Below are positions 1 to 64,000 of a stretch of 64,000 nt of DNA, piece after piece (within the stretch, counting starts at the first letter, position 1; each line of letters begins with the position of its first letter). The stretch covers positions 62,001-126,000 of the forward strand of contig CAJNOJ010000189.1 of NCBI GenBank assembly GCA_905250025.1. Reading direction: 5' to 3'. The notes below the pieces were generated by a model. That model ran no database searches and was not told where the DNA came from. It was given only the letters and a program-made list of their open reading frames with translations. The translations under genes and the position numbers were made by a program. This stretch comes from Adineta ricciae. Lineage: Eukaryota; Rotifera; Eurotatoria; Adinetida; Adinetidae.

Positions 1-852
1 TATTCTCGTTTTTTTGTATTTATCATGGACGGAAAATGATCTTCGAAGTTGTTAAGAAATCTTAATGTATCTTCTAATAACGATTTGTCCGCTTCGGAAA
101 ATAAAGTTTCGTTCAATCCCGTTAAAACTTGTATCGATTCTTTATCTAACGTAAAACGGAGATAAGGTAATTCAAATTGTAGCATTTTGAGATCGGCATG
201 TAAATGACACAAAATTTTTCCATCTGCTCCATTGCTTTCCACCCTTCGTTTGATGTGCAAAGATGTATTCGGTAATAAACCCACCCCGTATGCAGTACTA
301 ATTGTCCACAAAAATCCACTTGATGGAAAACATCTCATCAATTCATTCAAATCTAATTTATTGTTAACATTCATCGGTAACGGCAGAAGTGATGAGTTTG
401 ATCCACTATCGATTAAAACGTACGGAATTTTGATCCCACCAAACGTGTTTTCCCCGCTACCCAGGTCGAACAATCCGGCGCGGAAACGGCCGGTTCCATG
501 GTATTCCAGAGATTTCATGGAAGCAGTATTCCCGATGAGCGGATCCGGTGACCGGATTTATCGGGTTTGGACCGGAACAGACAGAAGCATGCCAAAACCG
601 GTAGCCGGAAATGGTTACCGCTTTTCTCCATCGGATTCCTGACATTTTCCGGGCGGGTTCCACTCAGAAATGGCGACTTTCCTCAGGGATTTTGTCGGGA
701 ATTCATGGAATCCTGCTTCAGGAATCATCGTCCTGGGTAGGAATCAGAAAACGTTCACGATTGTTGACTACAGCGAAACCATCGATATTGTTTTCCGTTA
801 AACATCTGTTCAAACGAAGTTTATAATCAGTAGTCGACGTACCACTATTCAT
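1..852 (-). pseudogene. Gene with an aspartic-protease-like DSG motif, broken by a MITE and cut by the window edge
   Basis: A minus-strand reading frame starts at ATG 850-852, runs 37 codons to about 742, is interrupted by the element at 460-737, and continues from 457 to the window edge. If the element and one TA copy are ignored, the two sides are in the same frame. The left part contains 'YVLIDSGSNSSLLPLP', which resembles the hydrophobic-hydrophobic-D-[ST]-G active-site loop of clan AA aspartic proteases. A second catalytic motif was not identified. No integrase or reverse transcriptase lies nearby, so I treat it as a host gene, but a retropepsin origin cannot be excluded. The inserted length (280 bp with the extra TA) is not a multiple of three, so this copy should be shifted out of frame. 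The function is inferred only from the motif. Confidence 0.5.
460..737. mobile_element. 278-bp MITE with CCCAGG terminal inverted repeats and TA target duplication
   Basis: The left end reads TA-CCCAGGTCG (TA at 458-459) and the right end reads CGTCCTGGG-TA (TA at 738-739), an imperfect terminal inverted repeat matching 8 of 9 bases and flanked by TA. The interior is clearly GC-richer than the surroundings and has no convincing ORF of its own. Size, TIRs and the TA duplication fit a non-autonomous element moved by a Tc1/mariner-type or other TA-targeting transposase. That assignment is inference from the TA only. It sits inside a coding frame on the minus strand. A shorter segment with TA-CCCAGG and CCTGGG ends lies at about 62168-62260. 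Confidence 0.72.
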
Positions 853-1197
853 TATTTGTTGAGAAGTGAAAGAACGTATATGAGAGAGAAAATCAATTCA
901 ACTGTGATCGAGAGCTCTGTCTTTTATCCCTGCTTCTGAAAATTCATGGATAAAGAGGTCGCTGCTATACAAAACAACTCAGAGTATGCAGATTCTGGGA
1001 AAGCATCCACTCGTAGGGTGGCCAATAGACAGTAAATTGCAGTTATAAGCAGCATTTAATTATACTTTATTTATATCTGACACGGAAACAGGTTAATCTG
1101 TTTATGCGCACATGAAGAAAAAGATTGAAGTTTATGTGCATAGAAGGATGAAAGAAAGATAAATCAACCGTCTGGGTATGTAATTGTTTGTGTATTT
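853..1197. other. Intergenic, no gene seen
   Basis: The spacer lies upstream of the broken minus-strand gene and downstream of the carrier gene stop. No ORF with coding character, RNA gene or repeat was recognised. Confidence 0.5.
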
Positions 1198-2091
1198 TTA
1201 TTCTAATAATCGATAAACTTCTTCATAGGCAAGAAAACAAGCCGCATTAATTGGAATGGCTTTTAAAATTCCGGGAAAAAATCCTCGATAAAACTTTTTA
1301 ATTGAATGATCTTGTTCGTAAATTTGTTTAATACAATCGAAATATGACGAATATTTTCTATGTCCAGGTCGAACGTCATCGGCTTGAATTTCTAATCGAA
1401 TTTGATCTAGTGGGTAACAAATTGAATATGCACAAAGACCACCGAATGCTCCACTCAAAAGTATATCTGTTCGTAAATGTTTCTCTTGTTTTTGAAAAGG
1501 AAATATCCGATAGTGAATTTCATACAGATGCTTTTTAATATATTCATAACCACCGAAGTAAAACATTGACGTTGCCATCGAGTTAATCAATGTCGAACCA
1601 AACCCATGATAAAAACCTCTGATACCTCCATTATTCTTGTAAATATATTTGACACAATCTTTGAGATAAAAGTTAAATGTATGCGTGTGTCGACGATTTA
1701 AATTTCCATGAATTTGTGCAAAAATAAAACAAATTGGAGTTTCAATTAAAGATAAGCCAAGACCAGTCAATGCTCCACACAACATATACTGTCTTATGTC
1801 ATTTTCATTTCGAACAAAATAACGTGTTAATTGTCCGTAGAGGAAAAATTGTATTGATGTTATTAACGCTGGACTAATCAACGGTAGATTCAAATTGCCA
1901 CGGTAAAATCCATTGATAATTCCTTGTCGCTTATAAATCAATTGAAACGAATGAAAAAAATTTCGATAAACACCTGGTGAATTGATCTTTTTCTGTATTA
2001 ATAATGTTTCAATCGGATGTGAAATGGCAACACTGGTTACTCCACAAACACAGCCAGCGAGAAGATCATTCAAAAACGGATTCTTCTTCAT
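1198..2091 (-). CDS. Mitochondrial carrier (SLC25) family protein
   Basis: An uninterrupted 297-aa frame from ATG 2091 has the tripartite SLC25 layout. The three repeat signatures are visible: 'HPIETLLIQKK' near residue 25, 'ETPICFIFAQ' near residue 117 and 'YPLDQIRLEIQ' near residue 226. Each is followed about 25-35 residues later by a G-(I/S)-x-G-F-Y-x-G type motif ('GIINGFYRGN', 'GGIRGFYHGF', 'IKKFYRGFFPG'). Six membrane helices are expected, as usual for the family, and the length is typical. Members exchange metabolites across the mitochondrial inner membrane. The second signature has T in place of the usual residue after E. The substrate cannot be read with confidence; the general pattern is closest in my view to the carnitine/ornithine branch, which is a guess. 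No intron is needed. Confidence 0.9.
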   Translation of the reverse strand: MKKNPFLNDLLAGCVCGVTSVAISHPIETLLIQKKINSPGVYRNFFHSFQLIYKRQGIINGFYRGNLNLPLISPALITSIQFFLYGQLTRYFVRNENDIRQYMLCGALTGLGLSLIETPICFIFAQIHGNLNRRHTHTFNFYLKDCVKYIYKNNGGIRGFYHGFGSTLINSMATSMFYFGGYEYIKKHLYEIHYRIFPFQKQEKHLRTDILLSGAFGGLCAYSICYPLDQIRLEIQADDVRPGHRKYSSYFDCIKQIYEQDHSIKKFYRGFFPGILKAIPINAACFLAYEEVYRLLE

Positions 2092-2222
2092 TTGAATACA
2101 TCACATATTTCTACTCAAACACACATACGATGTCATCATATGTAAAATCATTCGTGCATGACTCGATCCGCCCTTTATAATAACGACAGAATAAAAAAAG
2201 ACGTGTTACATGAATCAAAATG

Positions 2223-2897
2223 TTATTTTTTATAAATCTTGTTCATTTTCTCTTCTAAGCGAGTTTTAATTGAATCATTCCATTCGTCTAACGTGAACAT
2301 GTATTCGTATTGTATAAATGAATAACCATTCAGTTCCTTAGGTTTCTTACTGTCTAATTTGAATCCTGCTGTGTTTTCGCACCAACCTCTCATCTCTTCG
2401 TTCAATTCATCAGTTTGCATAATTATTTTCTTCACGCCTAACTTTTCGAATGCGAATACAATCGATGTATAAAGCGCTTCGGTTGCATATCCCAATCGCG
2501 TTGTTTTATGATCACTAATGATGCCTAAATAACCAATGTCATTGTCAATTGTAACAAAACCTGTTGTGCCAATACAACGATCAGTTTCTTCTCCGGATAT
2601 TGATGCTAATAAAATGATGTTTAAAACACAGCTTTTTCCATTCGCTCGTGTTGCTTTTTGGACATTAACTCGATCAGTAAAATCTTCCACCGTCCATTGT
2701 TGTTCGGCGTTTTTCCATCCATTTGGCGGTTGAAGAAAGAGTAGATGTTTTCGTGAAAATGGATCAGAAAATATCGACGCACAGCTTGCAGTATCATCAT
2801 CATGATGAGTTCGTAGACGAAGTCGACCAAGATAGGATGGAATGCTAACTGAATTTGTTTTTACAGATTCATCAAAACCACTTTTAGAAGAGTCCAT
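2223..2897 (-). CDS. GNAT-family N-acetyltransferase, RimJ/RimL-like
   Basis: The 224-aa frame starts at ATG 2897 (MDSSKSGFDES); the few codons open upstream have no ATG. The N-terminal part gives the RimJ/RimL beginning 'LRLRTHHDDDTASCASIF'. The acetyl-CoA-binding region is 'ISDHKTTRLGYATEALYTS' (about residues 143-161), a R/Q-x-x-G-x-A-like motif in which the first position is degenerate. It is followed by 'LGVKKIIMQTDELNEEMRG' and 'CENTAGFK', the usual GNAT C-terminal beta strand and 'N-x-x-[AS]-x-[RK]-[VL]-x-[EK]-x-GF' area. The family transfers acetyl groups from acetyl-CoA to an amine (N-termini or small molecules). The substrate is unknown. It is a single-exon gene oriented like the carrier next to it. 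Confidence 0.82.
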   Translation of the reverse strand: MDSSKSGFDESVKTNSVSIPSYLGRLRLRTHHDDDTASCASIFSDPFSRKHLLFLQPPNGWKNAEQQWTVEDFTDRVNVQKATRANGKSCVLNIILLASISGEETDRCIGTTGFVTIDNDIGYLGIISDHKTTRLGYATEALYTSIVFAFEKLGVKKIIMQTDELNEEMRGWCENTAGFKLDSKKPKELNGYSFIQYEYMFTLDEWNDSIKTRLEEKMNKIYKK

Positions 2898-3238
2898 ACT
2901 AAACAAAACGGTAAAAAAGATTTGTGCGGGTCGATTTGAGATAAAAAAATCTCGTGACGATGATAAAAGATTTCATTCGTTTGTTCTATGAGTCAGCATA
3001 AATACAATGAGTCATTGATATTTTGTAATTCGTTCTTTCATAATAAAAAGAGATTTATTAACAATATCAAACAATCATTGTAAGATGCCTTGATCTCGTG
3101 GTTATTACACAAATATTTCAAAATAATGATGGAACAGAACTGTTAAATCAATCACTCTTGATGATCCAACTATTTTAGACGAAATAATTCCATGTTGTCT
3201 TATGCCTCAATTTTCTAGATACTCCGTTGAGTCCCCAC
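2898..3238. other. Intergenic spacer between divergent genes
   Basis: This AT-rich spacer lies between the starts of the minus-strand acetyltransferase and the plus-strand exonuclease, so it probably carries both promoters. No specific regulatory motif was identified. Confidence 0.4.
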
Positions 3239-3916
3239 ATGAGTGTAACAACAAACACTGTTGGCCAACCATTCGATTATTATTGTGTATTGGATTTTGA
3301 AGCGGTATGCCATCAAGCAAATCCTGGCTCCAAACGACGATCACCAGACGATGTATGGGAAATTATTGAGTTTCCGATCTGCTTGTTAGAAGCACAAACA
3401 AATACAGTTATTGATATCTATCATAGTTATGTTCGACCAACGATCAAACCACGTTTGAATGATATTTGTATTCAAATAACTGGGATAACTCAAGATATGG
3501 TTGATCAATCTCCCACATTTGATCATGTGTGGAGAGATGTTCAGAAATTCTTATCAAAACATTCGTTAATTTGTTTGGAAGATGAAAATAAGCCGATGTT
3601 ACGAAGTTTTACATGGATCACGTGTGGAAATTGGGATTTGCGAACAATGTTACCCTTGCAATTACAACAATCTGGTTTCGATAGACCGAAGTTCATCAAT
3701 AATTTCATTAATATCAAAGATTTATATATGGAATATAATCCATCAAATCGCATTAATGGAATGAAAGATCTATTGAAAAGATTACATTTGACTTTAGATG
3801 GAAAGCATCATTCGGGAATCGACGATACGAAAAATATTGCCAAAATCGCACAATGGTTCATTGAAAACAATCAAATCTTGAAATTAACAACAAATGACAC
3901 TCATCCTTTAGATTGA
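3239..3916 (+). CDS. ERI1-like DEDDh 3'-5' exonuclease
   Basis: The 225-aa frame uses ATG 3239 (MSVTTNTVGQP); an open stretch upstream lacks an earlier in-frame ATG. The catalytic residues of the DEDDh exonuclease fold are visible: 'CVLDFEAVC' (Exo I, D and E), 'EIIEFPICLLEAQT' typical of the ERI family, 'CIQITGITQDMVDQSPTF' (the ELTGI-type motif), 'TCGNWDLRTML' (Exo II, D), and 'KHHSGIDDTKNIAKI' (Exo III, H and D). The residues 'NRINGMKDLLKRLHLTLDG' match the ERI helix before Exo III. ERI1/ERI2/ERI3 proteins trim 3' ends of small RNAs, histone mRNA or rRNA. No SAP domain is seen N-terminally, so it is nearer the short ERI3-like type. The frame is intact and of usual length. Confidence 0.9.
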   Translation: MSVTTNTVGQPFDYYCVLDFEAVCHQANPGSKRRSPDDVWEIIEFPICLLEAQTNTVIDIYHSYVRPTIKPRLNDICIQITGITQDMVDQSPTFDHVWRDVQKFLSKHSLICLEDENKPMLRSFTWITCGNWDLRTMLPLQLQQSGFDRPKFINNFINIKDLYMEYNPSNRINGMKDLLKRLHLTLDGKHHSGIDDTKNIAKIAQWFIENNQILKLTTNDTHPLD

Positions 3917-3969
3917 GGGTAAGGGTGTAAATAGGTATTAGGAAGATGTTCGCATCCACCCTCAAGTTT
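3914..3969. repeat. Short inverted pair of TTGAGGGT motifs
   Basis: TTGAGGGTAAGGGTG begins right at the exonuclease stop codon and its inverse, CACCCTCAAG, lies about 40 bp downstream. The same G-rich motif recurs at about 8210, 12622, 20168, 27945, 53723, 55302 and 57312. It may be a small palindromic repeat or a 3'-end element; the role is unknown. Confidence 0.4.
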
Positions 3970-4036
3970 ATATTTGATGTCAGAATAATAAATATTTACA
4001 ATAAAACTGAAAATCACTCTCGTATAAGAAAGTTGG

Positions 4037-5422
4037 TTATGCGACAGTAGAAGTATCTTGTCTTCTGTCATTAACAGTTTCTTGTGAAGAGACAATTGTA
4101 TTTGTTTCGTAACAATCTGTAGATAATCGCGTAAATTTTATAAGAAAATTCGTGATTACTGCCGACCACTTGTCTTGAGATTCCTTTGATTTTTGGTTCG
4201 CATAGTCATTTAAATCGTTGCGAAGTTTATTGAATAAATTTTTTTCATGATCAAACATGCCACCTTCCAGTATACATTCTTGCTCTTGAGCCCATTCAAC
4301 TAAGGAAATCATATGTAAACAGAAAATATAGACGACTGGTTTTATTGATGATGATACAATTTGAACAATATCAGGAACAATTTCTTTGGCATATTTGCCT
4401 TGAATAATGCAGAAAAGTTTTCGATTTTTCACATATGGTAGACATTCTCGACAACTTCGTACAGAATCAACCATCTTTAAACTAGTTGTAATTTGACGGA
4501 ATTCTGCTTTAAGTGCTCGACAATTTTCATCACGACCAATATGATCATCAAGCCAAAGTACCATAATGTTATTTCGAGTAAGAATATCTTCTGAATTCGC
4601 AGGCTATTTCAGAAGTAAATATTTAAACAAATGATATAATCTTAGAAAATTCCATCAAACATAAACACATACCCGAGCATTTACCAGTTGTTCGATCTCA
4701 GTTCTGGAGTCTGTTTCAGGTAATATTGTTAATCCATTCGAATTTGACATTATTTTGCAAATAGTCTTATTGATCTTTTCAACAGCAACATGGGTTGATG
4801 GAAGCATTTGGAGTAAATTTTCACGAGCTTTTTCAAAACAATCCAATGCTTTTCGATAGTTTTGTTTGGATTGATACATCATTCCCATATTTGCATAAGT
4901 TTGTCCGATTTGAAGATAATTTTTTGGATGACATTCATCATCAATACTAAGCGCCTTCTCAAAATATTCCAGTGCTATTCGAAATTCTTTTGTATTTGTA
5001 AAAATATTCGCCAAATTCTTATAAACAGCTGAAATTTGAGTTGGAGATGTCAGATAAGATTGAATATGTTCAAGTGCTCGATGTTGATATGCTATTGCTT
5101 GATCATACTTCGATTTTAACCAGTAGACTTTACCAATAGAAATATAACATGAAGTGATCTCTTCGAGTTGATTGTCAATATCGGGCATTTTTTGTAATAT
5201 ATCAAGTTGTTGTTCGTAAAGTTTTATTGCTTCATCATAATTTTTTAATTCAACTTCGACTGCAGCTAATGAACGATAACATCGACTTAAGTCAGAAGCA
5301 TTTAGAGATAGTTGCTTTAGAATATCTTGAAAATACTCGCGAGCTTTCAAATACTCACAACTCCAATATAACCAGTCGCCAGGCGAGAAAAGATCTTTTT
5401 GTTTTTGAGCAGCTGAAGTCAT
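4037..5422 (-). CDS. TPR protein with C-terminal WLD-type alpha/beta domain (paralogue A)
   Basis: Two exons fit: 4673-5422 and 4037-4603, with donor GGGTATGT and acceptor TGAAATAG. The joint keeps frame (...LVNARPANSEDILTRNN...) and gives about 438 aa. Residues 1-230 hold roughly five TPRs, e.g. 'AAVEVELKNYDEAIKLYEQQ', 'GKVYWLKSKYDQAIAYQHRA', 'IGQTYANMGMMYQSKQNYRK'. The second exon encodes an alpha/beta domain with alternating strands and helices: 'MVLWLDDHIG', 'LFCIIQGKYAKEIVPDIV', 'PVVYIFCLHMISLVEWA'. I know this type of domain from rotifer proteins that also carry ADP-ribosyltransferase and TPR parts; no transferase part is seen here and the TPRs come first. Likely a scaffold or sensor, by inference. 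A close paralogue is at 28025-29411. Confidence 0.85.
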
Positions 5423-5924
5423 TTCTATTGTTATATATATACATTAATACTTACAGTATTTCGGTCTCCATAGGTTGATACAACTAATATTTGCCAGAGC
5501 AAAACGGAATTATGACGATAGTATATAAGGAGAAAAAGAGTGGGATAAATCCATATTACGCATATACATAAACTACCAAGATTAGAACAAAAGCAAGACG
5601 TCAGTGTAAGCAAATATAGAGAATAACCAATCATTAGATTATTTATGGCAGTTTCCATTACTACGAATTCCTCTGTTCTCTTTTTCTACCATACCTGTCT
5701 CTCTTCTTCAAATATTCGACAAATAGAAATTTTTATGCATTTACAATCTATAACAGGCTCTTGTTCATTTATGAGTCACTAAAAAAATGAGAGAAAACCG
5801 CTTATTATACGTTTTAAATTCAGAAATTCTTGTCTTTCACAAAAACATGAAGATAACCATAGATTATTTCTATTCGTATAGGTCTAAGAAGAAATCTCAG
5901 ACATAATTTACGTACGAGGATATA
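5423..5924. other. Intergenic spacer between divergent genes
   Basis: This 500-bp spacer separates the starts of the TPR gene (minus) and the RING gene (plus). No convincing gene, RNA or repeat was found in it. Confidence 0.45.
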
Positions 5925-6358
5925 ATGGCAAGTCAAGAACGAGAAGAATCGACATTTGTGTACGTTTTTAAACGGCCAAAATCCACATGTCAAGAAACTG
6001 TTCTGCATTTTCTACTTTTTAGAGCGTGTCCAATCTGTTTTGACGGGATAGATCTTGATGACCCAACAGAAATATGTTCGACATGTACACAGAAATACCA
6101 CAGAAATTGTATTCTTCAATGGCTAAAGAAATGGTCTCATTGCCCTTATTGTCGTGCAAATATGAGTAAATTCCATCTAACTAAGCCTCATAAACGACCT
6201 TGGTTGTAATTCTAGATGAACTCAGGAACTTGTTGAGATTACCAAATCAAACGATGCAACAAACTGCACAGAACAATGCTATCAATAATTATGATCTTAT
6301 GAACGATGACGAAACTGCATTAGAGGAAGATTTTGGTGTGACTTGCCCTTGCTCATAG
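5925..6358 (+). CDS. Small C4HC3 RING-type zinc finger protein
   Basis: Three exons are proposed: 5925-5959, 6023-6165 and 6216-6358. The introns are 63 bp (GTACGT...TTTTTAG) and 50 bp (GTAAAT...TTCTAG); the exons total 321 nt, 106 aa plus stop. The finger reads C-P-I-C, then C-S-T-C, then H-R-N-C, then C-P-Y-C, spaced CxxC-x10-CxxC-x4-HxxC-x10-CxxC, i.e. eight zinc ligands in C4HC3 order like RING-CH (RINGv) E3 ligases. The C-terminal exon is acidic and ends in 'TCPCS'. If intron 2 were retained, the frame would stop at 6209 after 'HKRPWL'. The paralogue at 30569-32186 has an intron at the same codon (M-A/G), which supports the model. No membrane helices are present, unlike most MARCH proteins. 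It probably helps transfer ubiquitin. Confidence 0.75.
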
Positions 6359-6769
6359 AAATAATCGGCCAAAGCGTCTAACGGCCAACTAGTGTGATTA
6401 AAATAGGAGTTAAAATTCAGTAAAACTGATGGTTACCATATTAATGTAGAGCACATTTTTTTCTGAGTAAGACGCCCTATTTTGTTTTATTTATCGGCTT
6501 TTTTAAATAAAAAAAAAAGCTGTATGAAACACACTTACCGATTCATTAGTATTATTGAATGATTTTGACCGGTAAGAGAAAAGTGTGAACAACGCGAGAA
6601 GGAAAGCGATATCCATCATGCATCTTATATAGTTTTGAAGCACAGAATGTCGGTATTCTTTTTCTCTGTGCAAAATTTTCCTTGACTGTTTCTGCTATGA
6701 GGAAAGCGCTTTCGAAAATTTGTAAAATACACTATGTCTGTGCGTTACTTCATGTTTTCTTACGAGAGA

Positions 6770-7398
6770 ACCCATGGGCCCACCGAGAAACCGAGGCACT
6801 CGTCAGAATTTCGTTCCGTACAGCATCATTAGAAACTCTTAATGCCACATTTTTAGTGCATTTGGTCGAACCAATGAAGAGCTAGCTTAATTTTACTGTC
6901 GGAAACTCGAAAAAAGATGAGAGATATTCGATTTCTCTCGAAAACCCTTCAAAAACGGCTAAAAACCAAAACTTGTGACATGATTTTCACACCGAGCATA
7001 CCTTTTTAAAGTTTTTTTAAAGCCGTTTTGTAGAGGAGAAGCGAATGTACAACATATACAACTTCATGGTAGGGTCTGGTGTTTTGATGGAATGAGAGCT
7101 AATACACTGAGAAATGTTCAACTTTCAACGCTGCATCTTTTGATGTGTCACAGTAAGAATTTCAATCAGTTTTCCTATTGAAATAAGCCTCAAACTGTTG
7201 GACAAAATTTTGAACGAAATTCGAAAGTACATTTTGGAGTCTTTAACAGTAAAATAAACCAGCTCTTCACTGGTTCGACCAAATGCGCTAGAAATGTGGA
7301 TTTAAGAGTTTCTAATGATGCTGTACGGAACGAAATCATCAAATCGCAAAAAAAAAATTTGACGAGTGTCTGGGTTTCTCGGTGGTTCCATGGGCCCT
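6770..7398. mobile_element. Fold-back element, about 0.63 kb, with 125-135 bp inverted arms
   Basis: The arm at about 6770-6895 and the arm at about 7262-7397 are inverted copies of each other. Shared blocks include CCATGG near the tips, CACCGAGAAACC, GCATCATTAGAAACTCTTAA (with its complement on the right) and TTGGTCGAACCA. The loop between them (about 6896-7261) has no convincing ORF. Long inverted arms without coding capacity fit a non-autonomous DNA element of the fold-back/MITE type. The arms differ at several positions, so it is not brand new. It lies beside the 3' end of the broken gene at 7445-7903. Confidence 0.7.
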
Positions 7399-7444
7399 CT
7401 TTTCAATGAACAATCAGCAAGTTCTATAGGAATATTTCCTTACA

Positions 7445-7903
7445 ATTCTCTTTCATCTACATATGTAAAATCCACATAATGATCGAATCGTGTTTCTACG
7501 AGCAATTGATTGTTACTCATAGCTAGTTCTTTTGGTATGTCTGCGGCAGTTAACACCTAAACTATGTAAGTAGATAGTATATTTCAACTAATTTCTTCAC
7601 TTTTGAACAATTGTTCAATATGTCCTGATGTTGTTTATCAAATGAGAATTGATTTATAATAATTATTTTTTGTACTTGTTCACAACAATGAATGGAAGAC
7701 ACAAGATCACATATTAAATTACCACCGACGAAAATAATGGATTGAACTTTTGGATCTTCATTTATTGCATTGATAATATAATCAAAACATTCATCAACAT
7801 CTGTAAACATGTATAAAATCTTAATATAATCTGATTCGATCAAGTTCAGTTGTTTGAAATATTCTGCTTGTATTTTATTATCGTGAACTAGGATTAAAAA
7901 TCT
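7445..7903 (-). pseudogene. Remnant carrying the WLD-type alpha/beta domain
   Basis: An exon begins after acceptor TTTACAG at about 7902 and reads 'FLILVHDNKIQAEYF', continues through 'SDYIKILYMFTDVDECFDYI' and 'QSIIFVGGNLICDLV', and reaches a stop at 7562. The order of strands and helices matches the alpha/beta domain of the genes at 4037-5422 and 28025-29411 (compare 'LFCIIQGKYAKEIV'), although identity is low. A further open piece, 'ELAMSNNQLLVETRFD', lies at 7445-7555 in another frame and may be a following exon. No first exon or TPR part was found, and a fold-back element sits next to its 3' end. I call it a partial or broken member of the same superfamily; a real short gene is possible. 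Confidence 0.5.
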
Positions 7904-8380
7904 GTAAATAATAAGGATTGAATAGTGTTTTTTTTTGTGCTTCCGCTAATCGATGAAAAATTCTTAAAAAATCCTTTGAAATATTCGGTTCCACCATTTA
8001 CTTTTTTCTATGCACCAAATGCAAAGAGAAATCGAACGACGCTTTTGAATTTGGATGTAATTTCCATATTTTTTATTTCTAAAAAATCAAAGTATTCAAT
8101 CACGAGAAACTGATGAAACTATGCCGACGTTGGGCTGACGATGGTTTAAAATCTTGAGAATTATTTCTTTCTTGAAAGAGGTGTGTAGGAGAATTCAGCT
8201 GAAAGATCCGCTTCACCCTCACCCTCAAATATATATTATGGAAATATATTCGATGATTCAGAATGAATAATCAAATTCAATCTGCAATGCTTGCATTATT
8301 ATCGGCATGCTTTTTTTTAAAATAAAAATCTTGAATGAATGGCGAAGAAAAAAGATAGTGTTCTCGTCTTTTCTTTTTTT
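7904..8380. other. Intergenic, with one G-rich motif pair
   Basis: No gene was recognised. At about 8208-8224 it carries TTCACCCTCACCCTCAAA, the inverse of the recurrent TTGAGGGTGAGGGTG motif. Confidence 0.4.
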
Positions 8381-9647
8381 TTATGAAAATGTTTGTGAAA
8401 TTGGAGTCATAAAGATATGACCTTGACCACGTCCAGAAACTGAATAAGATCCAAACGTATTTGGTCCATGTGTTGTAAACACTAAAATATATTTGATATC
8501 CGCTCGAAGTACAGCTGTTACTTGAAATTGATTACGAGCAGCTCCATCATCATCTTTTGCATGAATATTGTATTGAGGCATCAATGGATAAAAATTACCT
8601 TGATAAATATATCCATACGTATCATAAGAACTTGCGCTTGTAAATGTATAATTTCCTGTTTCATCAACTCGAACTTCAAATGCTTGATAATAATATGTTT
8701 GAGATCCGCCTCCAGTACGATCGTAATGCGGATTTGATGATGTTAAGTCACTATTATAGGAAGCACTAACAATTATTGGTCGTGTTGTTGTTGTTGTATA
8801 AATTATTTGTGAAAAATAAATATTACTCGGACCTTTTCCAACAACTGTAAACGGTCCTGTCGAACCTGGATTATGTGTTGTTACAACTAACGTATAAGGT
8901 ACACCAGCTTCAAGATAAATTGGTATTTTAAATTGACTTCCACCTGCTCCATCATCGTTATACGCAATTAAATTCAATTGAGGATTTGATGGATAAAATG
9001 TTCCATTATACAAATAACCATGTGTATCAATTCCGCTCATGCTTGACAAATCATAATGACCTGATGTTGGAACAGTTAATTGAATAGCTTCATAATATGT
9101 ACCAGATGAACCTCCCGGTCGAGTATATTGTGCATCGGGAGGTACTAATGAACTTGTATAATTTGTTATATGAACTAAATATGAAATATTTCATTTCTTT
9201 TTCCTTTTGATGATGATAACAATCTTTACTTCCTGGACATGATTGGTCACTAAACAATGATGTTGGTATACAAAGCGGTTGAGAATCACATCTTGTATGA
9301 CGAACACAAACTTGGTTTTGTTGACAAGCATCATTTGGTGCTTGGCATCGTGTAAATTGTGAGCATCTTGAAGTTGCTGTTATAGCACAAACATATGTTG
9401 TAGATGAAAATGAGAACTGTAAACATCCACATTCAGGATTTTGTGAACATGTGCTATATGGAGATTGATTTCCATCATTGCATGTCTGACAATTAATTTG
9501 AACTATTTTGAAATAAAATCATTTTTCAACAAATGAGCAGCTTTTAATACTTACTGATTACACTATAAAAGACAGAAGTTTTTATACTGAATAAAACGAT
9601 GTTTTTTATTCTTACCTTAGAAGAATTACAAACGTTGTTCGTAGCAT
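8381..9647 (-). CDS. Secreted protein: Cys-rich module plus two beta-rich repeats
   Basis: Four exons fit: 9616-9647, 9555-9562, 9230-9502 and 8381-9174. They total 1107 nt, 368 aa plus stop. The 8-nt second exon completes a signal peptide beginning 'MLRTTFVILLSVIIQINCQ'. Next comes a module of about 90 residues with 14 or more cysteines ('NPECGC', 'TRCQAPNDACQQ', 'HTRCDSQPLC'). The last exon holds two homologous repeats of about 110 residues, each with 'D-T-[HY]-G-Y-[LI]-Y', an acidic 'DDGA' turn, 'Y-x-LV-x-TTH' and 'GP/FGS-[FY]-[TS]-V'. These look like extracellular beta-sandwich domains. It probably acts outside the cell, in adhesion, defence or a matrix; the ligand is unknown. All splice sites are GT-AG and frame is kept throughout. 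Confidence 0.8.
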
Positions 9648-11369
9648 TTATGTGTAATTTTTAAAAAATCCAATGATATTTATATGAATAATTTTATGTC
9701 AATATAATCATTTTCTTTATTTGATATGAAATTTAATTCAAATGCTATACTTCTTCTCAGATTTACACTTAGAAAAAATGAGTAGAAATCGTTCTCAATA
9801 TTTTTTAAGTATAGATTTCATATTTGTCTGTAAATATTTTATTCTAAACATTTTTAAAGACCATCCGATCGTGTTTCATATATTTTTCGAGGAAAAATAG
9901 TGAGTGTAAGCTCTATATCCAGGGTTTGTGGACCCCCTCTCTCCCATGGGTCGCAAGCCGCTACGGGGTCGCGGAGTACAAGAGCGACAGTAGCTATACA
10001 GGGTCAGCCTCACAGGTGCTACACGAGATGCAGGTACTGCAATGATTATTATAGCCGTATGACCTATAGAAGTATTAGAAATGTAGAGCGTATTAGGGTT
10101 ATGGAACATAGAAAAATGTTATCAGCGTATTAAAATCTCTATTATTTACCATTCAAATAAAAATATTTGCATTTCAAATGCAGATTCGTTATATTTTGCT
10201 GTGGTGTTTGGATCTTACTCGGTATTATTTAAATTATACGAAAATGGCCCAACGTACACTTTACTTAGAAAATTTCGTCTTGTCTGGAACTCTAAATTAT
10301 TCTCGCCGAATATTTCTATTTTAAACGAAGGACAGTCAGTTGTGTATTTGATTCTTCAATTGAATCAACTGCTTTTACCTTTTACGACTACTAGAAACGC
10401 TACCAGCCTAGGGTGGATGTGGGTGTGGATGAAAACGGTTGTCAGGAAAAAAGGATTGGGAGAGATCCAAGTGATGTCATACATAAGTGTGAGAGAGCGA
10501 ATATATACTTATGACGTCATGAACATATGATATGAGAGAATGGACAAATCCATGTATATATATATACTAGAGGGAGTGCCCGCTCCAAATAAGACATATA
10601 TATGTCGAACATCTCACGTGTTGAAGAGCTATAACAGGTAGAAAATCAGTATAGCTCAAATTTCTACGCTTCCACTCCTTATTTTCTCGCCGTGCATCGC
10701 ATAAAATGGCAGCTTCAGCTATATCTTTTTACGCAAAAGAGTTACCGAAGCTAATTTCTACCTCAGAAATGATGAAAATTTCCTCCTTCTCTGATAGTCA
10801 TTTTCCACTTCAGCTATTCATTCATAGACCTCATTCTCACTCCCCGGTCATTTCATACCTTATATCGTTCGAATTCACCCATCCTCATCATTTATCTTAA
10901 TCTTTTGAGATCCTGTAACGCTATTGGTGAGTTTGGTAGATTATCTGTAGTATTCACCGAACTATCATAGACGTAGAGAACACGTGGATTGTTGTCTTTG
11001 AGCACTCAGACGGCCTTCGGTCACCTTCGCTATTAATTTTCTCAATTTTGGAAATCTTGCATTCCTATTGGTCAGTTTCATAGATTGTCTGTAGCAGACA
11101 CCTGGGTCATTTGTTCTCGGAACAAAGTAGATGTCGACCTTCCTCTGGGTCTCAGGAAGCATTGTGGAAAGTTTCACGCCGATAGCTACTACAGGGACTG
11201 AATGGATATAGCGAAAAAGCTGTCTTCTTCATATATATAGATTAAATCGTTTTTGGTTTAGACAATTAAACTTGAAACGGAACTTATTCATCTAAGTTCA
11301 ATTCCAAATCATGGTTTACATCTATTTATTAAAAATACCAAACATAGTATAAAGATTTGATTAATACCG
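9648..11369. other. Long non-coding stretch with a GC-rich patch and degenerate repeats
   Basis: A GC-rich patch at about 9915-10050 (GGGTCGCGGAGTAC and neighbours) is unlike its surroundings and resembles the end of a decayed DNA transposon, but no TIR pair was found. At 10555-10570 there is a short (TA)n run. Two diverged copies of CTATTGGTNAGTTT...TAGATTNTCTGTAG lie at about 10920 and 11070. Short open frames here show no protein-like composition. No gene is supported. Confidence 0.45.
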
Positions 11370-11514
11370 TATTGAATTTAGGTTGATGCTCGGTTTTTAG
11401 TCTATTCACTTCAAAAGATTGAGCCAATTCGTCATAATTGTTCACCAATTGTATTGTTTGATAGACTTCCATGTCTTCCAAAACATATTTCATCTGATCA
11501 AAAAGTAAACACCC
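11370..11514 (-). other. Possible isolated exon
   Basis: After a plausible acceptor (TTTTTGATCAG) a 48-codon open stretch reads 'MKYVLEDMEVYQTIQL...' and ends at a GTATTA donor-like site. Its codon use looks like that of neighbouring genes. I cannot link it to the SLC13 exons upstream or to a known family, so it may be a leftover exon. Confidence 0.25.
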
Positions 11515-11792
11515 TCATATTCAATTGATAAATACTAAGAATTCATCTTTATTTAAAGGATTAGCATAAAATGTGTTTATGAATCATTAATGAGTAAGAA
11601 AAGAATTTAGTTCAATTTTATTATACTTAGAGCAGGTTATTCCGTCATCAAATCCGGCAGTAAATCCCCTATTTGATCCGATATGAATATTGATCAAAAG
11701 ATAAAAACTCATTTAAAAAAAACTATTTTTGCTGTCATTTACATTAAATTCATTCCTTCCTTCCAATATGATTTAGTATTGATCATCGTTTG

Positions 11793-12499
11793 TTATCCAC
11801 TTGTAACGTTTGTCATCAATGTACTGTTTGAAATTAGTGCTATGCTACTGATGTGGAAAACAGGTGAGAGTAAAGCTAGTGAAACGAGAAATATCACGAC
11901 GATTCCAATGATTTTCATACCAAGTCCTGCCACAAGTAGATCTCTACTTCTCATATTACTATTCATAAATATCATTGCATTCGGTGGAGTAGCTATAATG
12001 ACATAAAATCAGATAAATCTTGATGGAAGACGACACAGCTTACCAATGGGTAACATGAATGACAGTGAAACAGCCATACATGATGGTAATATGAGACGGC
12101 CTGGATGAATATTTGCTGTTTTCGCCTAAAAAATCGCCCAACGAGATATTGATGTCGATTTTAAATCAAATTTTTTCTTCTTACTATACTATCCAAAATA
12201 GGAAACAAAATACTGGCACAAGCAAGATTACTTGTAAATTCAGTAAATACAGCACTAATGACAATAACAATGAGGATTATGGCAGCTTGAGGTGCTCCAA
12301 CAATAAAGTGAAGAAAAGTGGCAATAGTACTTGACAGATCTGATGCCTACAATGATACATGTAAATAAAATGAATTCCATAATTTCATCACCGTACCGTG
12401 AATCCATCAGCAATTGCTAAACCTGCACCTTGCAGCATAAATACACTCCAAGGAAATGCTTTAGCTAGTTCATTCCATTTAAGAATAGGATGATATTCC
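11793..12499 (-). CDS. SLC13-type sodium/dicarboxylate (anion) transporter, C-terminal part
   Basis: Four exons in order are 12397-12499 (cut by the N at 12500), 12185-12346, 12044-12125 and 11793-11992. The pieces read 'WNELAKAFPWSVFMLQGAGL', then 'IILIVIVISAVFTEFTSNLA', then 'HPGRLILPSCMAVSLSFMLP', then 'ATPPNAMIFMNSNMRSRDLL' and 'AGLGMKIIGIVVIFLVSLAL'. These are the C-terminal SLC13/DASS signatures: the FTEFTSN anion-binding loop and the PPNA motif. The family imports citrate, succinate or sulfate with sodium at the plasma membrane. Introns are about 50-60 bp and splice in frame. The N-terminal half is missing because the contig ends at 12500. The terminal residues after 'LSPVFHISS' are less certain. 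Confidence 0.8.
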
Positions 12500-12500
12500 N
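12500..12500. other. Assembly junction (single N)
   Basis: SLC13 exon sequence stops at this base and B-box/NHL exon sequence begins mid-exon after it. The two sides do not belong to one gene and no overlap repeat is visible, so this looks like a contig join of unknown true distance. Confidence 0.85.
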
Positions 12501-13631
12501 TCTTCAACAATGGAATCAACAACTGACTCAAATCAATGAAGAATTGATGAAACCAACAAACATCAAAGTGAAACAAAGTTCAACACCGCTGATAACAATG
12601 ATCAATGTTGAAATAGTTGATAAGGGTGAGGGTAAAATACTTCTTTTTCATCGTTCGATGATTCTCTTACAGATCTGAGTTCACATAAAAATATTGACTT
12701 ACTTTTTGTAGAGATGACAAATATCAGCGCAAAGACGAAGTGGATTCAGAATGGAGTGACAGTGGCTGGAGGTCATGGACAAGGCAATGGACGTAGCCAA
12801 TTAAATAACCCATTTAACATGTGCATTGATGGGAATCAGACCATCTATGTTACTGATACTGATAATCATCGTGTAGTGGAATGGAAGAAAGGTGCGACGA
12901 CTGGTCGGATAGTTGCTGGTGGAAATGGACAAGGAAATCAAAATGATCAGTTACATGGTCCAGGCTGTGTTCTCGTGGATGAGAAGACAGATTCGTTGAT
13001 TATAAGTGATTGCAAGAATAGAAGAATAATGCGATGGTCTCGTCAGAATCGCACAAGTGGACAAGTGATCATTTCCCATGTCACATCTTATGGAATAGCA
13101 ATGGATAGTGAAGGGAATCTCTATGTTTCCGACTGGGATAAGAGCGAAGTTCGACGATGGAAGATTGGTGATGAAAGTGCAGGAGAAGTCGTCGCAGGTG
13201 GAAATCGCAAAGGAAATCGACTTGATCAACTGAATAAACCTTGTGGTGTGTTTGTGGACAAGAAACAGTCTGTATATGTGGTAGACAATGGTAATCACCG
13301 AGTGATGAAGTGGGTGAGAAATGCGAGAGAAGGTATTGTTGTTGCAGGTGGTCAAGGTCTAGGAAGCAGTTTGTTACAACTGAGTCATCCTTACGGAGTT
13401 GTAGTTGATCAGTTAGGAAGTGTTTATGTTGCAGATCAATATAATCATCGAATCATGCGATGGTGTGTGGATTCACGAGAAGGAAATGTGATAGTTGGTG
13501 GAAATAGACAAGGAAAGGGAATAGATCAACTGTGTCATCCATTGAGTTTGTCATTTGATAAAGAAAATAGCCTATATGTGACTGATCTTTCTAATAATCG
13601 AATCCAGAAGTTTAATGTTGACGTGAAATGA
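12501..13631 (+). CDS. NHL-repeat beta-propeller protein, copy 1 (5' end missing)
   Basis: The visible exons are 12501-12625 (coiled-coil end, cut by the N) and 12712-13631, joined through a GTGAGG...TTTGTAG intron in frame. The last exon encodes about 305 residues with six NHL-type units of the pattern V-[AV]-G-G-x-G-x-G-x-x-x-x-Q-L, a short loop, [VI]-D-x-x-x-x-[IV]-Y-V-x-D-x-x-N-x-R-[VI]-x-x-W, e.g. 'VTVAGGHGQGNGRSQL' and 'IYVTDTDNHRVVEW'. Six units should close a propeller. The upstream piece 'LQQWNQQLTQINEEL' matches the end of the B-box/coiled-coil region of rotifer TRIM-like proteins, so the whole protein was probably B-box, coiled coil, NHL. Such proteins often bind RNA or ubiquitin substrates. 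A poly(A) signal AATAAA lies near 13710. Confidence 0.85.
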
Positions 13632-14903
13632 ATCGATGTCGATGAAAAAATGGGACTATAAGAATCATCTGTATCATGTTGTTTATGCTTTCTTTTTCAT
13701 AATTGACAAATAAAATCGATGAGGGTAAATTTGATGATAAGTTTTATGCAGCGATGAATGTGTCTCCTTTCACTCAAGATTAGAGGAATAATTCTGACGC
13801 TTGTTATTTGATTAAATCGCTGCTTTCGTCACTAAGACATCGAATAGTTGCTCGTTTTTTTTCTCTACACTACAATCCATATATTTTGTTGTAATTGAGA
13901 GTAGTGAACATGATTGGTTGATATTTCATATTAACGAATAGAAAAACATAATGTTATCGAATGAAAATCTGATGTAGTAATCTGTATTTCGTTGATTATG
14001 ACACTATGCATGATCTGATTTAGATGGACACATAAATTCTCAAATGAAATATTAAAACTGATGAACAAGCCAATAATATCCGAGTATTTTTGTTATTTTG
14101 ACTTTGAACAGGGTGAAGATTCATAAAAAGAAACAGTGACACATTGATCTCGATTGCTTCCAACTCCACTGAATCATAAAAGCAGATAATTTTAAGAGTA
14201 AAAAATAGACTCATTTTATTTATACACTTTTATATTTGTGGCGACATGATTTCGACAATGAGAGATAAGGAAAATAAGTTTAGACACATAGTATTATGAT
14301 ATCATGACGCAAACTTAGACTCGTAATTTCGAAATATAACATCGAATCTTCAACTCGTGTTTTTCTGAAAAATGATTTTGATTAGATTCCTCGACAAAAA
14401 AAAACGTTCTACGGACATGATAAACGAGTCGATAAATCAAATATTTGTTCACAAATTCTAATCTTCTTCAAGAGAGATTTGATATCATTGATGAAGAATT
14501 CGAAGATAATAAGTTAATAATAAACTTATTCCCTCGACTGAAAGGAGGGTCATATGAAAAAAAAGTTTGTTTGTCTGTTTGTCTGTTTGTCTGTTTGTTT
14601 GTGTCAAGGTCAAAGGTCAAAGTTCAAAAAAACATTTTTTTGAAAATGCTCAAAACTTCATAATACATGATTTTGGAGGAATGCTGAGACTGGAGGAGGG
14701 GTGACGGGGCAGGGATGTGACAGAAATGAAGAAAACATTTCATCCGCGCCTGAGAGGAGGGCTACATAAAAGAGTTGATTATGAAAAAGTAAAAACACAC
14801 TCGGTTGACTGCCACATACCAAAGGCCAGTAATCCAAAAATAGATTCATTCACAAGGTACATACTGGAGAGCAATCTTAAATGCTGAGCTTCGATATATT
14901 GAG
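13632..14903. other. 3' flank of NHL copy 1, ending in a contig-specific segment
   Basis: From 13632 to about 14532 the sequence repeats the flank of copy 2 (16097-16997). After that the two part company: this side continues with a TTTG/TCTG run and about 300 bp of GC-richer DNA that runs into the N at 14904. No gene was recognised. Confidence 0.6.
14564..14602 (+). repeat. TTTG/TCTG microsatellite
   Basis: About nine alternating GTTT and GTCT tetramers stand just after the point where the two NHL flanks diverge. They are followed by GTCAAGGTCAAAGGTCAAAG, a short nested repeat. Confidence 0.7.
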
Positions 14904-14904
14904 N

Positions 14905-16096
14905 TAAATGACTTAACAAAACAACTGAGAGAAGGTCGAGAAGATGATGACTTTGTGGAAATAGATCTTCAACAATGGAATCAACAACTGACTCAAATCA
15001 ATGAAGAATTGCTGAAACCAACAAACATCAAAGTGAAACAAAGTTCAACACCGCTGATAACAATGATCAATGTTGAAATAGTTGATAAGGGTGAGGCTAA
15101 AATACTTCTTTTTCATCGTTAGATGATTCTCTTACAGATCTGAGTTCACATAAAATGATTATTTCGCTTTTTGTAGAGACGACAAATATCAGTGCAAATA
15201 CGAAATGGATGCAGAATGGAGTGACAGTGGCTGGAGGTCATGGACAAGGCGACGGACTTAATCAATTAAATAGTCCATACGGCATGTGCATTGATGGGAA
15301 TCAGACCATCTATGTTGCTGATTATGGTAATCATCGTGTAGTGGAATGGAAGAAAGGTGCGACGACTGGTCGGATAGTTGCTGGTGGAAATGGAGAAGGA
15401 AATCGAAATGATCAGTTATATCGTCCAACATCTGTTGTCGCGGATGAAAAGACAGATTCGTTGATTATAAGTGATTTCAATAATAGAAGAATAATGCAAT
15501 GGTCTCGTCAGAATGGCACAAGTGGACAAGCGATCATTTCCAATGTCACATCTTATGGAATAGCAATGGATAGTGAAGGGTATCTCTATGTTTCCGACTT
15601 GGATAAGAGGGAAGTTCGACGATGGAAGATTGGTGATAAAAGTGCAGGAGAAGTCGTCGCTGGTGGAAATGGCAAAGGATATCGACTTGATCAACTGAGT
15701 TCCCCTTGTGGTGTGTTTGTAGACAAGAATCAGTCTGTATATGTGGTAGACAATGGTAATCACCGAGTGATGAAGTGGGCGAAAGATGCGAGAGAAGGCA
15801 TTGTTGTTGCAGGTGGACAAGGTCTAGGAAGTAGTTTGTCACAACTGTATCATCCTAGGGAAGTTGTAGTCGATCAGTTAGGAAGTGTTTATGTTGCAGA
15901 TCAAGGTAATCATCGAATCATGCGATGGTGTGTGGGTTCACGAGAAGGAAATGTAATAGTTGGTGGAAATGGATTCGGACAGGGAACAAATCAGCTGCAT
16001 TGTTCTATGAGTATGTCATTTGATGAAGGAAATAACTTATATGTGAGTGATTATCGTAATCACCGAATTCAGAGATTTAATGTTGACGTGAAATGA
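14905..16096 (+). CDS. NHL-repeat beta-propeller protein, copy 2 (5' end missing)
   Basis: The exons are 14905-15090 (after the N) and 15177-16096, again joined in frame across a GTGAGG...TTGTAG intron. The first carries more of the coiled coil than copy 1: 'LNDLTKQLREGREDDDFVEI' then 'LQQWNQQLTQINEELL'. The second encodes six NHL units with 'VTVAGGHGQGDGLNQL' first and 'LYVSDYRNHRIQRFNVDVK' at the end. Changes relative to copy 1 fall mainly in loops, and the propeller core is kept, so both copies look functional. The B-box expected at the N-terminus lies outside the assembled sequence. An intact B-box/coiled-coil relative without NHL units is at 39384-40308. A poly(A) signal AATAAA is near 16175. 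Confidence 0.85.
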
Positions 16097-16997
16097 ATCG
16101 ATATTGATGAAAAAAATAGGACTATAAGAATCATCTGTATCATGTTGTTTATGCTTTCTTTTTCATAATTGACAAATAAAATCGATGAGGGTAAATTTGA
16201 TGATCACTTTTATGTAGTGATGAATGTGTCTCCTTTCACTCAAGATTAGAGGAATAATTTTGACGCTCGTTATTTGAATAAATCGCTATTTTCATTACTA
16301 CGACATAGAATAGTTGCTCGTTTTTTCTCTACACTAAAATCCATATATTTTGTTGTAATTGAGAATAGTGAACATGACTGGTTGATATTTCATATTAACG
16401 AATAGAAAAACATAATGTTATCGAATGAAAATCTGATGTAGTAATCTGTATTTCGTTGATTATGACACTATGAATGATCTGATTTAGGTGGACACATAAA
16501 TTCTCAAATGAAATATTAAAACTGATGAACAAGCCAATAATATCCGACTATTTTTGTTATTTTGACTTTGAACAGGGTGAAGATTCATAAAAAGAAACAT
16601 TGACACATGGATCTCGATTGTTTCCAACTCCACTGAACCATAAAAGCAGATAATCTTAAGAATCAAAAATAGACTCATTTTACTTATAGACATTTATATT
16701 TGTGACGACATGATTTCGACAACGATAGATAAGGAAAATAAGTTTAGACATATAATATTAAGATATCCTCATGTAACTTAAACTCGTAATTTCGAAATAT
16801 AACATCGAATCTTCGACTCGTGTTTTTCTGAAAAATGATTTTGATTGGATTTCTCGACAAAAAAAAACGTTCTACGGACATGATAAACGAGTCGATAAAT
16901 CAAATATTTGTTCACAAATTCTAATCTTCTCCAAGAGAGATTTGATATCATTGATGAAGAATTCGAAGATAATAAGTTAATAATAAACTTATTTGAA

Positions 16998-18614
16998 TAT
17001 CATCAACATAAATATGATTTCAATATTATATAAAAATATTTTTAATTCATCTGTTATGATTTTTGAATAAAAATGTTTTGTTTGGTTATAAACGATTCAA
17101 ATATTGACAAGAAACATTAAATTAACTGATATTTTACTCTTAACAGTTGACAAAAAACAATTCCTTGATTTCGAATACTTTTATTCAAAATAATCGAAAG
17201 CTTTATCGAAATTATTTTGTGAATAATAAAAGTTTCTTACGCTGAGAAAACATACTGATTTGTTAGGGTGGTCATTTTGAAAATATTCTTTCATATTTGT
17301 TTGAGAATTTATTTTAAAAAAAAAGTAAATAATTCATCGATCTTTCTCATTTTCGAGCTCGATAAGTGATTTGACACAAAAGAATATCGTCGACATTGAA
17401 TATTCGCCTTCGATTTAAGAAAATTCAAAGAAAATGTTGGATTTTTGTCATTTGAAAGATTTTCAAAATAGAAATATTTTCTTGATCTTTACAATTTCTC
17501 ATTAAATAATCATCATTGAAAAACTTTCAATACTTAGAAATATTCAATCATATGAACAAATGAATCTATTTCAGTCAACTTTACTTTATTCTTTCTCTTC
17601 AATTTCATTCAGAAAATTCTTTCAAAATTTGTCCTTTGATATTCGTAACTTTGAAGTGTATTCATTAAAATAATCTTTCGAATTATTGTTCGTTAATGTG
17701 GATCAATTCAAATGTCGCGCTTCCAAATCTTTTAACATCAACAAAAAGTGTTGTTTTCTATAATTCTCCTACGTTACATTTTAGTTCAAAACGAAGACAT
17801 TATTTACCCTTTTTTTGATTCATTGATAAACATTTGTAGAAAATCTTTCGAATGACTTTTCAATAAAACTTCTTTAAGGAAGATCAGTTTCTCCTAATTT
17901 TGATGATTTAATCATAATAGAATTTGAATCATTTTCTTCTCATTTATGAATTATATTTGTTGTAAAGATATTCATCAAAATAATGAATTTCGAATTATTG
18001 ATTTGTGCTCTTCAGATCCTTTGAAATATTTTCGAATGAGAAAAAGACTCGAAATATCGATCAAACATAATTTTTTAATATTACTACAAATTACTCGGAT
18101 TTAAAATTAAATGAATTTGCTGCAAATTCATAGTCCCCATCGTATGTTGAAATGATCCTTTCATTCCTCCCTAATACTAGATTTTTTTTTGGTTTCAAAT
18201 CTATAATTTGGGACGTTAGTGTCACATTTATCACACTTTTATCTGTCGTCGGACACAAGTTGATCTCTATCATGAGATACATTAACACGGAAAAGTATTA
18301 ACGATCTTTGGAAAAGAGAGAGAATAAAGCTAGATTACAAAAGCTGACTTTCATTCCCATGATACGCGTATGTTTTATGTGTAAAAATGTGATTTCAGGA
18401 GGAAAGGAACGAATAAAAACGTGTTTCTAACAGTATATTAATCTTTTCCATCGAAATCCTCACAATATCGTTGAATGCGCTTGGTTATTTTGTTTGTCAC
18501 TCGATATCTTTATAAAAATATGATAGAACAGAACAAAAACGGTGATTTTTTTTCTTCTCCATTCGATTATTGCATAGGCAGATGTGTGCATGCGTCAGTA
18601 TTGACTATCAGAGA
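16998..18614. other. AT-rich intergenic, no gene
   Basis: This stretch is very AT-rich, with many short TTCGAAT/ATTCGAA and TTTCAAAAT words, but no ordered repeat unit. No ORF with protein-like composition and no RNA gene was recognised. The 3' part should hold the promoter of the F-box gene at 18615. Confidence 0.5.
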
Positions 18615-19658
18615 ATGCATTCAACAGCACGTCTCGAACAATTGCCTGTTGAATTACTCTTAATTATATTTTCGTATTTGGAAGGCTATGATTTGATCAA
18701 AGCCTTCGCAAATCTCAACTCATTCTTTGATCGTCTTCTTCATTCATCGCAAGTTCAAATACATTTGCGTGTGAATGAAGATATGAGTGAATTTTCACAT
18801 ATATTTATTAAAAATATTCGATCGTTGAGTGATGATTCATATCATAAACACGTTTCTCGATTTATTGATTTACATATCTCTCAGCTCAAACAACTTCAAT
18901 CTCTCACAATTAACGTGGATGATTATGATGACACTCCTATTGTTTCAATTCTTCCAAAACTTGTTCATCTCGAATATTTAAATATTCAATGCGAACGTTC
19001 ACGTCAAGGTTCAAGTATACTTTCGGTTATCGTTTCGTTGCCCACACTTCGCGTCTGTATTATCAAAGCACGTCGTTGTAGTATTAAAGATATATTGGCG
19101 ATTGATCCTGTACCATTAAATAACTCTATTGTTCATCTCAATGTTCACACCAGACTTCAAACAAGTTGCCTTCATTCTATTCTTCACCGATTATCCTGTT
19201 TGCGTTCTCTACAAGTAACATATTTGACTCGCAACACTTCTTCATTACTGCCGCAGAGCATCTTTGAAAACTTAAGAATGATAACGTTCACAGACATGAG
19301 CATAAAAGTCTCTGACTTTGATGAAATTCTGCAAAAACTACCAAATCTCGAGCTAATTTCAGCTGGGCCAATTCTGGTAGGGGAACATAAATTTGAAGAG
19401 ATGCTGCTCGATCAACGATGGATGAAATCCTTCGATCATATCAAACGAATTGATATTGAAATTGAATGGTCTTTCTTCATGGAAGGAAAAAAAGAAGATA
19501 TGCGTACACGTCTTCCTCAATCCCATCCAGGACTAAGGGGACCTTGGCATCAATACATCGATGGATGTGATAACGAACACGCCTTTTCTTTCTTTATAGA
19601 TTTTAACAGAAATATGAAGAAGAGAAACAAATGGGGATTAGAACGAGACATTTTCTAA
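18615..19658 (+). CDS. F-box protein with leucine-rich C-terminal region
   Basis: The chosen ATG at 18615 gives 347 aa starting 'MHSTARLEQLPVELLLIIFS'. Upstream in-frame ATGs exist (18570) but add a Cys-rich stretch unlike the family. Residues 8-45 are an F-box: 'LEQLPVELLLIIFSYLEGYD' then 'KAFANLNSFFDRLL'. The rest shows irregular leucine-rich units such as 'LQSLTINVDD', 'LVHLEYLNIQC', 'LPTLRVCIIKARR', 'LSCLRSLQVTYL'. F-box proteins tie substrates to SCF ubiquitin ligases through Skp1. The single exon is unbroken. It is the only fully intact member of the several F-box genes and relics in this window, and the substrate is unknown. Confidence 0.85.
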   Translation: MHSTARLEQLPVELLLIIFSYLEGYDLIKAFANLNSFFDRLLHSSQVQIHLRVNEDMSEFSHIFIKNIRSLSDDSYHKHVSRFIDLHISQLKQLQSLTINVDDYDDTPIVSILPKLVHLEYLNIQCERSRQGSSILSVIVSLPTLRVCIIKARRCSIKDILAIDPVPLNNSIVHLNVHTRLQTSCLHSILHRLSCLRSLQVTYLTRNTSSLLPQSIFENLRMITFTDMSIKVSDFDEILQKLPNLELISAGPILVGEHKFEEMLLDQRWMKSFDHIKRIDIEIEWSFFMEGKKEDMRTRLPQSHPGLRGPWHQYIDGCDNEHAFSFFIDFNRNMKKRNKWGLERDIF

Positions 19659-20719
19659 AAGATCGAAGAATGCACTCATGAATGCAATTTATACATACGA
19701 TCCAGATGCGTCATGACTGAGCTTTTCATTTATTTTTAAGAAAATATTCTCTATAGAATGCATATTAACGCTTCTTTTCGATATGAATTGATAATCGATA
19801 GAAATCTTACATCTTCGAAGCAAATAAAATGAGAACATATACAGCTATCATCAATATTTCATTGAAAAACGATCTTATGGTTTTGTTATCTTCTCATATA
19901 GGAAAACCGCAAATAAATTCTTCTCGACAAATCATATTCTTGTACAAAGAATTCTAAAATAAAATGGATGTATTCTGTAGAATTCAGTCCAGTGACTCTC
20001 TGACAATGAGATATTAAACAACAAAATTATGTGTTTAATACATTTCGTCTTAGCGATACTTTACATGTTAATTAAGAATCTTAAATAAAACTGTTCTTAT
20101 GGATTTTTGTTTTACCAGATTTTTTTGAGCATCTGGATGTTTCCGTTTAAATTACGTATATCTATATCTCCACCCTCAAAATGTGTACAAATCATGTCCC
20201 TGGATATATTTTATATTTAGAACATAAGTAACTACTTTTTTCGAATGACTAATTTGTTATTATTACAACAAAAACAATTTTTTCACTCTTGTCAACACAA
20301 TGTCTCAAAAGGAATTTGAATTTTATCGAATGAAATATTATTCATATTTTTTATTCATTTGATCAATTAAATGATCGTTTCAATTCTCTTATACGAAATA
20401 TTCCATTTAGTCTGAATTTTGAAAATATCGATAATAAATTTCGATGTGAACCATTTTGCATGAAATTGTCAAACAATGAAAAATCAACTTTATGCATTGC
20501 TTTTTTTCGAATAACAATACGTGTTATCCTGTTCATTTATTTATTTCAAACTTTTCACTTTTAGAATTTCCATGTCTTCGTTCATTAACTTTACACAAAG
20601 TGACAGAAAATAATGGAAAAGCAGAGAGGGAAAACGCAACACCAATTATTGCATAAATTTGTTAAAAGGATCTTTTCTCCGATTTTGAAAAGTTTAATGA
20701 GCAAAAAAAACCAAGCATT
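19659..20719. other. Intergenic, no gene
   Basis: This is AT-rich sequence between the intact F-box gene and an F-box relic. It has one CACCCTCAAA motif near 20168. No ORF with coding character was seen. Confidence 0.45.
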
Positions 20720-21366
20720 TTCTCGATGCAGAAGAAGTGTCACATCTTTGTGCTCATACTTCAGTCGGTACATCCGTATTAGTGCCTGAATTATCTACTT
20801 TTCGAACGATTGATTGTCCTACATTAACAAATGATTTTCTATTTATATTACCAATGCCACAATTACAAACATTAATCATACCTTTACAGTCACTTTCAGA
20901 TAAGATATTAAATATTCAGTTGTCATTAATTTTTACATATTATCAGAAGGTGATCAGTATCATTTTTCGAAGATTGAATTCTTATTATCGTGATGGTCGA
21001 TAGTTCTCATGTGTTTTCTTAATGGGACGATGAATTCTTTACACTTAAAAGGTATTCAAACAAAATTCACCTTATCAAATGTCAAACATTTGAATGTTTC
21101 AGATGGTTTTCGATTTGAAACACGGGATATATTTAAAGAAATATTAAAATCTGCTACACAATCATCGTTATTAAGGATCGATTGACTTGATTTAATAAGT
21201 TGGTTCGGCGATGATAAAATATGCCAATAATTCAATAAACGTATTCCACAATCGGATATTTTATATAACTCACGTATTCATTCACATCAATTACAACGGA
21301 TGTGTCAAATATTCGAACACATCGAACGATTTAATCGAAGCAAGGCTAAAGATTAATGATCAATGA
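20720..21366 (+). pseudogene. Relic of an F-box/LRR gene
   Basis: Open pieces read 'VPELSTFRTIDCPTLTNDFL', 'MPQLQTLIIPLQSLSDKI', then in other frames 'GIQTKFTLSNVKHLNVSDGF' and 'HSHQLQRMCQIFEHIERFNR'. Composition and leucine spacing match the LRR half of the local F-box family. At least three stops or frame changes interrupt the whole, and no F-box part is present. It is a decayed, 5'-truncated copy. Confidence 0.6.
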
Positions 21367-21652
21367 AAAAAAAGAGTAAACCGGCATATGAGATTCTTTC
21401 AGATATGATAATGTTTTCGTAAAAATTTCATGTGCCCAAAAATATTCAAATTTAATCAATGAAATAAGTCGGTTGGTAATTGATTAAACGAACTAATTCG
21501 AATCGCTGGAATATGAAGGAAGAAAGTTTCTTTTTGACTTTATCAGCGTGTGCAAAGATAAAACATCTTTTCTTTGTTTTTATAGCGATTCAGATTTTGA
21601 ATGTTTTTCACATTAAAATCTTCAGACTGAAGATAAAACTCGAAGTAGCGTC

Positions 21653-23389
21653 ATGACGTTGGTCGTCGGCCATCTAGTACTTTTTGCGCTTTTCATCGTT
21701 AATATTATTCAATGTGAAGAACATTTATATGTGAATGGACCTTTTGGAAAAAGACATCTAACAGTCGACATACCAAGTCCGTACAATTGTAATCGAAGTA
21801 TTGGGATTTCTGAATATTTAACTCATCGTATACAAATAAGCGAATTACAAGTTTCATCAACACATTATTCGAATAGCGAAGAGATTTATGTCTCATGGAT
21901 TCCATCGCCAAATCCATGTCAAGATGATTTCATTGGTGTTTATTTTGTTGAAACTTCTCTAGTCGAACCCTGTAACTATCTGGATTTTGAATTTGTACAA
22001 AAAAGTCAAAGTAATTCGACATGGTTGATGATTAATCTTCGCCATCAACTTGAATTTCGTTATTTTTCGCGTGGTGCCAATTGTAATGGGACTTATCAAT
22101 TTATTGCAAAATCTCCCCTTGTAGAGCCCTTGAATTACAATGAACCTGTTCATGTACACTTAGCTTTTGGTGATCGAAATGATCAGATTTATGTTTCATA
22201 TTTAACGAATTCCAACCAAGTCATTCCAAAATGTCAATACGGTTTTGATTCGTCTTCGCTTAATTTTCAAGTTGGTGGTACCTCAGTTACTTATCAAGCA
22301 TCAGACATGTGTGAAGGAAAAGCAAACATTACCGGACCACAAGCATTTATCGATCCTGGTTATATGCATACAATGCTTTTACAAGATCTTCGTCCATCAA
22401 CAATTTATTACTATCGTGTCGGAAGTGATGAACATGGTTGGTCAGAAGTCAATGTGTTTATTAATCGACCATCATCAATCGATGATGAAGTTAATTTAAT
22501 TGCATACGGTGATATGGGTGTATCACCAATCCAATCAGGCGCCAAACCAACAATTGATCGAGTATTAACAAGAGTTATAACAAACAATGTGACAGCGATA
22601 TTACATATTGGTGATGTTAGTTATGCAAGAGGCGTTGGTGCACTTTGGGATGCATTTATGAGTCAAATAGAAGCGACAACATCTCGTGTACCTTATATGG
22701 TTGGCATTGGTAATCATGAATATGATCATGTGGCAGGTGGGGACAAAGATCCCAGTGGTGCACCAGGACCTGGTGGATTTCGACCAGAATGGGGCAATTA
22801 TGGATATGATTCAGGTGGCGAATGTGCGGTACCAATGGTACATCGTTTTCATTCGCCATCAAATGGTAATGGATTATTTTGGTATAGTTTTGAAATTGGT
22901 CCAATTCATGTTGTTTATTATTCAACTGAACATGATTTTCTTCCTTCATCAGCACAATATGATTGGATCGAAAAAGATCTTCGATCAGTAAATCGTACAC
23001 GTACACCTTGGTTGATCGTTGGTTCACATCGACCAATGTACTCATCATTAATCTACAAAGATTTAATTAAAGAAAAACTTCAAGAATATATCGAACCTCT
23101 TCTTTACAAATATCGTGTTGATCTTAATCTTTTCGCACATATTCATTCGTACGAACGAACATGTCCTTTATATAATAATACATGTGTCAATGATGGTGTC
23201 ACACATGTTTTAATTGGCATGGGTGGACATGATTTAACAAAAGGTACTTATTCAGGTGAAAAATGGAGTCTTTATCACGATATTGAATTTGGCTATACTC
23301 ATATATGGGCAAATAAAACACAATTAACATTCAGTTACTACCACACGAAAGACGATCAACTTGCTGATCAATTTCATTTGAAGAAGTAG
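21653..23389 (+). CDS. Secreted purple acid phosphatase (metallophosphoesterase)
   Basis: The single-exon 578-aa frame starts at ATG 21653 with a signal peptide ('VGHLVLFALFIVNIIQCEE'). An Ig-like/fibronectin-like N-terminal domain includes 'LRPSTIYYYRVGSDEHGWS'. The five metal-binding blocks of the family follow: 'AYGDMG', 'HIGDVSYARG', 'GIGNHEYDH', 'VGSHRPMYSS' and 'FAHIHSYERTCPLY'. These supply the Asp, Asp/Tyr, Asn-His, His and His-x-His ligands of the Fe-M centre, and all are present. The enzyme hydrolyses phosphate monoesters at acid pH, probably in lysosomes or outside the cell. Layout and length resemble animal ACP7-like and plant high-molecular-weight enzymes. Several N-x-S/T sites suggest glycosylation. 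Nothing appears broken. Confidence 0.95.
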   Translation: MTLVVGHLVLFALFIVNIIQCEEHLYVNGPFGKRHLTVDIPSPYNCNRSIGISEYLTHRIQISELQVSSTHYSNSEEIYVSWIPSPNPCQDDFIGVYFVETSLVEPCNYLDFEFVQKSQSNSTWLMINLRHQLEFRYFSRGANCNGTYQFIAKSPLVEPLNYNEPVHVHLAFGDRNDQIYVSYLTNSNQVIPKCQYGFDSSSLNFQVGGTSVTYQASDMCEGKANITGPQAFIDPGYMHTMLLQDLRPSTIYYYRVGSDEHGWSEVNVFINRPSSIDDEVNLIAYGDMGVSPIQSGAKPTIDRVLTRVITNNVTAILHIGDVSYARGVGALWDAFMSQIEATTSRVPYMVGIGNHEYDHVAGGDKDPSGAPGPGGFRPEWGNYGYDSGGECAVPMVHRFHSPSNGNGLFWYSFEIGPIHVVYYSTEHDFLPSSAQYDWIEKDLRSVNRTRTPWLIVGSHRPMYSSLIYKDLIKEKLQEYIEPLLYKYRVDLNLFAHIHSYERTCPLYNNTCVNDGVTHVLIGMGGHDLTKGTYSGEKWSLYHDIEFGYTHIWANKTQLTFSYYHTKDDQLADQFHLKK

Positions 23390-23554
23390 CATATTTATTT
23401 GAAAACAATCTTAACAAACTATGAAAGCACATATTATGACTCATCATCAGTCTTAGAGGATCGTTTCAATAGGTTTTTTATCTGCCGTCGTAATTGGCAA
23501 AATCGTGTTTGTTGTTGATCTTTTAGTGACTAAAACGAATAAAAAAAGACTCCA

Positions 23555-25566
23555 TTATTCAATATGAAGATATATCAGAAGATAGTTATATACACCCACT
23601 CGTTCCTCAAGCCATATATGAATCATAATTCTAGAATAGATTCTCCATGATATTTCAAAACAGCATGTTGCACGGCAATGAATATATTTTTTAATATCAG
23701 TAATGATTAGATTTGAATTAAATTCTGGTTGAAATTTTTGTTCGTGGACTCTATAATCAAGAGTAAATGAAATACTTGTTAATTGTTTGAATTGATCAAT
23801 AACATAAATAATTTCTGATCGAGATCGAATCGGCCATTCGTCTATGTGTTCGACACAAGGAAATAAATGACTTATTTTTGCAGCATCATTACAAGTTTTT
23901 CTCGAAAACGAATAATTGTTCAGTTTTAACGTTCGTATCTGTTTTAATTGTAATCCTTGAACATATTGAGTTTCGAAAAGATCAGTTGCGTTCAAAGAAC
24001 CTGAAAGGTACAACGTATGAAGTTTGCTCATATGATCATGCAGATGTTTCAATAGATGGTATGATCTGGAAGTGATCAATAAAGATTCAATTTGATTCAA
24101 ATCGATGAATGATGATAATATTTCAAATGTATCATTCCAATAGAGTTCAAGAGTTTTTATTGAAGTCAATCGAAAGTTATCCTGACGAAGATTTCTCCGA
24201 CAACCGCTCGAGTGTCTGGGTTGGTAGATAACGGAATAATTTGGTACTGTTGAATATAGAAATTGATTCGAAGTGACATTCGTATATGCTAAACTGACGC
24301 CCGTAATCGTAAATAAACATCGATCTTGACAAACAACAAACCAGCGCTTTTCTTCTATCCAAAATCGTGTTCGAAATGAGTTCAAAACTTGTTCATTTAG
24401 ATCATTTAAGGCAAAAAACTTGAAATGGAATGTTGAAAATGGCTGCGCAATCTTTTTCCATAGACGCCCATTAAGCACATCACACTGGAGAGAAATATTC
24501 AAAATTTGAATTTGAAAATGAACTAAATTTGGAAAATTTTGTAAAACATCTTTGATATCGTGCATGAACGTGTTCGTGTCTAATAATAATATACGAAAAT
24601 CGTTTTACTTTCAGAAAGAAGGATACATTCTACTCATTAATGCTGCACATTCAAAAATCAGTTCCTTCAATTTGGTATTTTGTCCGATCATTCTTTCAGA
24701 TTATTTCGAAATCGGTCGGAACTATTAATTCACGAATGTTCAACATTGCGATATATTACGATTGCCCTTCTTCTAAGTTACCTCGCATGATCATTTCAGA
24801 TATTTATTTATACTTACGTGTACTTGTTACATTAAGTTGTTTCAAAGAATAACACGGTTGATTCAAAGTAAATTCGTACAAATAAATGAGATCAATCGTA
24901 AGAGACTTTAGTCGAGGAGCATGCTGAAAGATTTTACTGATATAAAATCCTCTGACGATGGTGCGCAGGTCCAAGTGAAGTAAATTTGGAAAATGCATCG
25001 TTGTTAGATTTGTTGTAAAAAGCGTAGATAAGTTGGTTAATTGAGGAAAAACTTGGTTACACAATTGATGTAAAGGTGACCAATCGAGCATACATGACGC
25101 TTTCTTATCTTCAGAATTAATATGCATCTGTATTCTAGTAGAATACTGCAATGAAAGAGATTGTAATTGTTTGAGTTTAAATAAATTAGGTAATAATCTG
25201 CATAATGATTCATGTTCGAGTTTTATCAATTTAATTGATCGAAGATTTGTAAATTGTTCAATTTGAAAATGTGATAAAAAGAATTTCGATTGACCACATG
25301 TATCATTTTGATCGGAAAGAACCAATGAAAAGATCCGTTCAGGAAGAATCGATTGACAAATGAGATGAAAAGTCGATTTGCGTATCGATTGAAAATTGAT
25401 CCGATGGACATAATACAATTCGATGATTAAGATTCGAAAAAGAATGAAAAATTTCTTCTGTCCAAAAATATTCGAATATATCGTAAAATAGTTCTGTGGA
25501 TAATTGTTCAAATAAAGTGAATTGGTACTTTATAGTCGAACATTTCGAATTGTCTTGGTTTTTCAT
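23555..25566 (-). pseudogene. F-box/LRR gene in two exons with one frame change
   Basis: The first exon, 24818-25566, starts MKNQDNSKCSTIKYQF and carries an F-box ('LFEQLSTELFYDIFEYF'). At about 25420-25440, in 'SNLNHRI', the matching continuation 'ELYYVHRINFQSIRK' lies in the next frame, so one base has been lost or gained. The rest reads on to 'CYSLKQLNVTST', then donor GTAAGT. Exon 2 (23555-24579, after acceptor TTATTAG) joins in frame at 'HDIKDVLQNFPNLVHFQIQI' and runs to the stop with LRR-like units ('LNQIESLLITSRSYHLLKHL'). Apart from the single frame change the gene looks complete, about 590 codons. Sequencing error is an alternative. Relatives are at 26140, 37866 and 54194. Confidence 0.75.
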
Positions 25567-26139
25567 GAGAGAAAACTATTTCCGCTTTTAAAACATATCG
25601 ACAGTATAGAAATAAAGTTATGAATGAATGATGATTATTATCAATCGCTTAAGACGATAGTCAGTACTCTGTTGGATAAGGTAATATCCTTTCATTTCTC
25701 TTTCGTGTATTTCGGAAGTCACATGGTGTGATTTTTGTTAACGTGGAAAAAATATTATCATTTTCCTACATTCATATATAGGTGAAAATAAAAGTTATAT
25801 CTACAAGAAGATGCTGCGAAAATCTTTCTGCTCGAGAAATTCGCAACTGTTTACTTTTTTTTAAATCGTCGGACTTTGTCTCCCTAAACAACCGAAATAT
25901 CGCGATTTACTAATGGTCTTGATGAAAAACTGACAATGCTGAAAACAATGATGAACGTTTTTCTTTACAAAAATCTTTTAAATTCTAATATCAGCAACTA
26001 TTGCGAATCACTTTCAGCTTTGGCGTATAAGTTTTTCATCTTATAATATCAATTGTGAAATCGCGTTTGCAGGTGATCATTTGATGACTGAAAAGAAAAT
26101 TAATTTAGGAAAAAAAATGATCATTATCCAAGAAGATTT
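25567..26139. other. Intergenic, no gene
   Basis: AT-rich sequence upstream of the F-box gene; nothing recognised. Confidence 0.4.
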
Positions 26140-26919
26140 CTCCTACTGTAACTCGATCTTCAAGCCATAAATGAATTCATCCAGATCTCCATTTGCTTTC
26201 TGAGAAGCATTCAATTCCGATGTTGTCATTTTCACTGATCTATCGATAAAAAAACGAAATACTTGTCAAATGTTTGAATCGATCAATAATATAAGTGATA
26301 TCTGATTTTGATTGAACAGTCCATTCAGAAATATGTTCAATTGATGGAAATAAATAACTTAATCTCTCAACATACCTGTTCGAAAAAGTATCATAACCAA
26401 TCTTCAATATTTGAATTTGCTTCATCATTTTAGGCCTTGGATTGGAAAGCTTTTTTAGATTTTCAATGGATGTGAATGACACGTAAAATTTAAGGTGTAA
26501 ATCTGATATTAAGTATATTTCAACAAAGGGTATGAGATGAAGGACATACTTAAACGATATTCAACTTGACTTAGATCAATGAATGATGATAAATTATTGA
26601 ATGATCTGGTATTGTTAAATAGAAAGACGAAGAGGAATGGATTTCTGGCCGAGGTAATCCAAAATTGTGTTCGAAAGAAATTCAAATATTGTTCAGGTGT
26701 TATTTCGTCTATACAAAATTTAAATTTGAAGGCTAACAATGAATGTGTACTCATTTTCCATTGATCTCCATCATACATATCCACACCAATGACTTTATCC
26801 AAAATTTTGATTTCAAAATGAATTAAATTCGGAAAATCTGGTAAAAATTGTCTCATTTCATTGATTGACGACATATCTATTCCTATAGATAATATACAAA
26901 AATTATTCTTACAGTACAC
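26140..26919 (-). pseudogene. Relic of the C-terminal exon of the F-box/LRR family
   Basis: Minus-strand pieces 'INEMRQFLPDFPNLIHFEIK', 'NFFRTQFWITSARN', 'FIDLSQVEYRLSMSF', 'YLFPSIEHISEWTVQSKSDI' and 'DRFKHLTSISF' run in the same order as exon 2 of the gene at 23555-25566. Frame changes and a gap separate them, and an F-box exon is missing. It is probably a tandem duplicate that has decayed. Confidence 0.7.
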
Positions 26920-26929
26920 TGAAGGGACT

Positions 26930-27417
26930 GCAGACTTTTCATTCTCCCATTAAAGGTTTTTTTTCGATACATAGTCTCAGTTGTACACTTTGTAAATTCT
27001 ACTAGTGATTTTGCATTATGAAACTTTGTTTAAGACGTATCCGCTCTTGTCGCCTACATTCGTTTCTTCTTCTGGTTCAATGACGCTCATTTTTTATGTA
27101 GTAGGTGAATGTTTCAACGCTTATTTCTTCCTCCTCTTGATATAATATTTGTTAACACTTTTCGACGATACAGTAGTTAGCGAAATTTTAAAAAAGCACA
27201 AAAAATAGTCATTTATGATAATTGTAATGGTTCGACAGTTTTTTCATCGTTTCATGTAGGCAGAAAACACTTTGTAACTAATTATAAATTCGTTTACTTT
27301 TCTTCTCCTCTTTTCATTACTATTCCTATCTGTTTCTTATGAGACAAACTACCGTTGACGAATGAATCAAGCTGCTGTTAATGACGAGATTGTGATTTAC
27401 TTGAATTCTACAATGAA
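26930..27417. other. Intergenic, no gene
   Basis: AT-rich; nothing recognised. Confidence 0.4.
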
Positions 27418-27921
27418 TTGAAGAAAAATCCAACTGAATATTGGTCAATAAATATGAAATCGAATTCTCCTATGTCACTTAATGCATATGATATTTTAAC
27501 TTGTGATATTCGTGTTGCTGAACTTCATCTCGGAGAAAACGATACAAATGAAAGAATACAAAAATATTTCTTCAAAGCTTTTCTTAATAATAATATGATA
27601 CATGAGTGCAACATTTGGAAATCTATGAAAACGAAGTTTGTACTGAAGCGATGAAATACACATTGGATCTTTTCTAAAACATAGTTCCAAAATTTTGTTA
27701 TTTAAATTACGAAAATGTCAAATTGACGGCGAAGGTATACGTTATTTATGCAAAGGCTTGTCGAAAAGTCGTTTAGGGAATTTGTCTTTAACTGAAAATC
27801 CCATTGATAATCAATCCTGTGCAAGTATTCTTTCTACTCTTTCTCCTCCATTGAAGTTACTATCACTATGGCATCTGATGACATATCTGAGTCAGCTTTT
27901 CAATCGACTGTTGATTTCTTG
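27418..27921 (+). pseudogene. Short LRR (RNI-like) relic
   Basis: The first open piece includes 'IRVAELHLGENDTNERIQKY' and the second 'LRKCQIDGEGIRYLCKGL' followed by 'LGNLSLTENPIDNQSCASI', which have the L-x-L-x-x-N-x-I-x-x-x-x-A spacing of ribonuclease-inhibitor-like repeats. The two pieces are in different frames with stops between, and no start or full repeat array is present. Immediately downstream is TTGAGGGTGAGGGTG (about 27945). Confidence 0.55.
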
Positions 27922-28024
27922 AATACAAATAAAACATTAGAATCTTGAGGGTGAGGGTGTCAGAAGAAAAACGGGACGGGATAGAGAAAGCGTTGTCTTG
28001 TGTATTTCTGTTCCGTATGGTTCA

Positions 28025-29411
28025 TTATGCCATAGTGCTTAAATGATAAGGAGGCTTAATGTGTTTTCTCGCTTCAAAACAACTTTTCAAGAGTTGTTTC
28101 ACTTGTTTAAGAAAAGATTTAACGAGTGCTGTTTCAGCTAATTTGTCCGGCATTTTTGGTTGTTGTTCAATATACTCTTGTACGTCTTTGGAAATTCTAC
28201 CCAACAGGTCTTGTTCATGATCGTATATTCCACCTCTCATAATACATTCTTGTTCTTGAGCCCATTCAATTAAATATTGCATATGTAAACAAAAGATATA
28301 AACAACAGGTTCCATATCCGATAACATAGTTTTAGTAATATAAGGAACGATTTCTTTGGCATGTTTACCTTGTATAATGAAGAAAACTTTGCGATTTTTA
28401 ATGTGTGGTAAACAATGTCGACAACTCTCAACAGACTCGACCGCTTTAAAACTATTCGTAATTCGTCGGAATTTATTTTTCAAATCACGACAATTTTCGT
28501 CCCCACCAATGTGCTCATCTAACCAAACTATCATCACATTGTTTAACGCAAGAATATCAGACTATCGGAAAAAATAGATATGGACAGAAATATCAAATTA
28601 TTGTAAAATTAACTTACTTCATTCGATGGAACAATCCCAGCTGGAACTATTGATAAAACAATAAACGATATTCTTGTTGTTTATTCTCAAGGAGAAAGCA
28701 GGTCGATAGCTTACTTATCATTGATTGTATTTTGTCAATTGTCTGAACGAGTTTTTCAACGAAGAAATGAGTTGGTAAAAATGTTTTCAAAAATATTTCA
28801 TGTGCTTTTTTTAAACAATTCAATGCTTCCGAGTAATCAGCTTTGGATTGATACATCATCCCCATGTTTGCATAAGTTTGTCCGATTTGTGGATGATCTT
28901 TTCCAAGATTTTTACCATCAATTCCAAGTGCTTCTTGAAAGTTCTTAAGTGCTAAATCAAATTGTTCCATACTGGTATAGATACTGCCCAAATTCTTATG
29001 AATAGTTGATATATCCTTTGTAGAAAGCGTAACAGAATGCAGTGCTCGTTCATGATATTCAACAGCTTTTTCATAATCTTCTTTTAACCAATAAACTTTC
29101 CCCATTGAAATCAAACATGTCATTATATCTTGATTTTTGTTTGAATCATCAGATTTGTTCAGTAAATCAAATTGGTTTCTGTAGTTTTCCAATGCCTTCT
29201 CATGATTTTTTAATTCGACTTCAACTGCCCCTAATGATTTGTAACACCGAGCCGTATCAGATGTACTTAAAGATGGTCGTTTTAAGATGTTTTCAAAATG
29301 ATCTCGAGCCTTTTCGTATTTACATTCCCAATATAACCAATCACCCGCAGAGAAATAATTTGTTGGAGGGTGTGAACCTGGTATTAGGATCTTTATTGGA
29401 GTATCTACCAT
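28025..29411 (-). CDS. TPR protein with C-terminal WLD-type alpha/beta domain (paralogue B)
   Basis: Three exons fit: 28715-29411, a 29-nt microexon at 28618-28646, and 28025-28561. The joints give '...QSMIIPAGIVPSNESDILAL...' in frame, about 420 aa. The N-terminal half has TPR units ('GAVEVELKNHEKALENYRNQ', 'GKVYWLKEDYEKAVEYHERA', 'IGQTYANMGMMYQSKADYSE'). The C-terminal half is the alpha/beta domain ('IVWLDEHIGGDENC', 'VFFIIQGKHAKEIVPYIT', 'PVVYIFCLHMQYLIEWAQEQ', 'GGIYDHEQDLL'). Order, intron position and many residues match the gene at 4037-5422, which lacks the microexon as a separate exon. Both look functional. A gene duplicated about 24 kb apart on the same strand suggests a family under expansion; the partner is unknown. 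Confidence 0.87.
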
Positions 29412-29475
29412 TATATAATTCTAAAATGAAGAAAATTTAAACTTTGAACCCTATTGAAAGAAAAATTTTAAATTA

Positions 29476-29693
29476 ATGTGAAGCTAGCGCAAAGGAGCTA
29501 GCACAAAAAATAAGTATTTAGCTGAAATCTTTTCAAAAAAAATATATGGTCGGTGAATAAAAACTAGTTTATTCGAATCAGAATTTAATTCTGCAGCGAA
29601 TGGTGAAATTTTTATTCACCGGCCATATTTTTTTGAAAAGATATCAGCTAAATACTTATTATTTGCGTTAGCTCCTTTGTGTTAGCTTCACAT
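29476..29693. mobile_element. 218-bp hairpin MITE with GTGAAGCTAGC-type ends
   Basis: The left half (ATGTGAAGCTAGCGC...) and the right half (...GTTAGCTTCACAT) are inverted copies over nearly their whole length, meeting near an inner GAATTTAATTC. The ends and inner words (TTTATTCACCGGCC, AATTCTGC...GAATGGTG) recur in the element at 32752-33107, so they are one family. There is no ORF. Transcripts would fold into a long hairpin. Confidence 0.78.
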
Positions 29694-30568
29694 CAATAAA
29701 TTTAGAGAAATACGATCTTCGATAAATAACATGATGAACCTGATCTCAGCCGAAATAAACTTCTATTGTATTCTCATAGAAAATCTCGAACGACTTTCGC
29801 GACAGCAAAATGGAATGACGCTTTGGAAAATGAATAGTATGATGATGTTCGTAGAACAGGCGTATGCACCAATAGTATTGCGTGGTATTTCCTTTCAAGA
29901 CTCGAATTGTATATATTTTTGACGTTCTCGTCACATGTTATACGCTTGTTGTTTATCGTTCTGGATTTTTCCCTATCCAATACATATAGTCGATTATACC
30001 CTCTCGGATTTTATGTGCTTTGTCAAGATCGGTCCTTCCTTTTCTTCTATGAAGAAATACATTAAACGAGTCTTTTGTATAAGACCAATGCGCGAGTCAA
30101 GAGGAAGGAATAAATACGTACGTAGTTTCGTCAGTGCACATTTCTCTTCCACAAAAAACATTCTAGTTTTCATACGAACATCAAGCTTATATACGCGATA
30201 TCCAACGTCTCTCTTTTCTTTTGCTTCTCTTCGAAACTTCCCTGTATTGAAGGCATTATCTCCAAACTGATTGGAGACTTTTATTTGGTGACGAGGAAGT
30301 TTTTGAAAAGCAAAACACCAAAAAATGTTCATTGATATAAAAGAGAAGAAAAGAAGAAAAGAAGAGAAATTGTTAAAATTCACATTTCTATAAAAATAAT
30401 TATCGACGACAGAGTAAACAATACATAGTTGATTCATTCCCACACTTTATTACACATCATTTGAAAGATAATTTAGGTTTCTTTCGTCGTTTTATAGCCA
30501 TAGTTTGGAATAAATCAGTTTTATATTTTAGATCACACCCATATATTTTGGCTGTCAAAACAAACAAA
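29694..30568. other. Intergenic, no gene supported
   Basis: Several short open stretches occur on both strands, but none shows a recognisable motif or convincing composition. The 3' end should carry the promoter of the RING gene at 30569. Confidence 0.4.
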
Positions 30569-32186
30569 ATGAATCATCCACAACGAAATCAGGTATAGAA
30601 TTAAGTAAATAGAATGAAACGATCGATGTTTATGTCTTTATAGAACGAAAATCAAGCACCGGAAGCCGCGAGTGGAGGGCAACAACCGGAACATAGGACT
30701 TCGTAAGTAATTAAATCGATAAGTTAAGAGATTCTTGATATTTATAATCGAAAGATCCAATCAAGTTTTCCCATATTCGAATTTCTCACTGATTCCTCTT
30801 TACTTTAAAAGGAAGTAATTGAAGTTTAATTCAGCTGTCAGATATATATGTCATTTGAGTAATTTGATTTGATAAATTCGGCTGAATTTTGTGTATTTAT
30901 TATCAGCTCTAAAGATGAAATTGTGAGTTGACAACAAAGTGTAGACATTACATATCTGTTTTGTTCGTTAATCGATTACATATAGAATAGACTTTGATCT
31001 TTTTTTGTAAGTGTTCAAATAGAACTAGATTGATCATATATTCAAAAGTTTGGCCGTGTTTCGATCTGTATCTGGTTGTAATCAGTCAATTGTTGATCAC
31101 TAATTCATACATGAGATTACTGTTCATTTTTAGAATTTGCGCCATCTGTATTGAAGACATAGAGATCCAAGAGCCAATGTGGCCGTGTCGTGAATGTAAC
31201 ACAGAATTTCATAAAAGTTGTCTGATTAGATGGTTAAGTGACCAAACACGTCGTGAGCAAAGACTCACCTGCAGAGTTTGCCAAACCGATATGAGTAAAT
31301 ACCCATCATATAGACTTCACGATATTCATCCAAATTTTTCTTTCCTAGCGTCCATTATAAACGCCTTATTGTCAATACCGTAAGTAAATAGAGAATAATC
31401 TTTTATATCAATCCCAAATAAATTTTGTAATAAATTGTTTTAGGATTTGTCCCCTTTGCAACGGTAAGAAACTATGTTGTCTTTGTTGGTTGCAATGTAT
31501 ATTATCGATACAGCCGACTGTAAACGTGAAGGATCAGTATTTATGGCATGTGTTCGAGGAAAGCAAGAACTTCGCTGTCCTGACTTCCGCAATAGGTTCT
31601 GAGAAGTATTTATCTGTTTAAAATGAGTATCCGCAAGAGTGAGTGTCGGATGTAAAGTGAGTAAATATGTTCAAGACTATACCGTTAGAAGTCTACGGAG
31701 AAAACAAGAACGACGCGAATTTCATGTTACCTCCTAGTCGTGACAAAATAAGCGGAGTAATATCATTTTCTTTTCACGAAAATATTTTATCGACGATACA
31801 TTGTGTCGATGAAATGTTTTTCTGTAAAAAAAATGCTTTCGACAAAGTTACATTGGCTGAATATCTTTCGACCGTAATAACCTGGTATTTATTATAACAA
31901 ATTTATAGAACGCCATTGGAACATACTCACTTGTTCAATGTGTCATAGCATTTATCATCGCAATGAACTTAACTGGCATTTGGGGCAATTACGTACAGAA
32001 AATCGACCACTATCATGTGTTAATATATTCTGCCGTGCAGATCTGCGTAAGTTTTAATAAGCAATAGATCATAAGTTAGTATCTCTCTTTTTCTTAGGTT
32101 GGGTACTAGAGGGAGAAACACTTATGACATTGCTCACTTCACATATACAACCAATTGAAATCGATCTCCATATTAATCTTTTCTGA
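30569..32186 (+). CDS. Protein with two tandem C4HC3 RING-type fingers
   Basis: Seven exons fit: 30569-30592, 30644-30702, 31134-31294, 31349-31379, 31444-31463, 31909-32046 and 32098-32186. They total 522 nt, 173 aa plus stop. The first finger is C-A-I-C, C-R-E-C, H-K-S-C, C-R-V-C; the second starts 'PICPLCNERHWNILTCSMCH' and continues with 'SIYHRNE' and two later Cys. Exon 5 has only 20 nt and supplies CPLC. The intron at 31294 (54 bp, a multiple of three) sits at the same Met codon as in the gene at 5925 and could be read through. The intron before 31909 is 445 bp, unusually long here, and its first part is also open to 31621, giving an alternative end. Probably an E3 ligase-type protein; partners unknown. 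Confidence 0.68.
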
Positions 32187-32465
32187 CGAGTAGGCATTCA
32201 AAAGAGTATTAGTATTCTATATGCTATATTACCACAATTATATAACATTCAAAATCCGGATTGACTGTGTCTATGAATACCCACAGTGTGTCGAAAACTA
32301 TCTTTTCAAATAAACAAATTGTAGCATGACGCAGACTTTTCCAGTTAACTTCTCATAAAAGTGTCTCTCGATATATGAAATCTGAAAGACAATCATATTC
32401 AATAACGAATAAAAGTATTGTGGCACATGGTAAAAAGTAATAAGCAGAGTGAATTAGGCGAAATG

Positions 32466-32747
32466 CTACGTCTTATTGATATTTAATTCGATCAATTGTA
32501 AATAATCGATGATAAACAAAATTGGCCATACTTTGCGATTAATTCGTTTCTTCTCATTCAGCTGATCAAAATATTTCACTGAGTAGATCGGGTATTTCTT
32601 TTGCACATGTTTTCCTTGGTAAATGACTTTTGTTTTCCCTTTTACCGTTTCCCTTAGTGTTATTGTATTATATATACAACATGCGATCATTATAGTATGA
32701 GAATACACACTATCCCGCAATTTTGAACATTTAGGAGCCAGTTCCAT
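32466..32747 (-). CDS. Unassigned 93-aa ORF next to a MITE
   Basis: The frame starts 'MELAPKCSKLRDSVYS' five bases inside the end of the hairpin element and is lysine- and hydrophobic-rich ('VKGKTKVIYQGKHVQKKYPI', 'WPILFIIDYLQLIEL'). I recognise no family. It may be a last exon whose upstream part was separated by the element, or a chance frame. Confidence 0.3.
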   Translation of the reverse strand: MELAPKCSKLRDSVYSHTIMIACCIYNTITLRETVKGKTKVIYQGKHVQKKYPIYSVKYFDQLNEKKRINRKVWPILFIIDYLQLIELNINKT

Positions 32748-32751
32748 ATAC

Positions 32752-33107
32752 CGGTGTGAAGCTAGCACGAACAAACGATATGTTAGGTAAAAACTTTTTT
32801 ACTAAACATGTCCCGTTCATAAAAAAAACTACACCATTCGACCCAGAATGTAATTCTGCATCGAATGGTGGCACTTTTATTCACGGGACAAACTTCGGAA
32901 AAATTTTTATCTATATCTTTGTTCGTTTCCTTTAGGTCTATTTATAATCCAGATAGAATTTTTCCAAAGTTTATCCCGTGAATAAAAGGATCACCATTCA
33001 ATGCAGAATTAAATTCTGAGTCGAATGGTGTAGTTTTTATGAACGGGAAATATTTAGTAAAAAAGTTTTTACCTAACATATCGTTTGTTCGTGCTAGCTT
33101 CACACCG
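32752..33107. mobile_element. 356-bp double-hairpin MITE with CGGTGTGAAGCTAGCAC ends
   Basis: CGGTGTGAAGCTAGCACGAA at the left end is matched by its exact inverse at the right end, and the arms stay nearly identical for about 110 bp (GTTAGGTAAAAAC, CCCGTTCAT, CACCATTCGA). Near the centre there is a second, smaller hairpin built from TTTATTCACGGGA and its inverse. The ends and inner words show it belongs with the element at 29476. It has no coding capacity of its own. It lies between two possible coding segments of opposite strands. Confidence 0.8.
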
Positions 33108-33578
33108 ATAACTATCGGTCTACAAGAAGAATTCAAATCGTTTTGGCAACAACAACATTCACACCGTCGCTCTACCATCGAAAATTCTGACTCTCTCAAT
33201 CACGAATGTCGTTGTGAAACATGCATCGAGAAGAACACATCGGAACCATGGTCTCTACAAGATGCAATAGAATACTCGTTCAATGAATATTTACTAAAAT
33301 TACTCACCGAAGGAGATTTTCATATCGGATTAGATGAAAAATTAGTCTGTCATGATCAAACTCAACAAGAATATCGTCGTGCGCTCACAGCTTATGCATT
33401 AAACGGCTGTTTATCGATGCAACGCATAATTATCTCGATGAAAGGAAAAAGCTTTCAATTTGAACGAACGATCAACGAATTCATCGAACCAACGTTTTCC
33501 TTCTCACCGATCAACGATGTCGATGATGATGACGACGATATCTTCGAGCGACAAAGAAATTCGCCAGAAATCGAATAA
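33108..33578 (+). CDS. Unassigned acidic protein segment, 5' end at a MITE
   Basis: From the element border the frame reads 'ITIGLQEEFKSFWQQQHSHR', 'NHECRCETCIEKNTSEPWSL', 'AIEYSFNEYLLKLLTEGDFH' and ends in 'NDVDDDDDDIFERQRNSPEI' and a stop. Composition and codon use look genuinely coding. An in-frame start exists only inside the MITE (33039), so either the gene lost its 5' part or an upstream exon was not found. The family is unknown. Confidence 0.45.
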   Translation: MTIGLQEEFKSFWQQQHSHRRSTIENSDSLNHECRCETCIEKNTSEPWSLQDAIEYSFNEYLLKLLTEGDFHIGLDEKLVCHDQTQQEYRRALTAYALNGCLSMQRIIISMKGKSFQFERTINEFIEPTFSFSPINDVDDDDDDIFERQRNSPEIE

Positions 33579-33889
33579 AATTTCTCGAACAAATCAACCA
33601 ACCGCTCTACCTATCGTAATTCTGGATCAGAATCAGACATCCACCGTAAGCTGGGAGATATGATTTTGCGGCAAATTAACTTTTTAAATTAATTGCTAAT
33701 TTTTGACAAAATCAAAATATAAGAAGACTGTTTGTTCAACTATAAAGTGCAGTTGAAAATGCATGATAGGGTTAGTGGTATCAGCAGTATTGCGGTATAT
33801 GTGGTATAATAACACAGGATGTATAGTATTATAGAGGGTATATGCGCTATAGTAGTTTACCACAATGAGTGAATCCATGGGAAACGTAC
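33579..33889. other. Intergenic between an ORF and an LTR relic
   Basis: It contains an AT-rich segment with repeated TATA/GTAT words (about 33760-33860) that could be part of the neighbouring LTR or a separate repeat. No gene was seen. Confidence 0.35.
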
Positions 33890-34690
33890 CACTTCGTACA
33901 CGACTTTCTCTGATGTTATGTCTTGAAGTGAGAGAGAGTTTATTTAGAAATAAACATAAAACTGAACAACACTAGGAAAACATCGTGACTATATATATAA
34001 CACTAGAACGGAGGAAATACCCTGCGAGTATTCCAACAGACTATGACGACATGGAATATTCCGTAAGGATATTTCCAACAAAGACAAGAGAGTCATGACA
34101 TCTATAGGAGGGAGAAGTCCCATGACATCACTATATCACATCTCTCCCCCTTAAATTTCTTCGATAAGACGCTGTGGAGGTTTCTGAATTCTTGTTGTAC
34201 GCCGAAGCATCGGAGACTCCTGGTCAGACGAGGAAGAACTTGACGATGTCGATGCGGTAGCTGTTGTTGTTGGTGTTGATGAGACAGACACCAGATTTTA
34301 TTCTTCATCTGCATCCAATGTAACTGCTTGTGATATACCAGTCAATGGAACAATATCATTCATGTTGTCATCCGAAACATCCCAATGCCGCAATTGAAGT
34401 TGATTTTCATGGCGTCGCCAAGTCTGATCACCAACTTTGACTAACCATAATCGAGATCCTTGACGGCGAATTAATGATCCCGGTTTCCATTGTGTTTTTG
34501 TTGAGGATGCTCTAAAATCACGTACTAACACTTTGTCACCCTCCGCAAAATAAGAGCGGTGTCGAACCGAACGCGATCTTCTGGACAATGCCGTCACCAA
34601 CATTGATAAGGTGATTTTCTCATAATTGGAGTCGATTGAGCTGGATGAGTGACACTAATTGGTAAATCATTAGAGGCACTATCCACTACG
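33890..34690 (-). mobile_element. Relic 3' end of an LTR retrotransposon (Ty3/Gypsy-like)
   Basis: On the minus strand the order is: an integrase C-terminal-like segment ('GDKVLVRDFRAS', 'WRRHENQLQLRHW') at about 34298-34603, then a purine-rich tract near 34145, then a probable LTR of about 250 bp or more with an AATAAA signal near 33950. Gag, protease, reverse transcriptase and a second LTR were not found, so this is a broken, 5'-deleted fossil. The far LTR edge is not resolved. Age cannot be estimated without the partner LTR. Confidence 0.6.
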
Positions 34691-34838
34691 CCAATCAATG
34701 ATGATCATCTCTTCCTCGACTAATTGATCCACCATGAGAGATCATTCCCTCTTCTATATATACTCTCTCCTTCATCTGTCCACTTATTCATTCATTCATC
34801 GACGCAACTTCATCCAAATTTTTCTTTCACGATACGGA

Positions 34839-35063
34839 ATGGCCGAGAAACTAGTACGGGCTTGTCTTCTTTGTAACAACTATTTAATTTTTCTTCACAC
34901 AATTGACGATCGTTCTTTCTCTTTCTAGGCTGATGAAAAGGAAGTGATCGAGAAGAAATTGCACGAATTAGCTGACGATTGGGCTAAGAAGAAAATTTCA
35001 ACGGAAGAATACGTGAAGTTGGTGCAAGAACTCACCCAACGGTGGAAAGATCTCTCTCAATAG
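34839..35063 (+). CDS. Small helical protein, 49 aa
   Basis: Two exons fit: 34839-34853 and 34929-35063, split by a 75-bp GTACGG...TTTCTAG intron in phase 0. The protein begins MAEKLADEKEVIEKKLHELA and ends 'LVQELTQRWKDLSQ'. It is highly charged and strongly helical with heptad-like leucines, without a signal peptide or Cys. The start has a fair context (GGAATGG), and an AATAAA poly(A) signal follows near 35140. Clean splice sites, stop and poly(A) signal support a real gene. I recognise no family. Confidence 0.6.
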
Positions 35064-37865
35064 GTGATACTCTGTCGATAATCTTGGGAGATGTGGAAAA
35101 ACTCCTCTCCTTTGATATTCGATTCTGTTGATTGAGATGAATAAATCACAAGAAGTAAAATTCTCAATTGTTTTTCTGTTTTGTCGACCGAATGAAAAAG
35201 ATAAAGTTTGTTGCCCGAAGATGCACGCGTATGCATAGAAGAAGAGTGGTCTCAGTCGATGGCGAGTGAGAAAACGGTTGACATGGATGATTTGCCATTG
35301 TCATTGGTTCGCTTTTGGTAATGGAGAAGAGACTTGGTTGGATGTGTGTCTAGTAAGCAAGAGACGAAGAAAACAACAGGCTGCAAGGGTATTGATGGAC
35401 TACGAGACTGATGTCGACGATGAAGGTCATGATGATGATCATTGCGAGGACGGGGATAGGACTGACGAGAACAATTGATGATCGAGAGAATCACCAATCA
35501 TCACAATCAATACACACAGAGACGCATACATAGATGAGAACGGGATGAACCAAGAAACAGAGGTACCAACGCTTCATGACGCGATCTTGGTGCGGGTCAA
35601 CACTTAAATCAGGTCACTCCGTATTCCATGCAGCACTGTTCCACAAGTTTCCATTCTCTCCAAGTCATTGCATGATTATTGTCAATAGAAACACTGGGAG
35701 GAAGAGAGAATTGGAAGTCGAAGACGGAGAAGTTCAATGCCAGAGTGAAATGCATCGTTTTATGCACGTATGGTGATTCTTCGATCACTTCTGAAACATC
35801 ATTGCTGAGGATGAACGTGAGCAACGAGCGCAAGACTCACTTCCTTGCTAATCATCGTTAGCCACTTCAGGTCATTGACGACAGTCGTCTCCCCTCTTCG
35901 ATTTTTTTCGCGTTACTCTTTGCCCATTTTTTGTTTGCCTCCCGATCCTTCGCTCTTCTATTCGCTGCTTGAAATCACTCACCATATGATAACCGGCGTG
36001 CACCGACAATACGTTTCGTTACTGATTGGTTCTTCATTTGCTCTTGGATTCGATGATCTCTTTCATGGGGTTAGCCAGATTATTGGCACGCAGTGAGGAT
36101 TTGCAGATGTGAGAGAAGCGCGCTCCCTTCCTTCGTCTATTCATCCTTTGAAAAAACATCGAGGAGCGGAGAAGAGAAAGGAAGGAGCGATGAGAACCGA
36201 AGATGGTTCGAAAACGTTGATGGGAGATGGAAATCGCTCCGAAAGAAGTTCCAATCGAGAGCACTCATGCCAGACTGAATGAAGAAAGATCTAATGGAAG
36301 AGAAACAACTGCAGTTCATTCGTATTCTAACATTGCTTTTCTCTCTCTGATTCAGGTGAAGTCACCCAGAGATTGGTGGATGCAAAGAGAGAGAAACTGG
36401 CCTGCATCGCTCCACTTTTCAATACTCATCATTTGGCCACAAACTTCGAATTCGCTGGAAAGAAATTGCACCTCGCTGACATCAGTCATTGACCCTCGAA
36501 AGAACATCTGGTCAGAACTGATCCTTTTGTCCAAGAGTAACTTTGTGGCATGATGGAAGAGATACACAGAACATCCGAGCTGGAAATGATGCCAAAGTGA
36601 ACAGGAAATCGACTTTGAAAGAACTGTCCGATGAACTACGAGTAGAATTGAGAAACATTCTTCTCAGCGTCCTTAGAAATGCGGTTTGTCTACTGTGGTA
36701 AGCGAGAATAGAAAAATGTATTGTGTGACAGAACTGTGAGAATGATCTGAATCTTTGAACTGATCAAAACTGACCAAATGAAGGTCGAGAAGCAAGGAAA
36801 CGTTCAGTGAATCAGATCAAAGTACCTGACACTCACGTCAGTCCGATCTTCGGCAACCTTCCATTGACTCGTGCAATTCTTCACTATATATGCCTCGAAC
36901 GGGAGAATCAGAACGAGAGCGCGAGGACGAGTGACGATGTGCTCGTCTTCAGCGAACTGCGCATGAAGATGTTTTCCGTAGCTTTGTGCAGTTTGCAAAA
37001 CACTTCATCGACGAACAGTGTTGACGATAATGAACAAGACGGAGAACAGGTTCATCATATGCGGGATGATGAAATGGAAGTAGATGTACCAAGGATCATC
37101 AACAACACACCAAGTACAATACTCGTCTTGAACGTCAAAAAGATCTTCATCTACGAAGGAAGCACAAACCAAAAGTTCAATATTAAAAAATGATGATCAG
37201 CAAAAAAAGAATCGATACTGCCAACAGATACACTCTGGATCCAACTTGTCGGGACGATTCTTTGGCAAAAGTCAGAGAACAGATGATCTGGTCGCATGCA
37301 GACGAACTTCGTACCGTCGAAGATCGGAAAGAATCATCACGCAAACACGATGCATCATTCTTATAATAGTCTGTTTGTAAATATTCTCTGATCATTGAAC
37401 TCAAAACAACTGGCAAAAGAATCGAGTGTGCACAAATACACGCAAAGTTCATCGAAGAAACACTTTTGATCGATTCGCAGTTGACATCTTTTCACATCNA
37501 ACAGATGATCTGGTCGCATGCAGACGAACTTCGTACCGTCGAAGATCGGAAAGAATCATCACGCAAACACGATGCATCATTCTTATAATAGTCTGTTTGT
37601 AAATATTCTCTGATCATTGAACTCAAAACAACTGGCAAAAGAATCGAGTGTGCACAAATACACGCAAAGTTCATCGAAGAAACACTTTTGATCGATTCGC
37701 AGTTGACATCTTTTCACATCGTTGATGATAATATTTGAGAAGGACGAGATGAGGTTACTTCATGGTACCAGCAATAAACAGTTTATCGATACATTGACAC
37801 CGTTCGCTGGGACTAACGGCTGTCGATACAGATTCAGCAGGATATTTTTGTACAGTCGCTACATA
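35064..37865 (+). other. GC-richer stretch with unassigned coding-like pieces
   Basis: By eye this stretch has clearly more G+C than its neighbours. Plus-strand open pieces look coding: 'FNARVKCIVLCTYGDSSITS' (about 35720-35800), 'APKEVPIESTHARLNEERSN' (about 36233), 'EVTQRLVDAKREKLACIAPL' (about 36359), 'NRKSTLKELSDELRVELRNI' (about 36600), and 'TANRYTLDPTCRDDSLAKVR' with 'SHADELRTVEDRKESS' (about 37215-37340). They lie in different frames and I could not chain them with good splice sites. They may be a decayed or intron-rich gene, or several fragments. An acidic open piece 'DDVLVFSELRMKMFSV' lies near 36940. The last part repeats across the N at 37499. Confidence 0.35.
37279..37720. repeat. 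220-bp direct repeat around the N at 37499 (unmerged overlap)
   Basis: Bases 37279-37498 recur at 37501-37720 without visible change, directly on both sides of the single N. This is the pattern expected when two contigs with an overlap are joined by N rather than merged, so one copy is probably artificial. Confidence 0.85.
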
Positions 37866-39165
37866 GGAACTACCAGCGTTTTTCGTTGACCCAAAATTGC
37901 GTTCGGAATGAATTTAAACATCGTTCAGCTATTATCGTTTCTATATGAAATTTAAATTTAAATGTTGAGAATGAATATGTAATCATTTTCCATTGATTTC
38001 CATTACACACATCCGCATCGATAAATTGTTCCAAAATTTTGATTTCAAAATGACTTAAGTTTGGAAAATTCTGTAAAAATCGTCTGATTCCATTCATTGA
38101 AATATGCATCCCTACAAGGAATATACAAAACATCGTCTCACTTTCAATCAAAATCAATACATGAAAGAACCAACAAATCTCGATTTGCATTACGAAGTCA
38201 AGTCAAACAGCGATTCAGTCATTTTTGTGGAAAGGTGGTTGTTATGAACGTCTACTATGGTTATGCACTTACAGGGACTTGTTACATTAAGTCGTTTCAA
38301 TGAATAACATCGCTGATTTGCAGTAAAATCATATAAAAAGGCGAGACAAAGAGTGAGAGATTCGAGCTGAGGAGCATGTTGGAAAATTTCGTTCATATCA
38401 AATACTTGCGAAGAAAAATTCAACTTTAGATGAAGTAATTTGGGAAAATCCATCGATGTCAATGTCGTTGTATAAAGACTTTAATTGAAGGAATATTTCA
38501 TCACAAAATTGATGTAGAAGTGGATAAACATCGGTATGTCGTGCTCCTGCGTCCTCTCTGTCACTAATATCCACTTCTTTTCCACCTGATTTATTAAGAT
38601 AAACAGCCTGTAAATGTTTCAATTTAATCCAATTCGGTAATATTCGACATAATGATTCATATTCGATTTTTATCAATGAAATGACTTGTTCGGGTCGAAT
38701 CCATTTACAAATCAAATTGATTCGATATGTCGAATAAGATTTGATTACAGAATCTATTCAATAATTCACANCGTCCTCTCTGTCACTAATATCCACTTCT
38801 TTTCCACCTGATTTATTAAGATAAACAGCCTGTAAATGTTTCAATTTAATCCAATTCGGTAATATTCGACATAATGATTCATATTCGATTTTTATCAATG
38901 AAATGACTTGTTCGGGTCGAATCCATTTACAAATCAAATTGATTCGATATGTCGAATAAGATTTGATTACAGAATCTATTCAATAATTCACATTTAAAAG
39001 TGAATAGAAAATTTCATTTCCCCAATGATGATCAAATATCAAATACAATAATTCAGTTGGTAATTCATCAAATAATCTGAATCGCTGTTGTACAGACGAA
39101 CATGTAGAATTGTTTTTTTTCTTTCAGAAGGTAAAGATATTTGCTTGCGGTAATAATGTTGAAAG
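37866..39165 (-). pseudogene. F-box/LRR pseudogene spanning an assembly overlap
   Basis: On the minus strand an F-box piece ('QQRFRLFDELPTELLYLIFD') at about 39020-39110 is followed by an in-frame TGA near 38990. The LRR region comes next ('ICKWIRPEQVISLIKIEYES', 'LKHLQAVYLNKSG'). A frame change near 38480 precedes 'MDFPKLLHLKLNFSSQVFDM' and 'CYSLKRLNVTSP', then a GTAAGT donor. A second exon piece 'GIRRFLQNFPNLSHFEIKIL' ends near 37870. The order matches the gene at 23555-25566. The normal start codon and most of exon 2 are absent. Part of the LRR region appears twice because of the N at 38771, which should be counted once. Confidence 0.7.
38550..38992. repeat. 221-bp direct repeat around the N at 38771 (unmerged overlap)
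   Basis: Bases 38550-38770 recur at 38772-38992, directly flanking the single N, with no differences seen. The explanation is the same as at 37499. Confidence 0.85.
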
Positions 39166-39383
39166 ATAAAAGTAAGATTTGAAATGTAAGTAATTCCCAT
39201 TGTTTTATCTAATCTTTTTCTTATCAACAGCTACATTTTCTAACAGAATCATAAGAAATGATCAGAAGGAGATTTATTATTATGAATTTAAAAGAATTTG
39301 TTTAACAAGAATAAGAATTCTACACATAGTGTTCCTAAAGAGATGATTTGTCATAAACAATGAACAAAACCAAATCCTATTGA

Positions 39384-40308
39384 TTACGAATCCGAATCCG
39401 AACCCAAATCAGCACAGCCATGGCGACGACATAACGCACAATTAGGATGACAATTGCCATTTTCGTGTTCGAATCTTCTTCGTTTAAAACAATACCGACT
39501 GATATGACCAGCTTTACCACAAAAGTAACAAACTTAAAAGACAAAATCAATACGTTGAAGTTGTTAATTGAAGAAATTCAACTTACTACGAGTATCAATA
39601 TTCATTTGAGATTCCGTACGCTTAACTCCAACTAAAAATAGACGATTCCACATGAAAATAGAAGAGACTTTCAATTGAAAACCTGGATTATTATTTGGAA
39701 CAATATTCGAAACCTTCGATGAATCAACACTGCCAGCCGAATCTGAAAGAAACAGATATTTACGGTATGAAATCATTGTTTGTTTATTTACTCGATGTCA
39801 CAACAACTGAAATGCTGTTGATGAGCATTGCTGAATTCCTTTGAAGAACAATATTCGATAGATTATCGAATTGAGTGGCTAATTTTCCTAAATCTTCGTT
39901 CCATTGTCGAAGATCTGTTTCATAAAAATCATTTTCTTTTCGATATTGTCGTAATTCCCGACTGATCGTATTCATATCAACTTCCATTTGTTTGATATAA
40001 TCAGTTGTATGTTTCGCTACAGCTTGTTTAATCGCTTGTGCTTTCTCTTGAATTATTTTGATTGATTCATTTTCCCAATCATTAACTTCTTTGATTACAG
40101 CATGATTTTGTAATTTGCCTGTTTCATCGATGATCTTTTGTTGAAAAACATTATAATTTGTTTCAATGACTTCTAATTGTTTACTTAATTCTTGTCGATG
40201 ATCTGTTGAATGATTAAAACAGAATTCTTCTAAACATCCACCACATCTTAATGTCGCTTTGTCTTTATTACATGTGACACAACGATTTCGACCAGGTGCT
40301 GTTGTCAT
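39384..40308 (-). CDS. B-box/coiled-coil protein with C-terminal CCHC zinc knuckle
   Basis: Three exons fit: 39792-40308, 39587-39742 and 39384-39532. They total 822 nt, 273 aa plus stop, with GTAAAT and GTAAGT donors. ATG 40308 gives MTTAPGRNRCVTC. Residues 9-35 form a B-box-like finger ('NRCVTCNKDKATLRCGGCLE', 'EFCFNHSTDHRQEL'), followed by about 130 residues of coiled coil ('WENESIKIIQEKAQAIKQAV'). The last exon carries 'CYFCGKAGHISRYC', a C-x2-C-x4-H-x4-C zinc knuckle, then a Cys/His-rich and acidic tail ending 'DLGSDSDS'. The B-box/coiled-coil part matches the family that normally continues into NHL repeats (compare 12501 and 14905); here a nucleic-acid-binding knuckle replaces them. Probably an RNA- or ssDNA-binding TRIM-like protein. 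Confidence 0.8.
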
Positions 40309-40702
40309 CTCGAAGTTTGATTTATGAACAAATGACTTTGCTGTCACCGGAAAAACGTTAATGAGAAACTGATAAACGTTGGACTAATCTTCTGATTGGT
40401 TCAGATCATTAATTTAGTTTTGTCCACCAAAAAGATGTTTTCTTCTATACAGTGACAATGGAAAATTTCCATGTGATAAGATCAAACAAAGTTTTCTGTG
40501 CATTTCGTCGACATGATCTGTATTGAAAACGACTATGGTCGTTAATGATGGATTTCTATCTACCCGAGAAATGTTGATACTGTCAAGTCCTTTTAAATGC
40601 ATGATCCATCCTGTCTATATATCATCAAATTGCTTGCTTTCCTTTTTCCTTATAAAAGACATCTGTAATTGCTGTTGTTTGCCAAATAGATCGTTCTCGC
40701 AT

Positions 40703-41526
40703 TGGGACACATCGATCGAATGTTTAGAGTGCAATGCTTAGATATTGAAAAACGTCTTCACTCGTTTCTGGAAAATCTAGAATACTACTCAGTATTGACG
40801 GTACAACCGATTAATTATTCGAAAACTCAGGCAATGTTCTCAGCACGGGCGGTGAGATACCCGGACCCTCTACCCAATCTTAAATGTGGAGGTAATGAGT
40901 TAGAATGGACGAATATGTTTAAATACCTGAGATACTGGCTATCAACGAAGTTGGGTTGGGGTCATATCATTAATAAAATAAGAGTTGTAACGAGACAAAG
41001 AACCGCGCTGGTGAATGCATTTAAATTAAATGGTGCCTCGTCGACAAAGCTGAGGAGGATCTTATTTTCGACCTTCGTACTACCTCACTTCACCTGGTTA
41101 TTCAGTCTATTTCCACTATTTACAGATTGCCAACGAGCGGAACTAAGTCACGCGTACTTTACGTTACTAAAAAGAGTCTACAGAGGTCAATGCTGGAATG
41201 ACCTTCTCTTTTCAATATTATACAATGAAAGGCCACTGGAAGATCTATGCTACACATACTGGGAGAAGTATCTAAACGCAATTCCGGAGTCTGATGATGG
41301 TCTCTTGCTAATAGAAAAGTCGATGGTGAACGATGGCAGAACACAATGGCTAGAAGGTGAACAAAGGGTTAGGTGTATGTATAGTTCGAAAAGGTTTAAA
41401 CCGCATCTAGATGTTATTGGACACACGCTCAATTGGATGACCTCACATGGGTCCAAAGACTCGATTATAGCCGTAGAAGATGAAGAGCTCTGGAATTTTG
41501 CTTTATTCCCGGAATTATATGGATGA
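40703..41526 (+). CDS. LINE reverse transcriptase, C-terminal part
   Basis: The frame is open from the element's truncated 5' end for about 274 codons. It covers the last part of the RT palm and the thumb and beyond: 'RLHSFLENLEYYSVL', 'NYSKTQAMFSAR', 'FKYLRYWLSTKLGWGHII' (the K-Y-L-G-x-x-L-like motif with R for G), and 'TFVLPHFTWLFSLFPLFTDC'. The FADD/YxDD active site lies upstream of the truncation and is absent, so this piece cannot be catalytic. It has no RNase H and no terminal CCHC motif. The reading frame has no stops. Confidence 0.8.
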
Positions 41527-41799
41527 ACATGGTAGAAAATGAGACAAATGTAGCTGGAAGTGGGAAGAAGAGTGAAGTTACATCAAAACACGTGGAGAAA
41601 TGGTTGAGTCATAGTACAGAACAAAATGGTAGATAGACAAAGGAAGGGAGAAAAAAAGGATAGTCAAAGAGAGAATGATAAGATACATTCTTTGTTCCTC
41701 TTCTCCTCCATTTCAAGAGCATATATTAGGAGTGTATAAAAAGGGTATCAATGAAAAAATACCAAGATAAAACTGCTCGCTTAGTCTAGGTGGTGAGTG

Positions 41800-42444
41800 A
41801 TGGACTGGTATCTTGTCCAATTAATGTGTATCATTATCATACACTTAAATAACCATACGTGTGCAACTACAATGGGTGGAAATGAGCTACCGGATCTAGA
41901 TAGATCGTTACAAACCGCTTTGGCGGCGGAGAAGCATCGGGAGCGATCAAATTCGGAAAGAAGCATGGGGAACGAGAACAAAAATCAAGGAGTGATTAAC
42001 ACAATCGTAAACCATAATAACATGATCAAGAATATTGAGCATAAAGTTAATTATATTGTCAACAACTTCGCCAACACAAGCCATGTAAAAGAATTAGTAG
42101 AAAAAACAAAGGAAATAGAAAAACATGTAGTTGGTCCACCGCGTCCACACCATTCTTGGCGTGAGTTTCTGCTGCTGGTGATAGTGATGTTAGGAGTTGA
42201 AGTAGGATTATTTAAATGGGTGAAGTACTGTGTAGGCCCATGGTTCATCAGATATGTAAACAGAACCGCAAGTACAAAATGTTCAACAAACAAGTCACAG
42301 ACACCGCTACCTCAAAAACAAATTTCAACAATTGAGCTGAATAGGAATACGGATTATAGACTGAATGATCAAGACATGAAATTAAATAACATATTGGAGA
42401 TATTAAGATCAGAGAAACGTAGTGAGAATATGATACACCCATAA
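41800..42444 (+). CDS. LINE 3' ORF: signal peptide/coiled coil/membrane protein
   Basis: This 214-aa frame starts at ATG 41800 within the LINE, about 270 bp after the RT stop. It begins with a hydrophobic, signal-like stretch ('WYLVQLMCIIIIHL'), has a charged middle with heptads ('MIKNIEHKVNYIVNNFANTS', 'LVEKTKEIEKHV'), and one strong membrane segment ('EFLLLVIVMLGVEVGLFKWV') near residue 125. A basic, polar tail follows. An extra membrane-protein ORF downstream of RT is unusual for a LINE. It lies inside the target-site duplication, so it moves with the element. The function is unknown. Confidence 0.7.
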   Translation: MDWYLVQLMCIIIIHLNNHTCATTMGGNELPDLDRSLQTALAAEKHRERSNSERSMGNENKNQGVINTIVNHNNMIKNIEHKVNYIVNNFANTSHVKELVEKTKEIEKHVVGPPRPHHSWREFLLLVIVMLGVEVGLFKWVKYCVGPWFIRYVNRTASTKCSTNKSQTPLPQKQISTIELNRNTDYRLNDQDMKLNNILEILRSEKRSENMIHP

Positions 42445-42716
42445 ACACGTGGCAGACAAGAAAGAAAGAATTAAAGGACAATTAGTTTAGATATACGTGC
42501 AGAAATTTTTGCAGATAATGTATTTGCTTGCAGAGTATTTCTCTCTCTTTCTCTTCTTACCATTTTCTATTCTACTTATACTTTTATTCTATTTATAGTA
42601 TCTCTCTTTTTTTATCAATAAGTAGTCGCAAATTAGTCCCTATAGGACCGGAATGGTCAAAGGGAGTGCTCGTGCTAATAAAAAAAAAAAAAAAAAAAGA
42701 AAGATCGTTCTCGCAT

Positions 42717-43027
42717 AATCGTAATAGCTCATGGTGAGTATATGATCAATCAATTGTCCTTTAACGTTCACACGATACTCAATTATCTATTCGTTGCGCC
42801 GAACAACATATTCCGAGAGAAGGATAAGTCAATAATAGTTTCGTTTTTATTATAACATCAATCAAGGGTAGTAGTATTATCAAATTAAACTAGAGCGACA
42901 AAATGAGGGTTCACAATCAATGAATGTTAATCTATTTGTTCGTCTTAGATTTTTTTGCGGATTTCAATTTCTATTTCGAATTTTACTGATGAATAAAAAC
43001 TGAGAATGTATTGACAAAAGTTCATTA
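42717..43027. other. Intergenic, no gene
   Basis: AT-rich sequence between the LINE and the 3' end of the coiled-coil gene; nothing recognised. Confidence 0.4.
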
Positions 43028-46000
43028 TCAACGACGACGAATTTGCTGTTGCTGCTCCAGTTGATTATCGATCGCATCATTTAGATTGTGATGAGCTATA
43101 TTTCTCTGTCCCCAAGGTTGTTGCCGGTTAATCGCTGTTTGGTAAGAAGTTATTTTAATGTTGCCTAATGCGTGTTTAAGTTTAGCAACGTTGTTTTCAG
43201 CAGTTGTCAATTGTTTACGTTTTTCTATCCATCGTTTATTCGCATCCTCTGCTTTTTGTTCTAAACAATCCTTCTTTGCTCGACGTTGATCAAGATCAGC
43301 TTTGAGATTACTATTTCGGCGATGTCGATCATCATAAACGTGTTGTTTCTGTTCAATTTGTTTCGATAGTTGCTCAAGTTGTTCATTTCTTCGATGAAGA
43401 CCTTGTTCTGCCTCAGTTAATTTACGTGCATTCATCTGAATATAGATCAACGGAGCGAATGAGTCGTTTTCTGTTAGATTTATTTAAACATGGCTTTATA
43501 GTCACCTGTTTTTCTACTTCAAGTTTCTGTATGGCTTGTCTCATTTGTTTACTATTTGTTTCATTCTCGTGCAGATCTTGCTCATTTTGACGAATCTGTA
43601 TTTTGACTTGTTCAAAACGTGCGACACGCTGATCATATTGTGATTGCAATCGAATTTTTTGTTGTTCCTTTGCTTTCAAGTCATCTTTGACCTTATCAAC
43701 TTCACCACCCTTTTCCATCATGGCATCGTTTTGCGTATCAAGCTGGACTTTCAAATCTTGTACTTGTTTACTATATTGTTGCTTCTGCTGTTGACTTTGT
43801 TCAACCTTTGCTTTCAGTTCTTGCTGTTCTGAACTGACCTTTTGACGTTTCTCTTGTTCCCTACGAAGATTATTCTCTTGCTTTCTTTTTTCACTTTGTA
43901 TTTCTTCTTTATTTGACTCAGCAAGTCCAATATCTTGATTGAGCATATTAACGTTATGTTTAGCTTGTTGAGCTTCTCCTTGCTTAGCAGCGTGTTGGGC
44001 TTGTTTAGCGCCAAGTTGTTGTTGTTTCTGGCCAACTTCGGCTGCTGCACCTTGAACATTTCGTTGCTTAGCTGCGAGCTCTTCGGTATTTGCTTGAATA
44101 GCAGTTTCGGCCGCCTTGTGTTGTTCTTTGACTTCTTTCAGTTCATTCTCCTTTTCAGTAAATGCTTCTTGTGCTTCTGCATGTTCTTTTTCTAATTTGG
44201 ACGCTTCATCTGTCAATTGTGTTACCTTTTCCGACTGTTTTTTAACTTCAGCTTCGGCATTATCAACTTCCTTCTTTTTCGTTGTCTGTTCGTTTTTAGC
44301 TTCGTCTAATTTGTTCTCAGTTTCTTTATGATGACTAGTAGCTTTTTCTACAACTACTTGCTGTTCGTTGACTTGTCGTTCAGCCTCATCTTTTATTGTA
44401 GTTTGACGTTTCAATTCGTCCTGTTTGGTCTTAAGTGTTCGTTCTTCTTCAGCAAGCTTTTCACGAGCTTGACGTGTTTTGTCACTTGCAGCTTGATGCG
44501 CCATTGTGGCCTCTTGGAATTTCTTCGACGCCGTTGACATCTTCTGCTCTGCTTGAGTCATTTGCAATCGACAGTTGTTCAACGCCTCTCGAGCACTTCG
44601 AACTGCTTGTTGTTTGCTAGGAAGGATATACTTCTGCTCGTTAGATCGTGCTACTCTTTCATCATATTCGGCCATTTGAAGGGCGTGTTCAGCTTTCTGA
44701 AGTGCGAGCTTTGCGTTGTTCACCTCTGTCTGTGCAGTTTCTTCTTGACTCTTTGCCTTCTCCATGTTTTGTTTTTCTTCCGTCTCCTTTTGTTCGCATG
44801 ACGATGTCTCGTTCTTTGCGTTGTTAACAACTGTTTCTTGTTCTTTAACGGCATTTTCCATATCCAGTTTAGTTTGTTCCTCTTTCCGTAATGTTTCCGT
44901 ATTTTGTTTTAACAGTGCTGTCGCTGCGTCAAGTTCTTTTTTCGCTTCTGCTACAGCTTGTTCGAGTTTAGCCACTTGCTGTTCAGCCTTTTTCAAATCT
45001 TCCTGCTTTTTAGTCAATTCTTCTTCAAGTTTCTTTTTCTCTTCTTCACCTTTTTTCAATTCATCTTGTTTAGCTTCCAGTTGCTCTGCGAGATCATCGA
45101 GTTCGGTTTGTGCATCTTCCAGTTCCAGTTCGATTTCTTTTATTTTTTCTCTAGAAAAAGAAACGATTCAACTGTGCATTAGATTAAAATTCTATGAAAG
45201 CACGGTGTAGTGTTCTCAGCCATTGGCCTTACTTTTTTTAACTGTCCCTGACGATATTAGTGTAACACTTACTCTAATTCAGCGAGTTCCGATTCAGCCT
45301 TCTGTAGTTTTTGTTGACTTTCATTAGCTTCCCCAGCCATTTGAGCTAGTTGATTTTGTGCCTGCTGCAATTCACCTTCCAATGATTCGACAGCAGCTTG
45401 TAATTGTTGAGCTTCTGACTCTGCTGCCTTTTGTTCTTGTTCAGCTGCCTGCTTTTCTTGATTTTTTTGTTGAATTAATTTCTCAATCTCACGTTCCTTC
45501 TTCTCTGCCTAAACAATATTATACAGTTTCATGTCTTGTTATTGTTGCGCAACTTCTGAAAACGAGAGTTCTCGATTTCGTCGTTTGTTTTTCAACTTAC
45601 TTGTGCGAATAGTTCTTCAAGCCGTTCAATTGAGTCTTCTAAACGTCTTATTTCATTTTCGACTTCCTGCATGGTTTGTGTTAGTTGTTGAATGTGCGCA
45701 TTTTGTTTATTCAATTCTTGTTCACATCGAGCTATTTCTTCTTCTACTTGACGTATTTTCTCGGTTATTTGCCGAACGACTCGTTGCAAAGCAGCTAATT
45801 CTTTTTCTAAATTTTTCATCTGCTGTTCTATTGGTGCTCGCTCAGCATCAATTTTAGCTATTTCCTTTTCAAGAGAAATTTGTTCATTTTCAACCACTTT
45901 CAATTCTTCAACAAGTTCATCTTTTCTTTTTTCTAACAAACGTTTATTGTTTTCCAAGACTTCCATTTGTTGTCCAAGATCAGCTATTCGTTTTTGCTCT

Positions 46001-46479
46001 TCATTGAGTAGTTGCTGTTTTTCGTTGAGCATCGCGTTCCATTTGTCACTCTCAATAACGAGTTCCAACTGTTGTTGACGAGATCTTAGTAATTCTTCTT
46101 CAGCAAGTTCAACTTCTTCAGTGTGTTTCATCAATCTACTATTCGCTTGTCTTAGATCTTTTTCATAAACATCTTGTTCCATACGAAGTTGTTCACGTTG
46201 CCCCTGGATGTCGTCGAGTTCTAGTTCAGCAGTATCAATTTCTTCATTTATATTCTCAATTTCTGCTTGAATATGCGACACACGCTGTTCATCTGTTGGA
46301 TTCAAAGTCTCGAGACCATGTTTTATTTCGTCAAACATGTCATACTCTTGTCTGGCAATCAGTTCATCAGCAACACTTAATTCACTTAATTCATAATTAC
46401 GTGAAAGCTGTAAATACTCTCTTTGCGATTGTTCTTCTTCTTGCTCCTCTTGTTCTCTCTTCTTGCGTGAAGTTGCCAT
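43028..46479 (-). CDS. Long coiled-coil protein, 1055 aa (copy 1)
   Basis: Four exons fit: 45601-46479, 45273-45508, 43506-45150 and 43028-43435. They total 3168 nt, 1055 aa plus stop, with GT-AG introns. Nearly the whole chain is heptad-rich and made of E, K, Q, A, N and L. The N-terminus is basic/acidic ('RKKREQEEQEEEQSQREYLQ') with a short conserved block 'ADELIARQEYDMFDEIKHGL'. The middle shows repeated words such as 'VEKATSHHKETENKLDEAKN' and 'AAEVGQKQQQLGAKQAQHAA'. The C-terminus is Q-rich. No motor, kinase or membrane domain is visible, so it is probably a structural filament or tether (lamin-, golgin- or SMC-like by shape only). Open frames on the opposite strand are by-products of composition. 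A paralogue follows at 46678. Confidence 0.85.
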
Positions 46480-46677
46480 AATCCTTATTATAGAATAATC
46501 TACAATAATAATAAAGTCGATACAGTGTCAACAAAGAATTCTTCATAAAAGTCCTCATTGGTCTGTGTGTATATAGTACTGTTACGGTTCTATTATTAGC
46601 TGCAATTGCCTATAAAATAGTTATACGTACAAGTCTTTCACATGAAACGATATACAAGAATGGCATCAATGAGGTTC

Positions 46678-48604
46678 TTATCTACGATGAACTTGCTGCT
46701 GCTGTTCATGCTCTAATTCATTATCAATTACACTACTTGATTTATGTGGAATCACACTATATTGTCTCTCTGTTTGTTGTTGCTCTTGTAGTCTTAATCG
46801 ATTGAAGATAGGATTATTTGAATCGTGCAATACGGTATTGTGATGTTTCTGTTGTCCTACTCGATTATCAACAGCATTGTTTGAGTTTGGTAGGGCTATT
46901 TGGTGTTGTCTCTGTCGTCGTTGTTCTAAGCGACTATCGAGTGTATCATTCTGTCTCTGCTGTTGTTGTTGATTAGCTATTGTCTTTTGTAGACTAGCTC
47001 GCTTGATATTGCCTATTTCTTGATTGCGTTGATTTACATTTTTCGTCGCATCTATCGCCCAATTTTTCTTCGACATCCAACGACTTTGAACATCTGCTAC
47101 CTTCGTCTCTAGACGTTGTTTTGCTTCTCGACGTTGCTCGACATCAGCTCTGAGTTTAGTACATCGACTGTGTTGTTCGTTATAAGCCTGTTGCTTCTGT
47201 TCAATTTGATTCGATAATTGTTGAAGTCGTTCACTTGTATCACGAAGTTGCTTTTCAGTCTCAACCATTTTACGTTCGCTCATCTAAATAGACAAAGCAG
47301 CGGATATTCTAACTTTTGACGTGTTTTTACACAGTATATACACTTACTTGTTTAGCTGCTTCTTGTTTTAATATGTTTTGTTCTACTTCTTTCATATTTC
47401 TTTCATTTTCGTGCAGACCTCGTTCATTTTCACGAATCGATCCTCTGATTTGTTCATGATGTGCAGTTCGTTCGTCATGCTGAGATTGCAGCCGGGTCTT
47501 CTGTTGTTCATTCGCTTTCAAGTCAGTCTTAATCTTGTCAAGTGCACCACTCTTTTGCATCATAAGTCCATTTTCAGCATGTAGCTGAGTTTGTAAATTC
47601 TGTACTTGTTTGTGAAGTTGTTGTTTTTGTTGTTCTGTTGAGGCAGCTTTTGCCTTTGCGTCTTGCTGTTCTACAGTGAGTTGCTGATGTTTTCCTTGTT
47701 CCATGCGAAGTGCATTTCCCTGTGACGCTTTTTCCTTTTCTAATTTTCCTTTATCCGCATTTGCTAATGCTAGGTCTTGATCGATTTTACCCACTTTATT
47801 CTTAGCTTGTTGCACTGCTCCTTGTTTACCAGCATGTTCAGCTTGTTTAGCATCGGTTTGCTGTTGCTTCTGAGCAACTTGGGCTGTTGCCTCTTGAACG
47901 CCTTGTTGTTTAGCTGTGAGCTGCTCTGTATTTGCTCTGAGATTGCTTTCAGCGGCTTGAAGTTTAGTTTGGGCATCTTTGAATCTGTTTTCGGATTCAG
48001 AAAGTGCTTGTTGAGCTTCTGCTTGGCCTTTTTGGAGATTGGCTACTTCTTTTGCAGAGTTTGCTACCTTGTCCGTCTGTTTTTTAACTTCAGCTTCAGC
48101 ATTATGAACTTCTTTTGTTTCTGCTGTCACTTTTTCTTTTGCTTTAGCTAATTCTTGTTCAGCTTTGCGTTGAGAACTAGTAGCTTTTTCCACCACCCCT
48201 TTTTGTTTATTGAGCTTCTGTTGAGCTGCCTTTTTCGTTTTATCCTGTCGAGCTAATTCTTGTTTTTTGGTTTCAAGTGTTTTCGTCTCAGTGGTAACAC
48301 TTTCTTGTGCCTTGCTTTTAGCTTCTTTTGCTGCTTGATGCAGATCGAAAGCTTGCTCACGTTTCACACTCGCTGCTGCCAGTCTCTGTTCTGCATTGGT
48401 CAACTGCATCTGGAAGCCAGCAACTGCAGCTGCAGCAGCTACAACTGCAGTCGTGGCTGCTGCAATTAAAGCTGGTCCCCATGGCGTGGCTGACATACCG
48501 GTTGCAACTGCTAGGAGTGCTTCTGCCGTCGCAAGTGCCATTTCAGCCGCAGAGACATTTCTTTTACATTTAGCTACTTCTTCTTGAGCGTTTTTTTCTT
48601 CACG
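46678..48604 (-). CDS. Long coiled-coil protein, copy 2 (5' end missing)
   Basis: Two exons are seen: 47348-48604 and 46678-47283 (stop at 46678), corresponding to exons 3 and 4 of the gene at 43028-46479. Shared words include 'HNAEAEVKKQTDKVANSAKE' and 'LHENERNMKEVEQNILKQEA'. Unlike copy 1 it carries an Ala-rich hydrophobic run ('TAVVAAAAAVAGFQ') near its visible start, which could be a membrane segment. The last exon is longer and Q/N-rich. The frame meets an inverted copy of the family's exon 1 at 48605, so exons 1 and 2 are missing or displaced here. Part of this may be an assembly fault. Confidence 0.7.
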
Positions 48605-48781
48605 CATGAAGAGAGAACAAGAGGAGCAAGAAGAAGAACAATCGCAAAGAGAGTATTTACAGCTTTCACGTAATTATGAATTAAGTCAATTAAGTGTTGC
48701 TGATGAACTGATTGCCAGACAAGAGCATGACATGTTTGACGAAATAAAACATGGTCTCGAGACTTTGAGTACAACAGATGA
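48605..48781 (+). pseudogene. Inverted, truncated copy of coiled-coil exon 1
   Basis: The plus strand encodes 'KREQEEQEEEQSQREYLQLS' and 'ADELIARQEHDMFDEIKHGL', nearly the same as the start of the minus-strand gene at 46479, then stops at the N (48782). It lies head to head with copy 2 at a small palindrome, CTTCACGCATGAAG. It is either an inversion of copy 2's own first exon or a chimeric contig end. Confidence 0.65.
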
Positions 48782-48782
48782 N

Positions 48783-51700
48783 TCATCAAAACCAGAAATC
48801 GCATGTAAAAATCTTTCTAACGCATATATGAAAATGGCGACAAAAAGAAATCAAAACTCAAGGGAAACAACAAATACTACAGCCAAGACAACAACTACAG
48901 AACTTTTTACAACGACTACACTATCTAAACCTTTGTCACAGATAATCTGCCAAATACTAATCAAACGAAATCAACCATTGGTTATCGATTTTATTCACAA
49001 TTTTCTACTATCCCCAATAGCTCAGACTACCTCATCTCATCAAAAGTAACTATTTATTAATATTACATGATAACAATCTTCTCAATGCGATCTTTAGATC
49101 AGACACAACAACAGCTGCTTTATCTTCAAATCACTTGATTCATGGAATTCTACCTCCTGATTCTACGCTACACATTTTTATTCGCTCACAGTTACGAGCG
49201 CGAGGTGGTGTTATCAATGTCGGTCGTTCGTTGACTAAATTTCCATTGGTAGAGTCAATAACCGTCGTTGACGAGTTTGATACTTGGAATTTCGATCAGC
49301 TACGTGATCTATTCGAATTAATTCTTGTTCCAGAAGGAGAAAAATTTCCATTGGTCTGGGAATTAGCACCTGATGTACAAATTCTCTACCTCTTTGAATT
49401 GTATGGGCGAAACAAAACGAATGATTATGAAAATCCACAAACTAACAGAAATGCTGATCAACCCAGCAGAGCATCTTTAGAACAATTTGTGATTGACGTT
49501 TGTGAAAAAGAAAATAATGGCATGACTAATAAATGGCTTCAGGCCTTATATGCAGATGATATCATTGCTTTTGATCATCTGGCTAATTTAAAATTTGCAG
49601 AATGGGATAAACTCAAATCATTATCATTGAATGGAAAAAAGATTCTCAAATCGTACGTGGATCGAGCAAAGCAAACAGTCAGCGATGTTCAAACAATCAC
49701 AAAAGAAAATAAAACCAATCCGACTGAAAATCGTAAGTAATATTCTATTAAAAATCTTTTACGGTTTAAATTTAAGTAATTCGTACTTCACATCATCTTT
49801 TCATACGTATAGAATCAAAATCGGAACTTCTTGCTTATCTTCATCAGATAAAATTATATTTTCATTATGTTCTTGCTGAACAATTTGCTCAAGCTGGAGT
49901 ACGAACTCCTGCTAAATTGAATGCTGAATGTGTTCATTTAGCATTTCAAGAGATGCGTGAAGGTGGTTTTTCTGATGATGGCCTTTTCGATCAAATGAAA
50001 ATGTTTTTTCTTCCACTTACAATGGTTAAAAGAGATTTAGATATTGATCGGCCACGATGGAGAATCATTTCTCAGCGAAATCAGCAAGAAAAACAACGAT
50101 TATTGGAGGAAAAAGAACGTCTACTCGAAGAATTGAGCGAAAAGGAAAATCTATATTATGAAAAAGATGATAATATTGAGAAATTACGAAGAGAGATCAA
50201 TTCAAAAAAGAAAGTATCAACAAAACTGGATAATGATGAATATGGAAACTATACAACGTTGGACTTGCTGAATATAAATCGACGAGCAAAGGAACAATTA
50301 GGATTTGATCGAAATAGGTTGCATACACAACTTCAACATATTGAAGATCTATTAGATAATATCAATCGGATCTTAAATAGTCATGATGACAACAGTAACA
50401 AAAAGAATGAAGGAAACTTGATCAAGCCAAATCGAGGTTTCATCATGTATGGACCACCGGGTAAGTTTGTTTTTAATTGACGGTAAAAATTTATTATATT
50501 AATGAATGATGAGTTCTCAGGTACTGGTAAATCAGATATTATGAGTAAATTATCAACACGTATGGGTGTGAATATGGTCGCACCTCCACTCGCTGCTGGT
50601 GAACTGAATCGATCATTGGTAGGTGAATCAGAGCGTGTTATTCTGGATATTTGTGTGCGTTGTCATCGAACACCGTNAATGGCATGACTAATAAATGGCT
50701 TCAGGCCTTATATGCAGATGATATCATTGCTTTTGATCATCTGGCTAATTTAAAATTTGCAGAATGGGATAAACTCAAATCATTATCATTGAATGGAAAA
50801 AAGATTCTCAAATCGTACGTGGATCGAGCAAAGCAAACGGTCAGCGATGTTCAAACAGCCACAAAAGAAAATAAAACCAATCCGACTGAAAATCGTAAGT
50901 AATATTCTATTAAAAATCTTTTACGGTTTAAATTTAAGTAATTCGTACTTCATCATCTTCTCATACGTATAGAATCAAAATCGGAACTTCTTGCTTATCT
51001 TCATCAGATAAAATTATATTTTCATTATGTACTTGCTGAACAATTTGCTCAAGCTGGAGTACGAACTCCTGCTAAATTGAATGCTGAATGTGTTCATTTA
51101 GCATTTCAAGAAATGCGTGAAGGTGGTTTTTCTGATGATGGTCTTTTTGATCAAATGAAAATGTTTTTTCTTCCACTTACAATGGTTAACAAAGATTTAG
51201 ATATTGATCGACCACGATGGAGAATCATTTCACAGCGAAATCAGCAAGAAAAACATCGATTATTGGCGGAAAAAGAACGTCTACTCGAAGAATTGAACGA
51301 AAAGGAAAATCTATATTATGAAAAAGATGATAATATTGAGAAATTACGAAGAGAGATCAATTCAAAAAAGAAAGTATCAACCAAACTGGATGATGATGAA
51401 TATGGAAACTATACAACGTTGGACTTGCTGAATATAAATCGACGAGCAAAGGAACAATTAGGATTGGATCGAAATAGGTTGCACACACAACTTCAACATA
51501 TTGAAGATCTATTAGATAATATCAATCGGATCTTAAATAGTCATGATGATAGTAGTAACAAAAAGAATGAAGGAAACTTGATCAAGCCAAATCGAGGTTT
51601 CATTATGTATGGACCACCGGGTAAGTTTGTTTTTAATTGATGATAAAAATTTATTATATTAATAAATGATGAGTTCTCAGGTACTGGTAAATCAGATATT

Positions 51701-53722
51701 ATGAGTAAATTATCAACACGTATGGGTGTGAATATGGTCGCACCTCCACTCGCTGCTGGTGAACTGAATCGATCATTGGTAGGTGAATCAGAACGTGTTA
51801 TTCTGGATATTTGTGTGCGTTGCCATCGAACACCGTATCTCATGTGTTGTGTATCCATCGATGAGATTGATTCATTGGCACCGAANAATGATGAGTTCTC
51901 AGGTACTGGTAAATCAGATATTATGAGTAAATTATCAACACGTATGGGTGTGAATATGGTCGCACCTCCACTCGCTGCTGGTGAACTGAATCGATCATTG
52001 GTAGGTGAATCAGAGCGTGTTATTCTGGATATTTGTGTGCGTTGTCATCGAACACCGTATCTCATGTGTTGTGTATCCATCGATGAGATTGATTCATTGG
52101 CGCCGAAACGTACAGATGATTCAAGTGATGTGAATGTATCAAAACTTAGTGTTCTATTATCAGTCATCGACGGTATCAAAGATGTTCCTAATCTGATGAT
52201 TTTCTGTGCCACAAATCGTTTACATATGATGGATGAAGCATTTTTACGACGTATGAATGGAAAATACTTTGTTGGACGACCATCATCTCGTGCTCGAAAG
52301 AATATGTTAAGTCAAATGAAATCCTGGCATGTATCACCACAGCTACTAGAACGCTTGACTATGGCTACAACTAATTTCAGTGGAGCTGCAATCAGGTTAG
52401 TACCATCAATGAAATAATTGGTGAACGATATCTTTTATTATAGTGCACTTCGTCGTGAAATTACGGTGTATTGTATTGATAAAGAACGTATTAATCCTCG
52501 TTATCAACTTGACTATCGCACAATGCTTCAAATAGCAGACACAACAGCAAGACAATTTCGTATTTTTATCGGCGCAGAAACTTTACCAACTCTTTTATTG
52601 CGTACTCTCCATGACGATCAATTACTAGAAGATGATCAACAATTAAAATCACGATTTAATAACTTACCAGATAAACCCAGATCGTCATATACTGGTAAGA
52701 TTCTTGTTAATCTGCATGCACGTCGTATTGACATTGAAACCATATTTACACATGATGGTTCGGGTGAACATGAAAAAGTCGTCAATCAGGAAGATTTACT
52801 CGATTCAGAAACTAATCTACAAGAGCTACTTGAACGCTTGACTGCCTATGGAAAATCACGTAATGTGCAATTATTCCAATTAATCGATCTCAATTTACTT
52901 ACGACAGAAAGTGCTTATGATGAAAAAGACAAATTCGAAGTTTTAAAAGAACGTCTCGATGAATGTGCCGCTTATCGTCGTTCAATGATTGTCTACGATT
53001 TAGATTCATTAATTGGTGTAAATAAAAGTGAAGGAAATTCTTCAATGGGTCGATCAACTAATTTTTCTTTAATCAACCAAAATGTTTACACTTACGTAAA
53101 AGATAAATTTCAAAGTGCATATGTTGAATCTTCAATGCAATCGTCGAATACTACTGAAGACGATAGTAATGATATAATTACTACTGAGAAATGGACTGTC
53201 ATGGTTATTCGTGATCCATTTCTTCTTCGTCAATTCTGCGATGATGTTCAATTTACACGCACACAAAGTGAAATTGATGAAGAACAAGCTGAAATGCGTC
53301 GTGCTGATGAACGAATTAAATGTGTTCAATGTAATGATTATTATATAGAACAAGACAATAAGATGGGTGTTTGTGCACATCATGATGGATTTGTCTATGA
53401 TAATCATTCATTGACACTTGAACAATGGGGTCAACGAGCTGCAGTAGAACAATTACTGAAAGAAGAAGCAGCTGCTATACAGATGGCATTAAAAGGTCCT
53501 TTACCAGCAGAAGATAAAGAACGATTTGAACGTGAAAAAGTACGTTTTAAATACATATGTTGTAATCAAACCATGCAAGTTGGCAATTCGATGGGCGGTT
53601 GTAAAAGAGGAAAACATAGTTCACCCGGTGTCACTTTGGTCGAATGGGAACATGAATGTGATCACAATCGAGAATATAAAGATAAACTATTGAACTTACT
53701 TGAAAACAGAATTCGACAATAG
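48783..53722 (+). CDS. Large AAA+ ATPase with C-terminal Cys/His motifs (exons partly repeated by assembly)
   Basis: Counting overlaps once, the exons are 48783-48980, 49021-49732, 49813-50460, 51903-52395 and 52444-53722. They total 3330 nt, at least 1109 aa, and the 5' end is lost at the N at 48782. A long N-terminal region with coiled coil ('ISQRNQQEKQRLLEEKERLL') precedes one clear AAA+ module: Walker A 'MYGPPGTGKSDI' (split by an intron), Walker B 'CCVSIDEIDSLAP', sensor 1 'IFCATNRLHMMDEAFLRRMN'. The last exon may hold a degenerate second module ('SMIVYDLDSLIG'). It ends with Cys/His clusters ('KCVQCNDYYIEQDNKMGVC', 'YICCNQTMQVGNSMGGCK') that probably bind zinc. AAA+ enzymes use ATP to unfold or remodel proteins. 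The duplicated exons 50678-51885 are discussed with the N junctions. Confidence 0.83.
49516..51836. repeat. 1.16-kb direct repeat around the N at 50677 (unmerged overlap)
   Basis: Bases 49516-50676 (AAA exons from mid exon 2 to the start of the Walker A exon) recur at 50678-51836 with a few base changes. The copies abut the N, and the second begins mid-exon, as expected for two haplotype contigs laid end to end. Confidence 0.85.
51665..52107. repeat. 221-bp direct repeat around the N at 51886 (unmerged overlap)
   Basis: Bases 51665-51885 recur at 51887-52107, covering the intron end and first part of the Walker A exon, with about three base changes. Only one copy is expected in the genome. 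Confidence 0.85.
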
Positions 53723-54193
53723 GGTGAGGATGAACGTAGCAGATCTTTTTCGTCAATCCCATTCTCATCTACATCCTCATCGTCACTCCCAAAAAATAAA
53801 TCGCAAAACTAAGTGAAAATGTAAAAGTTCGAATTTAAAAAAGTGAAACAATAAAAACATAGATGAAGGTTATTATCAGCAAAATATAAGAAGTGATCTG
53901 ATATTAAGAAGAATTCTATGTATTAGAATACAAGAAATAATATAGGTGACAAAGATTTGTAAAATCGACCAAAGAACTTGAGCTTGAGCGGATGACGAAG
54001 AAAATACCAATTTCTTAAATAACAAACGTGTTACACATTCGCAAAACTCTTAAGCTACATGATCTTTCAAGTTTTCATGCCATTCAGAATAAGTTTTTGA
54101 TTCTAAACGAAAAATATTCCGATTGAGGTCGTTGTTCATCATTCGAGAACTGAGAAAACAAAATCAAACAATCACAATCAGTGTGATTCAAAT
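53723..54193. other. Intergenic, no gene
   Basis: It begins with a degenerate AGGGTGAGGATG motif after the ATPase stop and its inverse about 50 bp later. No gene was recognised. Confidence 0.4.
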
Positions 54194-54940
54194 CGACTTA
54201 CACGCTCACGAAGCCAAAAATGAAAAAGTTCAGATGTACGATTATTTTCTGACACAGAATCAATTCGACACATTGCAGAACAATGAATATATCATTCAGA
54301 ATCATTTGTAGATCAAATTTCGAGGATCTTTTCGTCCTGTCCGCTGATAGATGAATAAAAAATGATATACTTGATACTTGTTTGAATAGACCAATAATAT
54401 AAATAATATCTGATCTTGGTTTGATAGGCCATGTACTCAGATGTTCAACTATGATGGAAATTATCATTAGAAGGTCGTAGATGCTTTTCTTCGAGCTGTT
54501 CGCCATGCGACATTGTAAATCTAATAGAGAACTTTGGTCTGGTATATCTCTATCTAATTGTATTCCTTCAAAATATAAAGTATGAAATGTTTTGGCATAT
54601 AGGACGGTATATCTTTCGACAAAGAAAAGTAATTAGGATCAATTATTAAACACTGAATTTCATTCAGATCGATAACGAAGACATATGGTAGACCGAACTT
54701 AGAAAGAGAAACAGTAAATAAACATCGATTTTGACAAGCGACAAACCAACGTTTCTGTTCAATCCCAAAACGCGTACGAAATCAATCGAAGTTTCTTTCA
54801 TATGAAATTTCAAAAATGAATACTGAGAAGTGTTGGGGAATTCTTTCTCGCCGAAATCTATCAATGAAACTTCTATCCGCAAATCCAAATCAATTTTTCA
54901 GCTGAATTGGAAAATTTTTTGAGGATTTGTACAGAACAGA
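54194..54940 (-). pseudogene. Relic of the F-box/LRR family's last exon
   Basis: Pieces such as 'EHLSTWPIKPRSDIIYIIGL', 'FKQVSSISFFIHLS' and, upstream, a segment with 'RFWIEEKRWFV'-like sequence in broken form follow the order of exon 2 of the gene at 23555. Several frame changes and missing parts make it non-functional. Confidence 0.55.
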
Positions 54941-55933
54941 TCGTGAAAAGAAAGTCTGTTCGACGTACATTGAATTATTACAACAAGTTTTCGTGATGAA
55001 CAGCAGAGTTGAGATTCGTGGAAAACACCAAGAAAAAGTATTGGAGATTTCAATTGTGACGTCCGTTGAAGATTTGAACATGAATGAAGAATTTCCGTTC
55101 GTTAAACATTTGAAAAAAGATAAGCGATTCTCAAATGAATACGAATATCTTCGTTGATCTCCGTTTGTCTTCAGTAGTTGTCAAATGAAAAACGAATTTG
55201 TTCACAGGTAGACCACTTACAGAATGACAGTGAATCTGCATATGGATAACAAAAACATCAAGAGCAAACGCGTGACTGAGATTCAAATCCACACACACAC
55301 CCTCAAGATTGATACGTATACGTAAACATAATAAGGGTTCCTTTCAATGTCAACACCTGACTTCTTGGAAAGAATTGATCCAGTTCTGTTTCCTTTAATC
55401 GTTTTAAAATGAGGATTTAAAAGAGAAATTGATGTTATCAACATGATTATTCTATTGACGGCGCAATGACATAAAAGAGACAAAATGGATGTTTTGATTG
55501 GTTTATGTGTATTTTTCAGAGGTTGGATTTAATTAGAACCACCTTATTGCAAATTTTTACTCGACTGAAATAAACATTCGTTATAAATAAATAAGAAATC
55601 TAAAGAGTATCGTACAATTTATATTCAAAGTAAAGTTATTATGAAAAGATTTTAAAAGAAAAGATTGAGAAAGTCAAAAGTACTTGAATTGTAAAAAAGT
55701 ATATATTGAAAATGATTAATAAAGTATGCCGACTGGCGTTACTGTTGACATTAGAAAATCCGTTAAGTCTTAATTTACTAAAATAGTTAAGCGACGGTTT
55801 TCGTTGTGTTTGACAAATCGCATGTGATCATCCGCTTATTTAACTGAGCACATTCCGTTCTATTTGTGATCCTTTCGTTAACAGACAAAAAAACACTTTG
55901 TGTGCATTATTTGATTATACACAACATATTCGT
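54941..55933. other. Intergenic, no gene supported
   Basis: A 76-codon open stretch at 54927-55157 has no family signature. A CACACCCTCAAG motif lies at 55300. No RNA gene was seen. The 3' part should hold the promoter of the first receptor gene. Confidence 0.4.
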
Positions 55934-57030
55934 ATGGCATCTTCTTTAGTTTCTACATTGGCTTTTGCTCAAATAATTCTTGTTCAATATGTTGAATTAA
56001 CTTTATTTATCGCTGGTACAGTTGGTTCTCTACTCAATATTCTGCTTTTTTCTCAAAAGAAATTTCGTTCAAACTCTTGTTGCATTTGTATGAGATGAAG
56101 AGAATTCATTTTTCTATTATGTTTTGTTTTCTTTTTATCTCGATAGATTTTCTTGCAGCATCGATCTCAACATTAATCATGCTTTTCGTAGGTATTCTTC
56201 CTCAAATCTATGCTCTCAACCACACTCCAAGTGAACTATTCAATGACAACTTATGTAAAATTCGAACTTATTTAGCTCAAGTGAATGCCATGGCCTGTCG
56301 ATGGTTATTAACAATTGCATGTATTGATCGTTGTTTGTTAACTTCGGCCGACGCTCGCTTTCGTCGTTTGGCGACGGCACCAATAGCACGAAAAATAGTT
56401 TTCTTCCTTTACATCGTTTGGATTTTAATTCCTATTCACGCGCTGATCTTTGAAGAGACTCGAAGAGTCGGCTATTTTATTTGTATAATGTCAACTGATG
56501 CATCAGCTATTTATCATAATATTTATACAATCATCGCTGGCGGGATCCTTCCACCATTAATTATGTTGGCCTCTACGAAAATTCTCTGGGCAAGTTTACA
56601 AGCAAAGCGACAGCGTCGAGAATTGATTGAAGGAAGACAGAGAAGAAATGAAACTCAGGATACTCAAGTTCTTATTATGCTACTGTTACAAGTTGTCATC
56701 TTCATCGTGTTCACTTTACCGTATATGTCATCGAATCTCTATTTTGCATTCACTCGTTCGGTTACAAACAAATAAGCAGATCGGTTAGCAATTGAATCGT
56801 TTGTCTACTCATTCACAGAAGTGGCGGTATTTGTTCATCCTGCTGTCACATTCTATTCAAATACGTTAGCCTCACGAACATTTCGAAATGAATTATTCAT
56901 TATTATTCGGAAAATTCTAATTAACGTTTGTCGCCAACGTTTTTACCATATACGAAGAATTCATCCAGGTACTTTTACAGCAACAGGAACGCATCGGCCA
57001 AATAATTTACCAATGATTCCAATAAATTAA
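55934..57030 (+). pseudogene. Rhodopsin-like GPCR, copy 1, with a premature stop
   Basis: Exon 1 is 55934-56087 (MASSLVSTLAFAQIILVQYV) and exon 2 starts at 56147, joined in frame across a GTATGA...GATAG intron. The chain shows helices 1-6, including 'CRWLLTIACIDRCLLTSADA' (the D-R-Y/C region after helix 3) and 'MLLLQVVIFIVFTLPYM' (helix 6). After 'FTRSVTNK' a TAA at 56773-56775 stands where the paralogue at 57755 has a Ser codon. Beyond it the frame continues open through helix 7 ('VTFYSNTLASRTFRNELFII') to 57030. As read, the receptor would lack helix 7 and should not signal. Sequencing error or recent loss are both possible. Confidence 0.8.
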
Positions 57031-57754
57031 CATTGAGCATGGAGACCACTGCATATTCTCATTCGTGGACATGTAACGTCACTGTAACCATATCGTTAAT
57101 CGTTCAACTAAAAACTGTCGTTTTTTTTCTGATGGGTTTGGTTACAGGTTTTTTTCATCTGACAAACTGGAAAAGGTTTAATCGAGAGATTCCATTTTGA
57201 TATTAGAAAAACGAGTGTGGGTTAGTCTTCGTATTGGTAATAAAAATGTCAACACTCAAATCCGCAAGATGAAGGGTAGATCGGATGAACGATAAAAAGA
57301 GATCAGTATTCACACCCTCAAGATTATGTCTCAAATTATTTCTAATAAAAAAAATATGTCTTATTTCAAATCTTTACTTAACAGAAATGAATATTAGCAA
57401 CAGAGAACATTGAAACCTTTTGATGTTCCAGATAAAGTCACATCACATTAAAAACGATATTAAAAGACAAGACAAATTAAGTGAAGCATCTGAATTGTAA
57501 ACGAGTTTATGATTAAAGTCTCCAAAAATAGAAAGAAAAGATCAATCAACAAGACTATGAATGCTCAAATACAAAAGTTTTACTTCAAAGAAAACCCAAC
57601 GAGTTTTCATCAAAAAAGTAATGAATCAAATGCTTTTCTTGTGTTCACAAGTTGAATGTATCCATCCTCTTGTATAATTAAAAACTTCTATTTTTGATTC
57701 TTTTTATAAACAGACAAGAATCTTTACAGCGTATTATATTTCTGTGCGCACCGT
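57031..57754. other. Spacer between tandem receptor genes
   Basis: AT-rich sequence with CACACCCTCAAG at 57310; no gene. Confidence 0.45.
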
Positions 57755-58804
57755 ATGGCGTCTTTCTTAGTGTCCACATTGGCTTTTGCTCAAATTATTC
57801 TTGTTCAATACGTTGAAACAATTTTTTTCGTCTTGGGTACAATCGGTTCCATTCTCAATATTCTCCTGTTTTCTCAACAGAAATTTCGTTCAAACTCTTG
57901 TTCTATTTGTAAGTCAGCACAATGCTTTTTTAATCTTATTAATTTTCTTTCTATTTCGAAAGATTTTCTCGCGTCATCGATCGCAACATTGATCTTACTA
58001 TTCCCAGGTGTTATTCCTCAAGTCTATGCTCTCACTAACTCTCCAAATCCAGTATTTAATCAAGCATTCTGCAGAGCTCGCAGTTATTTAACACAAATGA
58101 GTGCGATGCTCTGTCGATGGTTGTTGACGGTCGCATGTATTGATCGTTGTTTATTAACTTTCACCAATCCTCATCTTCGTCATCTGGCGACTGTACCAAT
58201 AGCACGGAAAATAGTTTTACTACTAGTTATAATGTGGCTTCTCATTCCTATTCATATATTGATCTTCGCTGATGTTCGAAGAATCGGTTATATTTTGTGT
58301 ACGATGGCAACTGATGCATCGGCTATTTATCATACTATTTACACTATTCTTGCTGGTGGGGTATTCCCACCGTTGATTATGTTAATATGTACGAGAGTTC
58401 TCTGGAAAAGTTTGCAAGCAAAACGACAACGTCAAGAGTTAACTCAGATAAGACAAAAGAAGAGAGAAATTCGTGATGTACAAATCTTGGCTATGTTGTT
58501 GTTACAAGTGTTCATCTTTATTCTGTTTACTCTACCGTATATGATGTTTAACCTGTACTTAGTTTTTACTCGTTATGTTACGAACAAATCGGCAGATCGA
58601 TTAGCAATAGAAGCATTTTTGCAGTTATTTACAGAAATAACGATGTTCGCTTATCTCTCAACAACATTTTATTCGAATACATTAGTTTCGCAAACATTTC
58701 GAAACGAATTAATAACCCTCATTACTTGTAATCATGGACAAAAGTTTTGTAAAAAGCGACGAATCGCTCCGCATAATTTAACCGTAATAATCCGGCAAAA
58801 ATAA
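57755..58804 (+). CDS. Rhodopsin-like GPCR, copy 2
   Basis: Exons 57755-57908 and 57963-58804 (54-bp GTAAGT...GAAAG intron) give 331 aa and keep frame; reading through the intron would also stay open, which can mislead gene finders. Seven membrane segments are visible, with 'NILLFSQQKF' after helix 1, a Cys at the top of helix 3, 'CRWLLTVACIDRCLLTF' (D-R-C in place of D-R-Y), a basic third loop ('LQAKRQRQELTQIRQKKREI') and 'TTFYSNTLVSQTFRNELITL' in helix 7. It is a class A receptor of the peptide- or chemo-receptor kind; the ligand is unknown. It is the intact tandem neighbour of the stopped copy at 55934. Confidence 0.88.
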   Translation: MASFLVSTLAFAQIILVQYVETIFFVLGTIGSILNILLFSQQKFRSNSCSICKSAQCFFNLINFLSISKDFLASSIATLILLFPGVIPQVYALTNSPNPVFNQAFCRARSYLTQMSAMLCRWLLTVACIDRCLLTFTNPHLRHLATVPIARKIVLLLVIMWLLIPIHILIFADVRRIGYILCTMATDASAIYHTIYTILAGGVFPPLIMLICTRVLWKSLQAKRQRQELTQIRQKKREIRDVQILAMLLLQVFIFILFTLPYMMFNLYLVFTRYVTNKSADRLAIEAFLQLFTEITMFAYLSTTFYSNTLVSQTFRNELITLITCNHGQKFCKKRRIAPHNLTVIIRQK

Positions 58805-58927
58805 AATCAACAGATTTGTATAAGTGTAAGATGTTTTTTTTTGATTGGTCGATAATATCATCCATTGTTGATTTTGAGTGATGATGCATTTCGTTTTTGC
58901 ATTTATTACCTGTTAATACTTTTGCTC

Positions 58928-59986
58928 ATGTTGATTTGCTTTCTGTTGTGTCTGTTACTTTGTACGATCATTGCAAACGGATCAAATTGTCAGTCTTCTA
59001 CGATTTATCCTCCATTAGATCGACCTGGTCCATCGTATACAGTTCCACGACGGAACCTCTCTCAATCTTTGGTATGCTATGCAGGAACGAATTATCACAA
59101 ACGATGGATTCTATTTTTACCGGGTTCAACTGAAGAAGTTCATGAATTGTACAGTTGGAATTGGATGAACATCATGAAAAAGAGACATTGGCCATTTTGT
59201 ACGTTACAGTTACCCGAGAACGGTTTGGGTGATCTGCAAATAGCTGCAGAATATATAGTTCATTCAGTACGAAAGTTGCACCGAAGGGCCGTTCGAGAGA
59301 AGAAGAAAGGTATTCGTTCGAAAACACGTATTCATATCATTGGCCATTCACTTGGCGGAGCACTTCCGCGTTTTGCACTTCGGTTTTGGCCAGATATACG
59401 ATCAATGGTCTACCAATTGATTGCCTTCGGAGCAACGAATCACGGAACATCGATGGCTGATACAGCGTGTCAAGCGTTTCGTTGCCCGATCTCCGTAACT
59501 CAACAACGGATCAACTCCTCATTTCTTTGCGCGATGAATTCTTATCAAGAATCGTTTTCTTCGATAAGATACATAAATATTCTGTCGAAATTCGATGAAA
59601 TCGTCCGCCCGGTGGAAAGTAGTGAAATTCACGGTGAAACTGTCACAAATATCTACATTCAAGATATTTGTCCACTTCGAATCTTTTCCGAACATCTCGG
59701 TGCAGGAATTTATGATTATTGTGGATATTTTCTAACAATGAATGCATTAAATTCTCGATCGTTGAAAAATATCTCCAAGGAAGAATGTTGTTCACAAATC
59801 TTGATGCCTGGTATTGATACGCCAACCACAGAATTTCTTTCCAAAGTTCTCTATTCGGCTGAAGAACATGCCAGACAATTACTTATGCATTTTGGAGAAA
59901 TCAAAGACGAACCGGAACTAAGATGTGTATTTCGAATGGATTGTTTAACAAGAAAGAAGAGAGTCAAGCAAATGAGATTAAGATAA
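58928..59986 (+). CDS. Secreted lipase-like alpha/beta hydrolase
   Basis: ATG 58928 gives 352 aa starting with a hydrophobic signal or anchor ('MLICFLLCLLLCTIIANGS'). The nucleophile elbow is 'IHIIGHSLGGALPRFALRFW'. 'FGATNHGTSMADTAC' matches the NHGT motif of CalB/LipA-type lipases. 'ILSKFDEIVRPVESS' and 'FSEHLGAGIYDYCGYF' supply the likely Asp and His of the triad. It also has several paired Cys. These enzymes hydrolyse ester bonds, often of lipids. The segment before the ATG is open in part, and the partner copy at 60313 has one more T there, which would extend its N-terminus. It follows the receptor gene by about 120 bp on the same strand. Confidence 0.85.
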   Translation: MLICFLLCLLLCTIIANGSNCQSSTIYPPLDRPGPSYTVPRRNLSQSLVCYAGTNYHKRWILFLPGSTEEVHELYSWNWMNIMKKRHWPFCTLQLPENGLGDLQIAAEYIVHSVRKLHRRAVREKKKGIRSKTRIHIIGHSLGGALPRFALRFWPDIRSMVYQLIAFGATNHGTSMADTACQAFRCPISVTQQRINSSFLCAMNSYQESFSSIRYINILSKFDEIVRPVESSEIHGETVTNIYIQDICPLRIFSEHLGAGIYDYCGYFLTMNALNSRSLKNISKEECCSQILMPGIDTPTTEFLSKVLYSAEEHARQLLMHFGEIKDEPELRCVFRMDCLTRKKRVKQMRLR

Positions 59987-60071
59987 TCTCAGATATCAAA
60001 GAAGAACTTTATAAATTTGTGTTTTGATAGGAAATTCTCGCATAAATATCTACTGTATTTGTTGAATGTCN

Positions 60072-60238
60072 TAACGGTGTTCGCTTATCTCTCGACAACA
60101 TTTTATTCGAATACATTAGTTTCACGGACATTTCGAAACGAATTAATAACCCTCGTTACTTGTAATCATGGACAAAAGTTTTGTAAAAAGCCACGAATTG
60201 CTCCGTATAATTTAACCGTAATAATCCAGCAAAAATAA
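60072..60238 (+). pseudogene. Duplicate of the GPCR 3' end after an N
   Basis: It encodes 'VFAYLSTTFYSNTLVSRTF' to 'YNLTVIIQQK', the last 55 codons of the receptor at 57755 with a few changes. It starts right at the N (60071), so it is most likely the start of an overlapping contig, not a third gene. Confidence 0.75.
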
Positions 60239-60312
60239 AATCAACGGATTTGCGTAAGTGTAAGATGTTTTTTTTCATTGGTCGATAATGTCATCCATTG
60301 TTGATTTGAGTG

Positions 60313-61419
60313 ATGATGCATTTCGTTTTTTGCATTTATTACCTGTTAATACTTTGGCTCATGTTGATTTGCTTTCTTTTGTGTCTATTACTCTGTACGA
60401 TCATTGCAAATGGATCAAATTGTCTGCCTTCTTCGACTTATCCTCCATTAGATCGACCTGGTCCATCTTACACAGTTCCACGATGGAACCTCTCTCAATC
60501 TTTGGTATGCCATGCGGGAACGAATCATCACAAACGATGGATTCTATTTTTACCGGGTTCAACTGAAGAAGTTCATGAATTGTATAGTTGGAATTGGATG
60601 AACATCATGAAAAGGATACATTGGCCATTTTGTACGTTACAGTTACCCGAGAACGGTTTGGGTGATCTACAAATAGCTGCAGAATATATAGTTCATTCAG
60701 TACGAAAGTTGCACCGAAGGGCCGTTCGAGAGAAGAAGAAAGGTATTCGTTCGAAAACACGTATTCATATCGTTGGCCATTCACTTGGCGGAGCTCTTCC
60801 GCGTTTTGCACTTCGATTTTGGCCAGATATACGATCAATGGTCTATCAATTGATCGCCTTCGGAGCAACGAATCATGGAACATCGATGGCTGATACAGCG
60901 TGTCAAGCGTTTCGTTGTCCGATCTCGGTAACTCAACAACGGATCAACTCCTCATTTCTTTGTGCCATGAACTCTTATCAAGAATCGTTTTCTTCGATAA
61001 GATACCTCAATATTCTGTCGAAATTCGATGAAATCGTGCGTCCGGTGGAAAGTAGTGAAATTCACGGTGAAACTGTCACAAATATCTACATTCAAGATAT
61101 TTGTCCACTTCGAATCTTTTCCGAACATCTCAGTGCAGGAATTTATGATTATTGCGGATATTTTCTAACAATGAATGCATTAAATTCTCGATCGTTGAAA
61201 AATATTTCCAAGGAAGAATGTTGTTCGCAAATCTTGATGCCTGGTATTGATACGCCGACAACAGAATTTCTTTCCAAAGTTCTCTATTCGGCTGAAGAAC
61301 ATGCCAGACAATTACTTATGCATTTTGGAGAAATCAAAGACGAACCGGAACTAAGATGTGTATTTCGAATGGATTGTTTAACAAGAAAGAAGAGAGTCAA
61401 GCAAATGAGATTAAGATAA
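60313..61419 (+). CDS. Secreted lipase-like hydrolase, second copy or allele
   Basis: ATG 60313 (MMHFVFCIYYLLILWLMLIC) opens a 368-aa frame identical in layout to the gene at 58928, with the same 'IVGHSLGGALPRF' elbow, NHGT motif and Asp/His candidates. Only a handful of residues differ (e.g. Y to C/H and L to S in loops). The whole 58638-60070 segment, including 3' flank, repeats at 60072-61503 around an N. I think it is an allele or homologous copy placed in tandem by the assembler, though a true duplication cannot be excluded. Confidence 0.75.
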   Translation: MMHFVFCIYYLLILWLMLICFLLCLLLCTIIANGSNCLPSSTYPPLDRPGPSYTVPRWNLSQSLVCHAGTNHHKRWILFLPGSTEEVHELYSWNWMNIMKRIHWPFCTLQLPENGLGDLQIAAEYIVHSVRKLHRRAVREKKKGIRSKTRIHIVGHSLGGALPRFALRFWPDIRSMVYQLIAFGATNHGTSMADTACQAFRCPISVTQQRINSSFLCAMNSYQESFSSIRYLNILSKFDEIVRPVESSEIHGETVTNIYIQDICPLRIFSEHLSAGIYDYCGYFLTMNALNSRSLKNISKEECCSQILMPGIDTPTTEFLSKVLYSAEEHARQLLMHFGEIKDEPELRCVFRMDCLTRKKRVKQMRLR

Positions 61420-61503
61420 TCTCAGATATCAAAGAAGAACTTTATAAATTTGTGTTTTGATAGGAAATTCTCGCATAAATATCTACTGTATTTGTTGAAT
61501 GTC

Positions 61504-62665
61504 TATAATTGAACGATATTTTAAGATTCACAAAAGGTTTTCATTGATTTTTGGAAATCTCCTCAGGTGAGAGAAGAACCACGACCTCTGAGACGTCGGA
61601 GAAATGATACTTTAGAATTCTTCGCAGACCAATTATCTTAAACAGCCAGTCATTGATTAAATCAGTAAAATTAAGAAAAACTTATGTCTACAAGACTCTT
61701 CTTCACGAAAAAGAGAACCGATGAATAACCGTTGCGGTCATGCAATATACTTGTTCAGCGCAATCTTGTACTTTTTTTTTTGATCGGGTGATGATTTATT
61801 TAGTCGCTTCGCTCGGCAGCGCATGCGATCTCTAGATGGGGGTACGGTAAGCCACATTGAGTGCGAACAATGAGACACATAAGCATATATAAAGAGAAAA
61901 ACATTTTTAGTAGTATGTCTGTAGGCTAGACGAGAGAAAGAGGAGGAAAGTGAAAAACAAAGGCGGACCAAACCATTGAAAACAAACTGTTGAAGCTAAT
62001 ATGAGATTGATCTACGTAGCGAGAAGAGAGATCATGAGTACTTAACGAGTTCTATGTAGTACTACTGATAGATCTTGATTAAAACGGGGGCAAGCCGCTG
62101 TACCTATATGTCTTGCATAATCACTGTCATAAAATCATTACGCTGGGTATCCAGAACTGAACGTCCCGATACCCAGGAGGATAACCGACGAAATTTTTCC
62201 GGTCGGAGTTCAATGCATATCCGTTTTCAGAAATCCGATCGGATTTGTTGGCCTGGGTTCATGAGATGGGTAATGCACTGAGCGAAATGTAACTGAGACA
62301 AAGAGTATCATTCACTTTTTAGCGTTGAAGTAATATCGATGTTGATATCCGTTGCTTTCTCTGATGGGATGACTGCACTTATCGTTGTGCGCAGCCTTTT
62401 ATATATATTTTTTCCTTTATTTTGATACTGTGCTTTTTCTGTATAAGAGAAGGAGAAAATGTGGGGTATGCTGTGCTATTTTATCCTTTTCTGTGCATGG
62501 GTTCCTGTATTGAATGCATTCATAAGAAACCTATTCGAGTATTTTAGTTGTTTTCATCTTTTCTTTTTTTCTTCTTCTTTTTCTTTCGCGATACGTGATT
62601 TTCTTTCCTCCATTTCAATGAGTTTATGTATGATTCATGTCTTTCGCATACTTTCCTTAAATAGT
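61504..62665. other. Intergenic, with a small CCCAGG-ended segment
   Basis: At about 62168-62260 TA-CCCAGG and CCTGGG bracket about 90 bp of GC-richer DNA, like a shortened relative of the MITE at 460-737. A nearby CTGGGTATC/GATACCCAG pair (about 62140-62176) forms another small palindrome. No gene was recognised. Confidence 0.4.
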
Positions 62666-62668
62666 GTA

Positions 62669-63122
62669 ATTGTATACTGTCGATAATGAAAAACAAAATT
62701 ATTTAATGTTATGTTTTGTTTTTTCTTTGCAGTATTCATATATATGTATACATGTGAAAAAGAAATCATTTCTTAGGTTTCATGCATTCGTCTTGATGAT
62801 TATCTTTGACTATATATATATATATATATATATACTGTCGAAAACGAAAAACAAAACTATATAATGTTAGGCTTTGTTTTTTCTTCACATTATTCATCTA
62901 GTATACACATGCGAAAAAAAAAATTTCTCAGGTTTCATTCATTCGTCTTGATGATTAGCTTTGATTATATATATACCGTCGATAATGAGAAACAAAATTA
63001 TTTAATGTTATGCTTTGTTTTGTTTTTTCTTTGCAGTATTCATATATGTATACATGCGAAAAAGAAATCATTTCTTAGGTTTCATGCATTCGTCTTGATG
63101 ATTAGCTTTGATTGCTTTTGAT
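62669..63122 (+). repeat. Three tandem units of about 140-165 bp
   Basis: Units start at about 62669, 62833 and 62976. Each holds TGTCGATAATGAAAAACAAA (with changes), AATGTTATG-CTTTGTTTT, GCAGTATTCATATATGTATA, TTTCATGCATTCGTCTTGAT and ATTAGCTTTGA. A (TA)n run sits between units 1 and 2. The units show no coding sense. It is a minisatellite-like array upstream of the FG-GAP gene. Confidence 0.8.
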
Positions 63123-63322
63123 ATTTACATAGAATATATCGTTTGACGTTACATCGAAGAGAAAATTGTGGACTGTTTAATTACAGAGCGATATTTTAAA
63201 CATATCTGTATTGAATGACGGCGGGATGGAGAGAAGAAATGTTTTGAAAATAAATTATCATCGATGTAGTCGAAAGGAAAAATCAGTCTCAATTTATCCT
63301 TTAGATTAACATTTCCTTTACA

Positions 63323-64000
63323 ATGGTTGAGGTTATACCAATGGAAGATAGACATATAACTCAGCATCAGTCTACCATCAATCTACCGGATGATACCAAT
63401 ATAGAACTAGAGGAACAAGATCATTCTATCAGAAGTGTCAAATATGTATTATTTAAACGATTGTTTATTTTTTTATCTGTTTTTCTATTCGTTGGAATAT
63501 CAACAACTGTTGGTATACTCATCGTTTGCTTTACTATAACAATATATCAGAGTAAATTTTCAAAGAATTCTCTTCGATCTCCCTATTACAATTGTTTGTA
63601 GCCCCAAGTTGTCTTCCAACATATCAGCCATTACTCAACCAACCAGTTCAAGCAAATTCCTTGACACGTTCAACAGCAACAGGTCATCTCAATGGCGATG
63701 GTCATTTAGATCTCGTCGTTGCTAATCATGGCTCACATTCCATTGGAATCTTCTTTGGATATTCAAACGGAACATTTAATAAACAAATTCCATACTCAAC
63801 GGGAGTATTGTCATTTCCATCGTTCGTTAATGTTTTTGATATGAATAATGATACTTTCCTGGATGTGATCGTTGCGAATTATGGAACCCATTCGATTGGA
63901 ATTTTTTTCGGTCAGGGAAACGGATCATTCAATGATCAAATCACGTTCTCAACGGGTGTTTCTCGTCCATTGTCATTCGCGATCGGAGATTTGAATAGTG
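63323..64000 (+). CDS. Type II membrane protein with FG-GAP/VCBS repeats (3' end outside window)
   Basis: Exon 1 (63323-63551) encodes an acidic cytoplasmic tail and one membrane segment ('LFIFLSVFLFVGISTTVGIL'). A 50-bp intron (GTAAAT...TTTGTAG) leads in frame to exon 2 (63602 to the edge). This shows FG-GAP units: 'GHLNGDGHLDLVVANHGSHS' with 'IGIFFGYSNGTF', then 'FDMNNDTFLDVIVANYGTHS' with 'IGIFFGQGNGSF', then the start of a third ('AIGDLNS'). The D-x-[ND]-x-D-x-x-x-D loops bind calcium in such beta-propellers. The repeats face outside and probably act in adhesion or sugar/ligand binding. Upstream is a minisatellite. Confidence 0.87.

Follow-up and report, generated by a model that had tools for sequence, protein, structure and literature searches.

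Repeated flanks at single-N junctions in a contig of the Adineta ricciae genome assembly

Genes and junctions in the window

The window is a stretch of 64,000 nucleotides from contig CAJNOJ010000189.1 of Adineta ricciae (C189:62001-126000); the genome searched with it comprises 130.46 Mb in 1,033 contigs, and positions below are those of the window unless a contig prefix is given. The window contains eight Ns, all of a single base, at 12500, 14904, 37499, 38771, 48782, 50677, 51886 and 60071. The first-pass annotation had claimed that the flank to the left of the N is repeated to its right at five of these (37499, 38771, 50677, 51886 and 60071), and both a self-BLAST of the window and a direct comparison of the flanks confirm this. 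In all five repeats the last base of the left copy lies directly before the N and the first base of the right copy directly after it. The repeat at 37499, earlier given as about 220 bp, is exactly 221 bp long; those at 38771 and 51886 also measure 221 bp, and the two long ones cover 1,159 (50677) and 1,431 (60071) aligned bases. The flanks of 12500, 14904 and 48782 show no direct overlap.

The first two repeats surround a short contig and are features without an assigned strand. The contig 14905-37498 ends in 221 bp (37278-37498) that match 37500-37720 across the single N at 37499 with 0 mismatches. The 1,271-bp contig that follows (37500-38770) shares an exact 221-bp overlap with each of its neighbours, the second one lying around N 38771 (38550-38992; 38550-38770 is identical to 38772-38992, 0 mismatches). 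This second overlap repeats part of a minus-strand gene remnant that had been described as an F-box pseudogene. No F-box family of Pfam gives a match in the three ORFs tested around the overlap; a stretch in the ORF 38980-39123 is presumably F-box-like, by motif only.

The next two repeats lie in a plus-strand gene with an AAA domain, a name that Pfam supports. Exons of this gene occupy the end of the contig 48783-50676 (49516-50676), and the same exons recur in a short contig of 1,208 bp (50678-51885). The latter overlaps its right-hand neighbour by 221 bp around N 51886 (51665-52107; 51665-51885 against 51887-52107), here with 3 mismatches, which count against a simple unmerged overlap. An open frame (51647-52417) runs across this N, and the Pfam AAA profile is matched at positions 8-70 to the left of the N and at positions 8-130 to its right. 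The repeat stays in frame because the overlap and the N together make 222 bases, or 3 x 74.

The last repeat, likewise on the plus strand, affects a GPCR gene and its neighbour. The end of the contig 51887-60070 (58638-60070) carries the GPCR 3′ end and a first lipase-like ORF (58856-59986); the start of the next contig (60072-61503) carries the GPCR 3′ end again and a second lipase-like ORF (60310-61419). The two ORFs have the same weak Pfam matches at or under the cutoffs: Palm_thioest and PGAP1 stay under theirs, and Lipase_2 scores 20.5 and 20.2 bits with a cutoff of 20.3. Tandem GPCR paralogues do exist in this region, as in the pair 55931-56895 and 57752-58711, which are 74% identical.

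A constant overlap of 221 bp

An overview of single-N junctions was obtained from 16 distinct sites: the eight of the window, C189:152976 and C189:182480, C192:12474, C836:9148, C508:28767, C391:57772 and C391:59277, and C123 near 267676. The sample is not random: the loci on C391 and C123 entered it through their relationship to the AAA gene, and C836 and C508 through theirs to the AAA and GPCR-lipase stretch. The comparison covered flanks of up to 3,000 bases, with a minimum of 774 at a locus edge. An exact end-to-start overlap of at least 15 bp occurs at five of the 16 sites (37499, 38771, C189:182480, C391:57772 and C391:59277) and is 221 bp long every time; the sixth 221-bp site is 51886, and the remaining ten sites have no exact overlap of at least 15 bp within flanks of 774-3,000 bases. 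The overlap at contig joins is thus constant, with 221 bp at six of 16 sites and no other exact length, and strict identity holds at five of the six (0 mismatches) and not at 51886. These sites fall on two scaffolds, C189 and C391, and three of them lie beyond the window. Internal positions do not behave in this way: among 9,034 random ones in C189:2001-186000 and C192:1-80000 with N-free flanks of 1.5 kb, none has an exact end-to-start overlap of at least 30 bp. No single N is present in C391:46000-55900, and a gap of 35 Ns at C189:179221 is without an overlap.

The same length emerges when all maximal exact repeats of at least 100 bp are listed across C189:2001-186000, C192:1-80000 and C836. 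A length of 221 is seen four times, each time touching a single N, and any other repeat length above 147 occurs at most once. The fourth of these repeats is the contig end 12279-12499, which is identical to an interior stretch of C192 (C192:19502-19722) and differs at the very next base. Exact repeats of other lengths also touch Ns (243, 218, 212, 191 and 172 bp). The six 221-bp units at the joins are mutually unrelated, the best cross-match being at most 14 bases (E at least 0.4); because they have no sequence in common, their shared length is of technical origin, and the best reading is a graph overlap of fixed size that was left unmerged.

The default overlaps of SPAdes are not known to include 221, and Platanus with k = 222 would give it. 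The Platanus setting is not adopted as the source; the short-insert reads of the 2018 A. ricciae assembly are only 100 bases long (PMC5916493). In the parts of the published methods consulted, SPAdes defaults are named for single-individual samples, scaffolding of the ARIC003 assembly is not described and no k that would yield 221 is given for it; the ARIC003 DNA came from about 200 descendants of a single animal and had undergone whole-genome amplification (PMC7943196). Nothing direct on single-N marks left by scaffolders was found among the papers listed for this question.

A gap filler could also have made the 221-bp repeats if the edges of contigs had been extended by reads to some limit and never joined. 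This, too, would be an artefact, and it competes only with the part of the explanation that concerns the 221-bp joins. The paper on ARIC003 names GapCloser for other assemblies, in its methods as far as consulted (PMC7943196), and contig ends elsewhere carry stretches that are also found nearby (48598-48781, inverted, and C836:8936-9147). However, two independent extensions over variable gaps are not expected to overlap by one fixed length, and the identity between the contig end 12279-12499 and the interior of C192 breaks off after exactly 221 bases. A gap filler is therefore an unlikely source, and an unmerged graph overlap is the reading retained for these joins.

Probable allelic contigs and the long overlaps

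Contig C192 aligns with parts of the window between 1 and 43271, mostly in reverse, with identities of 90.6-97.4% in the larger blocks and 99.4% in one; it is probably an allelic contig, although its gene order differs from that of the window. An allelic baseline was drawn from 88 windows of 200 aligned bases between the two. Their identity has a median of 95.75% and a 5th-95th percentile range of 90.5-99%, with the lower tail cut by the use of blocks above 400 bp and above 88% only.

C192:1-80000 contains the 37499 unit once, interrupted by an indel of 71 bp (C192:30895-30839 and 30767-30586). Window 37139-38670 exceeds its C192 counterpart by 133 bp, that is, 222 for the repeat and the N less 89 for the indel and an 18-bp shared end, in agreement with one copy of the unit in C192. 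Only the first 121 of the 221 bp of the 38771 unit are found there, in one copy (29756-29636, 100%), and the sequence beyond is divergent. A search of the whole genome with 37200-38800 gave no further copy above 78% among the best candidates scored. A real tandem at 37499 would be expected to show its second copy in the allelic contig too, and C192 has the unit once; taken alone, this would still be compatible with an allele-specific duplication. Between the two joins, 37539-38670 is 99.4% identical to C192:30767-29636; since this exceeds the 90.6-97.4% of the other blocks at 34.5-40.7 kb, the contig 37500-38770 may be a piece of the other haplotype.

In the AAA gene, 49516-50676 and 50678-51836 agree at 1,131 of 1,159 aligned bases with 2 gap columns (97.6%; 97.4% by BLAST). 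The end of the left contig (50505-50676) and the start of the right one (51887-52058) are identical over 172 bp with 0 mismatches, so that the three contigs around the gene overlap one another. Counted back from its end, the left contig differs from the middle one at 13 and 43 bases; given an offset of 49, these are the same sites as the middle-right mismatches at 62 and 92 bases from the end of the middle contig. Because the middle contig differs from both neighbours at the same two sites, the left and right contigs are read as one haplotype (A) and the middle contig as the other, placed in series. Other matches inside 49516-51836 reach 67-78%, and no further allele is among the matches listed. 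The stretches of full identity with which the long overlaps end, 172 and 161 bp at 50677 and 243 and 5 bp at 60071, differ from 221, which has been counted against the overall explanation. The N-terminal part of the AAA domain is, by this reading of the sequence, spuriously repeated across 51886.

At 60071, the stretches 58638-60070 and 60072-61503 are identical at 1,376 of 1,431 bases with 3 gap columns (96.2%; 96.0% by BLAST). The copies differ by 4-5% before the final 243 bp of the left contig, which are identical; the right copy is read as the other haplotype, with a switch back near 61261. Both long overlaps thus fall inside the baseline of 90.5-99%, itself drawn from blocks above 88% only, and at both the copies stand on one scaffold with a single N between them. 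They look like two haplotypes in series, and the earlier suggestion that the differences inside the long overlaps record haplotype divergence is supported by these identities and by the phased AAA mismatches.

Contig C836 offers a second view of the GPCR-lipase locus. It aligns piecewise to 52096-58711 and 61274-62185, at 95-99% identity up to about 53.7 kb, 67-90% up to about 57 kb and 87-97% thereafter. At its N (C836:9148) the alignment passes directly from a third GPCR start, which corresponds to window 57783-57994, to the counterpart of 61274; this N breaks the contig inside the lipase, at the very locus compared for the copy number at 60071. Lipase similarity in C836 sits to the right of this N, with one significant protein-level match (9121-9291) reaching 27 bases to its left, and none that is significant is seen in the 1.3 kb after its own second GPCR. 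If the third GPCR start corresponds to the window's second GPCR, some 1.8 kb would be missing from C836 (57995-59840, numbered along the left copy); about 1.2 kb of this would correspond to 60072-61260, the portion of the extra window copy that differs from the first. The simplest reading is that the extra lipase piece at 60071 would be the C836 allele's own piece, placed in the wrong scaffold and not comparable with C836, which lacks it. Over the 230 bp common to all three, no difference separates the two copies of the window, and C836 departs from them at 7 positions.

C836 also repeats a GPCR start (6595-6806 is identical to 8936-9147), which suggests a tandem change at this locus, though the later copy again ends at an N. 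This has been counted against the overall explanation, as a real tandem change may exist nearby. It also bears on the possibility that the GPCR-lipase unit at 60071, alone among the five, is truly tandem on one haplotype. Because C836 has a separate tandem change in the same GPCR, with three GPCR starts, the region may then be a fast-changing, allele-specific bdelloid array, and only the 221-bp joins and the AAA gene would be artefacts. We consider such a tandem improbable and retain the misplaced allele as the reading for 60071.

Assembly artefact or duplication

Taken together, the repeats at the five junctions are, with high confidence, an artefact of assembly and not real duplication. They would be of two linked kinds. 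Neighbouring graph contigs would have a fixed end overlap of 221 bp, and a scaffolder would have set them adjacent with the overlap unmerged and one N written between them, as proposed for 37499, 38771 and 51886. Where the haplotypes are a few per cent apart, a contig of each would have been kept in assembly, and the scaffolder would have placed both in series with one N, as at 50677 and most likely at 60071. Both this program step and the absence of reads with two serial copies are inferred. Counting every locus once leaves, by coordinate arithmetic, a surplus of 222 + 222 + 1,382 + 1,433 = 3,259 bp. The extra lipase, the additional ATPase exons and the F-box-like fragment are very probably the same DNA, or the other parental copy, written twice; they should therefore not be counted as real genes.

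The alternative that most junctions mark real tandem duplications, with the assembler broken inside true repeats and the N standing for an unresolved border, is very improbable. Graph assemblers do break at repeats, paralogues are found nearby (the GPCR pair at 74% and the extra GPCR start in C836), and the lipase-like ORF is open in both copies. Against this, a single length of 221 bp over six unrelated sequences is unexpected, C192 has the 37499 unit once and only a single, partial copy of the 38771 unit, the AAA mismatches phase as two haplotypes, and C836 is without significant lipase similarity in the 1.3 kb after its second GPCR. A 221-bp mobile element, or another repeat of that size, would account for the fixed length and can be dismissed, as the six units share no common sequence and each abuts an N.

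It is important to point out that the first-pass annotation had reached its conclusion of unmerged overlaps from the exact ending of the repeats at the Ns. That argument alone is weak, because assemblers also break at real tandem repeats and a true duplication could likewise end at an N; it is the constancy of 221, the copy number in C192, the long overlaps' identities inside the C192-window range, the phasing of the AAA gene and C836 that uphold the conclusion. Its suspicion of the extra gene copies is supported, but the single N does not serve as a general rule, since two Ns, one in C192 and one in C836, coincide with sequence that is absent. That every single N is an overlap is rejected: 12500, 14904 and 48782 show none, and C192:12474 and C836:9148 are without sequence relative to C189. 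Of the 1.7 kb missing at C192:12474, the contigs searched contain no other copy at the allele level (the best match reaches 85%), and their absence may be a real haplotype difference. The similarity of 12501-14530 to 14966-16993 (92%) was not adopted as a sixth overlap; the copies do not meet at an N and belong to a dispersed family with further copies of 87-93% on C157 and C270.

By the reading given here, the assembly appears to carry an unmerged 221-bp overlap or a misplaced allele at some single-N joins. Such joins can mimic an in-frame domain repeat, as at 51886, because 221 and the N add up to a multiple of three, and they could be flagged by testing N sites for an overlap that is exact over 221 bp or lies at the allele level. 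This matters in the bdelloids, whose assemblies have been searched for allele divergence and homologous blocks on the same scaffold as signs of ameiotic evolution (PMC5916493). A search for literature on Adineta vaga palindromes as artefacts found nothing on point. The 2018 A. ricciae paper, in the part consulted, mentions that some breaks in collinearity coincide with scaffold Ns and may be scaffolding errors (PMC5916493).

Judging from the portions of these sources that were read, both kinds of artefact resemble known systems. In a de Bruijn graph the ends of contigs overlap their neighbours by a fixed K = k-1 (PMC5368935), and here, too, neighbouring contig ends overlap exactly at a fixed length. 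In contrast, 221 is a long overlap for short reads, and none of the program settings stated for this assembly agrees with it; as a de Bruijn overlap it would call for a different assembler or for reads that are long or merged. Allelic false duplications with a gap between the copies have been described (Ko et al. 2022, PMC9516828; Kelley and Salzberg 2010, PMC2864568). As in these heterotype false duplications, two allelic copies lie on one scaffold around a gap and give false gains of genes or exons, whereas the gap here is a single N, the host is probably a bdelloid rotifer and the likeness is drawn from sequence alone. The same-scaffold blocks of Adineta (PMC5916493) are likewise homologous copies within a single scaffold, but they consist of blocks of genes, whereas the copies here measure 0.2-1.4 kb. 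Both kinds of artefact are thus known in print (PMC9516828, PMC2864568, PMC5368935), and what is added here is only the list of cases at this locus and the constant 221.

Gene order and single-N gaps across contigs

The order of gene blocks disagrees between the window's own contig (C189) and C192, a contig of the same assembly that is read as allelic to parts of window 1-43271, mostly reversed. In C192, the sequences corresponding to window positions 4106 and 4882 flank block 34553-38670, and the orientation of window 11339-12499 is reversed there. Because the sole N in C192:1-80000 is found at 12474, the C192 side of the order-conflict breakpoints does not coincide with an N.

Relative to C189, about 1.7 kb is absent at the single N C192:12474, and about 1.8 kb at the single N C836:9148 (C836 aligns in pieces to the AAA/GPCR/lipase stretch), if the start of a third GPCR is the counterpart of the window's second GPCR; a single N therefore does not necessarily represent a small or negative gap. 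On C836, 212 identical bases of GPCR start occur at 6595-6806 and again at 8936-9147, where the second copy terminates at the N; this repeat suggests a third GPCR in tandem.

Repeats and inverted copies beside the Ns

N 14904 is the end point of a high-copy repeat of approximately 375 bp. Around it, 12501-14530 matches 14966-16993 at 92%; both are members of a dispersed family, with copies on contigs C157 and C270 and weaker ones on many contigs. At N 48782, the adjoining 184 bp on the left (48598-48781) are an inverted copy, at 97% identity, of 46289-46472, the beginning of a coiled-coil ORF; this is possibly an amplification chimera, or else a genuine inverted copy.

Coiled-coil region and palindromes

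The minus strand of 43279-48673 carries long coiled-coil-like ORFs, two stretches of which are mutually 68% alike, and AT skew within this region is strong (-0.38 at 44001-48000). No allele of 45500-49500 was found in other contigs among the matches listed. Two imperfect long palindromes, at 29463-29703 (81% self-complementary) and 32749-33110 (85%), are perhaps small inverted-repeat elements.
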